From: Dendrophyllia cribrosa
Lineage: Eukaryota; Cnidaria; Anthozoa; Scleractinia; Dendrophylliidae
Direction of reading: 5' to 3'
NCBI GenBank assembly: GCA_024195265.1
Contig: JAJLRJ010000008.1
Coordinates: 42,701,873 to 42,765,872, forward strand
DNA: 64,000 nt
The translations under genes were made by a program, and so were the position numbers. Below are positions 1 through 64,000 of the stretch, in pieces. Every line of letters begins with the position of its first letter. The stretch's first letter is position 1. Under the pieces are notes generated by a model. That model was not told the DNA's origin and did no database searches. It saw only the letters and a program-made list of their open reading frames with translations.

Positions 1-1249
1 AATCAGAGAATGTAGAAGCGTGAAAATTTGAACGAAACCCTTTAGGAATGACTTTGGATTGGAGGCAACGGCCGATGAAATTGATGTGACTACAAAACCT
101 AGTTTTGGTAAAGATGTGAGTGGCTAAACGAAAGGCTAAATTAGTGGAAATGGGGGGAAAAGGAATAAGATAACTTACGATTTCCTGGCGTAGCTCCTTG
201 GTGAGTGTCTTGAGGTTAGGCATCGTTGTCTTCGGTTCGTTCGGTGAGAAAGCTGTTGAGTAAGAAATATTGATGTAAAAAGTTAATGGTCGCAGCGAAT
301 AAACAACAAATGAATGGGGTTAGTTTCTAGAGAAACTGTGGTGCTGCGTCGGTGGGGGGATGAAACACGAGAATTTAGTTTTATCGACTGAGTCGATAAG
401 GTAAATTGACCACCGTAAAAAGATTCAAATAGCTGACGTTTCGAGCGCTAGCCCTTCGTCGGAGCGAATCAAGGAATTGTGGGTAGTGTGTGGTTTTATA
501 TAGTAAGCGGTGGAGCTACGCTATTGGTGGAAATTTGGTGACGTGAAAAACAAATGTAGATTAGTTGAATGAAAAGCGTTCGTTGATTCCGTGGGGTTTG
601 AGAGTGCCGATTTGAAAGATGATTTTTTGTTCTAGGTTTTTACGGCTTTCTGTGTTACCCTGGTGTAGGGAAAGGCCGCAGATTGTCATGTGTTGTTTAG
701 AATGGTTAGTAAGATTAAAATGGCGCGCGACTGGTTTGGATGCGTCTTTGTCATTTTTTTCAACGTCTCGGAGATGTTCACGAAAACGGTCGCCCAGTCT
801 CCTCCCTGTTTCGCCAATGTATATCTTTTTGCAAAAAGTACATGTAATGCAGTAGATAACATTTACGGAGGTGCATGTAAAACGATCAGTGATTTTAATA
901 GATCGTTTGGGTCCTGTTATTTTGTCCGCGTTGTGAATGAAAGGACAAGTGTTACATCGTGTGCGTGTGCATTTGAAAGTTCCCGGTACATCGTCAGATT
1001 TCAGTGCGCTCGTAACTAGAAAGTTGCCTATGTTTTTGTCACGTTTGAATGAAATTAGTGGGGGTTGTGAAAAGATTCTGCCAGTTTCGGGGTCGTTTTG
1101 GAGTAATTTGAAATTTTTTAAAATGATGCTTTTGACTGTGTTGTTGTGTGGGTGGAAAGTGAGGGTGAATGGAATTCTCTCGTTCTCTTCCTTCTGTGGC
1201 GTTTGTAGTGCTGACTGTCTGTCGATCTGTTGTGCACGTTGTTGGCCCA
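1..1249 (-). mobile_element. Penelope-like element, inverted partial copies
   Basis: Read on the minus strand, this stretch holds the 3' coding end of one PLE copy (about 1249 down to the stop at 561), then a pLTR (about 560-224), then the start of a second copy whose ATG is at 223 and which runs out of the window. The sequence matches the reverse complement of 4080-4764 and 2053-2290 almost base for base. The order 3' end, pLTR, 5' end is the partial tandem arrangement typical of PLEs. At about 1249/1250 it abuts a plus-strand copy tail to tail, which makes a large palindrome. Confidence 0.85.
422..470 (-). ncRNA. hammerhead-like ribozyme motif (inverted pLTR)
   Basis: This is the reverse-strand copy of the 1806-1854 motif, in the pLTR between the two inverted PLE fragments. 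Confidence 0.5.
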
Positions 1250-1715
1250 GTCAAAAGCATCATTTTAAAAAATTTCAAATTACTCCAAAACGACCCCGAA
1301 ACTGGCAGAATCTTTTCACAACCCCCACTAATTTCATTCAAACGTGACAAAAACATAGGCAGGACCCAAACGATCTATTAAAATCACTGATCGTTTTACA
1401 TGCACCTCCGTAAATGTTATCTACTGCATTACATGTACTTTTTGCAAAAAGATATACATTGGCGAAACAGGGAGGAGACTGGGCGACCGTTTTCGTGAAC
1501 ATCTCCGAGACGTTGAAAAAAATGACAAAGACGCATCCAAACCAGTCGCGCGCCATTTTAATCTTACTAACCATTCTAAACAACACATGACAATCTGCGG
1601 CCTTTCCCTACACCAGGGTAACACAGAAAGCCGTAAAAACCTAGAACAAAAAATCATCTTTCAAATCGGCACTCTCAAACCCCACGGAATCAACGAACGC
1701 TTTTCATTCAACTAA
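1250..1715 (+). pseudogene. PLE 3' coding fragment with internal deletion
   Basis: This stretch matches 4190-4764 of the full copy but jumps at about 1352 from the position equivalent to about 4300 to the one equivalent to about 4411, losing roughly 110 bases that encode part of the Cys-rich linker before the GIY-YIG domain. The end of the ORF, including the YIGETGRRLGDRF stretch, and the stop at 1713-1715 are intact. It is the truncated end of a copy placed directly upstream of the full element, as expected for PLE partial tandems. Confidence 0.85.
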
Positions 1716-2052
1716 TCTACATTTGTTTTTCACGTCACCAAATTTCCACCAATAGCGTAGCTCCACCGCTTACTATATAAAACCACACACTACCCACAAT
1801 TCCTTGATTCGCTCCGACGAAGGGCTAGCGCTCGAAACGTCAGCTATTTGAATCTTTTTACGGTGGTCAATTTACCTTATCGACTCAGTCGATAAAACTA
1901 AATTCTCGTGTTTCATCCCCCCACCGACGCAGCACCACAGTTTCTCTAGAAACTAACCCCATTCATTTGTTGTTTATTCGCTGCGACCATTAACTTTTTA
2001 CATCAATATTTCTTACTCAACAGCTTTCTCACCGAACGAACCGAAGACAACG
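1716..2052 (+). repeat. PLE pLTR between tandem copies
   Basis: This non-coding segment between the stop of the truncated copy and the ATG of the full copy holds the hammerhead-like motif (1806-1854), a TATATAAA-like box at about 1773, and the palindrome TTATCGACTCAGTCGATAA near 1878. The part up to about 1905 recurs downstream of the full ORF (4765-4958), and the wider segment recurs inverted at 224-560 and in the 7.2-7.8 kb pair. It probably supplies the promoter and a self-cleaving RNA for the element. Confidence 0.75.
1806..1854 (+). ncRNA. hammerhead-like ribozyme motif in PLE pLTR
   Basis: GATTC and GAATC (stem I outer), GCT and AGC (stem I inner), the core box CCGACGA, a GGGC/GCTC stem II, GAAA and then CGTC occur in hammerhead order. 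PLE pLTRs are known to carry hammerheads with a very short stem III. The core base normally U4 is C here, so activity is uncertain. Confidence 0.55.
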
Positions 2053-4764
2053 ATGCCTAACCTCAAGACACTCACCAAGGAGCTACGCCAGGAAATCGTA
2101 AGTTATCTTATTCCTTTTCCCCCCATTTCCACTAATTTAGCCTTTCGTTTAGCCACTCACATCTTTACCAAAACTAGGTTTTGTAGTCACATCAATTTCA
2201 TCGGCCGTTGCCTCCAATCCAAAGTCATTCCTAAAGGGTTTCGTTCAAATTTTCACGCTTCTACATTCTCTGATTTCAATCAACAATATTTCCACGAAAT
2301 TCACCATGCCCAAAATTCTTTCTCGCGTAATATTATGAGGATCACCATCAGAGCTATGTGCCTTAAACGTAACATTCTCGAAAAGGAAATTATCCAATAC
2401 CGTTCCGAACTTTCCAAAATTTGTCCAGGTGTCTTAGTACAATCAATTCGCGCTAAAATTCAAGAACTCAATGCTAAACTGTTCAACAGCCTTAACCAAA
2501 TCAAGACCCAAAAACTTGAACAGTTAATAGGTCCTCAATTATCCGGCGACCATTCATTCGATAGTCACAATGGCGTCGTTACCATTCCGGAAAATTTGCC
2601 GCTTTCTAACCCAGAGAGGTCTGTTCTTAGTAAAGGTTTAAACTTTGTTCCTATAGCGAAACAAACCGACGAATTTTCAGTCAAACAAGATGTTGAAAAA
2701 TTCCTTCGCCGCGTGCAATTAAGAGCTTTTTTCCACGACAAAGAAGACAATTCTAACACCTCGGAAAAAGATGTTTTTGAAACACTCAACGTTCGCAAAT
2801 CAAAATGGACTCCCCCAGAGGGCCAGTTTTCTTCTCTAGATTTTTTCGTCAAAAAATGTCGTCACGATGTCCAAAAACTTAAATTTAACCGCCACACCAA
2901 AATTTCCAACCTTTCAACAGGAGAATGGGCAGCGCTCAAAAGTCTTAGCAAACGACGCGACATTGTTATCAAAGCGGCCGACAAAGGCGGGGCGGTAGTT
3001 GTTTGGCGGACCGACCTTTACCGACAAGAGGCTTTTCGGCAACTTTCTGACACCGCTTTCTATGCCAAAGTTGATAAAGATCTCACTTCTACCAACCAAA
3101 AAATTGTCAAAGAAACTATCCAAGACCTCATTACTAAACAACAATTACCAGTTACCGCCAACAATCTCATCATCACTACTCCTAGAACCTCGCGCGTTTA
3201 TTTCAAACCTAAAATTCATAAACCAAACAATCCGGGCCGACCCATTGTTTCCGCTTGTAGCTGTCCTACCGAACTAATTTCTAGCTATTTAGACAAAATC
3301 ATGGCCCCCATTGTCAAATCACTACCCTCGTACATTAAGGACACCAATCACGCACTCGAAATTTTCCGGGATTTCAGTTTTGCCAGCGAAAACAAATTAA
3401 TTTTCACTATGGACATTACCTCTTTATATACCGTCATCCCCAATGACGAAGGACTTCAAGCACTAAAATATTTTTTCGACCAGCGCTCCATTCAAAACCC
3501 AAGCTCAGAAACACTGCTCCGCTTAGCCGAATTAGTTTTGACACTTAACTGTTTTTCATTTTCCCAAAACTACTACAAACAAGTAAATGGAGTCGCCATG
3601 GGCACCAAAATGGGACCAAGCTACGCTAACCTTTTTGTAGGCCACATCGAAGACAAATTTTTTAATCAGTACCACGGAACCAAACCCGAACTCTACGGCC
3701 GCTACATCGATGATTGCATTGGCGCTACCTCTTCCAGTAAAGAGGAACTTAATCAATTCATAACTTCTGTCAATACTTTTCATCCAGCTCTAAAATATTC
3801 CTGGGAAATTTCCGAAACCTCAGTCGCTTTTCTTGACATTAATATTTCAATCAACGGTAACAGTTTATCCACAAGTGTGCACTACAAACCTACAGATTCC
3901 CACAGTTATCTGTTACATTCATCCTCACATCCATCGCACGTTAAAAACGCCATTCCGTATTCTCAATTTCTCAGACTTCGACGTCTATGTAGTGATGACT
4001 CTGATTTTTCCAACAAATCAGAAGAAATGTGCCAGTTTTTCAAGAAACGTGGGTACCCTGACTCTGTTGTTAATACGGGCCAACAACGTGCACAACAGAT
4101 CGACAGACAGTCAGCACTACAAACGCCACAGAAGGAAGAGAACGAGAGAATTCCATTCACCCTCACTTTCCACCCACACAACAACACAGTCAAAAGCATC
4201 ATTTTAAAAAATTTCAAATTACTCCAAAACGACCCCGAAACTGGCAGAATCTTTTCACAACCCCCACTAATTTCATTCAAACGTGACAAAAACATAGGCA
4301 ACTTTCTAGTTACGAGCGCACTGAAATCTGACGATGTACCGGGAACTTTCAAATGCACACGCACACGATGTAACACTTGTCCTTTCATTCACAACGCGGA
4401 CAAAATAACAGGACCCAAACGATCTATTAAAATCACTGATCGTTTTACATGCACCTCCGTAAATGTTATCTACTGCATTACATGTACTTTTTGCAAAAAG
4501 ATATACATTGGCGAAACAGGGAGGAGACTGGGCGACCGTTTTCGTGAACATCTCCGAGACGTTGAAAAAAATGACAAAGACGCATCCAAACCAGTCGCGC
4601 GCCATTTTAATCTTACTAACCATTCTAAACAACACATGACAATCTGCGGCGTTTCCCTACACCAGGGTAACACAGAAAGCCGTAAAAACCTAGAACAAAA
4701 AATCATCTTTCAAATCGGCACTCTCAAACCCCACGGAATCAACGAACGCTTTTCATTCAACTAA
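2053..4764 (+). CDS. Penelope-like retroelement RT plus GIY-YIG endonuclease
   Basis: This 903-residue ORF is full length for a Penelope-like element. The central reverse transcriptase shows motif A (FTMDITSLYT, about residue 454), motif B (GVAMGTKMGPSYANL, about 515) and motif C (YIDD, about 555). A Cys-rich linker (CTRTRCNTCPF, near residue 772) is followed by a C-terminal GIY-YIG nuclease (VIYCITC...KKIYIGETGRRLGDRFREHL, about 805-840). The N-terminal 200 residues are Lys- and Gln-rich and probably helical. The ATG at 2053 is the first in frame, just after the pLTR, and there is no internal stop or frameshift. The protein would copy PLE RNA and nick target DNA. Both flanks are pLTRs, so this is a complete and possibly recently active copy. 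Telomere-associated PLEs lack GIY-YIG, so this belongs to the endonuclease-positive group. Confidence 0.95.
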   Translation: MPNLKTLTKELRQEIVSYLIPFPPISTNLAFRLATHIFTKTRFCSHINFIGRCLQSKVIPKGFRSNFHASTFSDFNQQYFHEIHHAQNSFSRNIMRITIRAMCLKRNILEKEIIQYRSELSKICPGVLVQSIRAKIQELNAKLFNSLNQIKTQKLEQLIGPQLSGDHSFDSHNGVVTIPENLPLSNPERSVLSKGLNFVPIAKQTDEFSVKQDVEKFLRRVQLRAFFHDKEDNSNTSEKDVFETLNVRKSKWTPPEGQFSSLDFFVKKCRHDVQKLKFNRHTKISNLSTGEWAALKSLSKRRDIVIKAADKGGAVVVWRTDLYRQEAFRQLSDTAFYAKVDKDLTSTNQKIVKETIQDLITKQQLPVTANNLIITTPRTSRVYFKPKIHKPNNPGRPIVSACSCPTELISSYLDKIMAPIVKSLPSYIKDTNHALEIFRDFSFASENKLIFTMDITSLYTVIPNDEGLQALKYFFDQRSIQNPSSETLLRLAELVLTLNCFSFSQNYYKQVNGVAMGTKMGPSYANLFVGHIEDKFFNQYHGTKPELYGRYIDDCIGATSSSKEELNQFITSVNTFHPALKYSWEISETSVAFLDINISINGNSLSTSVHYKPTDSHSYLLHSSSHPSHVKNAIPYSQFLRLRRLCSDDSDFSNKSEEMCQFFKKRGYPDSVVNTGQQRAQQIDRQSALQTPQKEENERIPFTLTFHPHNNTVKSIILKNFKLLQNDPETGRIFSQPPLISFKRDKNIGNFLVTSALKSDDVPGTFKCTRTRCNTCPFIHNADKITGPKRSIKITDRFTCTSVNVIYCITCTFCKKIYIGETGRRLGDRFREHLRDVEKNDKDASKPVARHFNLTNHSKQHMTICGVSLHQGNTESRKNLEQKIIFQIGTLKPHGINERFSFN

Positions 4765-4958
4765 TCTACATTTGTTTTTCACGTCACCAAATTTCCACCA
4801 ATAGCGTAGCTCCACCGCTTACTATATAAAACCACACACTACCCACAATTCCTTGATTCGCTCCGACGAAGGGCTAGCGCTCGAAACGTCAGCTATTTGA
4901 ATCTTTTTACGGTGGTCAATTTACCTTATCGACTCAGTCGATAAAACTAAATTCTCGT
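4765..4958 (+). repeat. PLE 3' pLTR
   Basis: This stretch repeats the segment after the truncated copy (1716-1908), including the TATATAAA box, the hammerhead-like motif and the TCGACTCAGTCGA palindrome, and ends at AAATTCTCGTG, where similarity to the other copies stops. Confidence 0.8.
4855..4903 (+). ncRNA. hammerhead-like ribozyme motif (3' pLTR)
   Basis: This is identical to the 1806-1854 motif, with stem I GATTC/GAATC plus GCT/AGC, the CCGACGA box, a GGGC/GCTC stem II and the GAAAC core. It carries the same C at the position normally U4. Confidence 0.55.
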
Positions 4959-5106
4959 GCCTTCAAAATGCACGAGATGCAGTCTCAGACAACCTAATTT
5001 TTCAAAATTTTCCGGGGGGATGCCCCCGGACCCCCCTAAATGCTCGCGCCTTCGGCGCTCTCCGGTACTTTGAAACCCCCTTCTTCCAAATGCTGGCTAC
5101 GCCCCT
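4959..5106. repeat. transposon-end fragment
   Basis: This GC-rich stretch contains a hairpin (CCGGGGGGATGCCCCCGG), CTCGCGCCTTCGGCGC and GGCTACGCCCCTG, the wording of terminal sequences scattered through many animal genomes. No mate was found nearby, so it is a truncated repeat of unassigned family. Confidence 0.4.
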
Positions 5107-7009
5107 GAGATATGGCAGTTGACTGACGAGAACAATTATGGTTAAAGTTCTAGGAAACTTATTAAGTCGAAATAAGATAAGAAAAAGATAGCAATGCAGT
5201 CATCAATCAATCATCAAGTTCTTCGAATTTAAAATTTCCTAATTAGGAAAAGTAAGTTAACACATTTTACATTATTACGTTCAAGGCTTGTCAAAATTTA
5301 ATTTTTCAATTCAGTACATTTTGTGCCAATTTTAGTGATGATCTTCGCAGGAGTTGTGCTTTGTGGGGCCACAGCCCCCGTCAAAATGCAGCAACCATAA
5401 CACTACTTTCAGTTGTTTAAGAAGATTTTGCATCACTAATGTATAAGAAATTGTGCGCCAAAGATAGATCCCTTCGCGTTTGGAAAAAGATAGTTGTTAA
5501 TCTGTCAATATAATGCATAAAAAATCAGATATCATTTTAGCTATTGTAGTTCCTTGGTTATGTTCTCATTAAAATAACAAATGAACCGAGTGATTAAACC
5601 ACGAAAAAAAAAACTAGTAAAAAGCCCGACCCCTTTAGCATCATGTTTGCACAGATTTCAAGCTGAGAAAGCCTTCGACACTGAAAACCCTCATGCAAAT
5701 AGAAATTCCCTGGTACGAAAACTAGAAAATGGATTTAATAATTGCTTTATAGTTAAAAGTCTTTGTTCAAAATTAAATGTGCATTGCTCACTTGACTTAG
5801 AAACTAACAAGATTCGGATAAGATTGTACGGGCGGTGCCGAAACAGTGGATAATGTTAAAAGGAAAACTAATCCAGCGGAAAACTGATCCAGCAAAAGCT
5901 GTCGCTATCATTCTCGGAACGCGATCTAAATACTGATCTGCACAATTTATTTTTGATTTTATTAGCAGTAGAGGACACGTAAATCAAGTATTTCTAGCCA
6001 TAGTCATAAAACCTAAACCATCAAAATTGAAAGCCTCTATTCCTAAAACCTTCATTTAAGCTGTCTGAAGCAAATTATTACCATTTACACCTTTCAAACA
6101 TTTTCATTTGTCATACTTACTTACATACCTGGATCTTTGTCTTAAATCGCAACAGAAATGATTCTCACACTCGGGTTTAACCGCTAATTTCTATGATTTT
6201 TGTCCTTCGTGAGCTTGTGCAACCCTGTTTTGACAGAGATGATAATTGCCGAGGTTTAACATGAAATGTGTTAAAATAAACATGAAATTATTTGGGAACT
6301 GGCTGCTCCTTGAAAATATGAGATCTGATTGGCTAACAGGGTGTAATTGCGAAAGATGTGTCTGCAGGCTCCGTAAAGTCGTCACAAACCATGTCATGTT
6401 TGACTTTAATTCAATTAAGGAGGAAGAGATCTTGAAATTGAAACTAACTTAATTACACTATTTATTTAAAACTGACAAAACTAGATTTTTTTCCCATTTC
6501 TACTCTGCAACGTTAAGGCTGCTATCAATTGAATCGAAGCAAACAAAGTTTAATTTTAACGACATCTTTCACGTGCAAGTGTTCGACACTAATTATGTAT
6601 CTTTTTAAAAAAAATCCCTATACCAATGCTAAAAGTAAAATAAGAAAATACCTTAATAAAGGTTTCTATTGATTCGAAAGATAAAAGTGTAAATATTATG
6701 TTACAAAATAAAAATTAAAAAGAATATACGGTAAAATACTACAAACTGTATTATTAATTGTTATTTGAAAATTAATATATTAAATAAAACACTTTTATAA
6801 GCGAACGGTGTTAAGATCTATTTTACAACGCAATAACATTGCGTTGTAAAATTTGGCGTCCTGAATGTTGTACATTATAGCATAATAACGACTGTTTACA
6901 ATGTACAATAAAAATAAACAAACGCTTGTTAATTGGTTCGGATTTTTTCACCTGTATATCATTTGGCAGGAGTCATAGAAACAGTACAGGGACTACATAA
7001 AGTCTGGAT
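5107..7009. other. AT-rich stretch without recognised genes
   Basis: No coding signal was recognised. A 90-codon ORF at 5581-5853 has no motif I know. Around 6822-6852 there is an inverted repeat, TTTTACAACGCAAT and ATTGCGTTGTAAAA. Confidence 0.5.
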
Positions 7010-7231
7010 ATGAGCCAATCTCGTTCCCAAAGTCAGGGTTACCCTTGTCCAGCGGAACGGGCGCGGCGACGAGGAATTCTCCCTCGTGGCCCGTTCCACT
7101 GGACAAGGGTAACGCGGACTCTGGAAACGAGATTGACTGGACAACACAACCTCGTTCCCAGGGTCCTCTTCTTCCCTCCAGGGGATGGGAAGAAGAGAGA
7201 CCCTGGGGACGAGGTTGTGGACAACACTCAT
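7010..7231. repeat. two adjacent hairpin MITE-like repeats
   Basis: The first hairpin pairs the CAATCTCGTTCC segment near 7017 with the GGAAACGAGATTG segment near 7122, around arms containing CCCTTGTCCAGCGGAACGGG. The second pairs CCTCGTTCCCAGGGTC (about 7149) with GACCCTGGGGACGAGG (about 7198). Both are compact palindromes of about 118 and 66 bases without coding capacity. They look like fold-back MITEs or terminal pieces of one family. Confidence 0.6.
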
Positions 7232-7232
7232 C

Positions 7233-7247
7233 GATATTTTGAATCAA
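7233..7247. repeat. target site duplication, left copy
   Basis: GATATTTTGAATCAA directly precedes the inverted pLTR pair and recurs exactly at 7775-7789 directly after it. Confidence 0.8.
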
Positions 7248-7358
7248 TGAATGGGGTTAGTTTCTAGAGAAACTGTGGTGCTGCGTCGGTGGGGGGATGA
7301 AACACGAGAATTTAGTTTTATCGACTGAGTCGATAAGGTAAATTGACCACCGTAAAAA

Positions 7359-7407
7359 GATTCAAATAGCTGACGTTTCGAGCGCTAGCCCTTCGTCGGA
7401 GCGAATC
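7359..7407 (-). ncRNA. hammerhead-like ribozyme motif (minus arm)
   Basis: This has the same core and stems as the 1806-1854 motif, read on the minus strand within the left arm of the inverted pLTR pair. Confidence 0.5.
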
Positions 7408-7673
7408 AAGGAATTGTGGGTAGTGTGTGGTTTTATATAGTAAGCGGTGGAGCTACGCTATTGGTGGAAATTTGGTGACGTGAAAAACAAATGTAGATTA
7501 GTTGAATGAAAAGCGTTCGTTGATTCCGTGGGGTTTGAGAACCCAAACCCCACGGAATCAACGAACGCTTTTCATTCAACTAATCTACATTTGTTTTTCA
7601 CGTCACCAAATTTCCACCAATAGCGTAGCTCCACCGCTTACTATATAAAACCACACACTACCCACAATTCCTT

Positions 7674-7722
7674 GATTCGCTCCGACGAAGGGCTAGCGCT
7701 CGAAACGTCAGCTATTTGAATC
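7674..7722 (+). ncRNA. hammerhead-like ribozyme motif (plus arm)
   Basis: This has the same core and stems as the 1806-1854 motif, in the right arm of the inverted pLTR pair. Confidence 0.5.
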
Positions 7723-7924
7723 TTTTTACGGTGGTCAATTTACCTTATCGACTCAGTCGATAAAACTAAATTCTGATATTTTGAATCAACACGTTCTCAG
7801 GTCTAAATTCACCATTATCCTGAATTGTCAAATTGCTCTGAATTCATGATTATAGTTAATTTAGAACACTGTTTCCCAGGACATTTAAAAGAGAAAAGAA
7901 GAAATAAAAAAAAGCCATGTTATT

Positions 7925-7992
7925 TGGACTGGATTCGAACCCGGAACTACCGCTACTAGGAACGTCTTCTTACCACTAGACCACCGAACAAC
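7925..7992 (-). other. tRNA-like unit (A and B boxes)
   Basis: On the minus strand, GGTGGTCTAGTGGTAAG matches a pol III A box and GGTTCGAATCC a B box, correctly spaced. The acceptor ends do not pair, so this is a tRNA-derived pol III promoter, not a functional tRNA. Confidence 0.6.
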
Positions 7993-8237
7993 GAGGCGAT
8001 GGGAAGTTATATCTGCAAGATATTTATTTGAGTCTTGCATAGAATATCATTGATCTACAGTGATTAGGCCAAAGCGCTGATTTCAAATGGTTAGCTTTTT
8101 GTTGAGGTTTGGTGATCAAGCTTTTCCATTTACTTTCTAAAATTATTTTCTAGCGAGTGATTTTATAGGCTTACTGCAGGGTGTAGAATAAACGCATGAA
8201 TTCTATTATGTTAAAAAATTGGGGTTTGCTCAACCAG

Positions 8238-8310
8238 CAGCGCGGTGGTCTAGTGGTTAGAAGAGAGGATAAGTCAGCGAAGGGTCGTAGGTTCGAGTCC
8301 TGTCCGAACA
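8238..8310 (+). other. tRNA-like unit (A and B boxes)
   Basis: GGTGGTCTAGTGGTTAG (A box) and GGTTCGAGTCC (B box) are spaced as in a tRNA. The acceptor stem is poor. It is the opposite-strand partner of the unit at 7925-7992. Confidence 0.6.
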
Positions 8311-8639
8311 CTAAGGATTGTTCTTTTTCAACAAAAATGCTGACTTCCCAGAATTCCTTTCAGACTGTCAGTGTTGAATTCAAAGCAATTTGACAATTCA
8401 GGATAATGGTGAATTCAGAGAGGAGAACGGGTTGTTTGAATCGACATTGCAAATTGGCAACTAGTGCCAGTCCCCAACCGCACGCAAGAGTAATAAAGCG
8501 CAATTTTTTTTTTGGCGAATCATAAGCAATTCAACTTCTGTGTTTAAAATCTGTAGCGTGGAATTACCGTTAGACAAAAAAACTGTATTAAAATACACCT
8601 TTATGAAGCAATTTCTTGATAAAAAAGCAAGGCTGATAA

Positions 8640-8700
8640 ACGGTGCGGAAACGACTATATTTGTAAAACATCCAATATTTCGAAAGGCACAGTCTTACGG
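8640..8700 (-). repeat. degenerate 3' pLTR of a second PLE family
   Basis: On the minus strand GTGCCTTTCGAAATATTGG resembles GTGCCTGACGAAATATTGG in the hairpin at 9741-9795. It lies downstream of the PLE relic at 8885-9510, where a 3' pLTR would be expected. Confidence 0.35.
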
Positions 8701-8884
8701 ATTTTAAATTTGAAAGCGGGCGGGGGATTAAATATGATACTATAACAGCATAAACTGAGGTGACAAAGTCAATGTAAATAACCGTAAATAACGAAGCAAT
8801 AGAAATAAGAAAAACATGCAACACGACACCACAGTAAATATAAGTAATGGAGGCTTAGAAAATGAGATGTCATGTTTCATCTCT

Positions 8885-9510
8885 TCTATTTAAACCTAAA
8901 GGTTCAAGCCCTGACCTCTCTCAATAAGATATGCTTCTCTTGCTTTACGTACACCGTCACAATTCAAAGTTTTAACGAGTTCAAGAGGAATAAGTTGCAT
9001 ATCAGAAGCGGTATGGTTGTTAGAAAGAAAATGTTCTGAGACTGCAGTAGGTTTAGAGATGTAAGTTTGTTTGTCAACTGGTCTACGATGTTCGTTAAAG
9101 GTCGTTAAAGCGGTCTTTAAGTCGTCGTTTGGTTTCTCCTATATTGTTTGTGACAACGATTGCATTGTACCATGTAATGACGTTTTTAGAGTTGCAGTCG
9201 ATGTAATGATTAATACGTCTTGTTTCACCGGTAGAATGAAATGTATGATTGGTAAGTCCCCCCGTTATGTAGTTGCATGTCAAACAGTTGCTGTAACATT
9301 GAAAAGAACCGCAAGGTTGGTTATTTTGTGAAGGATTACGCAGTTTGGAGCTTGCTAATAAATTACTTAGATTGTTAGTTCGTCGAAACGTAACAATGGG
9401 TGGAGCTTTGAAAACGTTAGTACAGCGGGGAGAAGAAGACAAGATGTTGAGGTGCTTGTGAATAACGGATGATATAGAGCGAAGAGCTGGATTATAGGTG
9501 GGTTGGTTAG
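8885..9510 (-). pseudogene. second PLE family, C-terminal relic
   Basis: The minus-strand translation gives a GIY-YIG linker and nuclease: PPIVTFRRTNNLSNLL, a Cys-rich run (CGSFQCYSNCLTC), then NSKNVITWYNAIVVTNNIGETKRRLKDRF, and after a frame change AVSEHFLSNNHTASDMQL and VRKAREAYLIERGQGLNL. That is the order found at the C-terminus of endonuclease-positive PLEs. The sequence is clearly different from the family at 2053-4764. It is interrupted by frameshifts and has lost its reverse transcriptase, so it is an old copy. Confidence 0.75.
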
Positions 9511-9740
9511 TTTCAGAAGTGTCTTTAGGTGCAATAGCTTCGGTACGTGTGATGTTTATGAAGCAAGGCTACTACGTAGAACATTAAACGCGACAACGAC
9601 ATGATAGAGCCCAAACTGAAAACCAAAATGCAACCGTGGACATAACTGCAAAGGTACCGGATCCTGGAGGATCTAGTCAGCAAATTTACGACTGAAGTAA
9701 TAAACAAAATAAGAAAGGCTGACTGTACAGTTGGGAAAAA

Positions 9741-9957
9741 AAATTGTATATTTCCAATATTTCGTCAGGCACGGCCTGACTTCTTCAGGGTACTGATTAT
9801 AGGCAACATCGTTACAATTCAAATAACCAAGAAACAATGGAATATAAGGTTACAAGCAAAAACGTAACCTTATTAACCATTGTTTCTTGGTTATTTGAAT
9901 TGTAACGATGTTGCCTATAATCAGTACCCTGAAGAAATCAGACCGTGCCTGACGAAA
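9741..9957. repeat. near-perfect hairpin, PLE-type pLTR with hammerhead-like core
   Basis: The arm 9760-9840 pairs with 9880-9957 almost exactly, around a small loop that itself contains GTTAC/GTAAC complementarity. On the minus strand CCTGAAGA, a seven-base-pair stem (GTCAGGC/GCCTGAC), GAAA and then an ATATT/AATAT stem follow hammerhead order. The outer stem I is not convincing. Its position upstream of the 8885-9510 relic fits an inverted 5' pLTR pair. Confidence 0.5.
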
Positions 9958-10719
9958 CCGTGGACAGCTGTTTTTAATAGACCTCATTGGTTGCGTCTCG
10001 TCAGCACGGTGCAGCGGCAAAAAAAAAGATAGAAAAACTAGCGCGAACGCCAATTCTCTACCAAATCGCACGTGGTGATGACCACAGATGAGCTCAAATT
10101 CAAAAGTTTGCCAATTGACCAAACATTTTAGCCGAGAAGGTAAAAAAAGCTCATTATATAACGTTTGGAACTCTTCCATAGCAACCACCTTGTAGTTAAG
10201 TTTCTCCCTCCTTAATTTGCAAACACCTAAGCGGGGAAGAGCGAGGAGTGGGATCGAACGAGGAGGTAGACTGGTTTCTACTGATCCTTGTCAATGATTG
10301 GTGGTTTTTGGTCACATGACTGCAGCGCGCAATTTTTGGCCTGAATCACAAAATCAACATGGCGGCCTGGAAAGCACACCAGTTCAACATCAAATGATAA
10401 AACCCTGAAGAATACTTAACTGCCTAAAAAGTTGAAATTGGAGAGCTCAAAGCCGATGAAATCTTCCTTCAAAAATACTTTTTGTGTCACCACAAGTTTT
10501 CTGTTGAATAGCACGGCCGTCTGTCATGACAACAACTTTGGGAGATTGAGTTCACTCAGCGACAGCAGCAACTGAGCCAAGGATGTTTTAGCTTTTTCAA
10601 GGACTACGGGAACCAACACGGTAAAGTAAACTTCATTTCTTATTCCTGCGCAAGCTACATCTTTATATAAAAAGTAGTACATCTTTTATATTATTGTACA
10701 TCTACTATGTACATCATCA

Positions 10720-12270
10720 TACAGACACGGTATCATGTCATATCAAAATTCAGAAGCATAAAAAAAACAGATTTCATTTCCAAAATGTTGATGTAATTGT
10801 AGAGAGTTTAAAACTACACATCTGGGCCAAATTTTGAAGCGCAAGAGCATTTCGTTCAAGAGTTATGCGCCGATCAATTCGAAACATCAACATCCCCCCC
10901 CCGGGCAATGCCCCGGGCATTTGAACTTTTGAAGATCGACTTGTTCAAATTCCCGCCCCGTTGGGCCAAAATTGCATTCAAATACCCCACCCTAGCACTG
11001 GATTTGACTGTCAAATGCCCCTCCTAACGATAAAATGTTTTTAGTGAGATTAAAAAATACACTTTGCATTCACTTTTTCTGATTTATTCTAGCTATTGTT
11101 TTCCTCGAGAATATACTCAACTGAACCGCGTATACTTTGCAACTGATATTTCACGGCACTCCTGTGGCATACCTGTGGTTCACGGTCTTGGGGATTTACT
11201 TTTCGATATTTTTTTATTTGAGTAATTTCTCGTGTTATCAACAAATATTGCAAAAATATTTAGCAACGTGGTTGATTCATTTTTGGAAGCGTTAATTTCC
11301 ACGAGGTGAAAATTTATTATTCTAAACGCGTTTTATATCAACTGACAAATGTTTCCTTAAAGAATTTTCTGTTTGAGAGAGTTCATTTTGCAGTGTTTTT
11401 TTCTTTCAATCAATGGCCGTTTAAAATCTGCGTACATTTAATAGACTGGCACAGGACTGGCAATGCAGTCAGCCATTTTGACTTCGAAATCTAAAACGCG
11501 TTGAATGGCAGTTGAATTTAACTTTTCATACAAACCTTCAAAAACACTGCAAAGCTTTGTCAGCCCATTTTACTAGCCATTCACTAACAAAAACGATATT
11601 TTCCCCTTTAAATTGCTCCATGTTGAATCTGAACTGCTACTGCATGTGTTTGATAGGCGCCGGCCAAAAAAATATATTTTGAACACTTCCGGTTCAAATT
11701 CCCGACCCCACCCAGGCAAAGTCAAATTCCCCACCCCTGGGATGGCCTTTCACATCAAATTCCCGACTCCCCGGGCACAGAAAATGTTCAAATACCCGGG
11801 GCTTGCCCGGGGGGGGGGGATGTTGATGTTTCGAATTGATCGGCGCATTATAGGCTAACAAGTATAGAGTGTTTTCACATGACGTCATAAAAATTAAAAA
11901 ATCTAAAGTATACATCCTACAAAGCTGTTTCTAACATGGTATGTGGATACCAGTGTTATAATCTTTCACCAAAAGTTTTAGGTTTTAACGATGTTTCGTT
12001 TTCGATTTATAAAGGTTTTAAATGTGTCCCGCTGTTTCAGATAAGCCGTGAAAATAAACAAAATTGAACTAGTTGAAAGTTATTAATGAATTATAGATGC
12101 CATACATTTCTTACTAAAAATGTCTATACTTATTCGCCTATAACTCTTGAATGAAATGCTCTTGCGCTTCAAAATTTGGCCCAGATGTGTAGTTTTAAAC
12201 TTTCTACAATTCCATAAACATTTTAGTATCGAAAACTGCTTTTGAATTTTGATATGACGTCAGTGAAAAC
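10720..12270. mobile_element. nested inverted-repeat element
   Basis: Outer arms (about 10728-10880 and 12110-12270) are inverted copies containing GTTTAAAACTACACATCTGG. Inner arms (10880-10925 and 11790-11860) are inverted copies around CATCAACATCCCCCC and CCCGGGC. The interior repeats the phrase CAAATTCCCG several times. No transposase is visible. The structure reads as one non-autonomous element or one nested in another. An unrecognised 62-codon ORF at 11306-11494 lies inside. Confidence 0.55.
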
Positions 12271-12687
12271 ACTCTGTTAGACATTTTCAGTAAAAGTGTA
12301 TATGGAGCAGCCATCTTGCTGTACCACTTTGCTGTACACTGACGTGGCAGTCAAACTTCAAAGTCATGATTACGCAAAAAAATTAAAAAAAAAAGTTATA
12401 TTGTATTGGCTTATAAGCATCTATAATGCAAAAATAACTTTCAACTGCTTCAATTTTGTTTATTTTCGACAGCTTTGTAGGACATAAAGTTTAGATTGTT
12501 GAATTTTTATGCCATCATGTGCAAGCCAAGAATAGTTGTCCAACTGACCAATTTCTTGTGTGACCAAAAGCTTTTGTCTCACACAGTTTCAGTTAAAACT
12601 AAGGTTACAAAATTTTGTAGGTGGCATTTGTATGACTGTGGACTGCTCAGTTTAACTGTTCAGTTTATCCATGTGGACATGAAACTT

Positions 12688-13010
12688 CCGGGGGGGGGGG
12701 GGGGGGTATTCAGGTATATTTTGTATTTTGGGTGGGTATGTGCCGCCCGGGTCTCCAAATTTGGACCCCGTTTTAGATAGAATTTGCACTCAAAATGATA
12801 CCCCCTTCCAGAAATAGGTCAATTTTTAATACCCCGTTCTAGAAAAAAATGGCTGCTGATAATCTGAAGCTTTCGTGCGTTCAAAATATACCCCGTTCTA
12901 GGAAACGTCTCTAAAATGGATACCCCGTTCTAGATCAGGAGTACCAAAATCACGACCCCGTTGGGAGGCACATACCCGTATAGGTATTTTGGGGGAGTAC
13001 CCACCCTTGC
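12688..13010. repeat. poly-G run and ACCCCGTTCTAG short repeats
   Basis: A run of about 19 G is followed by four or more imperfect copies of a unit containing ATACCCCGTTCTAG and by inverted GGTATGTGCC/GGCACATACC ends. It is a small non-coding repeat. Confidence 0.5.
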
Positions 13011-14181
13011 GTCCCATGGGAATGGAAGTGATTTTGGCAAGATTTCCATACAGCCCCAAACCCATACATTAATATCATGCATGTGCACATTTTAACCCTT
13101 TCACTCCCAGAGTCAATTATGGAGACATGTAGTGTGGTTCTAACTTTTGAGTCTGTGGACGAAATCCTATGATGTGACCAAAGGAGGATTTTTCAGGTAT
13201 CCCATGATGCAATGCGAATGAACTATATTATCAACTGAAATTGCTTGACCAGCCATTTGCCATGGAGTTGCTCGAATAGAGCGCATCGTCCACTGCGTAC
13301 ATTTTAGCAGTCAGACATATATCACATCGTCCGATCTGGCTTGTTGTACATGTAGGTTCCTAACAGTATTTAGTACACGTTTGCTTACCAAAAAAGTAAA
13401 GAGAGCGGTGACTTTGTCTATTTCTGAACACTGACAAATTGAAAGGCATCGATGACAATTAAGACTTCAATTTCCTGATTTCTGGCAGATGAAAAAATAT
13501 TTCCATATTCCATCACTTGTAAAAACATAAACATCAAGCGATTTATTAGCTTTGAACCGAAGGAAAGTGTCAAACGATCATATGATATGATCAAACTTAC
13601 AACAGGAAGCTGCAATTGCACTAAATATGATATTTCCTTCGACTGTAAAAACTTAAGCAAAGAATCTACGCGATCGAAGTGAATTTCAACAACGTTTAGG
13701 CGCCGATTTTGACCAAAATTCAACGGTCATAAATTCCTACAAAACGTGGGGACTTTAGGGGACCTTGTACTGCATTTAAAAGAGTCACTCTCCGGGCACT
13801 ATCAGGCGTAATTATAATATGCTAGTCCCCAGGAATAAAAAACGAAACACGGCAAAACAGATCAAGGGTTTAAACGCAGCAAAGAATCGAAGCATATCAG
13901 CCATGCGTGCCATTCGAAACAAAGACAAATATTGCGATACATAGGCAAATAGGCACGGATTAATGTACATAGAAACCAAATAATGATTTCATTCACCTTT
14001 TATCGCGTTGGAAACGAAGAAAAAGTCTCGCAAAGAACAGTAAACTTTCACCACATGTACTCGCCATCGCAGGAAATTTGACACATCAGGATCGATAAAT
14101 ATTGTTTCATGCAGTGTTCTAAAGGCATTCTATTGTTTCGGCTTTTGTTTCAGTGTATGCATTATACCGGGTTGAAAACTT
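13011..14181. other. stretch without recognised genes
   Basis: No supported coding region was found. The segment near 13120-13170 (GTCTGTGGACGAAATCCTATG) resembles the one near 32161 (GTCCGTGGATAAAATCCTA), so part of it is a dispersed repeat. Confidence 0.4.
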
Positions 14182-14398
14182 AGGGCGCTTACCATTTGTC
14201 AGAACTGGCCGGCCGGACCACTCAATTCTTCGTAAATATTATTACATTATTTGCTAAAACTCGTCGGCCAGACTGGTAAATTTGAAAATAGTATGCACCC
14301 TTTTGATGGACCTGTAGGAACAAGCCTTCAAAAAGATGCATTCTAGTTACAAACGGACAGGTCTGGCCAGCCAGTTCTGACAAATGGTAAGCGCCCTT
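14182..14398. mobile_element. 217-bp MITE
   Basis: AGGGCGCTTACCATTTGTC at the left end is the exact inverse of the right end, and the arms continue through AGAACTGGC. There is no ORF. It is a non-autonomous DNA transposon of unassigned superfamily. Confidence 0.7.
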
Positions 14399-14536
14399 AG
14401 AGTTGGCAGCACACTCCATTTGGGCCAGTGAATTTCAGGACTACACCAAAAAATGTACAATATTTGTACTTACCCAAGAAGATTTGCCACTCACCTGTGT
14501 GAGTGGGCGAGTGCTAATTTCCATCCCTGCATTTTT

Positions 14537-15390
14537 AGAATCACCACCTTCCGGAACAGCGAAAAAGCTTGCCAACGTCAGCATGACCTTTCTTTTCAGC
14601 AATTTGTCAAAAAAACCTGTTCAAACCAGCAGTCACCAAATGCAGAAAGGTTCATTGGCGCTGACGAGGCTCAAGATCTTCTATTTTGGGCCATGCATTG
14701 CGTGTGGACCAACTGTGATATTTGCAAGTCTTTCCAAGCTTGCAAATTGTTTCCAATATTGTTTCCTAAGTTTCATAAGCACCCTACATGTATACTCAAA
14801 CCCGTGAATTATTTTTCTTATAAAGGGAAATAAAGAGAGCCTATTTATTTATAAGCTCAGTGGTTTTTTTTGGGCTTCCTTGCTACTAACTTTTATATTT
14901 ATGTACTGTAACTGTTTTCAATATAGGACAATAAATTTGAACTTGGATTACAGATGTTTGAAAGAAAGATATGTTGTGCCATTGTACAATGAAATACCTT
15001 TAGTGGTCCGAAATCTCTCTTAAAAGGCGATATTGGCTCTTCGACCTATGTTCATCTCGAAGAGTAGTCTGCACAACGTGCTGGGCAATAAACTTGAACT
15101 TGGATTACAGATGTTTGAAAGAAAGATATGTTGTGCCATTGTACGATGAAATACCTTTAGTGGTCCGAAATCTCTCTCAAAAGGAGATATTGGCTCTTCG
15201 ACCTGTAGATGTTCATCTCGAAGAGTAGTCTGCATAACATGCTGGCTATCGACAGAAGGGTGGAATGTTTCGCTTGACGTGGAGTGAAGTCTCTGTAGCA
15301 GAAAAAAAAGCGGCTCTAGTCTACCTCGTGATTCATGTGTAAAATGCCAATCAGCATATGATTATCATCTGGCTAACCGCGAGAGTGCAT
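14537..15390. repeat. dispersed repeat R1, copy A
   Basis: From AATCACCACCTTCC onward this segment matches 22423-22528 and then 24315-24730. Inside it, about 14944-15060 is directly repeated at 15103-15240 (GGATTACAGATGTTTGAAAG). The continuous ORFs that cross it have no recognisable domain. Confidence 0.6.
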
Positions 15391-15860
15391 ATTGGACATA
15401 ATTATTGCCATCTTACAAATTGAAATGAATCGATGATGATAAGGCCAATTCTCTCTCCGCTATGAATGAAGTGTACTTGTTGCAGGTAAAATTTGTTCTC
15501 AGGTTAGATCAGTATTCAATATAGGTTATGTGTACCCAGTATTCTATCTAGATGTAAGCTAACCTCTACCCCAGTACAAAGCTAAACCTAGCTAAATCTA
15601 GCACAAAGCTAACCATCACACCACTGGCTTCATGTTTCTTTGTGCTAAGGTTGATGGTTAGCTTTGTGTTAGGGTTGGGATAGTTTACCTAGATTGAATA
15701 CTGGGTACACATTTAACCTATATTGAATACTGATCTAACCTGAGAACAAATTTTACCGGCAACACATACGCTTCATCCATAGCGAACAGAGAATTGGCCT
15801 TATCATTGTCGTTTCATCGACTCCTTTCAATTTGTATGATGGAAATAATTATGTCCAAAT
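15391..15860. mobile_element. inverted-repeat MITE inside R1
   Basis: Arms of about 200 bases (ATTGGACATAATTATTGCC at the left, its inverse near 15845) enclose a short centre with repeated AGCTAACC words. A partial copy lies at about 24760-25500, in the same position relative to R1. Confidence 0.65.
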
Positions 15861-16336
15861 ATGTTGAGAATTGTCTGTGGCCTGATCTTTATCCTGTGCA
15901 TGCCTGATGCGAAACTGGACTAGACGGCAGAATGAGTTGCCTCAGTTCAAAAGTAGTATTTATGAAGAAAGTGACATCATCAATCGCCGACTATAGTCTG
16001 AGCTTCGAGTTGCTTCACTTACATTATGATCTCTGGTTGTTCAAGATGGTATCCAGAGCAGTAAATGTTGGAAGAAATTGCTTTTGTTCGCTTGCCAAAT
16101 CCCTCGAGAGCGTCAGTTTGGGCCACCATCAGTCCTTTTGAATGGTCCTTCCCATTTCCACCTTGGATGGACCAGCTCAGGAAATGGTCGCACCCAACTA
16201 GGCACATTCAAGTCCTGGAGCAGATTTGGAGAGGATATCTTAGAGGTACCAATATGAAAACCCGGTCGAATCAGATTTTTAATTACAACCAATTAACAGG
16301 CTACCGAAATATTAACATTCTTTAATTTCTACAGGT

Positions 16337-17201
16337 TTGAATTTCAATGGGTACTGTTCATCTTTACATGCTGGTGTTCCTGAAAGACATGAAGTATACT
16401 GCCATTTAAATACCATTCGTGCAGACATCCCTTGGTCAGAGCCCCAGCTGGCCCACCTCGTTAACGAGTTGCAGCCCTCAGACAAGGGATGTCTTCCTCT
16501 TCATGAAGATCTGTCAGAGTTGACTGTCGAAAATGACAAACCCTGCCGCATCCTCTTTCATCCAGCAGAAGCTTTCGCCAAAACGTTTTGGGCTTACATC
16601 TGTACCATGATTCCCGCTTTCAAATGCCAAATAGACATCCAAACAGCTGATGGCAATGCAATGCTACTTCACTATATGACGTTGAATGTGGCCAAGTGTC
16701 ATGACAACCAAATGACGGATATACGCTGTACAGCCAACACGTCAAACCGTTTTAAGCTGGTTATAGGTATCTTCAAATGATCACCCCCTTGGAGCCGGAA
16801 ATGTTCATGGCCTTAACCGCAAAGCAGATTGCATACACTAACAGCAGGACCAAAAAGATCACTTGCCCAAATCCAGATGGTTTACAAAGTATGATGGCAC
16901 ATGAGCATTATAAAAGAAGAAAGCAAGAAGAACAAAACCTCTCTTTTTTACAATGGCTTAGAAATCCGGAGCGATACAAAGCTGGTGAAACTCTCGGGGT
17001 CTGAAGATGAGGACACCGACTAACAACATCTTCTTCCAAGATCTTCTCCTTCATCTTCCACATCGAGACAAGACAGAATTGTACCATCCTGACTATGATC
17101 GCATGCCCCAACAATTTCGCCACTTTGCTGCAGCTTAAGGCCAAAAGCCTGTGTGGCACGATCTTAAGGCGGAAGAGAACCTTTTCCAACTGGAAGGTCA
17201 C
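16337..17201 (+). pseudogene. decayed ORF, possibly Helitron-type
   Basis: A 147-codon ORF (16337-16780) is followed at once by another (16777-17004) and, beyond stops, by an open frame to about 17230. The second contains PLEPEMFMALTAKQIAYTNS and NLSFLQWLR; the third reads FFQDLLLHLPHRDKTELYHP and RMPQQFRHFAAA. This order (a paired 'LEPEM', a 'FLQWLR' phrase, then a 'hhPhR...hP...hP' phrase) reminds me of the region upstream of the helicase in Helitron RepHel proteins. No Rep HUH motif or helicase Walker motif is visible, so the assignment is tentative. It is clearly non-functional. Confidence 0.35.
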
Positions 17202-17229
17202 AAGACGTATTTCGCGCTGAATGTCTTCA

Positions 17230-18594
17230 GGTGATTATATTTATAAACCTTGTGGTAATGGTCATTTATAGAAAGCTAAATGAGTAGTAATTAAGTCAAT
17301 TAAATTTACTCTTTTAATTCATGATCATTGTTTTATGTTTTTTCAGTTCCTTTTATTCAAGTGAACTTCTTCAACTTTTCAAAACAGTGACTTTTTTTGT
17401 CATACACTTGACAACATAGCCAAGCTGCACAACTCAGAAAATGAGCTGTGTTTCCTCGTCACAAATGGACACCCCAGGGGAACTCACATATAAAAATGAT
17501 GAGTGTGCTCGTCAGAAATTTTCGAAAAACACCCTAAAAGGTACTTGAATCTCGACAAGTACTGCCGTCATTTTTATATGGGAGTCCCCCTCCGAGATTT
17601 TGAAGTGTTTTGGAGATTTGAGAGTAGATAAATTAATAGGTGGCGCAGCAGATGTATGTGGGGATCATGGGTGTCATTGATTCTTGCTGCGTAGGCTAAT
17701 AAATTGGTTGGAAGGTTGTTTATGTAAAGGGTATTTGCTGTTTATAATAGTAATTTGATGGAATCATGAAACAATCTTTGAATTGATTAAGGGTTCTTGG
17801 CTTGCTTTTTATTGAGCAAGAAGCTGTACACAGCTTGAATCGTACATGGCTTTAACCCATTGCAGTATCGATTTCCGAGTGTTTTGAGTGCTTTTACGGA
17901 GAAACAAAATTATGTCTGAAAAGTAACACTACATTCAGTAGCTGACACAATCGCTAACTGAAATGCAAAGTTATATAAAACACAAATCATGTAAATCAAA
18001 CCTACGTACGATTCAAGTCACGTAATGACCTAATGTGTGAAATTTCCGGTTGACCTTGACAGTCTCAAGCATTGCATGTCAGAAGAATGTTCTTTTTTCA
18101 AACTCATATTTTCAAACGCACATGGTTCACCATTCAAATCCTTTCAATAAGAATTTTTTTTTACCAAGTTATACAATTTAAAAGAAGTACTGAACAAAGT
18201 GCCATTAATAAAACAGGTTCAAAAGAATCGGTGATGAAATTAGTAAGATAAGAAATTAAACCTTGAATGCTATTTTTGGAATGCAATACAAAATACAATT
18301 TTGTCAGCTCTACCTACATATTGAAACCACTTAAAATAAGAAGCTGTATACAGCTTGAACTCGTAGCATCCTTATTAAACCAAGTGCATTATTTTTTTGC
18401 ACTTTATTAGTGTTAATAACTCTTTACAATCTACAAAATACATAAATATAACAGAAACTTTACATGAAACTAACAATACAAGGCTACAACTTAAAACAAG
18501 CTATTTGGATATACTTATTTATTACATATTATAGTTCTAAAACACAGATACACAGCAAGCACAGGAGAACAAAGAACAAGTACGGGGTTGAGAT
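17230..18594. repeat. AT-rich stretch with dispersed direct repeats
   Basis: No gene is recognised. Segments around 17810-17950 and 18230-18400 are direct, diverged versions of 18660-18895, sharing the palindrome AAGCTGTACACAGCTT (or AAGCTGTATACAGCTT) and the wording TGCTTTTACGGA and CCTTGAATGCTATTTTTGG. Confidence 0.5.
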
Positions 18595-21500
18595 AAAAAT
18601 GTTCGCTTACAGAGCAATCTTTACTTTTGTATGATATTTGCGTCTATTAAGGGCTTCCATTTATGGTATAAGTAAGATAAGAAATTAAACCTTGAATGCT
18701 ATTTTTGGAATGCAATACTAAATACAATTTTGTCAGCTTTACCTACATATTGAAACCACTTAAAATAAGAAGCTGTACACAGCTTGAACTCATGGCATCC
18801 TTATTAAACAAAGTGCATTATTAATTTTAGTGCTTTAAGTGCTTTTACGGAAAAACATAAAATTATATCCGAAAGGTAAGACTACATTCAGTAGCGGGTT
18901 GTATCGAAAACTAAGACCCACGAAAACGAAGACCTAAGACCTAAGACCTAAAACTAAGACCTAAAACTAAGACCTAAAACTAAGACCCCCTATAATTTAC
19001 CTTTTTTACCAGGGTCTTAGTTTTCGTTTTTTCGAAAACTAAGACCTAAAACTAAGACCCCCTTTTATTTCTTTAAAGGCCGTTTTTTTCTTTTTCCAAA
19101 GCCAATTTACTGTAAGACAATAAACAAAAACCAGATGCGAAGTCTTTGGCAAAGTCATTTTGACACTGCTTACCAGGGTCTTAGTTTTCGTTTTTTCGAA
19201 AACTAAGACCTAAAACTAAGACCCCCTTTTATTTCTTTAAAGGCCGTTTTTTTCTTTTTCCAAAGCCAATTTACTGTAAGACAATAAACAAAAACCAGAT
19301 GCGAAGTCTTTGGCAAAGTCATTTTGACACTGCTTACCAGGGTCTTAGTTTTCGTTTTTTCGAAAACTAAGACCTAAAACTAAGACCCCCTTTTATTTCT
19401 TTAAAGGCCGTTTTTTTCTTTTTCCAAAGCCAATTTTGTTATTTCAATCCGTTATTCAGTATAAGACAACAATCAAAAACCAGAGCACGAGGGTCTACGC
19501 GAAGTCTATGGCAAAAGTCACTAAAGTCATTTTGACTAAGGCCTTTTATTTCTTTAAAGGCCGTTTTTTCTTTTTCCAAAGCCAATTTTGTTATTTCAAT
19601 CCGTTATTTACTGTAAGACAATAAACAAAAACCAGATGCGAAGTCTATGGCAAAGTCATTTTGACACTGCTTACCAGGGTCTTAGTTTTCGTTTTTTCGA
19701 AAACTAAGACCCCCTTTTATTTCTTTAAAGGCCGTTTTGTCAGTTCACTTGAAATGGAAGCGGCCACAGTCGATGAAAACACTGCTCAAAAGAAGCGATA
19801 TTCATGTCACTATGATCGCACAATAAACAGAAAACCCTGGTTAGCTTGTAGGTTGAATGCCATGAAACAACTTGCGAGCAAAGATTCGCGCAAAGTATGG
19901 AAATCTGAAATATGATTGATTGATTGACCTGACTTCCGTTTGCGGTTTCATATTTTTGGTAATTTTGGCATCGGCTAAATTTTGTTTTTTACTCTAGTGC
20001 GACCTGGCTCTTATGCAAACAAAGTCGAGAATTACTTGTCTAGTACTTTTTCGTTTAGCCTGCGCAGCAAACGTTTCCGCGCATAAAACCCAACAGAAGC
20101 CCTTGCTATGCAGGCCAGGCTATTTTTGGCGTCCAGAACTCAAAAATAAATTTGGGTGTAAGGGGTGTTAATGCTGTTATAGAAGTTCATTTTTTCTGTT
20201 TTTGTTAGTCTGCAAAAAATTACTTGAAAATTATTTCTACCGCTAGAAATAACTGAGGAAAAGTAACGAAGCATACTGGTGCAAAACACACTTCCAGCAC
20301 ACTTCCTTGACATACCATTATTGGACACCGTGTCAACCGGCAATTACTGTTACTGCATGTTAGGCAATTGTTACTGTTAGTAATAGTTACTGTAATAATT
20401 ACTGGTGGAATGAAATAAATCAGTTCAATTCGTGGAGTTTAGACGATGTTCCATGGTGGTGTAATTTACTGTGTTTAATTTATTCTTTTTCCAGGATTTC
20501 AGCGATGGCAATTAAAAATGTTTCCAGGCAGAATTGAAAATAAATATCCTTTCTACCTCTTGGCTTCAATTAAATTTTTCATTTGAGCTAAGTGTCTGCT
20601 CAAGTGGACCTCGAAGATAACATACTCGGGCGAGTCGCCAAGTTATATATTACGTAAGATTAAATTTTGACACATTTCCTTGGGCTTCTCATTCCTTTGA
20701 TTTTCATCCATGTTTTGGGACATATAGTTAATTTAACCCCCCTTCTTTTGAACGCTCGGGGTCTACCCTTGATTGAACCTAGAAGTGAAGCCGTAAAAAT
20801 TGACAGGATCGCGCGTTCTTTAACGGATTGAAATAACAAAATTGGCTTTGGAAAAAGAAAAAACGGCCTTTAAAGAAATAAAAGGCCTTAGTCAAAATGA
20901 CTTTAGTGACTTTTGCCATAGACTTCGCGTAGACCCTCGTGATCTGGTTTTTGATTGTTGTCTTATATTGAATAACGGATTGAAATAACAAAATTGGCTT
21001 TGGAAAAAGAAAAAAACGGCCTTTAAAGAAATAAAAGGGGGTCTTAGTTTTAGGTCTTAGTTTTCGAAAAAACGAAAACTAAGACCCTGGTAAGCAGTGT
21101 CAAAATGACTTTGCCAAAGACTTCGCATCTGGTTTTTGTTTATTGTCTTACAGTAAATAACGGATTGAAATAACAAAATTGGCTTTGGAAAAAGAAAAAA
21201 AACGGCCTTTAAAGAAGTAAAAGTCCTTAGTCAAAATGACTTTAGTGATTTTTGCCATAGACTTCGCGTAGACCCTCGTGCTCTGGTTTTTGATTGTTGT
21301 CTTATACTGAATAACGGATTGAAATAACAAAATTGGCTTTGGAAAAAGAAAAAAACGGCCTTTAAAGAAATAAAAGGGGGTCTTAGTTTTAGGTCTTAGT
21401 TTTCGAAAAAACGAAAACTAAGACCCTGGTAAGCAGTGTCAAAATGACTTTGCCAAAGACTTCGCATCTGGTTTTTGTTTATTGTCTTACAGTAAATTGG

Positions 21501-21996
21501 CTTTGGAAAAAGAAAAAAACGGCCTTTAAAGAAATAAAAGGGGGTCTTAGTTTTAGGTCTTAGTTTTCGAAAAAACGAAAACTAAGACCCTGGTAAAAAA
21601 GGTAAATTATAGGGGGTCTTAGTTTTAGGTCTTAGTTTTAGGTCTTAGGTCTTAGGTCTTCGTTTTCGTGGGTCTTAGTTTTCGATACAACCCGCTACTG
21701 AATGTAGTCTTACCTTTCGGATATAATTTTATGTTTTTCCGTAAAAGCACTTAAAGCACTAAAATTAATAATGCACTTTGTTTAATAAGGATGCCATGAG
21801 TTCAAGCTGTGTACAGCTTCTTATTTTAAGTGGTTTCAATATGAAGGTAAAGCTGACAAAATTGTATTTAGTATTGCATTCCAAAAATAGCATTCAAGGT
21901 TTAATTTCTTATCTTACTTATACCATAAATGGAAGCCCTTAATAGACGCAAATATCATACAAAAGTAAAGATTGCTCTGTAAGCGAACATTTTTAC
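18595..21996. mobile_element. giant inverted-repeat element with tandem units
   Basis: The left arm (18595 to about 19740) is the inverse of the right arm (about 20820-21996), starting with AAAAATGTTCGCTTACAGAG. Each arm contains at least three copies of a 163-base unit (starts at about 19109 and 19272, with a longer variant after 19437) that include GGTCTTAGTTTTCG and the self-complementary TTTTCGAAAA. The centre (19740-20820) has a short open frame, 19754-19915, with no recognised domain. No transposase is seen, so it would be a non-autonomous element or foldback. Confidence 0.7.
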
Positions 21997-22422
21997 TAGG
22001 AAAACTATGCATCCGTCTGTTGTCAAGTGTGTATCTTTGTCAACTTAATCTGCTTCCTTTGAAAAAGTTCAATGAAAACAATATTATGGCTAGAAGGAGT
22101 CAGTTCGCATTCCAAATCATACATACTTAACGACAAGTGAGTGCATCACTTTCGTAAGGAACATGCATGCACACATACAGAACCGTTACACACAAATTTT
22201 GTTGCAGGGAGACCGAGCATGATTAGTTTGTCCAGTATGGAATACATGAATAGGTCTCCAACATTGTGAGAGTTTGATGTGCAAATGCCATTCAGTTTCT
22301 TACGAAACATTGACTATGGTAATAAATGTTGTTAGGCATATGCATGAGCACCAGTCTGAGGTTTTTGGGGAGAGTCGTCAATGCCAGATCATGGGTTCCG
22401 ATGATGCCCGTCGATCAAGACA

Positions 22423-22528
22423 AAATCACCACCTTCCAGAACAGCGAAAAAAACTCACCAACGTCAGCATGACCTTTCTTTTCGGCAATTTGTCGAAGAA
22501 ACCTGTTGAAACCAGCAGTCACCAAATG
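22423..22528. repeat. dispersed repeat R1, copy B left part
   Basis: This matches 14537-14642 and is cut at CACCAAATG, where the element 22529-24314 is inserted. The repeat resumes at 24315. Confidence 0.65.
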
Positions 22529-24314
22529 AAGCGTCCGGAGCATAACCAACCTATGTCGAATTTGAGACCTTTTTTTGTTTTTTCGTGCGTATTTTGCCTC
22601 ATTTTTGGCATGTGACCTACAAATGAACTTCAAAACATCATTCAGAAATTTGTATGCTGGTTTTTCCGTCGTTTTAGAGAAAAAAAACGTATATAAAAAA
22701 ATGAGATTTACTAAACTAAACTACCTGAAGAAAGATGAGTTCTGGCCCTTTAGTGATTTCACCGTACCTCCGAGCGTAGTTCCTTCCAAAACTGTATGAA
22801 ACGTACTCCAAAACGAGTCCATTACAGGGGCGGATCCAGGATTTTTTTATGGGGGGTGGCTACGGGTATATGCCTAAGTCTATAATTGTTTTTTTTTTTT
22901 AATTGTTGCAACTAAAAAGAAAACTGTTAAAACCGATGCAGGGATTTTATTAAGGTCCATTTAGATTTTGAACAGTAGGGCAATGATTTTGAGCAGGTGG
23001 ACACATGATTGGAAGGGCTGAAGGGGTCCGGGGGCATGCCATGTATTTTGTTTGTTCAATCAACTGAATACAGATATCTGTAATCATGGACATCAAGTTA
23101 TCAAGTTGAGTACAAAAATATTGTTTAATCGTCCGTTCTGACCTTTTTCCGGTCGCAACGTGGAACTTGTTTGCAACTCAGTGACATCATGCAGAACATA
23201 ATGCAGAGCACTAAGCTGGCAATGCATTGTGGGGCGATTTCAGTTGTTTGTCACGTTTCTTCTGTACAGGGAGCAACGGGAGGTAAATAAGCAATAACCT
23301 CGTTGTTTGTTTTAGTTGAAATATGCTTTATTTTTTAGAACACACATCAAAAAGGCCAAGTTGGTAAATTATTTAACTTGTTGGTGACAAAAATAACGTT
23401 TAGATGCTCAAAGCGGCCGGGCAAAATTGTGTTCACAGCCGGTCAATTTGCCCGGTGCCTGACTGCCTGGCCCTTAATGAAACCCCTGCCGATGGTCTAA
23501 AGGGGGGTGGCTAGCCACCCAATCCACCCCCCTGGATCCGCCCCTGCATTAAAAGCAGATTGGCCGTGAGACTATGCGACCCCAATACTCTTGACCAGTG
23601 CCAACAACCTGAACAAAAATACCGCTATTTACGCGCGCCTGGCTCGCTTATCGATCGCGAGCTCGCTACGGTTAACACATCGTCCGTAGCGTGTGTATAA
23701 GTCAACATGTTTGAGGCCCGTCCGGTGATGGAAGGACATCATTGAGTCCGGAAATCCTTAAGTCTCTAGCACCTCTCAAAGAAACGAGTCCTGTTTCTTG
23801 TCCCACCTTGTGTCTAAATCGCTATTTTGCGCTCGAGATGAAAATAGACGTTGGTGAATAAGACTAGCCGGCCGGAAAGTCTGGAATCACTTCGGATCAG
23901 AAAAGGGGCAGCGTTGTTTGTTGTGGGCCATTTCCCATCCCGTGCTGTAGTCGAAATGCCCGATATCCGAAGTGCTTCGAGACTTATAACATTTTCCGTA
24001 TTTGTTTGGGTGCACATTTCGTGCTCGATGTCGCCATTGATATCCCGACATTCTTTGCGACACCTTTGCTGACTATTGGTGATAAAAATGAAGCGATTTT
24101 TGGGATAAATTTTTCTTGAGCGGGATTCAACAGAAAGACAGAGTTTATTTAATTTCTTTTTGCATATATTTCTCTAAAACGACGGGAAAAAAACAGCATA
24201 AAAAAATTCTGAACAATGTTTTGCAATTAATTTGTAGGTCACATGCCAAAAATGAGGCAAAATGAGCACGAAAAAAAAAAAATTCGACATAGGTTGGATA
24301 TTCTCCGACGTCTT
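22529..24314. mobile_element. 1.8-kb TIR element inserted in R1
   Basis: The ends are AAGCGTCCGGAGCATAACC and the inverse of AAGACGTCGGAGAATATCC, and the arms continue through AACCTATGTCGAATT into a longer inverted repeat (22541-22710 against 24145-24300). It interrupts R1 exactly, with CAAATG at 22523-22528 and again at 24315-24320, so a 6-bp target duplication is likely. No transposase ORF is recognised. Confidence 0.7.
22825..23546. mobile_element. nested MITE with CAGGGGCGGATCCAGG ends
   Basis: The terminal inverted repeat CAGGGGCGGATCCAGG is followed by GGGGGGTGG and its inverse at the right end. CATTA flanks both sides directly. The interior is non-coding. The end sequence is of the hAT-like type common in animals. 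Confidence 0.7.
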
Positions 24315-24902
24315 CAAATGCAGAAAGGTTCATTGGCGCTGACAAGGCTCAAGATCTTCCATTCTGGGCCACGCATTGCACGTGGACTGAGTGTGATATT
24401 TTGCAAGTCTCTCCAAGCTTGCAAATTGTTTCCAATATTGTTTCGTAAGCGCCTTATACTCAAACTTGTGAAGGATTGCAGATGTTCAAAAAAAAACGTA
24501 TGTCATGCCATTGTACAATGAAATGCCTTCAGTGGTCCGAAATCTCTCTCAAAAGGATATATTGGCTCTTCGACCTATGTTCATCTCGGAGAATAGTCTG
24601 CACAACATTGCTGGCTATAGACAGAAGGTGGAATGTTTCGCTTGACGTGTAGTGAAGTCTCCGTAGCAGACAAAATAGCGGCACTACCTCGTGATTCATG
24701 TGTAAAATGCCAATCAGCATACAATTATTATCTGGCTAACCACGAGAGTGCGTATGTTGCAGATAAAATCCGATCTCGGGTAAGATCAGTATTCAATCTA
24801 GGTTAAATGTGTACCCAGTATTCAATCTAGATGTAAGCTAACCCCTACCCCAGTACAAAGCTAACTCTAACGCAATGCTAAACCTAGCTAACTCTAGGCG
24901 TG
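24315..24902. repeat. dispersed repeat R1, copy B right part
   Basis: This continues copy A from CAGAAAGGTTCATTGGCGCTGAC and keeps the start of the inverted-repeat MITE. It is broken at about 24903 by a LINE 3' end and resumes at about 25261. Confidence 0.6.
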
Positions 24903-25260
24903 AAACTGCCTATAACCTAAGAGACTCTGAGAATAAGCTTAATGTTCCATTGCCGCGCACAAACTATTATAAGAATAGCTTTAGCCATAGTGGCGCCACA
25001 CTTTGAAACAGTCTTCCTCGTGATATAAGACAAGCAGAGTCCCTTGGGTTATTTAAGCGTTTAATTAAAGAAGTACGTTGAGGCACAGCATTCGTGGAAA
25101 GCAGCTTCAGTTAGGTTTAGGTTTTAAGTATAGTTTTTATAATAGTATCTTATCTATCCAATTGCATGTTGATACCGATATATTTTAAATGTTTTTTTTA
25201 TTATTATTATTATAGCTGATGAATTGTCCGTGGATAAATAAAGATTATCTATCTATCTAG
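24903..25260 (+). pseudogene. 5'-truncated LINE 3' end
   Basis: The translation of 24910-25080 reads NVPLPRTNYYKNSFSHSGAT, a stop in place of Trp, then NSLPRDIRQAESLGLFKRLI, which is the usual C-terminal end of CR1/L2-like and related LINE ORF2 proteins. The 3' end terminates in ATTATTATTATTAT and a TATCTATCTATC tail, beyond which the interrupted R1 repeat continues. It is a severely 5'-truncated insertion. Confidence 0.7.
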
Positions 25261-25510
25261 CACAAAGCTAACCATCACACCACTGGCTACATGTATCTTT
25301 GTGCTAAGGTTGATGGTTAGCTTTGTGTTAGGGTTGGGGTAGTTTACCTAGATTGAATACTGGGTACACATTTAACCTATATTGAACACTGATCTAACCT
25401 GATAACAAATTTTACCTACAACACCTACGCTTCATTCATAGCGGAGAGAATCGACCTTATCATTGTCGACTCCTTTCAATTTGTATGATGGCAATAGTAG
25501 TAGTTACTAT
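25261..25510. repeat. R1/MITE remainder
   Basis: This matches 15598-15850, the right arm of the MITE in copy A, including the phrase TTGAATACTGGGTACACATTTAACC. Confidence 0.6.
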
Positions 25511-25512
25511 AG

Positions 25513-25914
25513 CTAATCCATTAGGTTCCGAGTGGAACAAAGGGCGTCGACAGTGCTGTGCCAGCAGACTCTATTTGTAGCTGTTTTCTTTGCAGTGTGC
25601 CAGATGATGTTGGCTTCATGGAGCTCCTCTTCTACTGATCTCCTCCAGGTTTTCACTGGCCTTCCCACCTTTCTTTTGCTCTGCAGATTCCATTCCAAGA
25701 CCTGCCTGGTCGTGTCAGATTTTGGCTTCCGTAAAGTGTGGCCGATCCAATTCCATTTGCCCCTGGCGATCTCTGTTAGGATGCATTCTTGCTCTGTTCT
25801 TGGCCAAAGTTCCCTATTGCTGTCCTGTTCAATAGAACACAAGTAGCAAACCTGATATTTGATATACATGGCATTCCTTCTTCTGCAAGGATCCAATGGA
25901 ACACAATAGGCCAA
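25513..25914 (-). pseudogene. LINE ORF2 C-terminal fragment
   Basis: The minus-strand 133-codon frame reads LTEIARGKWNWIGHTLRKP, VLEWNLQSKRKVGRPVKTW and RRSVEEELHEANI, the well-known tail of many non-LTR retrotransposon reverse transcriptases (WIGHxLR...GRPxxTWRR...E). The reverse transcriptase itself is absent. The C-terminal end, DALCSTRN, is conserved. Confidence 0.75.
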
Positions 25915-25971
25915 CGTAACATGTCATGTCCATAGTATTCCTTCTTCGCTTCGATAGTAATGGAACGCGAT

Positions 25972-26470
25972 AAAGCAATAAAGTGAAAAAATTCTTTATA
26001 TTTTGTAACTGTTAATTTTTACACTCCATCATACTTAACTTTGCAAGGAGGCGTGCCTGTCATTTGAATTGGCGCTCTCTTATTGGCTAACTGGTGAAAA
26101 AGATTGTTGGGAGTCGCACTGTAAATGTCAATTTGCTATCTGATGGAAGTAATGTTATTGTGGAAAGTAACAGCCACCTGAAAGTTGCTGCTATTCAAAA
26201 GTTGCAGCCCCTTTTGGCTGTTAATTCCAAAAAAAGGAACAGACGTTAATTTTGGAATTCTACGGTTTAAAAATTACAAAACCTATATTTTATTTTATTT
26301 TTGTGTCTGCCCTGGGACCCGGAGGAATGCTGTGCTGTAACCTGATCCCACTACATACTTCATATGAGATTCTGAGGTTGCTCGTAAGGTTTCTCTGATT
26401 CGTTTACACACATTGTACTATATGAAGTACATTGGGATGTTAAGCGTGAACTGTCGAAATAAGGTATGTG
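25972..26470. repeat. dispersed repeat R2, shorter copy
   Basis: From AAGCAATAAAGTGA this matches 30520-31530 in the same order (TTAACTTTGCAAGGAGGCGTG, then CCACTACATACTTCATATGAG-like sequence), with a large internal deletion. No ORF is present. Confidence 0.65.
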
Positions 26471-26539
26471 CCCTGGCAAAATTTATGCTCTCCGAATGCC
26501 TTGCAAAAATTCCTGGTTAAATGTCATGCCATGAAATAT

Positions 26540-26990
26540 ACAAATACAAACTTTTGGGTCAATATCTCTAATCGTTCAAAAGATATGGGCATTTGAAAAT
26601 GGACCTTTTTGAGCATTCTGATTAGTCCAATAGGGTCACATGACTGATTGGTGGGAAATTCAAAATGTATTTTCTTTATCAATTTATAGAGTTCAAGTGG
26701 GTCATGCTAGGAAATTCAACCAAAAAGGAATTGAGTTAGAGAAGTCACCAAATTCATATGACAGAATTTTGGTCATTCTGACCAAATTTTGAGGAAGTTT
26801 GACAGTTGTCAATCAGAGAGAAATTTCAAATAAAGAAATTATTACAAACACAAGAAATTATTACAAACACAAGTTCAAATCAGAATGCTCGAAAAGGTGA
26901 AAAAGGTACATTTTCAAATGCCCATATCTTTTGAACGATTACAGATATTGACCCAGAAGTGTGGATTTGTATAATAAGCTGAATGGCTAT
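26540..26990. repeat. inverted repeat element
   Basis: Segment 26562-26640 (ATCGTTCAAAAGATATGGGC) is the inverse of 26880-26985. The centre contains ATTATTACAAACACAAG twice in tandem. No ORF is recognised. Confidence 0.6.
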
Positions 26991-27002
26991 TGTTCTTTTA
27001 TA

Positions 27003-27290
27003 AGTCATATACAATAATTTATTCGCAGCGAAACTGTATGAACATTTATAATGGCTCGCCTGGAGGGTTGTCCAATACTCGGACAAATTTATGCATAGCA
27101 TTGTATTGTATTATATGACCATAAAAATAGTTTAACAATACATTCTAGAATGGCACAATACAGTACAATGCTATGCATAAATTTTCAGAGTATTGGACAA
27201 TTATGCTCGCCTGCGGCTTGCCATTTTAAAATGTTCATACACTTCTGCCGCATGTGTTATCTATTACTTACAGTACAACATTGTACAATA
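27003..27290. repeat. palindromic element
   Basis: The left part contains ATGCATAGCATTGTATTGTA and the right part its near inverse TACAGTACAATGCTATGCAT, and the arms extend through GTCCAATACTC and TGAACATTT. It is non-coding. Confidence 0.6.
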
Positions 27291-27473
27291 TATTACAATA
27301 TGTTGATATGTTATCCCACCGACGAGTGGACAGTGTGTCTCCGCGACCTTTCTGGCCAATACTGTTCAACATTCTACGATCAAGTTTTATATGCGGCTGT
27401 TCACTCATTGCATATCAGGGCCTTCCTGATTCTCTCGTTGATTGCTTACGGTTGTAGTGGGTGCTTAGAAGAA

Positions 27474-28201
27474 TTAAGGTTACAGTGTACCTTCGGGGGT
27501 GTCTCCAGTATAACAGCCCTAGCGTCTTAAGATTACACTTAATATACCTAAACCCAGATATCAAATTAAAGCTTATAGAGCTGGCTATCTAAATATGGAA
27601 ACCATTTGGTAATAAAATGAATTGTCGAATTTTTTACGACATCTAAATTCGACCGTCCGAATCAGCTTTAAAACGCTATAACTCAAAGCGATTATTGTAT
27701 TTTGCTAATTTGATTTGTTCTCGGGTTTTCGGACACGAAGCGCTAAAAAAAACGTGTCGGCGATTTCCCATATTCAATTGCAGTGAAAAGTTACAGAATA
27801 TTTTCGAAAAAGGGAGAAAAAAAATTGGAGCGATCGCACGGAAATGGCTCTTGACGAAAAAGTTTTCGGAAATAAGAAATTCGCCGACACGTTTGTGTTG
27901 ATTATATATTAGCCTAGCTTCTGTCTAAATTTGAGGAAAATCGAACGAATTCCCTTTGAGTTGTAGCTCTTTAAAGTGTCCCCTACAAGCGAAAAATTAA
28001 CTTTGAGAAAACAGCGCTTAGAAAAACATATCGCTATATAAACAAACTCCGCCCACAAAAGTTATACCGTCATTTCGCCGTCAATTTTCACTATTTTTCG
28101 ATAATTTTTTTTGGGATGAAAGTTCATTCTGTAAACTTTATTTTGACGCCAAAAAAATAAATTCAATAAATTTTTGATCTGAAGGTACACTGTAACCTTA
28201 A
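27474..28201. mobile_element. TTAA-type TIR element, copy 1
   Basis: TTAAGGTTACAGTGTACCTTC at the left is the inverse of the right end, and both ends sit on TTAA, the target of piggyBac and Kolobok elements. The element has no transposase. A 68-codon ORF inside (27695-27901) is not supported. A second, inverted copy lies at 57853-59029. Confidence 0.75.
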
Positions 28202-28613
28202 GAGAACTCTAGGTGATGCTTCTTTGTTATGCTTACCAGTTAGGGACGACATCATGGTGGTGATTTTTCAAGCGTTGGATTTGAGCCTTCTGGACCACGG
28301 TATGTTTCAGGCAGCGTGTAACTTAGCTTATTTTGGTTTCCTGCGCTCTGCTGAGTTTACCGTCCCGAATCTTGCTTGTTTCTCACCTGCTATCCATCTG
28401 GGTGTGGCCAATATCGCAGTCAATTTGGATAGGTCTCCTTCATGTCTGCGGATCAAGATTATAAGGCATCTAAAACAGATCCATTCTGCAAGGGTTTTGT
28501 GCACATAGGCAAGGGCAAGTATCCTCTTTGTGCAATCCATTCTCTGCTGACTGATTTGTCGTGTAGGGGAGATGCACCTGGCCCCTTGTTTCTGTTCCGT
28601 CATCGTGGTTATG

Positions 28614-28738
28614 TTGTGGTGCAGTTTTATCCTTGGTGCAAATTTTATTTTCCTTTGTTTAAAACTCATTATCATACATTACCATACCCAAAAATAATAG
28701 AAAATAAAATTTGCACCAAGGACAAAATTGCACCACAA
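28614..28738. mobile_element. 125-bp MITE in the recombinase relic
   Basis: Arms of about 38 bases (TTGTGGTGCAGTTTTATCC and the inverse near 28720) differ only slightly. It splits the recombinase between the HRG-like region and the LRGILLSARI segment. Confidence 0.75.
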
Positions 28739-28939
28739 CAGTTACGTGGCATCCTATTGTCAGCTCGCATCCAAGGCAATTTTTCCAGCCACAGTTTTCA
28801 CATTGGAGCGGCAACAGTAGCTGAGAGGAACGGCATCCTGGACCATCTGATCCAAGCTCTGGAGTGTTGGACGAGCACGGCCTACTTATCGTACATTCAC
28901 ACTCCTGCTGACTCGTTATCGCGGCTTTCTAAGTAGCTC

Positions 28940-30519
28940 TCGTCTTCAGCTGCTCAATTATCATTAGGTGGGATCTATCGGAATCTGCAGTGACTGTTGG
29001 GACTTTGTGTGACCTATGATGGATTTGGCTGATATTTTACTTATTAACGTGTGGATGCTGTCAGTCCATTCTCCATGGTGCGTCATTTCATGTAACGTAT
29101 GTGAGGATGTGTTGGGTCACGATGGAAGTTCTGCTCCATGAAATAGCTGGTCGATGCTCTTAACTTCGCTGGGCTTTACCTTAGTGCTTGGTGATGGCTC
29201 ATTCCGTGTCGAGGCTGTCAGGCAAGGTCCAATTCTGTTGTGCCTTGTCTGGGCTCCTGTGAGGTACTTAGCCTTAGCGTCTAGTTGTTGCAGTGTCGGT
29301 TATGTCCCTTTTGGTTTGGTATGTACCTGTTTTTTTGTTTTTGTTTGTTTGTGTGTTGTTTTTTCTCTGGCGTGGGAACTGGTGCTTGGAAGGTTTAGGG
29401 GTCTTGGTTTCTCGTCCACCCTACGCGCTTGGCACAGGTTGCTCATGGCTCCACCATCCTTTCAGGCACCATCCCCAATCTCATCTATTGTTGATGTGTT
29501 TAAATGTGGCTAAATATAATTTAGGCTAAGTTAAACGCGAAACAATGCTGGCCAGGCCGGGGACTTTGTACAGGCAGGCCCTTGTGGTTTACAGTTCGGC
29601 TTCAGATGCCAATTTATTCTCCATAACCCTAGCAGTTCTCACTGAAGTTACTCCCGGCCTGCCTCCTCCCTCTTTTCATGTTAAGTATGTGGTAAGTATC
29701 TTTGTTTCCACTGTTTATCAGTGTGATGGTGCCTGGTGGTTGGTGGTTGCCGCTCACAGGGTTGTCATGGATATCCTACACGCTTGGCTCAGATTGCTTA
29801 TTATTAACCCAATTTGGAGCAATTCCATAAATCAAAAGCATTTTATGCCTAGCATCAGCTTAGTCAGCATCAAGTAATAAAATTGGACAGCATTTTGTAG
29901 CAAGTTAAAAAATAGCTTTACTGAAGCAAATCTTCAAGCGCCATGACAATTCCCCAACCCTTAATATATAGATCCTAAAACAACTTGTACTCTCACAACC
30001 AGACGATGTGGACATGTTTTTAAAGACTGCTGCTTCACATTTTCTCAAGTTGCAATTCATTTCCATTCAGGCCATCTGCACTTAAAGACACTTAATTTAT
30101 TATAGTTTTAGTGCAACAGTGGAATGTTATTGTTAACAGAACTTGTCCATTAATTTTAGGTTACCATCAATACGTTTTTCGGCTTGTCAAAGTGATTCTA
30201 AAATAGCCACTGTTTCTTACCATTTCAGAGCATGTTTCCACCAACAGAGGAGGGATTTATTGTGAGACTGATTACAGATGGCTAGGTGGCAGTGACAACA
30301 ACTGGAAGCTATTTTAAGGACCTGTTAGCATTGTAATATTGCATTGTAAAGTTATGTGACATTGAAAGTATGGTACCAAAGAATTTTGAAAATAACGCCC
30401 CTTCTAAACTAATGTTAATTCTGAATTTTATAGTGCAACGCACCTTATCGTGAGCACACAACAAACATGATATCACCAGCTAATTCTTATAATCATTGTT
30501 CAAACTGCAGATATGTGTA
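28940..30519. other. stretch without recognised genes
   Basis: Open frames at 29154-29513 and 29545-29877 are rich in Val, Leu and Cys and show no known domain. They read as chance ORFs in T- and G-rich sequence. Confidence 0.4.
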
Positions 30520-31530
30520 AAGCAATAAAGTGAGTAAAAATCTTTGTATTTTATGACTACATGTATTAATTTTTGCACTCCTGTAATAAACACGAAGCAA
30601 CAAGATAACATTCCATCGTACTTAACTTTGCAAGGAGGCGTGCCTGTCAATTGAATTCACGCTCTCTGATTGGCTAACTTGTGAAAAAGTTTGTTGGGTG
30701 CTCGTGGTAAGTCGTGTCGCACTGTAAATGTCAATTTCCTACCTGCTGGAAGTAATGATATTGTGGAAATTAACAGCCACCCGAAAGTAGCTGCTACTCG
30801 AAATTTGCAGCCCCTTTTGGCTGTTAAGTAATGATCCGCATAAGAAGGATAGCGCTGAACGGCAATGGAATGTCAAACACGATGGAATGTCAAGATTTTT
30901 CATTGTTACAACTGGTGATCTCATTGGCCTAGACTCAAAAACCGCTAAAAAGTTAAGGTTCAAGGTGCATTTTGTCTAATTTTTTTAAGGTTTCAAGTAA
31001 TTTGAGACCCAATCGCACAACATACAATTTTTAAAAGAAATTGTATTTGGGGAACTTCATCAAAGAAGCCGGCAAAATTATTAGCTATTGTCTTCTGCTA
31101 TTCTGATTGGTTAAGCACGAACATTTCCTAAAATTTATTGGACGCAAATGGATTTTCTTTATTTTTATAATGAAATATAATCATTAACCATCAGCTCCTC
31201 CTCTATTCTTAAAATCAAAGATATTCTATATGGGAAAGAGCTAATGCCGCAGAACAATGAAGTTTGCTATCGTTCTTATGTGGAACAATGCTTAATTCCA
31301 AAAGAGAGGGAGGGGCGTTGATTTCGGAATTCTACCGTTTAAAGACGGTCTTTAAAAATTAGGAAAACTATATTTTAAATATTTTATTGTGTCTACCTTG
31401 GGACCCGGGGTGATGCTATGCTGTAACCTGATCTTACTAAATACTTCATATAAGATGAGTTTTGTGGTTGCTCGTAAGGTTTCTCTGATTGGTTCACACG
31501 CATTGTACTATATGAAGTTGTCGAATAAGT
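30520..31530. repeat. dispersed repeat R2, longer copy
   Basis: This is the fuller version of the repeat at 25972-26470, sharing GCAATAAAGTGA, AACTTTGCAAGGAGGCGTG, TAACAGCCACC-GAAAGT and CATTGTACTATATGAAGT in order. Confidence 0.65.
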
Positions 31531-34500
31531 GACGTAAGTGCTATATCATGAATGTCGATTATCTATTGACTACGCTGGAACATCCCCCTCTCCCTCCGGC
31601 TGTGGGAGAAGGGCGGAGGAAAGACCCTTTCCCCTCCCATCCCCCTCTCCCTCAAGGAATTTAGCCGTGTTTTGTTCAAGGTTTGGTTATGTATCACGTC
31701 ATTAATGTTTTCTTTTGGTTTCTCATGTTATCTGTAGGTGGTTGGATTGTAATGGTGTCGGAAATATAACAGCACTAACAAGTGATCCACTAGTTGTCCA
31801 TGGAGTGCTAATGCGATTTGTTTGTCATTACCGCCCTTTAGTCGTGGATTTTGACCCTACCCTGTTAATACGGCCAATTTATTTTGGCCCATCAGTGACT
31901 GTATTAATGGGGTTCCACTGTACTTCAGGTACTACGGGTAATACTGGTACTACAAGTAGTACATGTACTGGGGGTACTACACGTATTACAGGCACTATAC
32001 AACTATATGGACATGATAGTCTATAGGAGGTGCTATGTTCGTGACGGTTGTTATAGACCTATTATCAGTCTTTGTCCTAATGACCTAACTACGTATTTTC
32101 GGCAACTACACATGCATTGCAACAACATTGCAACATTCTTACCACAACGCGATCACTTGAGTCCGTGGATAAAATCCTAAAGTGTGACCATTTAACTGAA
32201 AGCGACTGACAAATTTGGGCTCATCCTCGGTGTAAGAAACTGTCAAATTCACGAGTGACGTAAAACAAAGAACACAAAAGGCATAAAACAATAGAGTCAA
32301 CTGGGAATGCAATACTACAAAGGTGAAAAACAAAGGAAAAAGTCACAGGTTCTTACACCGAGGTAAACCCCAAATTTGTATGAAGGTGTACTTAGCTGCG
32401 CTTCTTTATTGAAGTGGACGCCTTGAGTTGAACAAAGGTTCAACTCTGCTCCACCTCTGATGGATCTAAATAAACAAAGCAGTAAACCTCAATCAATCAA
32501 TGTTATGAATTCCTTTTACCTGGCAAAATGTAAGATACTTAGCACTTTTAACTTGAACCGGCTTTGAAATTTGGCCACGATTTCTGTTAATCGTTAATCC
32601 CTTTCAACATCAATGCATCTGCTAATAAGTTAGTCAAAATCGTTCCGAGACTGACTTGCTATCAGTTGCATGTTAAAAAAAAATTTGAACCAAAAGCGAG
32701 TTTTGGGCTTTCCCTGTGCACCTTTTCTATTTCAACATGGCCGTGCAATAACAAAAACAGATAACATGGCGAAAATCAAGTTACATCTCAAGTCAGTCAA
32801 AATAATTACGCCGTCATACCTGCGCCGATGGACTCCGTTTGGACTGTTTGGACTTCTGGTTTCATTTCACAACTGGAATCTAGTGGAGTGTATTGGACAT
32901 GGATGTAATTTTCACATAATCAGAATAAATCTCCGGCACGCACGAACAAACGTAATGAAAAAAGGTTACATGAAACGATTTTTCTTTGCTCTCAGTACTC
33001 TTAATCAACATTGTGTCACAAAACCACAGACCGAAGCTGTAAGTATCGTTTCACTTTGTAACGGTCCAAACTGACGTGAATCCGCGATGGCGGAAATTAT
33101 TGCAACGGGAATATTCAACACCGCATTGTCGCTGCTATCAATACTATCAATGCTATCAATGTGAACATAAAAGGAAGTCGAAAAGACATTTGAAGGAAGA
33201 ACAAACCTGATCTTTTCCAAAACGATACAGATCAGGAAGACGACAAGCCAGCGATTTGAATCTGACCTTCACAGCACCACGTTCAGATCAACAACTAAGA
33301 TCAAATAATACTATGGGCGTACCTCGTTGCTTTTATACCTGGCGATCAAAATTTATTTAGTAGTTCAGTCATGAAACATTCCTGAAGCAATTATAAAGGA
33401 GTAATTGACCAGAATGACACTGCCTTTACAAATTGTTGCTGGGCCTTATGTCAAAGGAAAGTGCCATTTCATGAGTATTCAAAGTGAAGCGCATGATTTA
33501 CACTTGGCATTTAAAGTTAAGCACCCTGAAGTGTGCAATCTTATAACTAAAAGTTGGGTGGATAATTACAGTGCCACGCAGCTCTTTACAACCTCTAATT
33601 TCATTGGACCTGGGTATCACGCAGCTCCATTGTTTTCAGGGCTAGGATCCATTGTTGTGTTGTTTGTTCTATTGTTTTCTAAGCAAATCAGAGAAGACCT
33701 TGTTAAGAGCCGCGTACTGATAATTAAGTGCGTGACTCGATTTTGTTTTTTTTAAGGGTTTGTTAGCTGTCTTTTGACTTTTATTTACCCATGTTTAATA
33801 AACCCAAATAAACGCTTTCAATGAGTACAGTTATCTGCGGTTCTTTATGAAAATGACACTGAGAGCTAAGTTGAGCTCTATCTAGAGGGTTTAAAGTGCA
33901 TATGATCATGATGTAAAAAAAGAATTTCCATGGTTTGATAGTGCTTTACTTTCTTTATCTAAATTTGTGGGTTTCATCGAAAAGATCCTTCCCATTGTGA
34001 AATTATTCGGCTTGAGAGTTTTGAATTTTCCGCCAGAAAGTGTCTCTATCGAGCGCGCGGCCAAAGCTATTGTATTACAAGGCTGTGACGTAGAAAATAC
34101 TTCAACTCACGAGTATCATGGCGGCAAAGGAGAAGTCTTCGACCTCAGCGACTTTCTGTCTGTCTGACAGAGACTCTGTAGAAGACATAATTTCATCACA
34201 GTCTGACATTCTTTTGTGAAGAAATGGAACAAAACACACTGTGAGCATACAAAAGAACGAATCTAAAGTATTTTCTACGTCCTCACACAATGGATATCGA
34301 CAACTCGTTCCCAGTCTCCGGGACACTGATTTCTGCAAATTGTGCTACTTTGGACGGCAAAAAAGACGCCTTAAATTTTTTTCTGACAAATTTCTTTTAT
34401 TGTTTGAAATAAAGACATAATAGCCTCCAAAAAAAGACAAAATAAAAGATTATTTCATATGCACTTTAAGGAGTGGAAGATTACAGTTACATTGCTTTCT

Positions 34501-34581
34501 AGATCGGTAAGAACTGGAAAAAATGGCCGTTGTTGAGTTTATTTATGTTGTTGCCGTATTAAAATAAAGTATATGTATGTA
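31531..34581. other. intergenic stretch with low-complexity patches
   Basis: No gene is recognised. A degenerate GTACTAC-type simple repeat lies at about 31926-32006, pyrimidine-rich CCCCCTCTCCCTC repeats at 31582-31665, and an inverted pair GACGTAGAAAATACTTC and GTATTTTCTACGTC at about 34087 and 34268. Open frames 32670-33074 and 33405-33755 have no motif I recognise. Confidence 0.4.
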
Positions 34582-35862
34582 CAGGGTGTAACAAAAGTCT
34601 TTGACCATTTTGATTTTGCTTCAAATTCGATTAGAATCGGTTAATTTAGAATTAAAGAAATTGATCTCATCGCAAATTGTCTGGTTGATTCAATTTTCAA
34701 TTTATCCTTTTTCTTGACCCAAAAAGCTTGGTCAGCGGTATTCTTGGTTTCCAAAATGACTACCACCACTCGTACGTTGTCAAGTCGTGAAAATTGTGCC
34801 AAAATTCTGAAAATTCAAGAGATAACAGAGTTAGTAAAGAAGGCTGGCGAGTACCTGCACTTGCAAAAAGGTTTAAACACAGCCAAGGATGGGTAAAATA
34901 TTGGATTTCCCGAAGAGAGAGAAAGTACTTACGGCAGACCTGGGAATGGACGGCCTAGCAAGCTCAAGTATGCCAATGTGACGAAATAACTGCAGAAAGC
35001 AAAATATAAGCGAGGGAATTCAACACGTACAATAGCTAGAATGCTTTCCGAGAGTGGAATACATGTTTCCCACCACACAGTGGCCAGATCTCTAAAGGCA
35101 AGGGGATGGAAGCCATTGAGAAGGAAGAGGAAACCACAGCTCACCAAACGACAAAGAGAAAAGCGCCTCCAGTTTGCCAAAGATCACAAAAATCTGACAG
35201 AAAAGGACTGGGAGAGGTTTATCTTTTCAAATTCTCCAAATGATGTAGTGTGTGGTTCTAGAGAATCCCAAGTGCCAGAAGCACCTCAAGTAAAGAACAG
35301 CGCTTACGTCATTTTTTGGGGAGGCATGTCTGCAAGAGCTCTCACACGACTACACTTTGTGCCGCCTGGACTGAAAACTGTGTCAGCCAACACTATACTT
35401 GTAAAAATTCTCAAGCATTGCCTAAATCATCGCCGAACTACAGGCAGTGTCACGGATGGTGGAGAATGTTAGAAGCTGGCGCCCCAGCCCACACGGAAAA
35501 GCTGGCCCAAGAATCAGTGCAGTGACAACTTGCCATTTTTCTTAAGGAAAGAGGAGTGGTCGGGCAATTCAGCAGACCTGAATCCCTTCGAGAATCTGTG
35601 GTCAATTCTTAAAGTAGAGGCCTACAAAAGTCAAGAACCTACTACGATGAAGGCTTTGAAGCGCAAATTGCAGAACGCCTGGAACAACGTTAGTCAAGAA
35701 ACTCTTGAAAGCTTGTTACATTCAATGCCTAAGAGAATAAACGCAGTACCAAATGAAAGAGAAGGATATTCGGAAAATTGAGTTAAACTTTGATGAGAAT
35801 CATCTATGATTATAAAATGTTGTGACCTTTTACTTTTCGTCAAAGACTTTCGTTACACCCTG
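34582..35862 (+). mobile_element. Tc1/mariner-type element, inactive
   Basis: The left end, CAGGGTGTAACAAAAGTC followed by TTTGAC, is the inverse of the right end around 35838-35862. A TA precedes the left end; the right flank now reads AA. The length of 1281 bases and the transposase fragments inside fit the superfamily. Confidence 0.85.
34757..35781 (+). pseudogene. Tc1/mariner transposase remnant
   Basis: Fragments in different frames follow the family order: an N-terminal HTH-like part (34757-34900), a second HTH with HVSHHTVARSLKARGWKPLR and KRQREKRLQFAKDHK (35041-35200), an IFWGGMSARALTRLHF region with a disturbed first catalytic Asp area, and WSGNSADLNPFENLWSILK (about 35560), the SPDLNPIENLW-type box carrying the last catalytic residue region. 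At least two frameshifts or stops separate them. The element cannot encode its own transposase. Confidence 0.8.
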
Positions 35863-36308
35863 AATGTATTCATTCAGGGGCAAACCACAGTTGATGGTTT
35901 GGTTTAAAGTAAACAAGAGGCAACGCCCTTTATTCTGGTTTGACAGGCAGTGGCTGCGCATTAGAAAAAGGAAAACTAGTGTCAATTTTTGAGACGAGCT
36001 GCATGTCCCCTTTAAATCTTTAAATAATTAGTTTCGGAAGAAACATCTAGAAGTTTCTATAATCTTGAAGGAATTTCCAAATTCCAATTCGAGCCGGAAT
36101 TCGAGAAACTGTTAAGTGTTACCCTTGTTAAACAAAGTCGATTTATTTTATTTATTTTTTATTTAAGGAACACCACATGTAAAATAAATTTCATGTTTTG
36201 TAGTTTAAACGAGTTAAAAAGGTATAACTCTTTGTTATCATAAACCATAATCAAGTTTCTATGAAAATCACATTATCTTTCTTATGTTTCATATTTGGAC
36301 ATGGCGTG
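35863..36308. other. left flank of the Polinton, no gene seen
   Basis: AT-rich sequence without recognised features. It ends with GCGTG at 36304-36308, the left target duplication of the Polinton. Confidence 0.4.
36304..36308. repeat. Polinton target duplication, left
   Basis: GCGTG directly abuts the first base of the element and recurs at 53045-53049 directly after its last base. Confidence 0.65.
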
Positions 36309-36870
36309 AGTAGTTAAGGGTGGCTACCGGGGGAATAGTCAAATTTCCCTAACCACGCCCAATAGGGGATTTTGACTAGAATTTTTTTTATATAGGGGAT
36401 TTTGACTAGAATTATTTTTCAATTTTTTTTCAAATTTTTTCAAATTTTTTTTTGAAGTTTTTTTTGAATTTTTGATTTATATAGGTGATTTTGAGTATCG
36501 AATTTTTTCAAAAAATTTTTTGATTTTTTTCAAAATTTTTTTCAAATTTTTTTTTTGGGGAAGTGGTCAAATTTCCCTGTGTACGATCCTCCTGGGGAAT
36601 GAATTGGGGAAGTAGTCAAAATCCCCAATATGAAAGAAGAAGCCCACACAAGGGTGAAAGTTCAATAACATGTTTAATGAAAATCATCAACAAGAAAAAA
36701 TTTCAAGGATTAACGCTTTCTTCTTTTCTTGAGTAACTTTCCGATCGGGGTTTGAGCAAAATTTATCTGGATGTTATGGTGATAAAAGCGCTTATCATCG
36801 AGCGCTGAATAATTCTTTTAACAGAACATAATACAAGCAATCACTTGGTAATTAGACCGCATGAAAACCT

Positions 36871-37224
36871 TCAGGGCAAAAAATTCAAAGTCAGACATTT
36901 TCCGCGAAGACGTGTCGTAAATCGGGTTCTCTTTCTCTTTCGATTCCATCGCATGTTAGAACGAAAATCATCTTGGCTCGCCTCCGGGACATTCCGTGAA
37001 TGAAAAAAGAAAAAAAAATAGTTTGAATTCAATACTCGCAGAAAACTCGTTTGAAAGAAGAAACGTGAAAGTATTTTAAACAAATCAAATTTTCCTCGCA
37101 TGACGAATCGAGCAAAGACAAACAAACAAACTACGAACCTGCGGAAAGATTTTGCAGTAAAAAAATCCCTTTCTTTTGCCGAAAAGGTTGTCCTTTTTCC
37201 AAAGCCACCTCTTAAACCTTCCAC
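36871..37224 (-). CDS. TIR-encoded outward frame, left copy, unassigned
   Basis: An open frame of 117 codons, beginning at a non-ATG codon, has an identical twin at 52129-52482. It contains an aromatic-rich middle and a basic end (RWNRKRKRTRFTTRLRGK). A TCTTTCCGCAG tract followed by GTTCGT in the middle could be splice-like, so this might be an exon joined to the preceding frame. Weakly supported. Confidence 0.25.
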   Translation of the reverse strand: MEGLRGGFGKRTTFSAKERDFFTAKSFRRFVVCLFVFARFVMRGKFDLFKILSRFFFQTSFLRVLNSNYFFFFFHSRNVPEASQDDFRSNMRWNRKRKRTRFTTRLRGKCLTLNFLP

Positions 37225-37267
37225 GAGGAGAGTTGTCTGATTTTTTAGCGAGGAACTATCTTTGTTT

Positions 37268-37447
37268 TCACGCCGTGAAAAAATCTTTCTTGTCTTTCTC
37301 AGAACAGCGTTTTCCTGGAAAAACCCGGCTTACGCCATCACTTGGCTCCAGACCACGCGCGAACCACCAGCGGGACCTGGCTCGACGATAAAAGAGTTTA
37401 AATTGAAATCGTCTCGTCCCAAGTGTTTGCGATAATCTTGCACCCAT
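37268..37447 (-). CDS. TIR-encoded outward ORF, left copy
   Basis: On the minus strand a 59-codon frame beginning MGARLSQTLGTRRFQF and rich in Arg and Lys lies about 90 bases after a TATAAAGG box (about 37535). The same frame with the same protein occurs in the right repeat. Nothing like it is known to me. It may be a real short gene present twice, or sequence kept similar only because the repeats are. Confidence 0.35.
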   Translation of the reverse strand: MGARLSQTLGTRRFQFKLFYRRARSRWWFARGLEPSDGVSRVFPGKRCSEKDKKDFFTA

Positions 37448-37887
37448 TACTGTTTTCTTCTGCCGAGCAGCTCGTCTGGCTTTGCGTTGTAAGCGAATGA
37501 GAGAAGAATGAAAAAAGAACAAAGCGCGAGCCTTTATAAAGGGAAAAAAAGCTGACGCCACCCCTCAGGCTACGAGGAAGCCCTTCGCTGACGTCTCTTG
37601 TCTTTGAAGGGCAATTTGTTTTGTCAACCAAGCGTTTCCAGAAAATGAGAGTGCTTTTTGTTTTGTGTTTTTCTTGCTTGTTTTTCGTTTTCTTGTGACC
37701 TTGGCGAGAGTCTACACTACCAGTGGGCCTTTTCTCGTTACTTGTGGCCACAAAGGAGTCTTGCCTTGTTTGATTTGGTTCATCAGACAATGAACCACGC
37801 AGATTGTTTTTTTTTTCATTGCGTTTTTGACTTTTTTTTTGATGAATTCTTATTCAAAAAACCGGTTCGCTGACGCCATTTCTTCAT

Positions 37888-37896
37888 TATAAAAAT
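37888..37896 (+). promoter_or_regulatory. TATA-like box of the zinc-finger gene
   Basis: TATAAAAAT lies 71 bases before the ATG at 37959 and just inside the left terminal repeat. Confidence 0.45.
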
Positions 37897-37958
37897 CGCT
37901 CCCCAAGTTCATTTTCACTCATTCTCCAGCTGAAGAACAAGAAGAAGAAAAGAAGAAG

Positions 37959-38777
37959 ATGCCGAAGAAGATGCCATTTGAAGAAAAAGTTTACGTAGCC
38001 CCGAAGCGGAAATCCACCAAACCTGCGAAAGTTCCTGCGGGAAAGAAAAGAAAGAAAGAAAATGTTAAAGATATCATTAACAAAGCTAAAGATGTCGTAG
38101 AGTACATCACAATTGAAGCAGAAGGAAGAGCAAATGAAGCACCATTGGCATCAATAGCCCCGTTTATACCTGACGCTCACACAGAAGTGAATGAACCTCT
38201 TATTCAAGATGTGGATCTAAACGTGGAACAACAAAATGCTGTCAATGCAATTGTTGACAGCATTGGTCACATCACCCAGATGCAAATTGAGGATGCAGCT
38301 TCCAACAAGAACATTTTTTTATTCTGCCCCTTTCATCTTGGACATTTGGAACAGAGAGTCAGCTCCCCAAACGGGTTTTGTTATCTGAAATGCCCTTATC
38401 AAGATTGTTGTGTGATCTGCGCAAAAGACAAGGCAGAGCTTTACATGCAAACTGTTCACGCTCAGTTGAATAGGGACATTAAGGAAAACTGGAAGCCTTT
38501 GCGTTGTTTCTGCAATGAAGTCTTGACCCTGAAGCAAAGCAATTCTGAGAAGAATCCAGGTCGAATCTATCTTGCTTGCAGAAAGAGAGAGTGTAAATAC
38601 TTCCAATGGGGTGATCTCCCTTTGAACGAGAAAAACGGAGACCATCATTTTAACCTTGATCCCTTTCCTCTCCCCATGAAAGAGTATGCAGGCAAAACCT
38701 TGATCAGAGATGCATGCTGCGCTTCAAACAAGAAGAGCAAAAGAAACCCGCAGAGCAGACGGAATCAGCGAGAGTGA
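37959..38777 (+). CDS. GRF-type zinc-finger protein of the Polinton
   Basis: The 272-residue protein starts with a Lys-rich basic region (residues 1-45). An acidic-to-neutral middle leads to a first possible Cys/His cluster (C123, H126, C145, C150/151, C154). A GRF-type zinc finger follows: C183-x-C185, NPGR at 199-202, C207, C212 and FQWGD at 215-219. GRF fingers bind single-stranded nucleic acid in topoisomerase III, APE2 and NEIL3. It is the first gene inside the left repeat, with its own TATA-like box, and is followed by AATAAAA at 38908. It is a candidate early regulator or replication cofactor. No enzymatic motif is seen, and the function is inferred only from the finger. Confidence 0.75.
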   Translation: MPKKMPFEEKVYVAPKRKSTKPAKVPAGKKRKKENVKDIINKAKDVVEYITIEAEGRANEAPLASIAPFIPDAHTEVNEPLIQDVDLNVEQQNAVNAIVDSIGHITQMQIEDAASNKNIFLFCPFHLGHLEQRVSSPNGFCYLKCPYQDCCVICAKDKAELYMQTVHAQLNRDIKENWKPLRCFCNEVLTLKQSNSEKNPGRIYLACRKRECKYFQWGDLPLNEKNGDHHFNLDPFPLPMKEYAGKTLIRDACCASNKKSKRNPQSRRNQRE

Positions 38778-39439
38778 TCCAAGAAGCCTTTCCAAACACT
38801 TTTGGCTCTAGTCAGCCAAGTCACCCAAAATGTACTACTCTTTTTTTTAAAAAAAAAAACGTTTGAAAAAACTTATCATTATTGCTATAAAAGGTTTTAA
38901 TTTTTTGAATAAAAATGAAACTGGGCAAAAAGGTTGTTTGATCTCTTGTGGAATTGGGGTCGATGGCGAGTCATGCCGTGGGTATGTTCCTCTTTGTATA
39001 GACGCTATAAAGAAGGGTTGAAACCTATTCCAATAGAAGATGTTCCACTGACAAACAATTGTTGTCGAAATACAATGATTCCAAAGCTATAGGCAGTTTA
39101 AGAGGAGTGGCACGATTTGCATCCTCCCAGGGAATTCCGCTGGGTCGAGCCAAACGATTGTTACAACAACATCCGCAAGAATTTAAACATGTTTGATGTC
39201 CACCATGTTTTGTAATCCCACGCCACTTTGAAAACCAAGACTAAGACAACAGAGGTTTCATTCACATTGCACCAACGTTTTACTCAATAAAAAAAGTAAA
39301 GAGAAGAAAACATGGCTGCGATTGACAACAATGGCAAAAAAAAAAAAAACATTGATCAAACGGTTTTTTTTTTTCATTGAGCTTGAGGCTCGTGGGTCGT
39401 TTGTCCTCTCATGCAAACTTCGACGACCGTCAGTTTTTT
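38778..39439. other. inter-gene stretch with a possible gene relic
   Basis: This contains the AATAAAA signal at 38908, homopolymer tracts, and a short plus-strand open frame ending at 39196 that reads GSLRGVARFASSQGIPLGRA and then KRLLQQHPQEF. That phrase looks like a helix-turn-helix of the kind found near the N-terminus of Polinton integrases, but it is unattached to any catalytic domain. AATAAAAAAAG occurs at 39285. Confidence 0.4.
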
Positions 39440-39976
39440 TTATGGATCTAATCCCAAGTCCTTGCACGAGGAGCTGTCATCGCTGTCCACCTCATCTGTC
39501 CAATTATGACCTAATTTCAGGCGCTGCCAGTCAAACACTTCATCGATGTTGACGTGCGTCAATCCTAATAGTTCATAGGTAAAGAACAGATCTTGACGTC
39601 GGAAGGATAAAATTTCTTCCAAAATGCGTACGGTGACCACATCGGTTGACAACATGTTGCGCACAAATTGACAGTTTTCAGGGGTCCAGATCGGGTGTAC
39701 GATACCATTTTCATGCAGCTGATGCACCCATTCGTCGTACACATCTGGAAAAGTGACTTGTCGAAGAGCCCTACTAATGTTAGCTCGTAGATCGTGTAAG
39801 AACAACAAGGCTTCGGGTGACCAAATGGGGTTATCGGGCGGTTTCAATACCACATGATGTTGCATGCATTTTAATAATGCTACAATCCACCAACGCCGCC
39901 AAGGGCGAGCATTCAGACTCTGCGTAAACTCGCTCTGAGAGTCCACTACCCCTTGACTCGTGAAAGGAGAAGTCAT
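39440..39976 (-). CDS. unrecognised 178-residue protein, minus strand
   Basis: This is the only inward Polinton gene on the minus strand. The ATG at 39976 is preceded by TATATAAGG (40016-40008), a well-placed TATA box. The protein is rich in Trp, His and Leu and repeats a phrase: NPIWSPEALLFLHDLRANI and HPIWTPENCQFVRNML, about 45 residues apart. The C-terminus is acidic (DEVDSDDSSS). It is probably helical and soluble. It faces away from the next gene, with which it shares a divergent promoter region. I recognise no family and assign no function. Confidence 0.7.
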   Translation of the reverse strand: MTSPFTSQGVVDSQSEFTQSLNARPWRRWWIVALLKCMQHHVVLKPPDNPIWSPEALLFLHDLRANISRALRQVTFPDVYDEWVHQLHENGIVHPIWTPENCQFVRNMLSTDVVTVRILEEILSFRRQDLFFTYELLGLTHVNIDEVFDWQRLKLGHNWTDEVDSDDSSSCKDLGLDP

Positions 39977-40128
39977 GTTTGGTGTAAAAAAGACTAAACG
40001 TTATCCTTATATAGAAAGCGCGAACTGTCAGTCCCACCAAAATCTTCTATAAAAAAAAGAAACGACAAGGTATCAAAACAAATGGTAACACGTTAACAAA
40101 GAACACTTCAGTGCGCAACATTAAAAAA
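39977..40128. promoter_or_regulatory. divergent promoter region
   Basis: Between the two divergent genes lie a minus-strand TATA box (TATATAAGG, 40016-40008, about 32 bases from its ATG) and a plus-strand TATAAAAAAAA at 40047. This is probably the switch between the left gene and the rightward gene set. Confidence 0.5.
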
Positions 40129-40512
40129 ATGTCGAGAACGTCTGACGCCCAGATCGCTTTAAAAGATTGGTTGGGATGTGCCATTCTCTTTTTAGAAAGA
40201 GTCGACCCCCATTCTTTGTTGGACTTGAGCGATGATGCGTTACAAGAGCTAGAACCGGACATAGCGTTTGCGCAACTGGTGACCAGAAACAAAGAGAAGA
40301 ACGAACCGTTTAGTTTGCTTCATTTGATGGCTTATTTAAGAGTTATGCGTCAATGTTTGTCCCTGGACGCTTACCGTGAACATCGTCGTTGGATATTTAA
40401 GCAACAACAAGCATACATACCTAGTTTTGGACGTTTTGTGGCTCAATTTACAGTGAGTCTGACCCGGCGATTGATCCCATTGGTGGTGCGCACCTGTTTG
40501 TTCCCCATCTAA
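40129..40512 (+). CDS. unrecognised 127-residue helical protein
   Basis: I chose the ATG at 40129 over an upstream GTG in the same frame because a TATA-like box lies at 40047. The protein appears all-helical and ends in a hydrophobic, basic segment (LTRRLIPLVVRTCLFPI). The stop at 40510-40512 lies eight bases before the integrase ATG, so the two may share a transcript. No family is recognised. Confidence 0.65.
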   Translation: MSRTSDAQIALKDWLGCAILFLERVDPHSLLDLSDDALQELEPDIAFAQLVTRNKEKNEPFSLLHLMAYLRVMRQCLSLDAYREHRRWIFKQQQAYIPSFGRFVAQFTVSLTRRLIPLVVRTCLFPI

Positions 40513-40520
40513 AAAAAAAA

Positions 40521-41639
40521 ATGAAGAAGGCCGAGCAGATGAGTCCTTTGGAAGACTTGTATTTGGATCTGGAGAGTCCTTACGCGTTGAGTGGAAATTT
40601 CAAGGAATTGACCAAGGTGGCCCGCGACACGTTGGACGTCTCACCCAGCCAGGCGCAAACGTATTTACAAGGAGAACCCACTTTCACGTTACACCGTCCT
40701 CGTCAGGTACGATTTCCACGCAGCAAGACGGTCGTGCCTCCGCAAGTGGATTATACCTGGCAGGCGGATCTTGTGGAAATGCAGGATGCCAAACTCATTG
40801 CCCAAAACAAACGCACCCGATACCTACTGACGGTCATCGATGTGTTGTCCAAATATGCATGGGTCATTGCCTTAAAAAGCAAGAAAGGCAAGGCCACGGC
40901 AGATGCCTTTCGTTATTTGTTGGAGAATTCAGGAGGACGTCAGCCCGTCAACTTGCAGACGGATCAAGGGAAAGAATTCTACAACCAACACATGAAGCAA
41001 TTACTGGACGAGTATAACATTCACCACTATTCCACTCGAGGTGAACCCAAAGCTGCTGTGGTCGAACGTTTCAATCGCACTTTGAAGGAATGGATGTTCA
41101 AGTACATGACAGCTCGCAACACCCCCAAATATTTGGAGGTCTTACCCTTGTTGGTGGACAAGTACAACACGCGCATTCACAGCCGCACTCAAATGGCCCC
41201 GGCCGATGTCACTGACGACAATGCCTCGGTGGTCTGGAAGCGGTTGTTCAAACCCACCCCTGCCTTAGACCCTTACAAGTTTCGAGCGGGGGATTTTGTG
41301 CGCACCTCAAAACCCGTCAAGGGTAAAAAGAGTGCCTTTTCCAAGAGTTATCGGGGTAATTGGTCGCAAGACGTGTACACGGTGACCGATCGTCAACGGT
41401 CCTTGTACGATGGTGTGAATTATTATAAGTTGGACACTTGGAAAGGTGATAAAGTACCTGGACGATTTTATGAACCTCAACTGCAAAAAGTACGAGCTCT
41501 ACCCAACCAATGGCGGGTGAGTAAAAAGCTTAAATACAAGGGACGCGGACCCACTCGTCAAGTGTTAGTTAACTGGCAAGGACTTGCTCCCGATTATCAA
41601 ACGTGGATACCCGTCAAAGAGTTAAAAAAGTCCTCGTAA
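40521..41639 (+). CDS. INT: Polinton integrase (DDE, chromodomain-like tail)
   Basis: This 372-residue protein is a retroviral-type integrase. The catalytic residues are D83 (WQADLVEM), D148 (LQTDQGKEFYN) and E182 (VVERFNRTLKEWM), with 33 residues between the last two. It resembles the transposon-derived F54H12.3 integrases of Polintons. No HHCC zinc finger is visible in the N-terminus. Residues about 331-370 (VLVNWQGLAPDYQTWIPVKE) look like a chromodomain, which in related elements may steer insertion to chromatin. The frame is open throughout. It would cut and join the ends that begin AGTAG, generating the GCGTG duplication. Confidence 0.93.
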   Translation: MKKAEQMSPLEDLYLDLESPYALSGNFKELTKVARDTLDVSPSQAQTYLQGEPTFTLHRPRQVRFPRSKTVVPPQVDYTWQADLVEMQDAKLIAQNKRTRYLLTVIDVLSKYAWVIALKSKKGKATADAFRYLLENSGGRQPVNLQTDQGKEFYNQHMKQLLDEYNIHHYSTRGEPKAAVVERFNRTLKEWMFKYMTARNTPKYLEVLPLLVDKYNTRIHSRTQMAPADVTDDNASVVWKRLFKPTPALDPYKFRAGDFVRTSKPVKGKKSAFSKSYRGNWSQDVYTVTDRQRSLYDGVNYYKLDTWKGDKVPGRFYEPQLQKVRALPNQWRVSKKLKYKGRGPTRQVLVNWQGLAPDYQTWIPVKELKKSS

Positions 41640-41643
41640 AAAA

Positions 41644-44025
41644 ATGGCCAAACCCTGGGAAATGGACGATGATTTTTTGCTGTTTCTGAATAGTGGGGAT
41701 GTGGGCACGGAACCCCTCGAACCCGGAGAGACCACCGTGCGCAGTGCGTTCTGACAAAGGTTGGAGATTCCATTGACGCTCACCGACCAGTGGCAAGTTG
41801 CCCTTTTGAAACTGTTGTACACCAATTCTTACGGGAACACTGTGTTGAAATCGTCGCAGGATTACCATGTGCGTGTGGGGAGCTCGGATGGATCGGTTCC
41901 CACTCGATCAATGGCGCTGACTTCGCACAAACACTTCACGCACGCGGCAGAATTGCTTGGCGATTTGGTGCAGAAGATGGGATGGTACGTGATACCCACC
42001 TTGTCGGGCGGTCAACATCATTACGGACAACTCCACATGGAATCTCCTGGCACCACGGACGAAAATTTTCCCACAAATCCCAAACTGGATCTGTTTCGTC
42101 CCGACCTGGTGCGTGAATTTTTGCAAAGGATCGAAAACACTTATCGCGTGAAACAAGTCGCACTCCCTACGCGCTTCAATCTGATCGAATATTACCTAGG
42201 ATTCGCCCTCCTGAAACTCATGGGTTTAAGGAGGGATTACATCTGGTTAACTAGAGCTAGTCCATCCAGACCCAGGACGCATTATTCACTCCATCTGTGG
42301 GCGCAGGGTCAGTACAATCTAGGGGAATCGTTGGCTCTGTTGATGGGATTTTTGGAGCCCGATCCAGATCGGCCGGGCCAGACGCGCATTGTGGCTCACA
42401 ACACCGTCTACGCGGACACGGGAGAAGGTACGCAAGCCGATTGGGTGGTTAGTCGTTTGGATACGCATCACTTTGGCATCGAGACGGAAGATTTTCTGTT
42501 GGGAGGCGTACGCATCAAACTCAACACTGCCGTCGAGCGGTTGCACTACACGTTTGGCAAAAGAGCCGTCTTTGACATGGGGGCTTGGGTGCGCGACCCG
42601 TCTCCCTTGTTACCCTACGCGCGACAATCCCCCGTGACGGTGGTCACTACGGAACCCGGCAAGTGGTTTCTGCAGGCCCGAGAAGGGGTCAACGTCGATT
42701 TCAAAAACGGTCTGGAGACAGTGATGGGTACCCCACAACTCAAAGCTCCTTCTCGGGTTAAGGGATTCGGGGCCTGGTTGGCTTTGCCCAGTTTGGAGAC
42801 ATCCCTGGCCCAAACAAACACCCACTTGTCTGACGTGGACCTCACGCGATGCAATACCGAAGTAGATGTGGTGGAATTTAGCCCCGTGGGCGACAGACAA
42901 CGCCGATTGCTGGCCACTCTTCCCCTCTCACCTAGCAGCGATTACGGTCTCACGGTCGAATACGACCCGCAGCATTTGGATTTCAGACCGTTGGCAGGAC
43001 CCACGCAAAATCTGAGCGAGTTGAGAGTGCATTTAAGAAACGCTGAAGGTTTGGGTATACCATTTTACACGGGTCTCACCGGTGTTTGGTTGTACTTTCG
43101 CAAAGGAGGAACGAAAAACACACAACCCTTGCAATCGGCCGGCATGAGTTTTGCTGGGGGACGTCGAGTGACTTTGGAAAGTGACGATCAGAAGGACCTC
43201 TTCCCGAACAACACCCCATCGCGTTTCAGGTTGAGATTACCCGAACAGTGGACCTTGGATGCCACATGGGAAGTGGCTCTGGTGCAATTGTTGATGCCTC
43301 ACACGTTTCACAACGTTCAAGATCGCCAGATACAGTGTTCTGTCAACTACCCGTCCGGCAAACAAGATATTTTTTTGGCGGGCGGGCTCTACGTGACCTT
43401 GACGGATGTTGTGTTGGCCCTTCATCAAGCCATCGAAACGGAGACACCCGTTTCAGATGCTGGCACGACCGCTCGTGTCCAACTGCAGTTGGACGAGAAA
43501 GGATTTTACCAGTGGACCTTCCCCACGAATGATTTTTCGCTGTACTTACCCAGCTGGTTGGCTCGAGTTTTAGGATATCTTGATTGGGAATCGTGGACGG
43601 TCCCGTTTTACTACAAGTCCGACGTGCGTCATCCCACAGTGGAAATCACCAGCACGGACACCCAGACTGGGCGCCCGACCGAAGTGGAAATCACACGCTC
43701 GCATACCATGGCCTTACCGGCCGATCATCGCGTGTGGAGTTTTGTCTCCCCGAACTCTTTCCAGAACGTCTACGTGCATTGCAACGTGGCCGAACCCGTG
43801 TACGTGGGATCGCAGATGGCTAAAGTGGTCTTAATCCATGGCGTCAACCCTCAGAAGGGGGTCTTGGAGGACGTGCCCATTCCACACTTGATCTTTTCGC
43901 GATTGAGTCATTTCACTTTTCGAGACCTCGAAATCGATATAAGAGACAACTTAGGTCGTCCCATCCCATTTCAAGGAGGAAACGTCACAGCTGCTCTGTA
44001 TTTCCGACAACGTAAATTGCCTTAA
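41644..44025 (+). CDS. penton-type capsid protein, two fused units, in-frame TGA
   Basis: An ATG at 41644 opens a frame that meets TGA at 41752 after 36 codons and then stays open for 754 codons to 44025 in the same frame. Counting from 41761, two homologous units are visible. Unit 1 starts LTLTDQWQVALLKLLYTNSY (residues 5-24) and ends LRVHLRNAEGLGIPF...LYFR (about 421-447). Unit 2 starts LPEQWTLDATWEVALVQLLM (about 489-508) and ends LEIDIRDNLGRPIPF...LYFR (about 722-750). Both signatures belong to the Polinton minor capsid (penton) protein, usually a single unit. The TGA lies where unit 1's first strand should begin; if it is not read through, translation would need a later ATG such as 41911. 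Confidence 0.78.
41752..41754 (+). other. in-frame TGA in the penton gene
   Basis: The stop separates a 36-codon leader (from ATG 41644) from the long penton frame without changing frame. It is compatible with CpG decay of an arginine codon, with programmed readthrough, or with a sequencing error. Confidence 0.8.
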
Positions 44026-44038
44026 AAAAAAAGTGCCA

Positions 44039-44686
44039 ATGCGTCGCACGTTTTTGAGATCGCAATGGATCCAAGTAGGTGGTGGTGATGGTTACAATCA
44101 AGGCCTGCCTTCGTATCAAGAAGGGGGTTTTTGGGGCACGCTGGCAGGTCCTGCAGTGAGTTATCTGGGTAATTTAGCGGCCAACGCGGGATACGAAACA
44201 GCCTGTCGAGCCGCCCGCAAATTTTACAAAAGTCATTGTCGGAAGAAGGAGGAGGAAGAGGAAGAGGAGGAGGAGGAACCGCCCCGCAAGAAAAAGACAA
44301 AGACAAAACGAGAACTGCCCCGCAAGAAAAAAAAGAAAAAGATGCAACGAGGAGGAAGAGGAGACAAGTACGACGGTGGGACGGCCGATTATCAGGAAGG
44401 AGGACTGGTCTTACCTTTCTCCGAAATGACGTACGAGCAACTGTTGAGAGCGCAGAGGGGTTTTGGGAAGCGGCGATCTCGACAAAGAACCCCTCGTCGA
44501 CCTCGCAACATCACGGCCGCGAGTTTGGATGAAAATCTCTATCGGCGTCTGGGAGGGAGACCCATCGGGGTGTTGCCCAATGCCATTCCTGGCTTTCAGG
44601 TGGGCATGGGAGAGAATCGAGAGAGAGTAAGAGGAAAAAAACGTAGACGAACGGGTCACGGTGATTGTTTCAACGAGCTCCTATAA
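44039..44686 (+). CDS. basic minor virion protein with Gly-rich helix and Glu/Lys tracts
   Basis: The ATG at 44039 lies 13 bases after the penton stop; an upstream GTG is less likely. The 215-residue protein has a glycine-rich start, a weakly hydrophobic helix (GPAVSYLGNLAANAGY, about 38-53), a run of acidic residues, then long lysine runs (about 66-100) and a basic C-terminal half (RSRQRTPRRPRN). The make-up resembles adenovirus core or pVI-like proteins that link capsid and DNA, but no homology is claimed. It lies between penton and major capsid genes, so a virion role is likely. Confidence 0.65.
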   Translation: MRRTFLRSQWIQVGGGDGYNQGLPSYQEGGFWGTLAGPAVSYLGNLAANAGYETACRAARKFYKSHCRKKEEEEEEEEEEPPRKKKTKTKRELPRKKKKKKMQRGGRGDKYDGGTADYQEGGLVLPFSEMTYEQLLRAQRGFGKRRSRQRTPRRPRNITAASLDENLYRRLGGRPIGVLPNAIPGFQVGMGENRERVRGKKRRRTGHGDCFNELL

Positions 44687-44690
44687 AAAG
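44682..44690 (+). promoter_or_regulatory. TATA box of the major capsid gene
   Basis: TATAAAAAG is 55 bases before the capsid ATG and overlaps the end of the upstream gene. Confidence 0.65.
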
Positions 44691-44736
44691 GAGCATCCAC
44701 GGGTGGTCGACCATTTGACTAGACGTCACCGTCAGC

Positions 44737-46167
44737 ATGTCACAAGGGTCAGATGACACAGACAACAACAACAACAACAACAACAACGGTGGGATCATCG
44801 TGCAGGCCGATCAGGGTCTTTACAATTATCGCCCTCCGCGAGAAATTGATGCCACAGAATACAAATGGCACTTTGAAGATGTGAAATCTCAGACCACTTC
44901 GTCAAACCCTCTCCAGTTTCGTTTGGCCGATCGACCTTACCCCTTCTGCCCCAGCGAGATCGAACTGCATCTTAAAGTGTACTTCAAACTGGGCTCCACA
45001 AAAGCACCCTTGAATGACTTCACCACCAACCAAGCTATTGTAGGCCCAGTGAACAATTTTGGGTACAGTTGTATCCGTCAAGTTCGTTGTCGAGTCAACA
45101 ACAACGAAACTGAGTCCACGGCTGGGGTGAATTTGGCATACCGAGAATATTTCAAGACCTTGTTGGAAGCAGATCCCTGGGACGAAGCCAGCCGCCTCAA
45201 GCGACAAGGATGGTACAAAGATAGCGCAGGACAGATGGATAAATGGGGAGGCCTAGCCACTCATAATCCTGGAGGGGTTCAACGACAAAAGATCTGTGTC
45301 AATGACACGGGCAAGTTCGAATTCAACGTGTGCCCTTTGCCTTGTAATTTTTGCCAGATAGAACAGAACGTCCCACCCAACACCAGAGTAGAATTTGAGA
45401 TCGAGTTCAATGACCCCAAGTTCTGTTTGATGTCCATGACCCTGGACAAGTCCACTGCAGCTGGGGCCGTGAACAACACGGCTAGTTTTGAAGTCTTGGC
45501 CCAAGAGTGTTTTCTCCGTGTGTTTTATCGCGTTCCCAATGATATCATCATGAAGTACATGGAAGAACAAGTGGAAAAGACCACGGTGGCCAACCCCCTC
45601 TCCTTCCCCTTCAGGCGCATGCGATGCGAGAACAGGTACATTCCATCAGGCGTCAGCCAAGTGGAGTTCAACGATGTGTTTCAAGGACGTTCCCCGCGCT
45701 TGTTTTGGTTGGTGGTGTTGGAAGATGCGCGTTATCAGGGAGAATTCAATAAAAATCCCTTTGACTTCAAAGCCAATTTTTCAGGATTCAACATCACCAG
45801 TGCCGAGTGCACAGCCAACGGAGCCCCAGTGAACAAAGCCAAAGTGGATCTTACCAACAAATACGAGATCTATGATTTGTTGCTGAATGCCTCAGGCAAA
45901 AAGAGACGCGATGCTTACCTGTTGGATCCCGATACCTTTGAAAAGGGTTTCTACTTTGTACCCTTTGATTTGACGGCTGTCCAAGATGGAGGTGATTCTG
46001 TCACCCCGCAGTTGCAAATGCTGATCAACGTCAGGCTGGGGTTTTCTACAACGACAGGTGCAGCATTGCAAGCTTTGTTCTTGTACAACACAGATGAGAG
46101 TCTGTTGCAGATTGACAACAGAGGAACCACTCAAGGCCCAGTGCTCTTGTCCGATGCCTTGGTGTGA
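44737..46167 (+). CDS. MCP: major capsid protein (double jelly roll, F54H12.2-like)
   Basis: The 476-residue protein has the features of the Polinton capsid protein known from worms as F54H12.2. An early 'FRLADRPYPFCPSEIELHLK' strand pair is followed by NLAYREYFKTLLEADP and WYKDSAGQMDK (about residues 131-170), and the strands continue to the end. The residues after the ATG include a polyasparagine run encoded by AAC repeats, which is probably a disordered arm and prone to length change. The length is usual for the family. Trimers of this fold build icosahedral shells. A TATA box lies 55 bases upstream and AATAAA signals follow the stop at 46202 and 46219. The frame is open with no damage. 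Confidence 0.88.
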   Translation: MSQGSDDTDNNNNNNNNGGIIVQADQGLYNYRPPREIDATEYKWHFEDVKSQTTSSNPLQFRLADRPYPFCPSEIELHLKVYFKLGSTKAPLNDFTTNQAIVGPVNNFGYSCIRQVRCRVNNNETESTAGVNLAYREYFKTLLEADPWDEASRLKRQGWYKDSAGQMDKWGGLATHNPGGVQRQKICVNDTGKFEFNVCPLPCNFCQIEQNVPPNTRVEFEIEFNDPKFCLMSMTLDKSTAAGAVNNTASFEVLAQECFLRVFYRVPNDIIMKYMEEQVEKTTVANPLSFPFRRMRCENRYIPSGVSQVEFNDVFQGRSPRLFWLVVLEDARYQGEFNKNPFDFKANFSGFNITSAECTANGAPVNKAKVDLTNKYEIYDLLLNASGKKRRDAYLLDPDTFEKGFYFVPFDLTAVQDGGDSVTPQLQMLINVRLGFSTTTGAALQALFLYNTDESLLQIDNRGTTQGPVLLSDALV

Positions 46168-46315
46168 AAAGAGCTGGAAAAAACATTATCTTTTTGTAAC
46201 AATAAAAAAAAAGAGGTCAATAAAAATGTCACTTGCCTATTTCATGAACTTTAGATGCCTTGTTTGAAAAGAGCTTTTTTGTAACAAGAAAAAAAAAAGA
46301 GTTTAATAAAAATGT
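46166..46315 (+). terminator. duplicated polyadenylation region after the capsid gene
   Basis: TGTGAAAAGAGCTGG...TTTGTAACAATAAAAAAAAAGAGG (46164-46216) is followed by a similar block, TTGAAAAGAGCTTTTTTGTAACAAG...GAGTTTAATAAAAATG (46263-46312). Each has AATAAA-type signals, so the region looks like a tandemly duplicated 3' end. Confidence 0.6.
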
Positions 46316-46369
46316 TTTATCTTTTTTGGTGATGTTTGTGTGTGTCACTCTCCTGTTCCTCGGGCCCCC

Positions 46370-46378
46370 TATAAAAAA
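46370..46378 (+). promoter_or_regulatory. TATA box of the 78-residue protein gene
   Basis: TATAAAAAA lies 40 bases before the ATG at 46410. Confidence 0.65.
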
Positions 46379-46409
46379 GGGCACAAGTCCTCCTTGGTCA
46401 GTTTTGAAA

Positions 46410-46646
46410 ATGCCTTGCAGAAAGAAAAGAAGAAGAGTATCTCGCAAAAAGAGGTACCACAGAGGGGGTGCTAGGTTCGTGAGACGACCCACCCTGCAGG
46501 ATAAAATAGCCGAGGGAGCCAGTATGTTTTTATCAGGACCTGCCCCTTCGTTTGCTACGGCAGGCTTGTTCCTGGGCAAGCAAGCATTCAAAGGCATAAA
46601 AGACAACGTGGAGCATTTTTTAAAGGCCAAAAAGCGGCGGAGATAA
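46410..46646 (+). CDS. small basic virion protein (78 residues)
   Basis: I chose the ATG at 46410, 40 bases after a TATA box, over an upstream in-frame TTG. The protein begins with a very basic arm (MPCRKKRRRVSRKKRYHRG), has a Gly/Ala/Phe-rich helix (SGPAPSFATAGLFLGKQAF) and ends KAKKRRR. It resembles core proteins of adenovirus-like particles in composition. It probably binds DNA and the capsid. Confidence 0.65.
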   Translation: MPCRKKRRRVSRKKRYHRGGARFVRRPTLQDKIAEGASMFLSGPAPSFATAGLFLGKQAFKGIKDNVEHFLKAKKRRR

Positions 46647-46683
46647 AAAAAAAAAAAGATCCACCTTGTCAAAAAAAAAAAAG

Positions 46684-46995
46684 ATGGTCAACCCATCCCG
46701 TGCCAGACGAGACAGCGCCCAAAGACGAAGAAATCGTCGGATGACAAGGCAGGGAGGTATTCAACGAGGAGGTTTCGTCCCCATTGTGGTGGATTTTAAG
46801 AAAGGGATCCAAGTGACACGGGACGCCATCGAAGCCATGCAACAACCCATCGACCACGACAAGGCCCGACGAAACGTGAACAGGTACAAAGCCGAGTATG
46901 CGTCTTATAAAAGACGCGGTGGAAACAAAGGGTTCACGCGTTGGGCCCGCGACAAAGGTTACGCCAAAAAAAGTGATGCCTGTTGCCTGCAGTAA
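46684..46995 (+). CDS. basic protein of 103 residues, unassigned
   Basis: The ATG follows a run of A. The protein has Arg-rich ends (RRDSAQRRRNRRMTRQGG) and a middle hydrophobic segment (FVPIVVDF), with charged helices afterwards. The stop at 46993-46995 is two bases before the protease ATG. A TATA-like GCATAAAAG occurs at 46594. No family is recognised; a virion or assembly role is inferred from position. Confidence 0.6.
   Translation: MVNPSRARRDSAQRRRNRRMTRQGGIQRGGFVPIVVDFKKGIQVTRDAIEAMQQPIDHDKARRNVNRYKAEYASYKRRGGNKGFTRWARDKGYAKKSDACCLQ
46906..46912 (+). promoter_or_regulatory. TATA box before the protease gene
   Basis: TATAAAA lies 92 bases before the ATG at 46998, inside the preceding gene. 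Confidence 0.45.
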
Positions 46996-46997
46996 AA

Positions 46998-47549
46998 ATG
47001 CATGACACGTTGCAATTGCGAAAAGCGTGTCGAGGCGATGACAACATTTCAAAATACTTTTGGGACGTGTTTGGTGCGGATGAAGGAGCCTGTCAACCCG
47101 TCGAGTACCCCAAGTGCGCCATATGGAACACGGACCCCATACGCTTACCCGGCCAACATTGGATAGCGGTGTTTTGGGCGAGTCAAGACCACGGAGAATT
47201 CTTTGATAGTTACGCGCGAGCGCCATCCTTCTACAACGCAGCGTGGCGTTGTTTCGACCTTTTCCGTCACATTCCACAAGAGCTACAAGGAACCAACACC
47301 GATGTGTGCGGAGATTATTGTTTGTACTACTTATTTCATCGTTGCCGCGGCAAACCCATGACCCAAATTGTTCGACCCTTCTCACACACGGATCGTGTCT
47401 ACAACGATACGGCCGTGGTGGAACGAGTACGGGAAGAATTCCCGAGTTTACGACATCAACACCTGGCAGGGGGACTGTATGATGAGGATGGACGCCCCAA
47501 CCAGATGTGTCGGATCAAACGGTTGAATCTTTGCAAAAGAAAGGCATAA
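46998..47549 (+). CDS. PRO: adenain-like cysteine protease
   Basis: The 183-residue protein fits the adenovirus-type maturation protease family. Active-site positions are H54 (GQHWIAVF), D70 (FFDSY), Q97 (LQGTNTD) and C104 (VCGDYC). The spacing from Gln to Cys (seven) and the sequence around it match adenain, and H54 has the same number. It is a little shorter than adenain (about 204). Such proteases trim capsid and core proteins during virion maturation. The ATG at 46998 is chosen; upstream codons in frame belong to the preceding gene. It sits directly before the ATPase gene, as in many Polintons. Confidence 0.9.
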   Translation: MHDTLQLRKACRGDDNISKYFWDVFGADEGACQPVEYPKCAIWNTDPIRLPGQHWIAVFWASQDHGEFFDSYARAPSFYNAAWRCFDLFRHIPQELQGTNTDVCGDYCLYYLFHRCRGKPMTQIVRPFSHTDRVYNDTAVVERVREEFPSLRHQHLAGGLYDEDGRPNQMCRIKRLNLCKRKA

Positions 47550-47551
47550 AA
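47545..47551 (+). promoter_or_regulatory. TATA-like box of the ATPase gene
   Basis: CATAAAA lies 46 bases before the ATG at 47591, at the end of the protease gene. Confidence 0.5.
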
Positions 47552-47590
47552 GGAAGAACGGTGTTTTTTACGGGGTGACAGGTTAAAAAC

Positions 47591-48298
47591 ATGGAAACGG
47601 AAGATGCTCCCTCTTGTTATGATCCACGTTTCAGGGTCCCGGGTAACATGCAGATCGTGGGTCCTACCTTGAGCGGCAAGACAACCTTCTTGTACAAGTT
47701 GGTCAAAGATGCTCCATGTTACTTTCGGGAAGACGACAGATCCCCTTGTTATTTTCAAAAAATCGTGTATTGCTATGGATCAGCCTGGCAACCGATTTTT
47801 AACCAATTCCAAGAGATGGGCGTGCAATTTAACGAGGGCTTGCCAGACAACGTGGAAGCACTCTTTCCACCCGAAACACGCCCCGGTTTGATCATCATGG
47901 ACGATCTCATGCACGAAAGCAGCAAGTCACCTCAAGTGACCCAACTGTTGACCAAAGGAACGCATCACTTGGGTCTCTTTGCGATTTTCCTGTCGCAGAA
48001 CCTCTTCCATTCGGGCAAGGAACAAGCTGGTCAAAATCGCAATTATCATTACACCGTTCTCTTCAAAAATCCTGCGGATACCCGTTACATCAAGATGCTG
48101 GGCAATCGTTGGTTGGGTGATTCAGAGGCATTTTGGCCCATCTATAAAAGGGCCACAGAGAGACCTTTTGGCTATCTATTGACCGACCATCATCCTCGAA
48201 CCGACGACGCCATTCGTTTTCGTACCCATCTCTTGATAGACGATCCCGAACCTCTTACCGTGTTGCAACCCGCTCAAAAGAGAAGACACAAAACGTGA
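47591..48298 (+). CDS. ATP: packaging ATPase (FtsK/HerA, A32-like)
   Basis: A 235-residue P-loop ATPase. Walker A is GPTLSGKTT (residues 24-32), Walker B is LIIMDD (100-105) and a conserved SQN occurs at 135-137, the usual 'sensor' of A32-type genome-packaging ATPases. The length and the compact layout fit the Polinton protein, which pumps DNA into the capsid. The ATG at 47591 follows a TATA-like CATAAAA by 46 bases. The stop lies five bases before the next ATG. Confidence 0.92.
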   Translation: METEDAPSCYDPRFRVPGNMQIVGPTLSGKTTFLYKLVKDAPCYFREDDRSPCYFQKIVYCYGSAWQPIFNQFQEMGVQFNEGLPDNVEALFPPETRPGLIIMDDLMHESSKSPQVTQLLTKGTHHLGLFAIFLSQNLFHSGKEQAGQNRNYHYTVLFKNPADTRYIKMLGNRWLGDSEAFWPIYKRATERPFGYLLTDHHPRTDDAIRFRTHLLIDDPEPLTVLQPAQKRRHKT

Positions 48299-48303
48299 GA
48301 AAA

Positions 48304-48714
48304 ATGTCTTTCCGTCGTCGAGATTGGAGAAGACAGCGAGGACGAGGCATGTTGGAGGATTTTAGCAAATCTCGCGCCACCCGCACCAATCAAATCAGAG
48401 CGCGATGGAATAAGGAGAGAGCCGACATGCATCGACGCTTGCAAAACGAAAGCGGTAAATTGCAAGAAGGTGCCCGTCGCCTCCAGTGGATGTTGGAAAA
48501 CCCCAACCCCAGTCTGGGTGAAAGGGTCGTGGAGAAGGGACGTCAAACCCAATTCAAAGCCAAGAATGCTTTCAAACCAGGCATCAAACGCCCCAAACTC
48601 AAAGCAGGAACGAAAAGAGCCCTGATGGCTGGGGCGATGGGAGGTGTCTTGGCCCCCGTAGTGGGAACTTTAATCGCCAAAGCTATAAAAAAGACGAAGA
48701 AGAAGAAATCATAA
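48304..48714 (+). CDS. basic protein with glycine-rich helix and lysine tail (136 residues)
   Basis: The ATG at 48304 directly follows the ATPase gene. The protein is Arg-rich at the start (FRRRDWRRQRGRG), has a charged helical middle, then a hydrophobic helix (LMAGAMGGVLAPVVGTLIAK, about 109-128) and KKTKKKKS. This helix-plus-lysine pattern recurs in the neighbouring genes. It may be a membrane-active or core virion protein. A TATAAAA at 48143 lies inside the ATPase gene. Confidence 0.7.
   Translation: MSFRRRDWRRQRGRGMLEDFSKSRATRTNQIRARWNKERADMHRRLQNESGKLQEGARRLQWMLENPNPSLGERVVEKGRQTQFKAKNAFKPGIKRPKLKAGTKRALMAGAMGGVLAPVVGTLIAKAIKKTKKKKS
48684..48692 (+). promoter_or_regulatory. TATA box of the 194-residue protein gene
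   Basis: TATAAAAAA lies 44 bases before the ATG at 48728. Confidence 0.6.
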
Positions 48715-48727
48715 AAAGAAAACAGTT

Positions 48728-49312
48728 ATGCAGTCCCTCATTGTCATTCCCACCTATGGAACATGGCCCACCATGCCACGCATCGCTCGAGCGCCTTGGT
48801 CGCAAGGGGTTCCTTTTACCCGTTACGTGGTTGGGAAAGGGATACAATTGCAAGATGCAAGCGATCTCACCACGGGTCGGGCGGCCTGGCAAGCACAGAT
48901 CCGTCGCAGTCAAAGAGGTCGCGGGATGGATGGCAGCCAGAGATCAAGAGCCATGGCCAAAGCCTATGCCAACCGACCCGCTCAGAAGGTCGATCGTTGG
49001 GTCAACAGAAAGATGTGGCGCTTGCGAGATAAGATGACTCCCGAAACCTTAACAGGAAAATTAACAGCAGGTGCTGCATTAGGAGGAGCTGCGGCGGCCG
49101 TGCCAGCAGCGTTTTTGGGTGCCTTAACAGCCAAAGTCTTCACCCAGAAGAAGAAAAAGAAGAAGAAGAAACAAGAAGGAGGGTTTTTAACGCTGCTAAG
49201 CAGTGCTGCCAAAGTGGGATACGAGGTTGGAAAGGGAAAAGATTACAAGCGTATGGGAGCCAAAGGAGCCACGGGGCATTATAAAGCGCATCGCAAACCC
49301 TGGGAAGTTTAA
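48728..49312 (+). CDS. 194-residue protein with Ala-rich helix and lysine tract
   Basis: The first ATG after the TATA box opens this frame. A neutral start is followed by a basic region (RRSQRGRGM), then an Ala/Gly-rich hydrophobic helix (LGGAAAAVPAAFLGALTAK, about 116-135), eight or nine lysines, and an EGGFLTLLSS segment. It shows the same helix and lysine pattern as the neighbouring proteins. No family is recognised; a virion role is inferred. Confidence 0.7.
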   Translation: MQSLIVIPTYGTWPTMPRIARAPWSQGVPFTRYVVGKGIQLQDASDLTTGRAAWQAQIRRSQRGRGMDGSQRSRAMAKAYANRPAQKVDRWVNRKMWRLRDKMTPETLTGKLTAGAALGGAAAAVPAAFLGALTAKVFTQKKKKKKKKQEGGFLTLLSSAAKVGYEVGKGKDYKRMGAKGATGHYKAHRKPWEV

Positions 49313-49318
49313 GGAAGG

Positions 49319-49325
49319 TATAAAG
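49319..49325 (+). promoter_or_regulatory. TATA box of the 119-residue protein gene
   Basis: TATAAAG lies 40 bases before the ATG at 49359, just after the preceding stop. Confidence 0.65.
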
Positions 49326-49358
49326 AGAGAGTAGTCCTCATCCGCAAGTACATTCACC

Positions 49359-49718
49359 ATGCCAACCGTTCGCAGAAAGAAAACAAGACAGCGTGGAAAA
49401 GGTTTGGGCGCCGACATGGCCGTGGCCACGGCAGCTCCCATTGTGGCCAATCTCTTAAGTCAAGGGATTGAACACGCCATGGACAAAGGACCAGAGGTAC
49501 TCGGCAAGGTAGCCGAGCATGGCAAACGTGGTGTAAAGTGGCTCTCGAAACGCTTCAACCGTTTGAGAAAAAAGAAACCTCAGAAGGGCGGTAGAAAAAA
49601 AAGAACATCCTTGCCCCGTTGGGCTCAAGAACCTGGTCTGTCCAAACTCGTAGGTCTACCCAATCATTTACCGTCACACGTGCAATTTCAACTTGAAAAT
49701 TCCACGACCTCGGTGTAG
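49359..49718 (+). CDS. basic protein of 119 residues with Ala/Val helix
   Basis: Starting at ATG 49359, the protein has a basic arm (VRRKKTRQRGKG), an Ala/Val-rich helix (ADMAVATAAPIVANLLSQGI, about 18-37) and a second basic segment (RLRKKKPQKGGRKKRT). The same order of basic arm, weakly hydrophobic helix and basic tail appears in the 78-residue protein. No family is recognised. Confidence 0.7.
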   Translation: MPTVRRKKTRQRGKGLGADMAVATAAPIVANLLSQGIEHAMDKGPEVLGKVAEHGKRGVKWLSKRFNRLRKKKPQKGGRKKRTSLPRWAQEPGLSKLVGLPNHLPSHVQFQLENSTTSV

Positions 49719-49730
49719 GCAGGCGAAGGA

Positions 49731-49740
49731 TATAAGAAAG
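49731..49740 (+). promoter_or_regulatory. TATA-like box of the 207-residue protein gene
   Basis: TATAAGAAAG lies 43 bases before the ATG at 49774, which supports that start. Confidence 0.5.
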
Positions 49741-49773
49741 GAGGAAACTGCAGGACACACACAGTTTTTTGTG

Positions 49774-50397
49774 ATGGCCCCACCTAGAGGCGCTTGGCGT
49801 GCTTTTCCTGTCAATTCAAATTTTTCGCCCACTTCTGCTGCAGAGCGACGAGCGAACTCGGGATTTGATGCCCCAAGAAAGAAGGCCACTACCGATCGTT
49901 TTGGGAGACCCAACCGAGCCGTGAAAGCGAGTATTGCCTTGAAAAAAGGAATCAAGACAGCCAATGCGGCGACAGCGGGAGCGATTTTAGCGGCCACTTT
50001 GGGCGGTGTGCTTGCAAGTCAACTCTCGAAAAAGAAAAAAAAGAAGAAGAAGAAGCAAGAACAACAAGGTGCAGGCAAAAGATCAAGGGGATGGCGCATG
50101 CAAGAACAAGCCGACTGGTTATCGGGGTTGACGGATCGCCGGACGTTTTCGGAGGACATAAAAAGAGCCAGCAACGAACAATTGCGAGCTCTGACCGATC
50201 TGATACGTAATCTCTACGACAACGTGATCCAAGTACCCGCTTACGTCAAAACCCCTCTCCTGGGTAACAGGAAAACGATTCGACGCATCAGTGCACTGAC
50301 GACGCCTTTGCACGAAAGAAAGAGGCTCTTAAGAAGAGTAGGAGGAGAAAAACTCGTTCCCTTTTTGCAAGCCGGACTAGACGCCTTGTCGTCATGA
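49774..50397 (+). CDS. 207-residue protein with Ala-rich helix and lysine tract
   Basis: The ATG at 49774 follows TATAAG by 43 bases; the upstream in-frame TTG is rejected. The first part contains an Ala-rich hydrophobic helix (ATAGAILAATLGGVLASQL, about 67-85) followed by nine lysines. The C-terminal half is a separate, probably helical domain (residues about 105-207). It is the third gene with the same helix and lysine tract. Its stop overlaps the ATG of the next gene (ATGA at 50394-50397). Confidence 0.7.
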   Translation: MAPPRGAWRAFPVNSNFSPTSAAERRANSGFDAPRKKATTDRFGRPNRAVKASIALKKGIKTANAATAGAILAATLGGVLASQLSKKKKKKKKKQEQQGAGKRSRGWRMQEQADWLSGLTDRRTFSEDIKRASNEQLRALTDLIRNLYDNVIQVPAYVKTPLLGNRKTIRRISALTTPLHERKRLLRRVGGEKLVPFLQAGLDALSS

Positions 50398-51302
50398 CGG
50401 ACAAATACGCTCGAGAGATGATGTTGGTGCCCAAAGATCCCCCCTGGATGAAACCGCCGGTTCCCTTTCTACCCGATTCATCCCGTCAATGGGGAAGGGG
50501 TGAACAAACACCCCCCGACCCCAACGAAGCCTACTGGAAACGTCAATTCTTGACGGACCAATTGGTCAATGCCCCTCGTTTGGATCGCGTCATGCGTGTC
50601 ATGGATGCCATGAAGAGCGTGGAAGGTGAAGGGCAACCGCCCAAGTTACCTTCGTACGGAAGTAAGAGCAGCGAATACTTTCGACTTCAGAATCAACTAC
50701 GACACATGATAGACCCCCGTCAGACCTCTGCGCTCTTGAGAAGACCTCCCCCTCTTTCGGCGGCGGAAAACCAAGCCCGAACGGATGATATTATTCCCCC
50801 CAAACCACCCCTTGGATCCACACTTCCACCACCTCCCAAGTCATTTCAAGAAGCGCACCAGCAATCAAAGAACATTGACAAACAATTGGAAAACTTCATC
50901 AACGTGGCTAAACAGAATTTGGACGAGGCCAAGCGCGCCGGCAATAATCCTAACGAGGTGAAAATGGCTGATCTAGATTGGCAAGTGGCTCAAAAGTCTG
51001 CTGAAGTCATACGAGAGTTGGACGATCAATTAAACTCAGAAAACTATGGTTTGCCCTTCAGCGACCTCAAATACTGGACCACGGACAAAGACACATTCGA
51101 TGCTGCCGTGGAAGCACACAAAAGAGAGCTGCTGGAACGTCGTGACAAACTGTGGGGTCAACTGGAAACAGAATATCAAGAGCACAAGGAAAGCATGAAA
51201 CAGAGAGAAAAGCAAAGACAAGCCAAGATAGAAAACATTATTCAAAAAGGAAAAGGGGTCGCCTTGAAACGACACAAACCTCGCGGTTGGGTGCAAGAGT
51301 AA
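50394..51302 (+). CDS. 302-residue protein, Pro-rich and coiled-coil
   Basis: The ATG overlaps the previous stop. The first half is Pro-rich (PPPLSAAEN, PPKPPLGSTLPPPP, about residues 115-150). The second half is charged and helical (SAEVIRELDDQLN, QLETEYQEHKESMKQREKQR), probably a coiled coil. It is the last gene before the right repeat and is followed by AATAAA at 51383. It might be a scaffold or tail-like protein, but I cannot name a family. Confidence 0.7.
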   Translation: MTDKYAREMMLVPKDPPWMKPPVPFLPDSSRQWGRGEQTPPDPNEAYWKRQFLTDQLVNAPRLDRVMRVMDAMKSVEGEGQPPKLPSYGSKSSEYFRLQNQLRHMIDPRQTSALLRRPPPLSAAENQARTDDIIPPKPPLGSTLPPPPKSFQEAHQQSKNIDKQLENFINVAKQNLDEAKRAGNNPNEVKMADLDWQVAQKSAEVIRELDDQLNSENYGLPFSDLKYWTTDKDTFDAAVEAHKRELLERRDKLWGQLETEYQEHKESMKQREKQRQAKIENIIQKGKGVALKRHKPRGWVQE

Positions 51303-51581
51303 GAAAGTTGTTCAGAAAAAAGAGACGTTTAAAAGTTGTCACTATTTAAATTGTTGACCTGTTTTCACAACAAGATTGTTGTAATAAAGTTGCTTTAAAA
51401 TGGTCAAAACACGTGTGCTCTTTTTCTTGCACTAACCGGTTTTTTGAATAAGAATTCATCAAAAAAAAGTCAAAAACGCAATGAAAAAAAAAAACAATCT
51501 GCGTGGTTCATTGTCTGATGAACCAAATCAAACAAGGCAAGACTCCTTTGTGGCCACAAGTAACGAGAAAAGGCCCACTGG

Positions 51582-51633
51582 TAGTGTAGACTCTCGCCAA
51601 GGTCACAGGTTCGATTCCCGTTGGGGTCCCAAA
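51582..51633 (+). other. tRNA-like segment within the right TIR
   Basis: GGTTCGATTCC is an exact pol III B box followed by CGTTGGGGTCCC; upstream TGGTAGTGTAG is a weak A box. The B-box part is missing from the left repeat. The acceptor end does not pair, so a functional tRNA is unlikely. Confidence 0.45.
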
Positions 51634-51905
51634 AAAATCAACAAGAACATTCGAAAACAAGAAAACGAAAAACAAGCAAGAAAAACACAAAACAAAAAGC
51701 ACTCTCACTTTCTGGAAACGCTTGGTTGACAAAACAAATTGCCCTTCAAAGACAAGAGACGTCAGCGAAGGGCTTCCTCGTAGCCTGAGGGGTGGCGTCA
51801 GCTTTTTTTCCCTTTATAAAGGCTCGCGCTTTGTTCTTTTTTCATTCTTCTCTCATTCGCTTACAACGCAAAGCCAGACGAGCTGCTCGGCAGAAGAAAA
51901 CAGTA

Positions 51906-52085
51906 ATGGGTGCAAGATTATCGCAAACACTTGGGACGAGACGATTTCAATTTAAACTCTTTTATCGTCGAGCCAGGTCCCGCTGGTGGTTCGCGCGTGG
52001 TCTGGAGCCAAGTGATGGCGTAAGCCGGGTTTTTCCAGGAAAACGCTGTTCTGAGAAAGACAAGAAAGATTTTTTCACGGCGTGA
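51906..52085 (+). CDS. TIR-encoded outward ORF, right copy
   Basis: This 59-codon frame (MGARLSQTLGTRRFQF) faces the right end of the element and follows TATAAAGG at about 51814. It is the exact counterpart of the frame at 37268-37447. Protein composition is basic, with a Trp/Arg-rich middle (RRARSRWWFARG). No family is recognised. Confidence 0.35.
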   Translation: MGARLSQTLGTRRFQFKLFYRRARSRWWFARGLEPSDGVSRVFPGKRCSEKDKKDFFTA

Positions 52086-52128
52086 AAACAAAGATAGTTC
52101 CTCGCTAAAAAATCAGACAACTCTCCTC

Positions 52129-52482
52129 GTGGAAGGTTTAAGAGGTGGCTTTGGAAAAAGGACAACCTTTTCGGCAAAAGAAAGGGATTTTTTTACTGCA
52201 AAATCTTTCCGCAGGTTCGTAGTTTGTTTGTTTGTCTTTGCTCGATTCGTCATGCGAGGAAAATTTGATTTGTTTAAAATACTTTCACGTTTCTTCTTTC
52301 AAACGAGTTTTCTGCGAGTATTGAATTCAAACTATTTTTTTTTCTTTTTTCATTCACGGAATGTCCCGGAGGCGAGCCAAGATGATTTTCGTTCTAACAT
52401 GCGATGGAATCGAAAGAGAAAGAGAACCCGATTTACGACACGTCTTCGCGGAAAATGTCTGACTTTGAATTTTTTGCCCTGA
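52129..52482 (+). CDS. TIR-encoded outward frame, right copy, unassigned
   Basis: This is identical in translation to the frame at 36871-37224. It starts at GTG, so an exon or a chance frame remains possible. Confidence 0.25.
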   Translation: MEGLRGGFGKRTTFSAKERDFFTAKSFRRFVVCLFVFARFVMRGKFDLFKILSRFFFQTSFLRVLNSNYFFFFFHSRNVPEASQDDFRSNMRWNRKRKRTRFTTRLRGKCLTLNFLP

Positions 52483-53044
52483 AGGTTTTCATGCGGTCTA
52501 ATTACCAAGTGATTGCTTGTATTATGTTCTGTTAAAAGAATTATTCAGCGCTCGATGATAAGCGCTTTTATCACCATAACATCCAGATAAATTTTGCTCA
52601 AACCCCGATCGGAAAGTTACTCAAGAAAAGAAGAAAGCGTTAATCCTTGAAATTTTTTCTTGTTGATGATTTTCATTAAACATGTTATTGAACTTTCACC
52701 CTTGTGTGGGCTTCTTCTTTCATATTGGGGATTTTGACTACTTCCCCAATTCATTCCCCAGGAGGATCGTACACAGGGAAATTTGACCACTTCCCCAAAA
52801 AAAAAATTTGAAAAAAATTTTGAAAAAAATCAAAAAATTTTTTGAAAAAATTCGATACTCAAAATCACCTATATAAATCAAAAATTCAAAAAAAACTTCA
52901 AAAAAAAATTTGAAAAAATTTGAAAAAAAATTGAAAAATAATTCTAGTCAAAATCCCCTATATAAAAAAAATTCTAGTCAAAATCCCCTATTGGGCGTGG
53001 TTAGGGAAATTTGACTATTCCCCCGGTAGCCACCCTTAACTACT

Positions 53045-53049
53045 GCGTG
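53045..53049. repeat. Polinton target duplication, right
   Basis: GCGTG directly follows the last base of the element, matching 36304-36308. Confidence 0.65.
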
Positions 53050-53374
53050 CTATTCTATGTTTTTCTGCAGTTGTCCTATAGAATAAACACTTTTACCTTT
53101 ATTTGCTCATTTCTTATGTTTCTACCAAATTGTCATAATTTCAAGCCCATTTCGTGCATTAGTCTTGTGACACTGGTATGAAAGTAAACGGTAAACAGCC
53201 CCTAAGTCATGTTTCTTGTCATTGAGCCAAGTATGAAAAACTCATTTTCAATAAACAGGCAAACGAAAGGTCCTTGGAGACTTGTGGGCACTGGTCAGCA
53301 GAATTACAATAAAACTTACAGCCTATCAGCGAGCGATCGCGCCATCGAGCGTTTGAGCGATCAAGCGTGTGAAT

Positions 53375-53552
53375 GGCCCTTATCGTAGATGAGTACGCCA
53401 CGCCAATATCGCTTTCTTGACTCTGTAGTCTCGTTTTGATGTTTACGAGAAACTGACGACGATGAGCGTAAACATCAAAACGAGACTATAGGGTCAAGAA
53501 AGCGAGAAACCGCTGATATGTTGGCGTGGCGTACTCATCTACGATAAGGGCT
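53375..53552. repeat. palindromic element
   Basis: CCCTTATCGTAGATGAGTAC at the left is the inverse of the right end, and the arms continue through CGCCACGCCAA and GTTTTGATGTTTACG. Between it and 53861 no feature is seen. Confidence 0.7.
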
Positions 53553-53861
53553 ATTTGCCACCACTGCTGTTCAACGCTTTCGCGTATTCATGAGTTAAAA
53601 TTAGGGGTCACCGATATGTTAAAAATAGGGGTCATATGTACTTAAAACATAAGGGAAATGGTCAAAACTATTGTATTCGGACAGGACCCACCATTTTACA
53701 AAACGACTGGTGGTCTCTTTATATACCACCCCTCCCCCACTGAAAAAGATGATGTCTTGTTAGTATAGCCTGTGCCATCTTAGTAGCAATGCAAGCTTCA
53801 TGCACACAGAGTATTTAAGTCTCATCTCCAATTTTTGGGCCAATAAATTTTGTCCATTCAA

Positions 53862-56800
53862 GAGAAAATAATTGGACAGAGAGGGAGTCTCCCAGTAATG
53901 GGTTTGGGATATCTTAATTGCAAAAAAGTTATTTTTAGTAACAATGCGGACCACGCGAAAACATTTTCCGGTGAGCTGGTTGACTTCCGGAAGACTCGCT
54001 TTCATGAATCAGCGCGTCAAGCCAGGCGGAGTCAGCAAATTAAAAAAATGGCGTCCATCGCGGTGGTAATTTCGCATGTGAAAAAGAAAGTAAAATGGTC
54101 GTGTTTGAGCAAAGAAGGTTATAAGGTACCACAGCGGCTGGATACATAGATCTTCATCTATCTTTATACACAAACTGTTGCAACTGAAGCGGTAAAAAGG
54201 GGGCTGGACAAATTCAACTTACTGGACAGATGCCAATCAACCATCTACTCCGATCTCTTGTAAGCGTCGTTTCTAAAAGTTTGAAGTCGCTTTGCTCGAT
54301 CGATGGCCAGCCCATCCAAACTTTTCAGACGTGAAATATTTGCATACTGTAGAATTCAAAGTTGTTATGTTTTTTGTAGCTGAAGGATAGGAGGATTCTC
54401 TTCTGGGAAAATCACTTTTTAGGAATTTCAACACGGCAAAGAGTTAAAACGCTAAAACCGGTTCACATGCATGCACGGAGTTGTTTTCTATATGCTTTAT
54501 ACGTTTGGAAGGACTTTGTCAGGAGCATCTTCTTTCCACGGAAAATGAATATCAGTTCTGTTGAGGTCAGCTACCAAGGAACTCTATACTGACAGCCGGG
54601 TTAGAGGTTATTTAGAGCCAAAGTGTAAGTAAAATTTCTGGAAAAGTGATTGAATTTTATTTATTCGATAGGCCGCGTGTTCTAAGTTAAATTCATTTAT
54701 TAAAGCTTACTTGGATTATTGACTTCAAAAAAAAATCCAGTAGACTTGTATTATTTTATTTCTAAAAAGCGAATAAATAAAACACGCTTTTCTAGTGATG
54801 TCACCTTAATTTATTCATTGAACTTTGGGATAAAAGCCACCATTTCTTTTTAGTAAACTTGCAGACCTTATAATAAAATTGCGGGCCTCCTCTTTGTCAG
54901 ACAAAAGATCAGAAAGTTTGGCTGACACTGTATGCGACGTCAAAAAACTTAAATGACCTACTATAGAAAATAAAGGCAATCAATTAAGAATTGTAGCTAA
55001 GGTGAATGCATTGACCATACACTTAAATTCCACCCTAGGCCATTTTTTTTATAAATGATTTCGAAAGAGCGGATCGATGCCCTGCTTGGAAGCGGCCGCC
55101 GTTTACACGCTTTGTATTTAGCATTTTTTGCATAAATTTCTATGGACATCTTTATTCGCCTTCTCACATTTATGTTTCATAAACGAATCGATTAGATCCT
55201 TTTCCGCCAGTGAGTGTAGGTTGCTGTTATAATTTGGATTATTTCGCCAAAATCGTTTCAGAGAAATGACTTTATTTTCGCGTGTACGCGAGTTTCAGCG
55301 TCCAACTTCACAAAAATAGTTTCCTGACTTTCCGTTGGATTTTATTTAACGATGCCTCTTTTTAATACGGTTAACACCACTGGCTTATTTTTCATTGAAG
55401 TTTGGTTGTAATCTAAGAAGGGAAAGGAGATCCAAACTCGATATTTTCGTGAGTAAACCAAAATATTCACTTTAGACATTCTAAAATTCGTTTTCTTCGA
55501 CATTTTCGTGCCAAACATAACAAGATACTTGGCTTACAATTTGTAGCCTCAGCACGTCTCCACGGCCACAGTTTTACTTTCATACCTTCATATATATTTG
55601 CTGGTTCATACAAACAGAATTTTGTAATATCTTTGATGTCTTTTATCCCGGGTCACAACTAAGGTAACCGAAAATTCCTGAAGTTTGTCATGCATGCACT
55701 CAGTTCGAAGGAACTTTACAGGCCCACTTTTCCCCAGCAGTTGTTAAATGAATGAAAACTTTATTTTTTAACTGAAATTCAGACGATACTCCAATGGCGA
55801 AAACAAGCAGGCATCGTTTTGGAATAAACTCCAAGGAAAGGCCAGCAAACATTTTTGTGACGCTATTAAATAGTGCGTGTAGTCGGCTGAAACTCGCGCG
55901 TTGTTTGTTTATAAAGTCCTTAAAATTCTTAGTGACCAGTTATAATCTAATCAAAGCAACGTTCGCAAAAACAACTTATTGATTTTTATGAAACATAACT
56001 TGGACAAAGTGAATGAAGATGTCCGATCCATTGTTTTTTATTACAAAAGGTAAATAGAAAGCGTGTAACCGACGGCGCTTCCAAACAAGGCATCATCCGT
56101 AGTTTTCATTTATTAAAAAACGTGGCCTTGGGTATGATGCATTTTCGTATTGAAACTTAGCTAAACTTCTTTAAGCCTAAACACAAAAGTTAATAATATT
56201 ATTGCCTTTAGTCTAGAGTGGACCAAGTTTTTGACGTCGTGATACCGTGTTCAGCAATCTTTTAAACTGAGGTTAAGCTGTACTTTGACATGTACAAACA
56301 AAGGATCGTTGCCGCATACGAGTTTACTAAAAAGAAATGGTGGCCTTTTATCACAAAGTTCAATGAATAAATTAAGGTACATCACTAGAAAAGTGTGTTT
56401 TATTTATTCGCTTTTTAAAAATAAAATAATACAAGTCTACTGGATTTTTTCGAAGTCAATAATCCAAGTACGTATAAGATGAAAACTAACTACGATGAAA
56501 ACTAACTACTTAACCTAAAACACGCGGCCTATCGAATAAATAAAATTCAATAACTTTTCCAGAAATTGTACTTACACTTTGGCTCCAAATAAACCTCTAA
56601 CCCGCGGCTGTCAGTATAGAGTTCCTTGGTAGCTGACCTCAACAGAACTGATATTCATTTTCCATGGAAAGAAGATGCTCCTGACAAAGTCCTTCCAAAC
56701 GTAAGCTTAAGCTTATAGAAAACAAATCCATGCATGCATGTGAACCGGTTTTAGCGTTTTTAACTCCTTGCCGTGTTGAACTTCCTAAAAAGTGATCCTA

Positions 56801-57308
56801 TCCTTCAGCTACAAAAAACATAACAACTTTTTCAACTATTTCACGTCTGAAAAGTTTGGATGGGCTGGCCATCGATCGAGCAAAGCGACGTCAAACTTTT
56901 AGAAACGACGCTTACAAGAGATTGGAGTAGATGGTTGATTGGCATCTGTCCAGTAAGTTGAATTGTCCAGCCCCCTTTTTACCGCTTCAGTTGCAACAGT
57001 TTGTGTATAAAGATAGATAAAGATCTATGTATCCAGCCGCTGTGGGTACTATATAACGTTCTTTGCTCAAATAGGACCATTTTATACTTTCTTTTTCACA
57101 TGCGAAATTACCACCGCGATGGTCGCCATTTTTTTAATTTACTGACACCGCCTGGCTTGACGCGCTGATTCATGAAAGCGAGTCTTCCGGAAGTCAACCA
57201 GCTCACCGGAAAATGTTTTCGCATGGTCCGCATGGTTACTAAAAATAACTTTTTTGCAATTAAGATATCCCAGCCAACGCCCCTAGACTCCCTCTCTGTC
57301 CAATTATA
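53862..57308. mobile_element. 3.4-kb foldback element
   Basis: The ends AATAATTGGACAGAGAGGGAG and the inverse near 57285-57308 open arms that can be followed, with increasing divergence, almost to the centre near 55600. Landmarks pair in order, for example CACCGCGATGG near 57114 against CCATCGCGGTGG near 54054, and GGCCGCGTGTT against its inverse. No ORF of note is present. It is a non-autonomous foldback-type element. Confidence 0.7.
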
Positions 57309-57852
57309 ATCTCTTGGTCCATTACACTCATCAGATAGGTGGTATCTTGCATAACCCCCCTACCCCTACACAAGGTGGGTCCTCGTCGAGTATACTTGTT
57401 ATGACCACTAAAAAAGGTGCCTTTAACAGGTTATACTGCTACTATGATAACCTTTTATGTGACAGTGACCATAACAAGTTCAATTCACCGACTGTTAAGG
57501 AATGGTAGTATTGATCCATCAAACTGTAAGTACTGGAAACTAATACCGGAAAATGTTGTGAGCTACCCAAGTGTAGTTAGTGTAGTAAATGTAGTCAGTG
57601 AAGAAGGACTGTACTTTCGGTAGTTGCTGTAATTATAGTACGTGGTCGTTGTGGATGTAGTTACTTATTCCATTTACCCTCAAATTTCCACTTGTTAGTT
57701 AAAAAAAATTGTTTCAATTTTCAAAATGCTTTTCTTCTTCATTTTCTAGTTATGTAACTCGACGCAGCAGTCTGAATTTTTTTGTCACCAGTTTTCCGCT
57801 TTCCCATTGCAACTCGTAGTTGCTAAAAACATTAAGCTAAACACTAACAATA
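57309..57852. other. stretch without recognised genes
   Basis: AT-rich and low-complexity sequence (GTGTAGTTAGTGTAGTAAATGTAG near 57570). No gene seen. Confidence 0.4.
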
Positions 57853-58299
57853 TTAAGGTTACCGTGTACCTTCAGATCGAAAATTTATTGAATTTTTTTT
57901 TTTGGCGTCAAAATAAAGTTTACAGAATGAACTTTCATCCAAAAAAAATTATCGAAAAATAGTGAAAATTGACGGAGAAATGACGGTATAACTTTTGTGG
58001 GCGGAGTTTGTTTATGAAGCGATATGTTTTTCTAAGCGAGGTTTTCTCAAAGTTAATTTTTCGCTTGTAGGGGACACTTTAAAGAGCTACAACTCAAAGG
58101 GAATTTGTTCGATTTTCCTCAAATTTGGACAGAAGCTAGGCTAACATATAATCAACAAAAACGTGTCGGCGAATTTCTTATTTCCGAAAACTTTTTCGTC
58201 AAGAGCCATTTCCGTGCGATCACTCCAATTTTTTTTTTCTCCCTTTTTCGAAAATATTCTGTAACTTTTCACTGCAATTGAATATGGGAAATCGCCGAC

Positions 58300-58750
58300 G
58301 CTGCCGATTTCCCTTTCGTAAACGGTCGATGCCGTCATTAGCATTCATTAGTAACCAAGCCTTTTGTAATGATCGATGCTATTTCTTTCTAGTTTATGCC
58401 TGGATTGGAACGAAAGCAGGCTATCATTATTAGATAAAATTGGGCCGAGGTAAAGCGATTATTAGATCTAAGCTAGATTCGCGGTTAGGTAAGATTTAGG
58501 GTAAGGGTGACCCGTTATTGATATATATTAAGAAAAGCACCTTTTATAATTAAATTTTTCGTGGATTTGCCGGATCAACCCAGTGGTCTAGTGGTAAAGG
58601 AGAGATGTTAGCATGCAGAGGTTCCGGGTTCGATTCTAGGTAATTAATTGCATTTTTCTTTTTCTGATAGAAAAAATAATTCTAAAATTTGTGAAAATTT
58701 TTCTAAATGTCGTTAAAATGGCATCGACCGTTTACGAAAGGGAAATGTGC
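58300..58750. mobile_element. hAT-like element nested in the TTAA element
   Basis: ATTTCCCTTTCGTAAACGG at the left and the inverse at the right form terminal repeats of about 27 bases. TCGCCGAC flanks both sides (58292-58299 and 58752-58759), an 8-bp duplication typical of hAT. It carries a tRNA-like unit and no transposase. Confidence 0.65.
58575..58645 (+). other. tRNA-like unit (A and B boxes)
   Basis: CAGTGGTCTAGTGGTAAAGG (A box) and GGTTCGATTC (B box) are spaced as in a tRNA. The ends do not form an acceptor stem. It is similar to the units at 7925 and 8238. Confidence 0.6.
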
Positions 58751-59416
58751 ATCGCCGACACGTTTTTTTTTAGCGCTTCGTGTCCGGAAGGCGAGAACAA
58801 ATCAAATTAGCAAAATACAATAATCGCTTTGAGTTATAGCGTTTTAAAGCTGATTCGGACGTTCGAATTTAGACGTCGTAAAAAATTCGACAATTCATTT
58901 TATTACCAAATGGTTTCCATATTTAGATAGCCAGCTCCATAAGCTTTAATTTGATATCTGGGTTTAGGTATATTAAGACGCTAGAACTGTTATACTGGAG
59001 ACACCCCCGAAGGTACACGATAACCTTAATTAAAATACTGTAAATCCGCGACAACTTCTCTGTTTTTATAACAAGAATTCTCTTGGTGTCATAATCTTGT
59101 TAAACGGTTCTCTTATAAACTTTGCTTTCACGCCTTTTCTTCGTTTTCGGTTTTACCACCACCCCTATACCATTGCCACAAGTTGTATATTTGCATTTCA
59201 TTTCTAGGGCCGGTAATATAATTGAAAATGGAAGGATTAATATTGATTTACAAATGACTTCCTCAAGAAGGTAGTAAAGAAAAGGAACGTTTTTTAAAAT
59301 AATTGTTTTTAACATATGACCCGTACGGCCCTGCGAACCTTTTCTTTGCAAAACCATTGATGAAAGTCCCGTATGAGGGCCGTACGCATTTGCGCGAGCG
59401 GAGCCGGAAATAGATG

Positions 59417-59549
59417 TTATTGAACTAGCGTGAGGTCCGTATTGGGAAAATATTGGTCTCGTTCTTTTTTCAAAAAAGTTTATGGAAACTTGCAAAAAAA
59501 GAACGAGACCAATATTTCCCAATACGGACCGAACAAGCTAGTTCAATAA
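59417..59549. repeat. hairpin repeat
   Basis: TTATTGAACTAGC...GGTCCGTATTGGGAAAATATTGGTC pairs with the inverse at 59495-59549. The wider area (59300-59900) repeats CCGTACGGCCCT words in both directions, suggesting a larger dispersed family. Confidence 0.6.
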
Positions 59550-61440
59550 AGTTTTTATTATAATGGCGTTTTTAAAAATTTGCCGATAAATAAATGCAAC
59601 CATTCTCGGCTATTAAACGCGCACGCGCCAAAGCTAAGCATATTCTTGCATTTTTCAAACGACTTTGCGAAGAGTTTAACTAAAATTGTCCGCCAAACAT
59701 GAGGGAAAATGTTTCTTCTTAATGGAAAACAGTTTTCATTTGTTCATTGTTTCATAAAAGGAATTCGGCGAAATGAGTTCGTAAGCGGTCCATCTTAGCG
59801 GTCCGTATTGCAAAATTCGGACCGCTCAGGGAACCAATCAGAATGCTCCTTTTCATTGTGGACCAGTTCGCCATATAATAAAAAGCCGTACGGCCCTACT
59901 ACAAAAGTGGACTGCTTCGCGCGTTAAGATTTCAAGTAATTTTGTCTCCAATTTGGTCATATGATAAAATACTTATCGAGCCAAATATTTTCCCATCCGG
60001 CCCTCCCACTTAGTCAATAAGTACAAAAGTATGAAACCGATGAAGAGTTTTATTTGAGGTAGCTAACCAAGTAATTCCAGCAAAATTTATCTCCTTAAAA
60101 TTAATATTGAAATTGCATTTACCTAGGTAAAGTCGCAAAATGATTTTTCCATGTTAAAACTGTCTGTCGATCCTATAAAAAATGACATTGCAAATAGATC
60201 TAAGTTGGCTTGAATCGTTTTGCAAAAAGAAAATTATAAAATAAATTGGAATAAAAATTATTTCTGACAGTAAAGTAAACTTCCCCTTGAAAAGTTGTCG
60301 TTACATTATTGACATAATAGTTTCTACTGATTATCCTGCTTAATTTACCGTAGCCCTGAAGTGTCTCATCTACATGAAAGACACCTACGCCAATTTTTGA
60401 GGGTACCCAGCGAAATTGCGAATTTGAATGTACGTTTGTAAACTGAAAATATGATAACCACTGAAAACTTCTTATAAAGGACGGGAACTGGAAAATAATA
60501 TTTGAAATGTCCGCATGGACATCAAGCAAACGATATACATGCGAGTTAAAACTTGCATGTGTATAATACCAACTGCGACAACAAATTCTAGCAGGTCGTC
60601 TTTATAGAAATAACAGAATCTGCGTAAAAATTCGAAAACGTTGTAGTCGTTATACGAAATTGTATTTCAATAACAAAATAGAAAATATTCTTTAAAAGAG
60701 GGAGCGAAAACAAAAACGATTTAATTAATTTTTTTTATAACTTTTCTAGCGAAAATATTGCAAACCCCAGAGTGTGAATAAATCATTTACAAGTTCAAAT
60801 TTAATTAAAATTTTACAAAAAAATGCAAATTAACTATATATGGGGAATAAAACGTGAGTTTCTCTATTTACCAAAGCACGGACTAGTAGCATAGTCTTCT
60901 TCGATCTAAATAATTGATTAGAAACGTGACTTAAGTTTTAATTGTGAAACATCCAGGAGGAACATACAGAAACTGACCCACGCTGTTGACGTGAGCAAGT
61001 AACCATTAGCTTTGAAAAGTGTAAAATGGACTTCTGCTCAACTAAAAAGATGAAACGTTATGGCGTCCTGATTTAAAAATCTATTTGGCAGGAGAACGTT
61101 TCCCTTACTTGCTTACATGGGGTTCGTTTTTTAACTCTGAACGTGCTCTGCAGTACTGATTAAAACAGGTATTTATTTCAACTTGTTGCTGTTAAAAGTT
61201 TCTTAGCGCCATATGCTCGAGAAAAAGCGCCTTTTAGTGCCAAAAATGATAAGAAATATCCTTAACTTTTTAACGTAATGTTCTGTGGCAGTCTTGAGGT
61301 CTTATATCTGTCCTTGTTCTTGGTTTGTAATCATTCGTTTGGCATTTAATTTTCTTTATATAATGACGATAACTTTCGTTGTAAAAAATATTCAGTATAT
61401 TTATCATTGTAAGGCGACAAACTGAAAGTTTTCCCACTGT
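59550..61440. other. AT-rich stretch without recognised genes
   Basis: The minus-strand frame at 60200-60529 has no motif I know. Nothing else is supported. Confidence 0.4.
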
Positions 61441-61449
61441 AATTTTTTT

Positions 61450-61675
61450 TTTTTATAATATAATATTTACGCTACTTACAATGCAATGCTTAGGAATACA
61501 TTACTTACAATATGATACTCTATTTACAACACGTACAATACAATCCTCACACTACTTACAATGCAATGCTCTACTTATATACAATATGCTCAATACAATA
61601 CTCACACTACTTATAATGCAGTACTTACACTTTTTACAATACGACACTGGTTACATTACTTGTATATCGTCAGCT
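61450..61675. repeat. minisatellite of TACAATGCAATGCT-type units
   Basis: Imperfect copies of ACTTACAATGCAATGCT and ACTTACAATA(C/T)GATACTC follow each other through this span. Confidence 0.6.
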
Positions 61676-61803
61676 TAAATAAGTTATTTTAAAGGACCAG
61701 TTGTAGTGTTCCACTCGTCTTTTCTTTTAAAGCTCATAAAAAACCTTGCTTTTACAATGAAGGATTTAAGGATTTGAAGAGGTTTATTTATTTGTTTATT
61801 TTT

Positions 61804-64000
61804 TCAAAAACCGCTGAACGATGTCAGAAAACTTGGAAACCCTTCTATGTTTGGGATTTTCTCTTGCATTTTACAAGTCCAGATAAAATATCTGGCAACA
61901 AGAAAGTAGAAATATTGTTGTGTGTGGGAAAGAATATCTGTTCTCAGACCTAGTATTACAGCCAAGGATAAATTATCAATTTTTGTCGTTGAACACTTTT
62001 CATAGAACCATTTTCCAAAACCCTGCCACAAAAGTGACGTTTCGTTACAGTACCAGAATAAATGAATTAGCGTTTCTTTCTCTCCACTACAGAAAGTGCA
62101 AATATCATTATTCCTGATTCCAATTTTCAAGAGATTTAAAAAGTCAATTGTTGCTAGTCTTCGATGAAGCAGTTTAAACTGGAAAATAATTAATTTGGAT
62201 ATTTTTGTACAGCGAAAAGGTAGTTTGTAAACAGCCTGCCAGTTAATAAGATCAGTGCATTGTAAATTGCAGTCAATAATCCACTTATTTTGGCTTTTAC
62301 TGGGGCAGCTCTGTTTTAAGCTGACAAGTTTCTCGTAAGCTATTCTGTTAGATTTGTTAGCTTTTATAAAATTATCGGCAAAACTAACATAGTTTATGTT
62401 ATTTACAAATTGGTCTTCTCTGTCTCTTCTAAGGGCTTTTATAGCAGATACAACACCATGAAAGACAAGAAAGTTTGTTTTAATGTCAAAGCGGTCTTTG
62501 AAGTTAGAGAAAGATAAAAAACTGTTCTCATCTTTCATAAGATGTCCAACTGTTTTTATTCCTTTAGCGGACCATGATTTATAGTATATTGGCTTATTCC
62601 CCACCCTTATAAGAGAATTGTGCCAGGGGTTCAGCGAAAAAAAATGTTTTACAGATTTTACGCTATCGTCAAAACTAATTTCTGACCATATATTTGCAAA
62701 ATTTCAGACGTAAAGGCGTCAGATACTTTAATATACCGAGACAGATCACTTTTATTAAGGTTTCCTTTGAAAATGTCAGGTCCTCCATACTCTTGTAATT
62801 CAAAGTCAAAAAAAAGTTTCCATTTACCATAATTGTCTCTGTCTAAGTATTTTTTAACCCAGGTTGATTTGAGCGCTTTATTAAAAGATTTAAGGTCGAT
62901 CATCTTTAATCCTCCGTTTTCATAATCACTAATCATAACTTTCGCTTGATTTTGTCCCCCTTTCCATCCCAAAGGAAATTATAGAAAATCTTGTTAATCT
63001 CATCTATTGCTCGGTGGTTTGTTTGTTGGGGAGAAAGAATATAAACGAGTTGTGAGGCAATTAAACTCTTTAAAACAACAATTTTCCCCAGAATTCCCAG
63101 CAGCTTAAGCAATTTTTAACTTTTTCTAACTTTTCACTGTAATTTTCGTTCGTAGTTACAGTAGGATCTGTTGATATCCAAACGCCAAGAGCCTTTACTT
63201 TGTGTTTGACCCATTTTAGATTATTTTCAGGACAGAAAATTTCTTGGCGTCCTGTGCAAGATCCGATCCAAAGTATTTCAGTTTTTTTGTTGTTAAGCCG
63301 CAGGCCAGATATAGCACTAAAACGTTCTAGGTCATGCAAAACGGACACGAAGGACATCTGGGAACCATCAAGAATGATTGTAGTGTCATCGGCATATTGA
63401 CTAATTTTGATTTCTTTACCATGCACTAAAATTCCTTTTATAGCGTTGTTTCTTCTGATTTTTTCAGCTAATATTTCCACACCAAGAATAAAGATGTAAG
63501 GGGAAAGGGGGGCAGCCTTGCCTAACTCTTCTTTCAGGTGTAAAAAAACTACTTGCCCACCCCTTGTTTAAGATACAGCTTTCTATACTTTGATAACACA
63601 ATTTAATCCAGTTTATAATTGATGGTCCAAAATTAAAAGACTCTAATGTTTTCCATATAAATGACCATTCCACTGTATCGAAGGCCTTTTCGAAATCCAA
63701 AAATAGTAGTAATCCAGGAATATCATAAGCAGCTGTGTGGTTTATTATGCCATCAATTAACCTAATATTTTCACCAATAAACTGAATCTACCTTTCAAAA
63801 AGCCAGTCTGGTCGTTATTAACTAGTTTTGAAATTACGGTTTTAATACGATTGGCTATGGCCTTTGCTGCTATTTTATAATCACAATGCAATAGTGTTAT
63901 TGGGCGCCAATTTTTAACATAGTAAGGTTCTGCGTCTTTTTTTGGTATTAGTTTAATTATCCCATGTCTTTGGCTTATTGAAAGTTGTCCCTTTTGATAA
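61804..64000 (-). pseudogene. L1-like LINE ORF2, 3' part, frameshifted
   Basis: Minus-strand fragments follow the order of an L1/Tx1-like ORF2. From the window end: LIPKKDAEPYYVKNWRPITLL and NDQTGFLKGRF; then DFEKAFDTVEWSFIWKTLE (motif A, 63464-63700) and RRVRQGCP (motif B); then ISQYADDTTIIL (motif C, 63070-63480) and LRLNNKKTEILWIGS; then GWKGGQNQAKVMISDYENGG (62658-62972); then a C-terminal 266-codon frame (61804-62604) with CTFCSGEKETLIHLFWYC. At least three frameshifts or stops separate them. The 5' end is outside the window. Confidence 0.85.

What the first reader, a model, noticed from the sequence alone, without database searches (positions are those of the whole stretch)
36309..53044. 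A complete-looking Polinton without DNA polymerase B
Both terminal repeats, the target duplication and the virion module (major capsid, penton, protease, packaging ATPase) plus integrase are present, but no PolB, no other polymerase and no second P-loop helicase. No unassigned gap exceeds about 660 bases. It is therefore neither a fragment nor an ordinary deletion of one gene, since the remaining genes are tightly packed. Tetrahymena Tlr elements and Polinton-like viruses also lack PolB, but an animal integrase-bearing Polinton of this layout looks unusual. Replication may use the host, a helper Polinton, or an unrecognised protein among the left-end genes.
Basis: partly seen in the sequence, partly recalled or inferred. 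Interest (0 to 1): 0.9.

Follow-up and report, generated by a model that had tools for sequence, protein, structure and literature searches.

The report
Polinton that lost its DNA polymerase
A virus-like mobile element in what looks like a coral genome carries capsid and integration genes but no DNA polymerase of its own, yet has recently multiplied to dozens of near-identical copies, while rare sister copies with a polymerase sit in the same genome and may be copying it.

Summary
A 16,736-bp Polinton (36309-53044) has long inverted repeats, a 5-bp target duplication, integrase, double-jelly-roll capsid protein, protease and packaging ATPase, but no PolB. It is no accident of one copy: of 89 scored capsid-gene copies in the same genome (94-100% identical), 87 have a close GRF zinc-ribbon gene and no listed PolB within 12 kb, 2 the reverse, none both or neither. 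The 2 PolB-bearing sisters hold PolB on the opposite strand at the right end; one PolB is open (C18), one has a stop (C3). The C18 sister (20.5 kb) shares the window's terminal 81-105 bases exactly. Where it continues to PolB, the window has an inverted copy of its own left end. Seven shorter elements (4.3-8.5 kb) share this terminus. Divergent GRF homologues lie near PolB at 20 of 33 loci, so GRF is unlikely to replace it. Best reading: a helper-dependent, virion-coding Polinton outnumbering its autonomous sisters. Against: none of 18 PolB-less left ends read has the window's exact terminus, and no replication was observed. New variant of a known kind; helper supply in trans is inferred (0.62).

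The parts
36304..36308 (.). target duplication, left copy (GCGTG)
   Evidence: matches 53045-53049
36309..37696 (+). left terminal inverted repeat, begins AGTAGT
   Evidence: 1 mismatch in 1388
37694..37867 (+). inner extension of the left repeat, 94% to 51434-51607
37959..38777 (+). 272-aa GRF zinc-ribbon protein, probable DNA-binding accessory protein (inferred); C-terminal tail varies between copies
   Evidence: Pfam Zn_ribbon_GRF 1.7e-5, 25.3 bits against a cut-off of 25.9; frames of 256 aa or more in 16 of 18 PolB-less left halves; 101 close loci
39440..39976 (-). 178-aa protein of unknown function, probably a real gene
   Evidence: intact in 18 of 18 full-length copies, pN/pS 0.30; database relatives P0025 98% and P0026 42%
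40129..40512 (+). 127-aa protein of unknown function, also in the PolB-bearing C18 copy
   Evidence: 17 of 19 intact, pN/pS 0.51; L035 frame
40521..41639 (+). integrase (rve) with C-terminal chromodomain-like stretch
   Evidence: Pfam; 17 of 19 intact, pN/pS 0.46
41911..44025 (+). 704-aa protein, putative penton/minor capsid (recalled resemblance only)
   Evidence: no Pfam or PHROGs match; pN/pS 0.26, 9 of 18 intact
44039..44686 (+). 215-aa lysine-rich protein, virion-type (recalled)
   Evidence: pN/pS 0.16, 16 of 19 intact
44737..46167 (+). major capsid protein, double jelly-roll
   Evidence: 89 copies scored
46332..46646 (+). 104-aa basic protein
   Evidence: no family match
46684..46995 (+). 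103-aa basic protein
   Evidence: no family match
46998..47549 (+). adenain-type protease
   Evidence: Pfam Peptidase_C5 2.8e-5
47591..48298 (+). packaging ATPase, Pox_A32 type
   Evidence: Pfam 1.2e-4, 22.0 bits against a cut-off of 22.8; only Walker A found
48304..51302 (+). five tandem late frames (48304, 48728, 49359, 49774, 50394)
   Evidence: 49774 and 50394 also in the PolB-bearing C18 copy
51428..51434 (.). junction: homology to the PolB-bearing sisters ends at 51428, the inverted copy of the left end begins at 51434
51434..51607 (-). inner extension of the right repeat
51657..53044 (-). right terminal inverted repeat
53045..53049 (.). target duplication, right copy (GCGTG)

Best explanation
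A helper-dependent Polinton that still codes for its virion. Shown: it lacks PolB; near-identical copies fill the genome; two sisters with nearly the same core do have PolB, on the opposite strand at the right end; one of them (C18) has the window's very terminal bases; the window form has an inverted copy of its own left end at that place. Inferred: PolB from such a sister (or from another Polinton of the same PolB clade) recognises the AGTAGT-type ends and copies the PolB-less element in trans as linear extrachromosomal DNA; the integrase inserts it with a 5-6 bp duplication; the capsid, protease and ATPase genes can package either form. Being about 3.8 kb shorter and still making virion parts, it outnumbers the sisters. 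The near-identity of the two ends within a copy, while ends differ between copies (2 PolB-less copies read at both ends), fits copying of one end to the other during replication.
For: 87 of 89 capsid copies: close GRF within 15 kb, no listed PolB within 12 kb; 2 of 89: PolB, no close GRF; 0 both; 0 neither (on lists). By tblastn, PolB is in 0 of 20 left halves and not in the window; of 36 loci held only the two sister right parts have it. C18 sister: 20,525 bp, 5-bp duplication ATAGG, 1501-aa open PolB (Pfam 1.8e-39), terminal 105 (right) and 81 (left) bases identical to the window. Its integrase stretch differs from a PolB-less copy (L014) by 0.20% and from the C3 PolB-bearing copy by 3.2%, and falls among PolB-less copies in a tree with modest support (0.77-0.89 at the nearest nodes), suggesting recombination between the forms. 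A terminus search paired 12 complete elements: 3 with PolB (20,525, 20,791, 16,657 bp), 2 with GRF (16,736 and about 16,705 bp), 7 of 4,347-8,523 bp without a PolB, GRF or capsid row in the printed lists: short relatives with these ends point to mobilisation in trans. Recent activity: the integrase stretch differs on average by 0.59% over 171 pairs of 19 PolB-less copies (L030 dropped).
Against: None of the 18 PolB-less left ends read has the window's exact terminus; 5 of the 18 match its first 20 bases within 4 edits, and only 2 of the 12 paired elements with this terminus are of the GRF type, one of them (C19) without a listed capsid hit. For the other copies a helper's matching end was not shown. 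Sisters with PolB are 2 of 89, and one of their two PolB genes (C3) has a stop. PolB next to copies whose right halves were not fetched is excluded only through capped lists (78 of 2182 candidates scored, whose table was cut; 31 of 6924). The two ends of the C18 sister agree only at 91.9%. The 704-aa gene is intact in 9 of 18 full-length copies. No expression, replication or virion was observed.
Confidence: 0.62

Rival explanations
1. PolB-independent replication: the left-end module (GRF protein, the 178-aa antisense gene, long repeats) recruits the host replication machinery, so no PolB of any Polinton is needed.
For: In this family the module and PolB exclude each other (87 to 2, 0 both); the 178-aa gene shows constraint (pN/pS 0.30, 18 of 18 intact); database relatives of both proteins exist (P0001 46%, P0026 42%); the repeats are about 1.4 kb against some 230 aligned bases in the C18 sister.
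Against: Divergent GRF homologues lie within 25 kb of PolB at 20 of 33 loci, and at 11 of the 15 loci of 43% identity or more; one lies inside a C12 element with matching ends that also holds PolB. So GRF looks like an ordinary Polinton gene. No polymerase, primase or helicase match in Pfam; weak PHROGs matches to single-strand-binding proteins (E 0.057 and 0.34) are at chance level. The GRF protein model is too poor to judge (pLDDT 36.9).
Confidence: 0.2
2. Helper from any Polinton: PolB comes from other families, with no need for matching ends.
For: PolB is abundant (78 scored candidates of 2182); four PolB frames without stops at 92% to the sister PolB lie away from the 89 capsid copies; none of 18 PolB-less left ends read has the sister's exact terminus.
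Against: The window's ends are identical to the C18 sister's over 81-105 bases, and 7 short elements share them at 90% or more.
Confidence: 0.13
3. Dead copies spread by segmental duplication or assembly error, not by transposition.
For: Copies are near-identical.
Against: Copies lie on 14 large contigs; the three copies read at both ends have their own target duplications, GCGTG, ATAGG, GATGTA; 85 of 89 capsid frames lack a stop; pN/pS is 0.16-0.51 for gene frames against 1.12 and 1.84 for two overlapping control frames.
Confidence: 0.03

Closest known systems
Polinton/Maverick elements (adintoviruses) of animals
   Same: AGT-repeat ends, inverted repeats, rve integrase with C-terminal chromodomain, adenovirus-like virion genes (passages of PMC8097293 and PMC11071296)
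   Different: no PolB; target duplication 5 bp here and in C18 (6 bp in the C12 copy) against the 6 bp reported for vertebrates (passage in PMC8097293); repeats about 1.4-1.6 kb
PolB-less Polinton-like viruses, Tlr1, PolB-less meldviruses
   Same: Polinton-type virion genes without PolB (passages of PMC11071308 and PMC11071296)
   Different: in the passages seen these carry another replication protein (Tlr1: a large protein with SF1 helicase; Meld19810: primase-SF2 helicase with tyrosine recombinase); none was found here
Non-autonomous DNA transposons
   Same: keeps cis sequences, probably needs enzymes from autonomous relatives (general definition in PMC6431247, passages)
   Different: keeps integrase and the recognised virion genes; has lost PolB and has a different left-end module
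Satellite viruses; defective adenovirus genomes with duplicated ends (recalled, no call)
   Same: right end replaced by an inverted copy of the left end; probable helper dependence
   Different: still codes for its own virion proteins and is present in dozens of integrated copies

Membership tests
Polinton/Maverick | terminal inverted repeats beginning with AGT repeats | tested here: met
   AGTAGT...ACTACT
Polinton/Maverick | 6-bp target duplication | tested here: inconclusive
   5 bp in the window and in C18, 6 bp in the C12 copy: 3 copies read
Polinton/Maverick | rve integrase | tested here: met
   7.4e-15
[quoted passage not shown]
   so a Polinton derivative, not a self-synthesising Polinton
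Polinton/Maverick | double-jelly-roll major capsid protein | tested here: met
Polinton/Maverick | penton/minor capsid protein | tested here: inconclusive
   704-aa frame, no family match
Polinton/Maverick | adenain protease and packaging ATPase | tested here: met
   the ATPase is just under its curated cut-off
Tlr1 / Polinton-like virus | replacement replication protein (helicase, primase or other polymerase) | tested here: not met
   no such Pfam match in 20 frames; one Walker A motif, in the ATPase
non-autonomous (helper-dependent) element | shares termini with an autonomous relative in the same genome | tested here: met
   81-105 identical terminal bases with the PolB-bearing C18 copy for the window copy; not met exactly in 18 of 18 other PolB-less left ends
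non-autonomous (helper-dependent) element | replication stops without the helper | not testable with these tools
   needs living material

The most novel reading that the evidence does not exclude
An animal Polinton family that has dispensed with the polymerase altogether and copies itself through host DNA replication, with its left-end module and long inverted repeats serving as origin and end-repair system; the PolB-bearing sisters are then rare recombinants, not helpers.
Probability: 0.17. Interest if true: 0.85.

Novelty: new variant of a known kind. Interest (0 to 1): 0.62.

Why it matters
Polintons are called self-replicating because they carry their own polymerase (passage in PMC6431247). 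Here, in one genome, a form without it outnumbers polymerase-bearing sisters 87 to 2 among scored copies, keeps its virion genes, and in the window copy shares exact ends with one sister. Whether Polinton PolB works in trans, and whether animal Polintons have satellite-like cheaters, becomes directly testable.

Tried and rejected
Rejected: PolB hidden elsewhere in the window; one-off deletion; GRF as polymerase replacement, judged unlikely; a tRNA-like stretch near 51600 (by ARAGORN: none; against Rfam up to E 1: none). Led nowhere: structure of the GRF protein (3 sequences, pLDDT 36.9); solved-structure sequence searches (no convincing match); relatives of the capsid protein in viral and prokaryote contigs (none confirmed); a more distant capsid query (P0016) in the same genome added two divergent loci, C6:2552920 and C16:38086339, to copies already listed. 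Literature listings showed no title or abstract start on a PolB-less, integrase-bearing animal Polinton family with PolB-bearing sisters. Of papers I saw only listings, and passages of four (PMC11071308, PMC8097293, PMC11071296, PMC6431247); most subscription papers are not in that library. PMC8502044 was not held.

Rows dropped before counts: 10 of the 144 rows and 6 of the 36 rows (second pieces of the same loci); one row for each of 78 loci was used, from a table that was itself cut. In one search, 11 of the 46 rows (inner repeats or short pieces of the same ends). In one search, 1 of 20 left halves (L030), L030 too. The counts include the PolB-bearing C3 copy where it has the gene.
Full report
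What is there. The element spans 36309-53044. Its ends are inverted repeats of 1388 bases with one mismatch, extended inward by 174 bases at 94%, flanked by the duplication GCGTG. Frames with recognised domains are a GRF zinc-ribbon protein, an rve integrase with a chromodomain-like tail, an adenain-type protease and an A32-type packaging ATPase (GRF, chromodomain and ATPase lie under their curated cut-offs). The capsid protein was identified by fold: model pTM 0.74, best matches Sputnik, iridovirus and mavirus capsid proteins. No polymerase domain was found in 20 frames, and one Walker A motif in frames of 60 aa or more.

The genome. G000 has 627 Mb in 22 contigs. Fourteen of them, 27-62 Mb by the lengths, make up 625.5 Mb. 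Fourteen chromosomes fits a stony coral (recalled), and capsid relatives at 63-64% are named from the coral Oculina patagonica. The species itself was not identified.

It is a family, not an accident. The capsid protein has 89 scored copies, 94-100% identical, 85 of 89 without an internal stop (89 of 233 candidates scored, so a lower bound). I fetched the left halves of 20 copies. Eighteen of 20 carry the same left module in the same order; one has an insertion of about 5.8 kb with a 1641-aa frame (L030), one is the C3 copy without the module (L032). A GRF frame of 256 aa or more is open in 16 of those 18. Gene frames show constraint: pN/pS 0.30 for the 178-aa antisense gene (18 of 18 full-length copies intact), 0.51 for the 127-aa gene (17 of 19), 0.46 for the integrase (17 of 19), 0.26 for the 704-aa gene (9 of 18), 0.16 for the lysine-rich gene (16 of 19), against 1.84 and 1.12 for two overlapping control frames. 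For GRF only 3 copies aligned full length, because its tail varies (0.37 over 6 pairs).

Sisters with polymerase. A family search for PolB and a search with the sister PolB place a listed PolB within 12 kb of only 2 of 89 capsid copies, on C18 and C3. A third PolB lies 20 kb upstream of a C17 capsid copy and 12.9 kb beyond its GRF gene, so probably outside that element. In both sisters PolB is on the strand opposite to the capsid gene, past the last late gene. The C18 copy runs from 43022626 to 43043150 with the duplication ATAGG and an open PolB of 1501 aa; its left-end gene is a different 140-aa frame. The PolB of C3 has one stop. In the parts read, C18's homology to the window begins at 40011 and ends at 51428, both between genes; the middle of that copy was not fetched. 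At 51434 the window continues with the inverted copy of its own left end. Of 89 capsid copies, 87 have a close GRF within 15 kb and no listed PolB within 12 kb, 2 the reverse, 0 both, 0 neither. Of 101 close GRF loci, 87 have a listed capsid copy within 15 kb and 14 do not.

Which came first. Divergent GRF homologues (28-51% identical, 33 loci) lie within 25 kb of PolB at 20 of 33 loci, beside 18 different PolB loci; at 43% identity or more it is 11 of 15. One element with matching termini on C12 (16,657 bp) contains both, its PolB with stops. I infer that an ancestor had both genes, that the window family lost PolB, and that the C18/C3 type lost GRF. GRF is thus unlikely to be the polymerase's replacement.

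Ends. The window's terminal bases are identical to the C18 sister for 105 (right) and 81 (left) bases. The 18 other PolB-less left ends read differ from it in their outermost bases, although their left cores are about 95.5-99.7% identical to the window. In the one other PolB-less copy whose two ends I read (C12, 47461729-47478582, 16,854 bp, duplication GATGTA) they match each other at 99.4% over 471 columns, although they differ from the window's; its left core is 99.7% identical to the window. Two ends that agree within a copy but differ between copies suggest that one end is copied to the other during replication. The C18 sister's two ends agree less well (91.9% over 235 columns), which does not fit so neatly. 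A terminus search paired 12 complete elements: 3 with PolB, 2 with GRF, 7 short ones of 4.3-8.5 kb that hold no PolB, GRF or capsid row of the printed lists; their inner sequence was not read.

Recombination. In the integrase stretch the C18 sister is 0.20% from a PolB-less copy (L014) and 3.2% from the C3 sister, and falls among PolB-less copies in a tree with modest support, while its late genes are about 97% identical to the window. This suggests that the two forms exchange parts and meet in the same cells. Late regions of other PolB-less copies were not available for comparison.

Mechanism and doubt. The most economical reading is helper-dependent replication by PolB of the sisters, with integration by the element's own integrase. 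It rests on shared ends and short relatives, not on any observed replication. The PolB-less copies other than the window and a C19 copy were not shown to have the sister's outermost bases, so for them the match of ends is at best of the general AGTAGT type. A PolB-independent route remains open.

Standing. A Polinton by its ends, integrase and virion genes, but it fails the defining polymerase test, so it is a Polinton derivative that probably works as a satellite. PolB-less virion-coding relatives are known, with other replication genes (passages of PMC11071308 and PMC11071296); the listings showed no report of this arrangement.

Noticed in passing
window 1957-4764: 935-aa open frame that looks like a Penelope-type reverse transcriptase with a GIY-YIG-like end (recalled motifs); a frame at 561-1250 on the other strand repeats its C-terminal part.
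   Followed up: no
window 53372-53555: Inverted repeats of 38-39 bases just outside the element's right end, MITE-like.
   Followed up: no
window 34990-35472: Frame resembling a Tc1/mariner transposase fragment (recalled).
   Followed up: no
L030: A PolB-less copy on C5 with an insertion of about 5.8 kb holding a 1641-aa frame, perhaps a retroelement, between its left module and integrase; about 10 bases of the element are repeated on both sides of it.
   Followed up: partly
L033:6000-9001: The region between PolB and the right end of the C18 sister is full of short direct repeats, possibly a control region.
   Followed up: partly
G000 C5:19226684, C18:41698104, C4:16396568, C12:45038497, C17:20875280, C12:50136082, C21:4210285 (first base of each): Seven elements of 4.3-8.5 kb bounded by the same type of terminus; contents not read.
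   Followed up: partly
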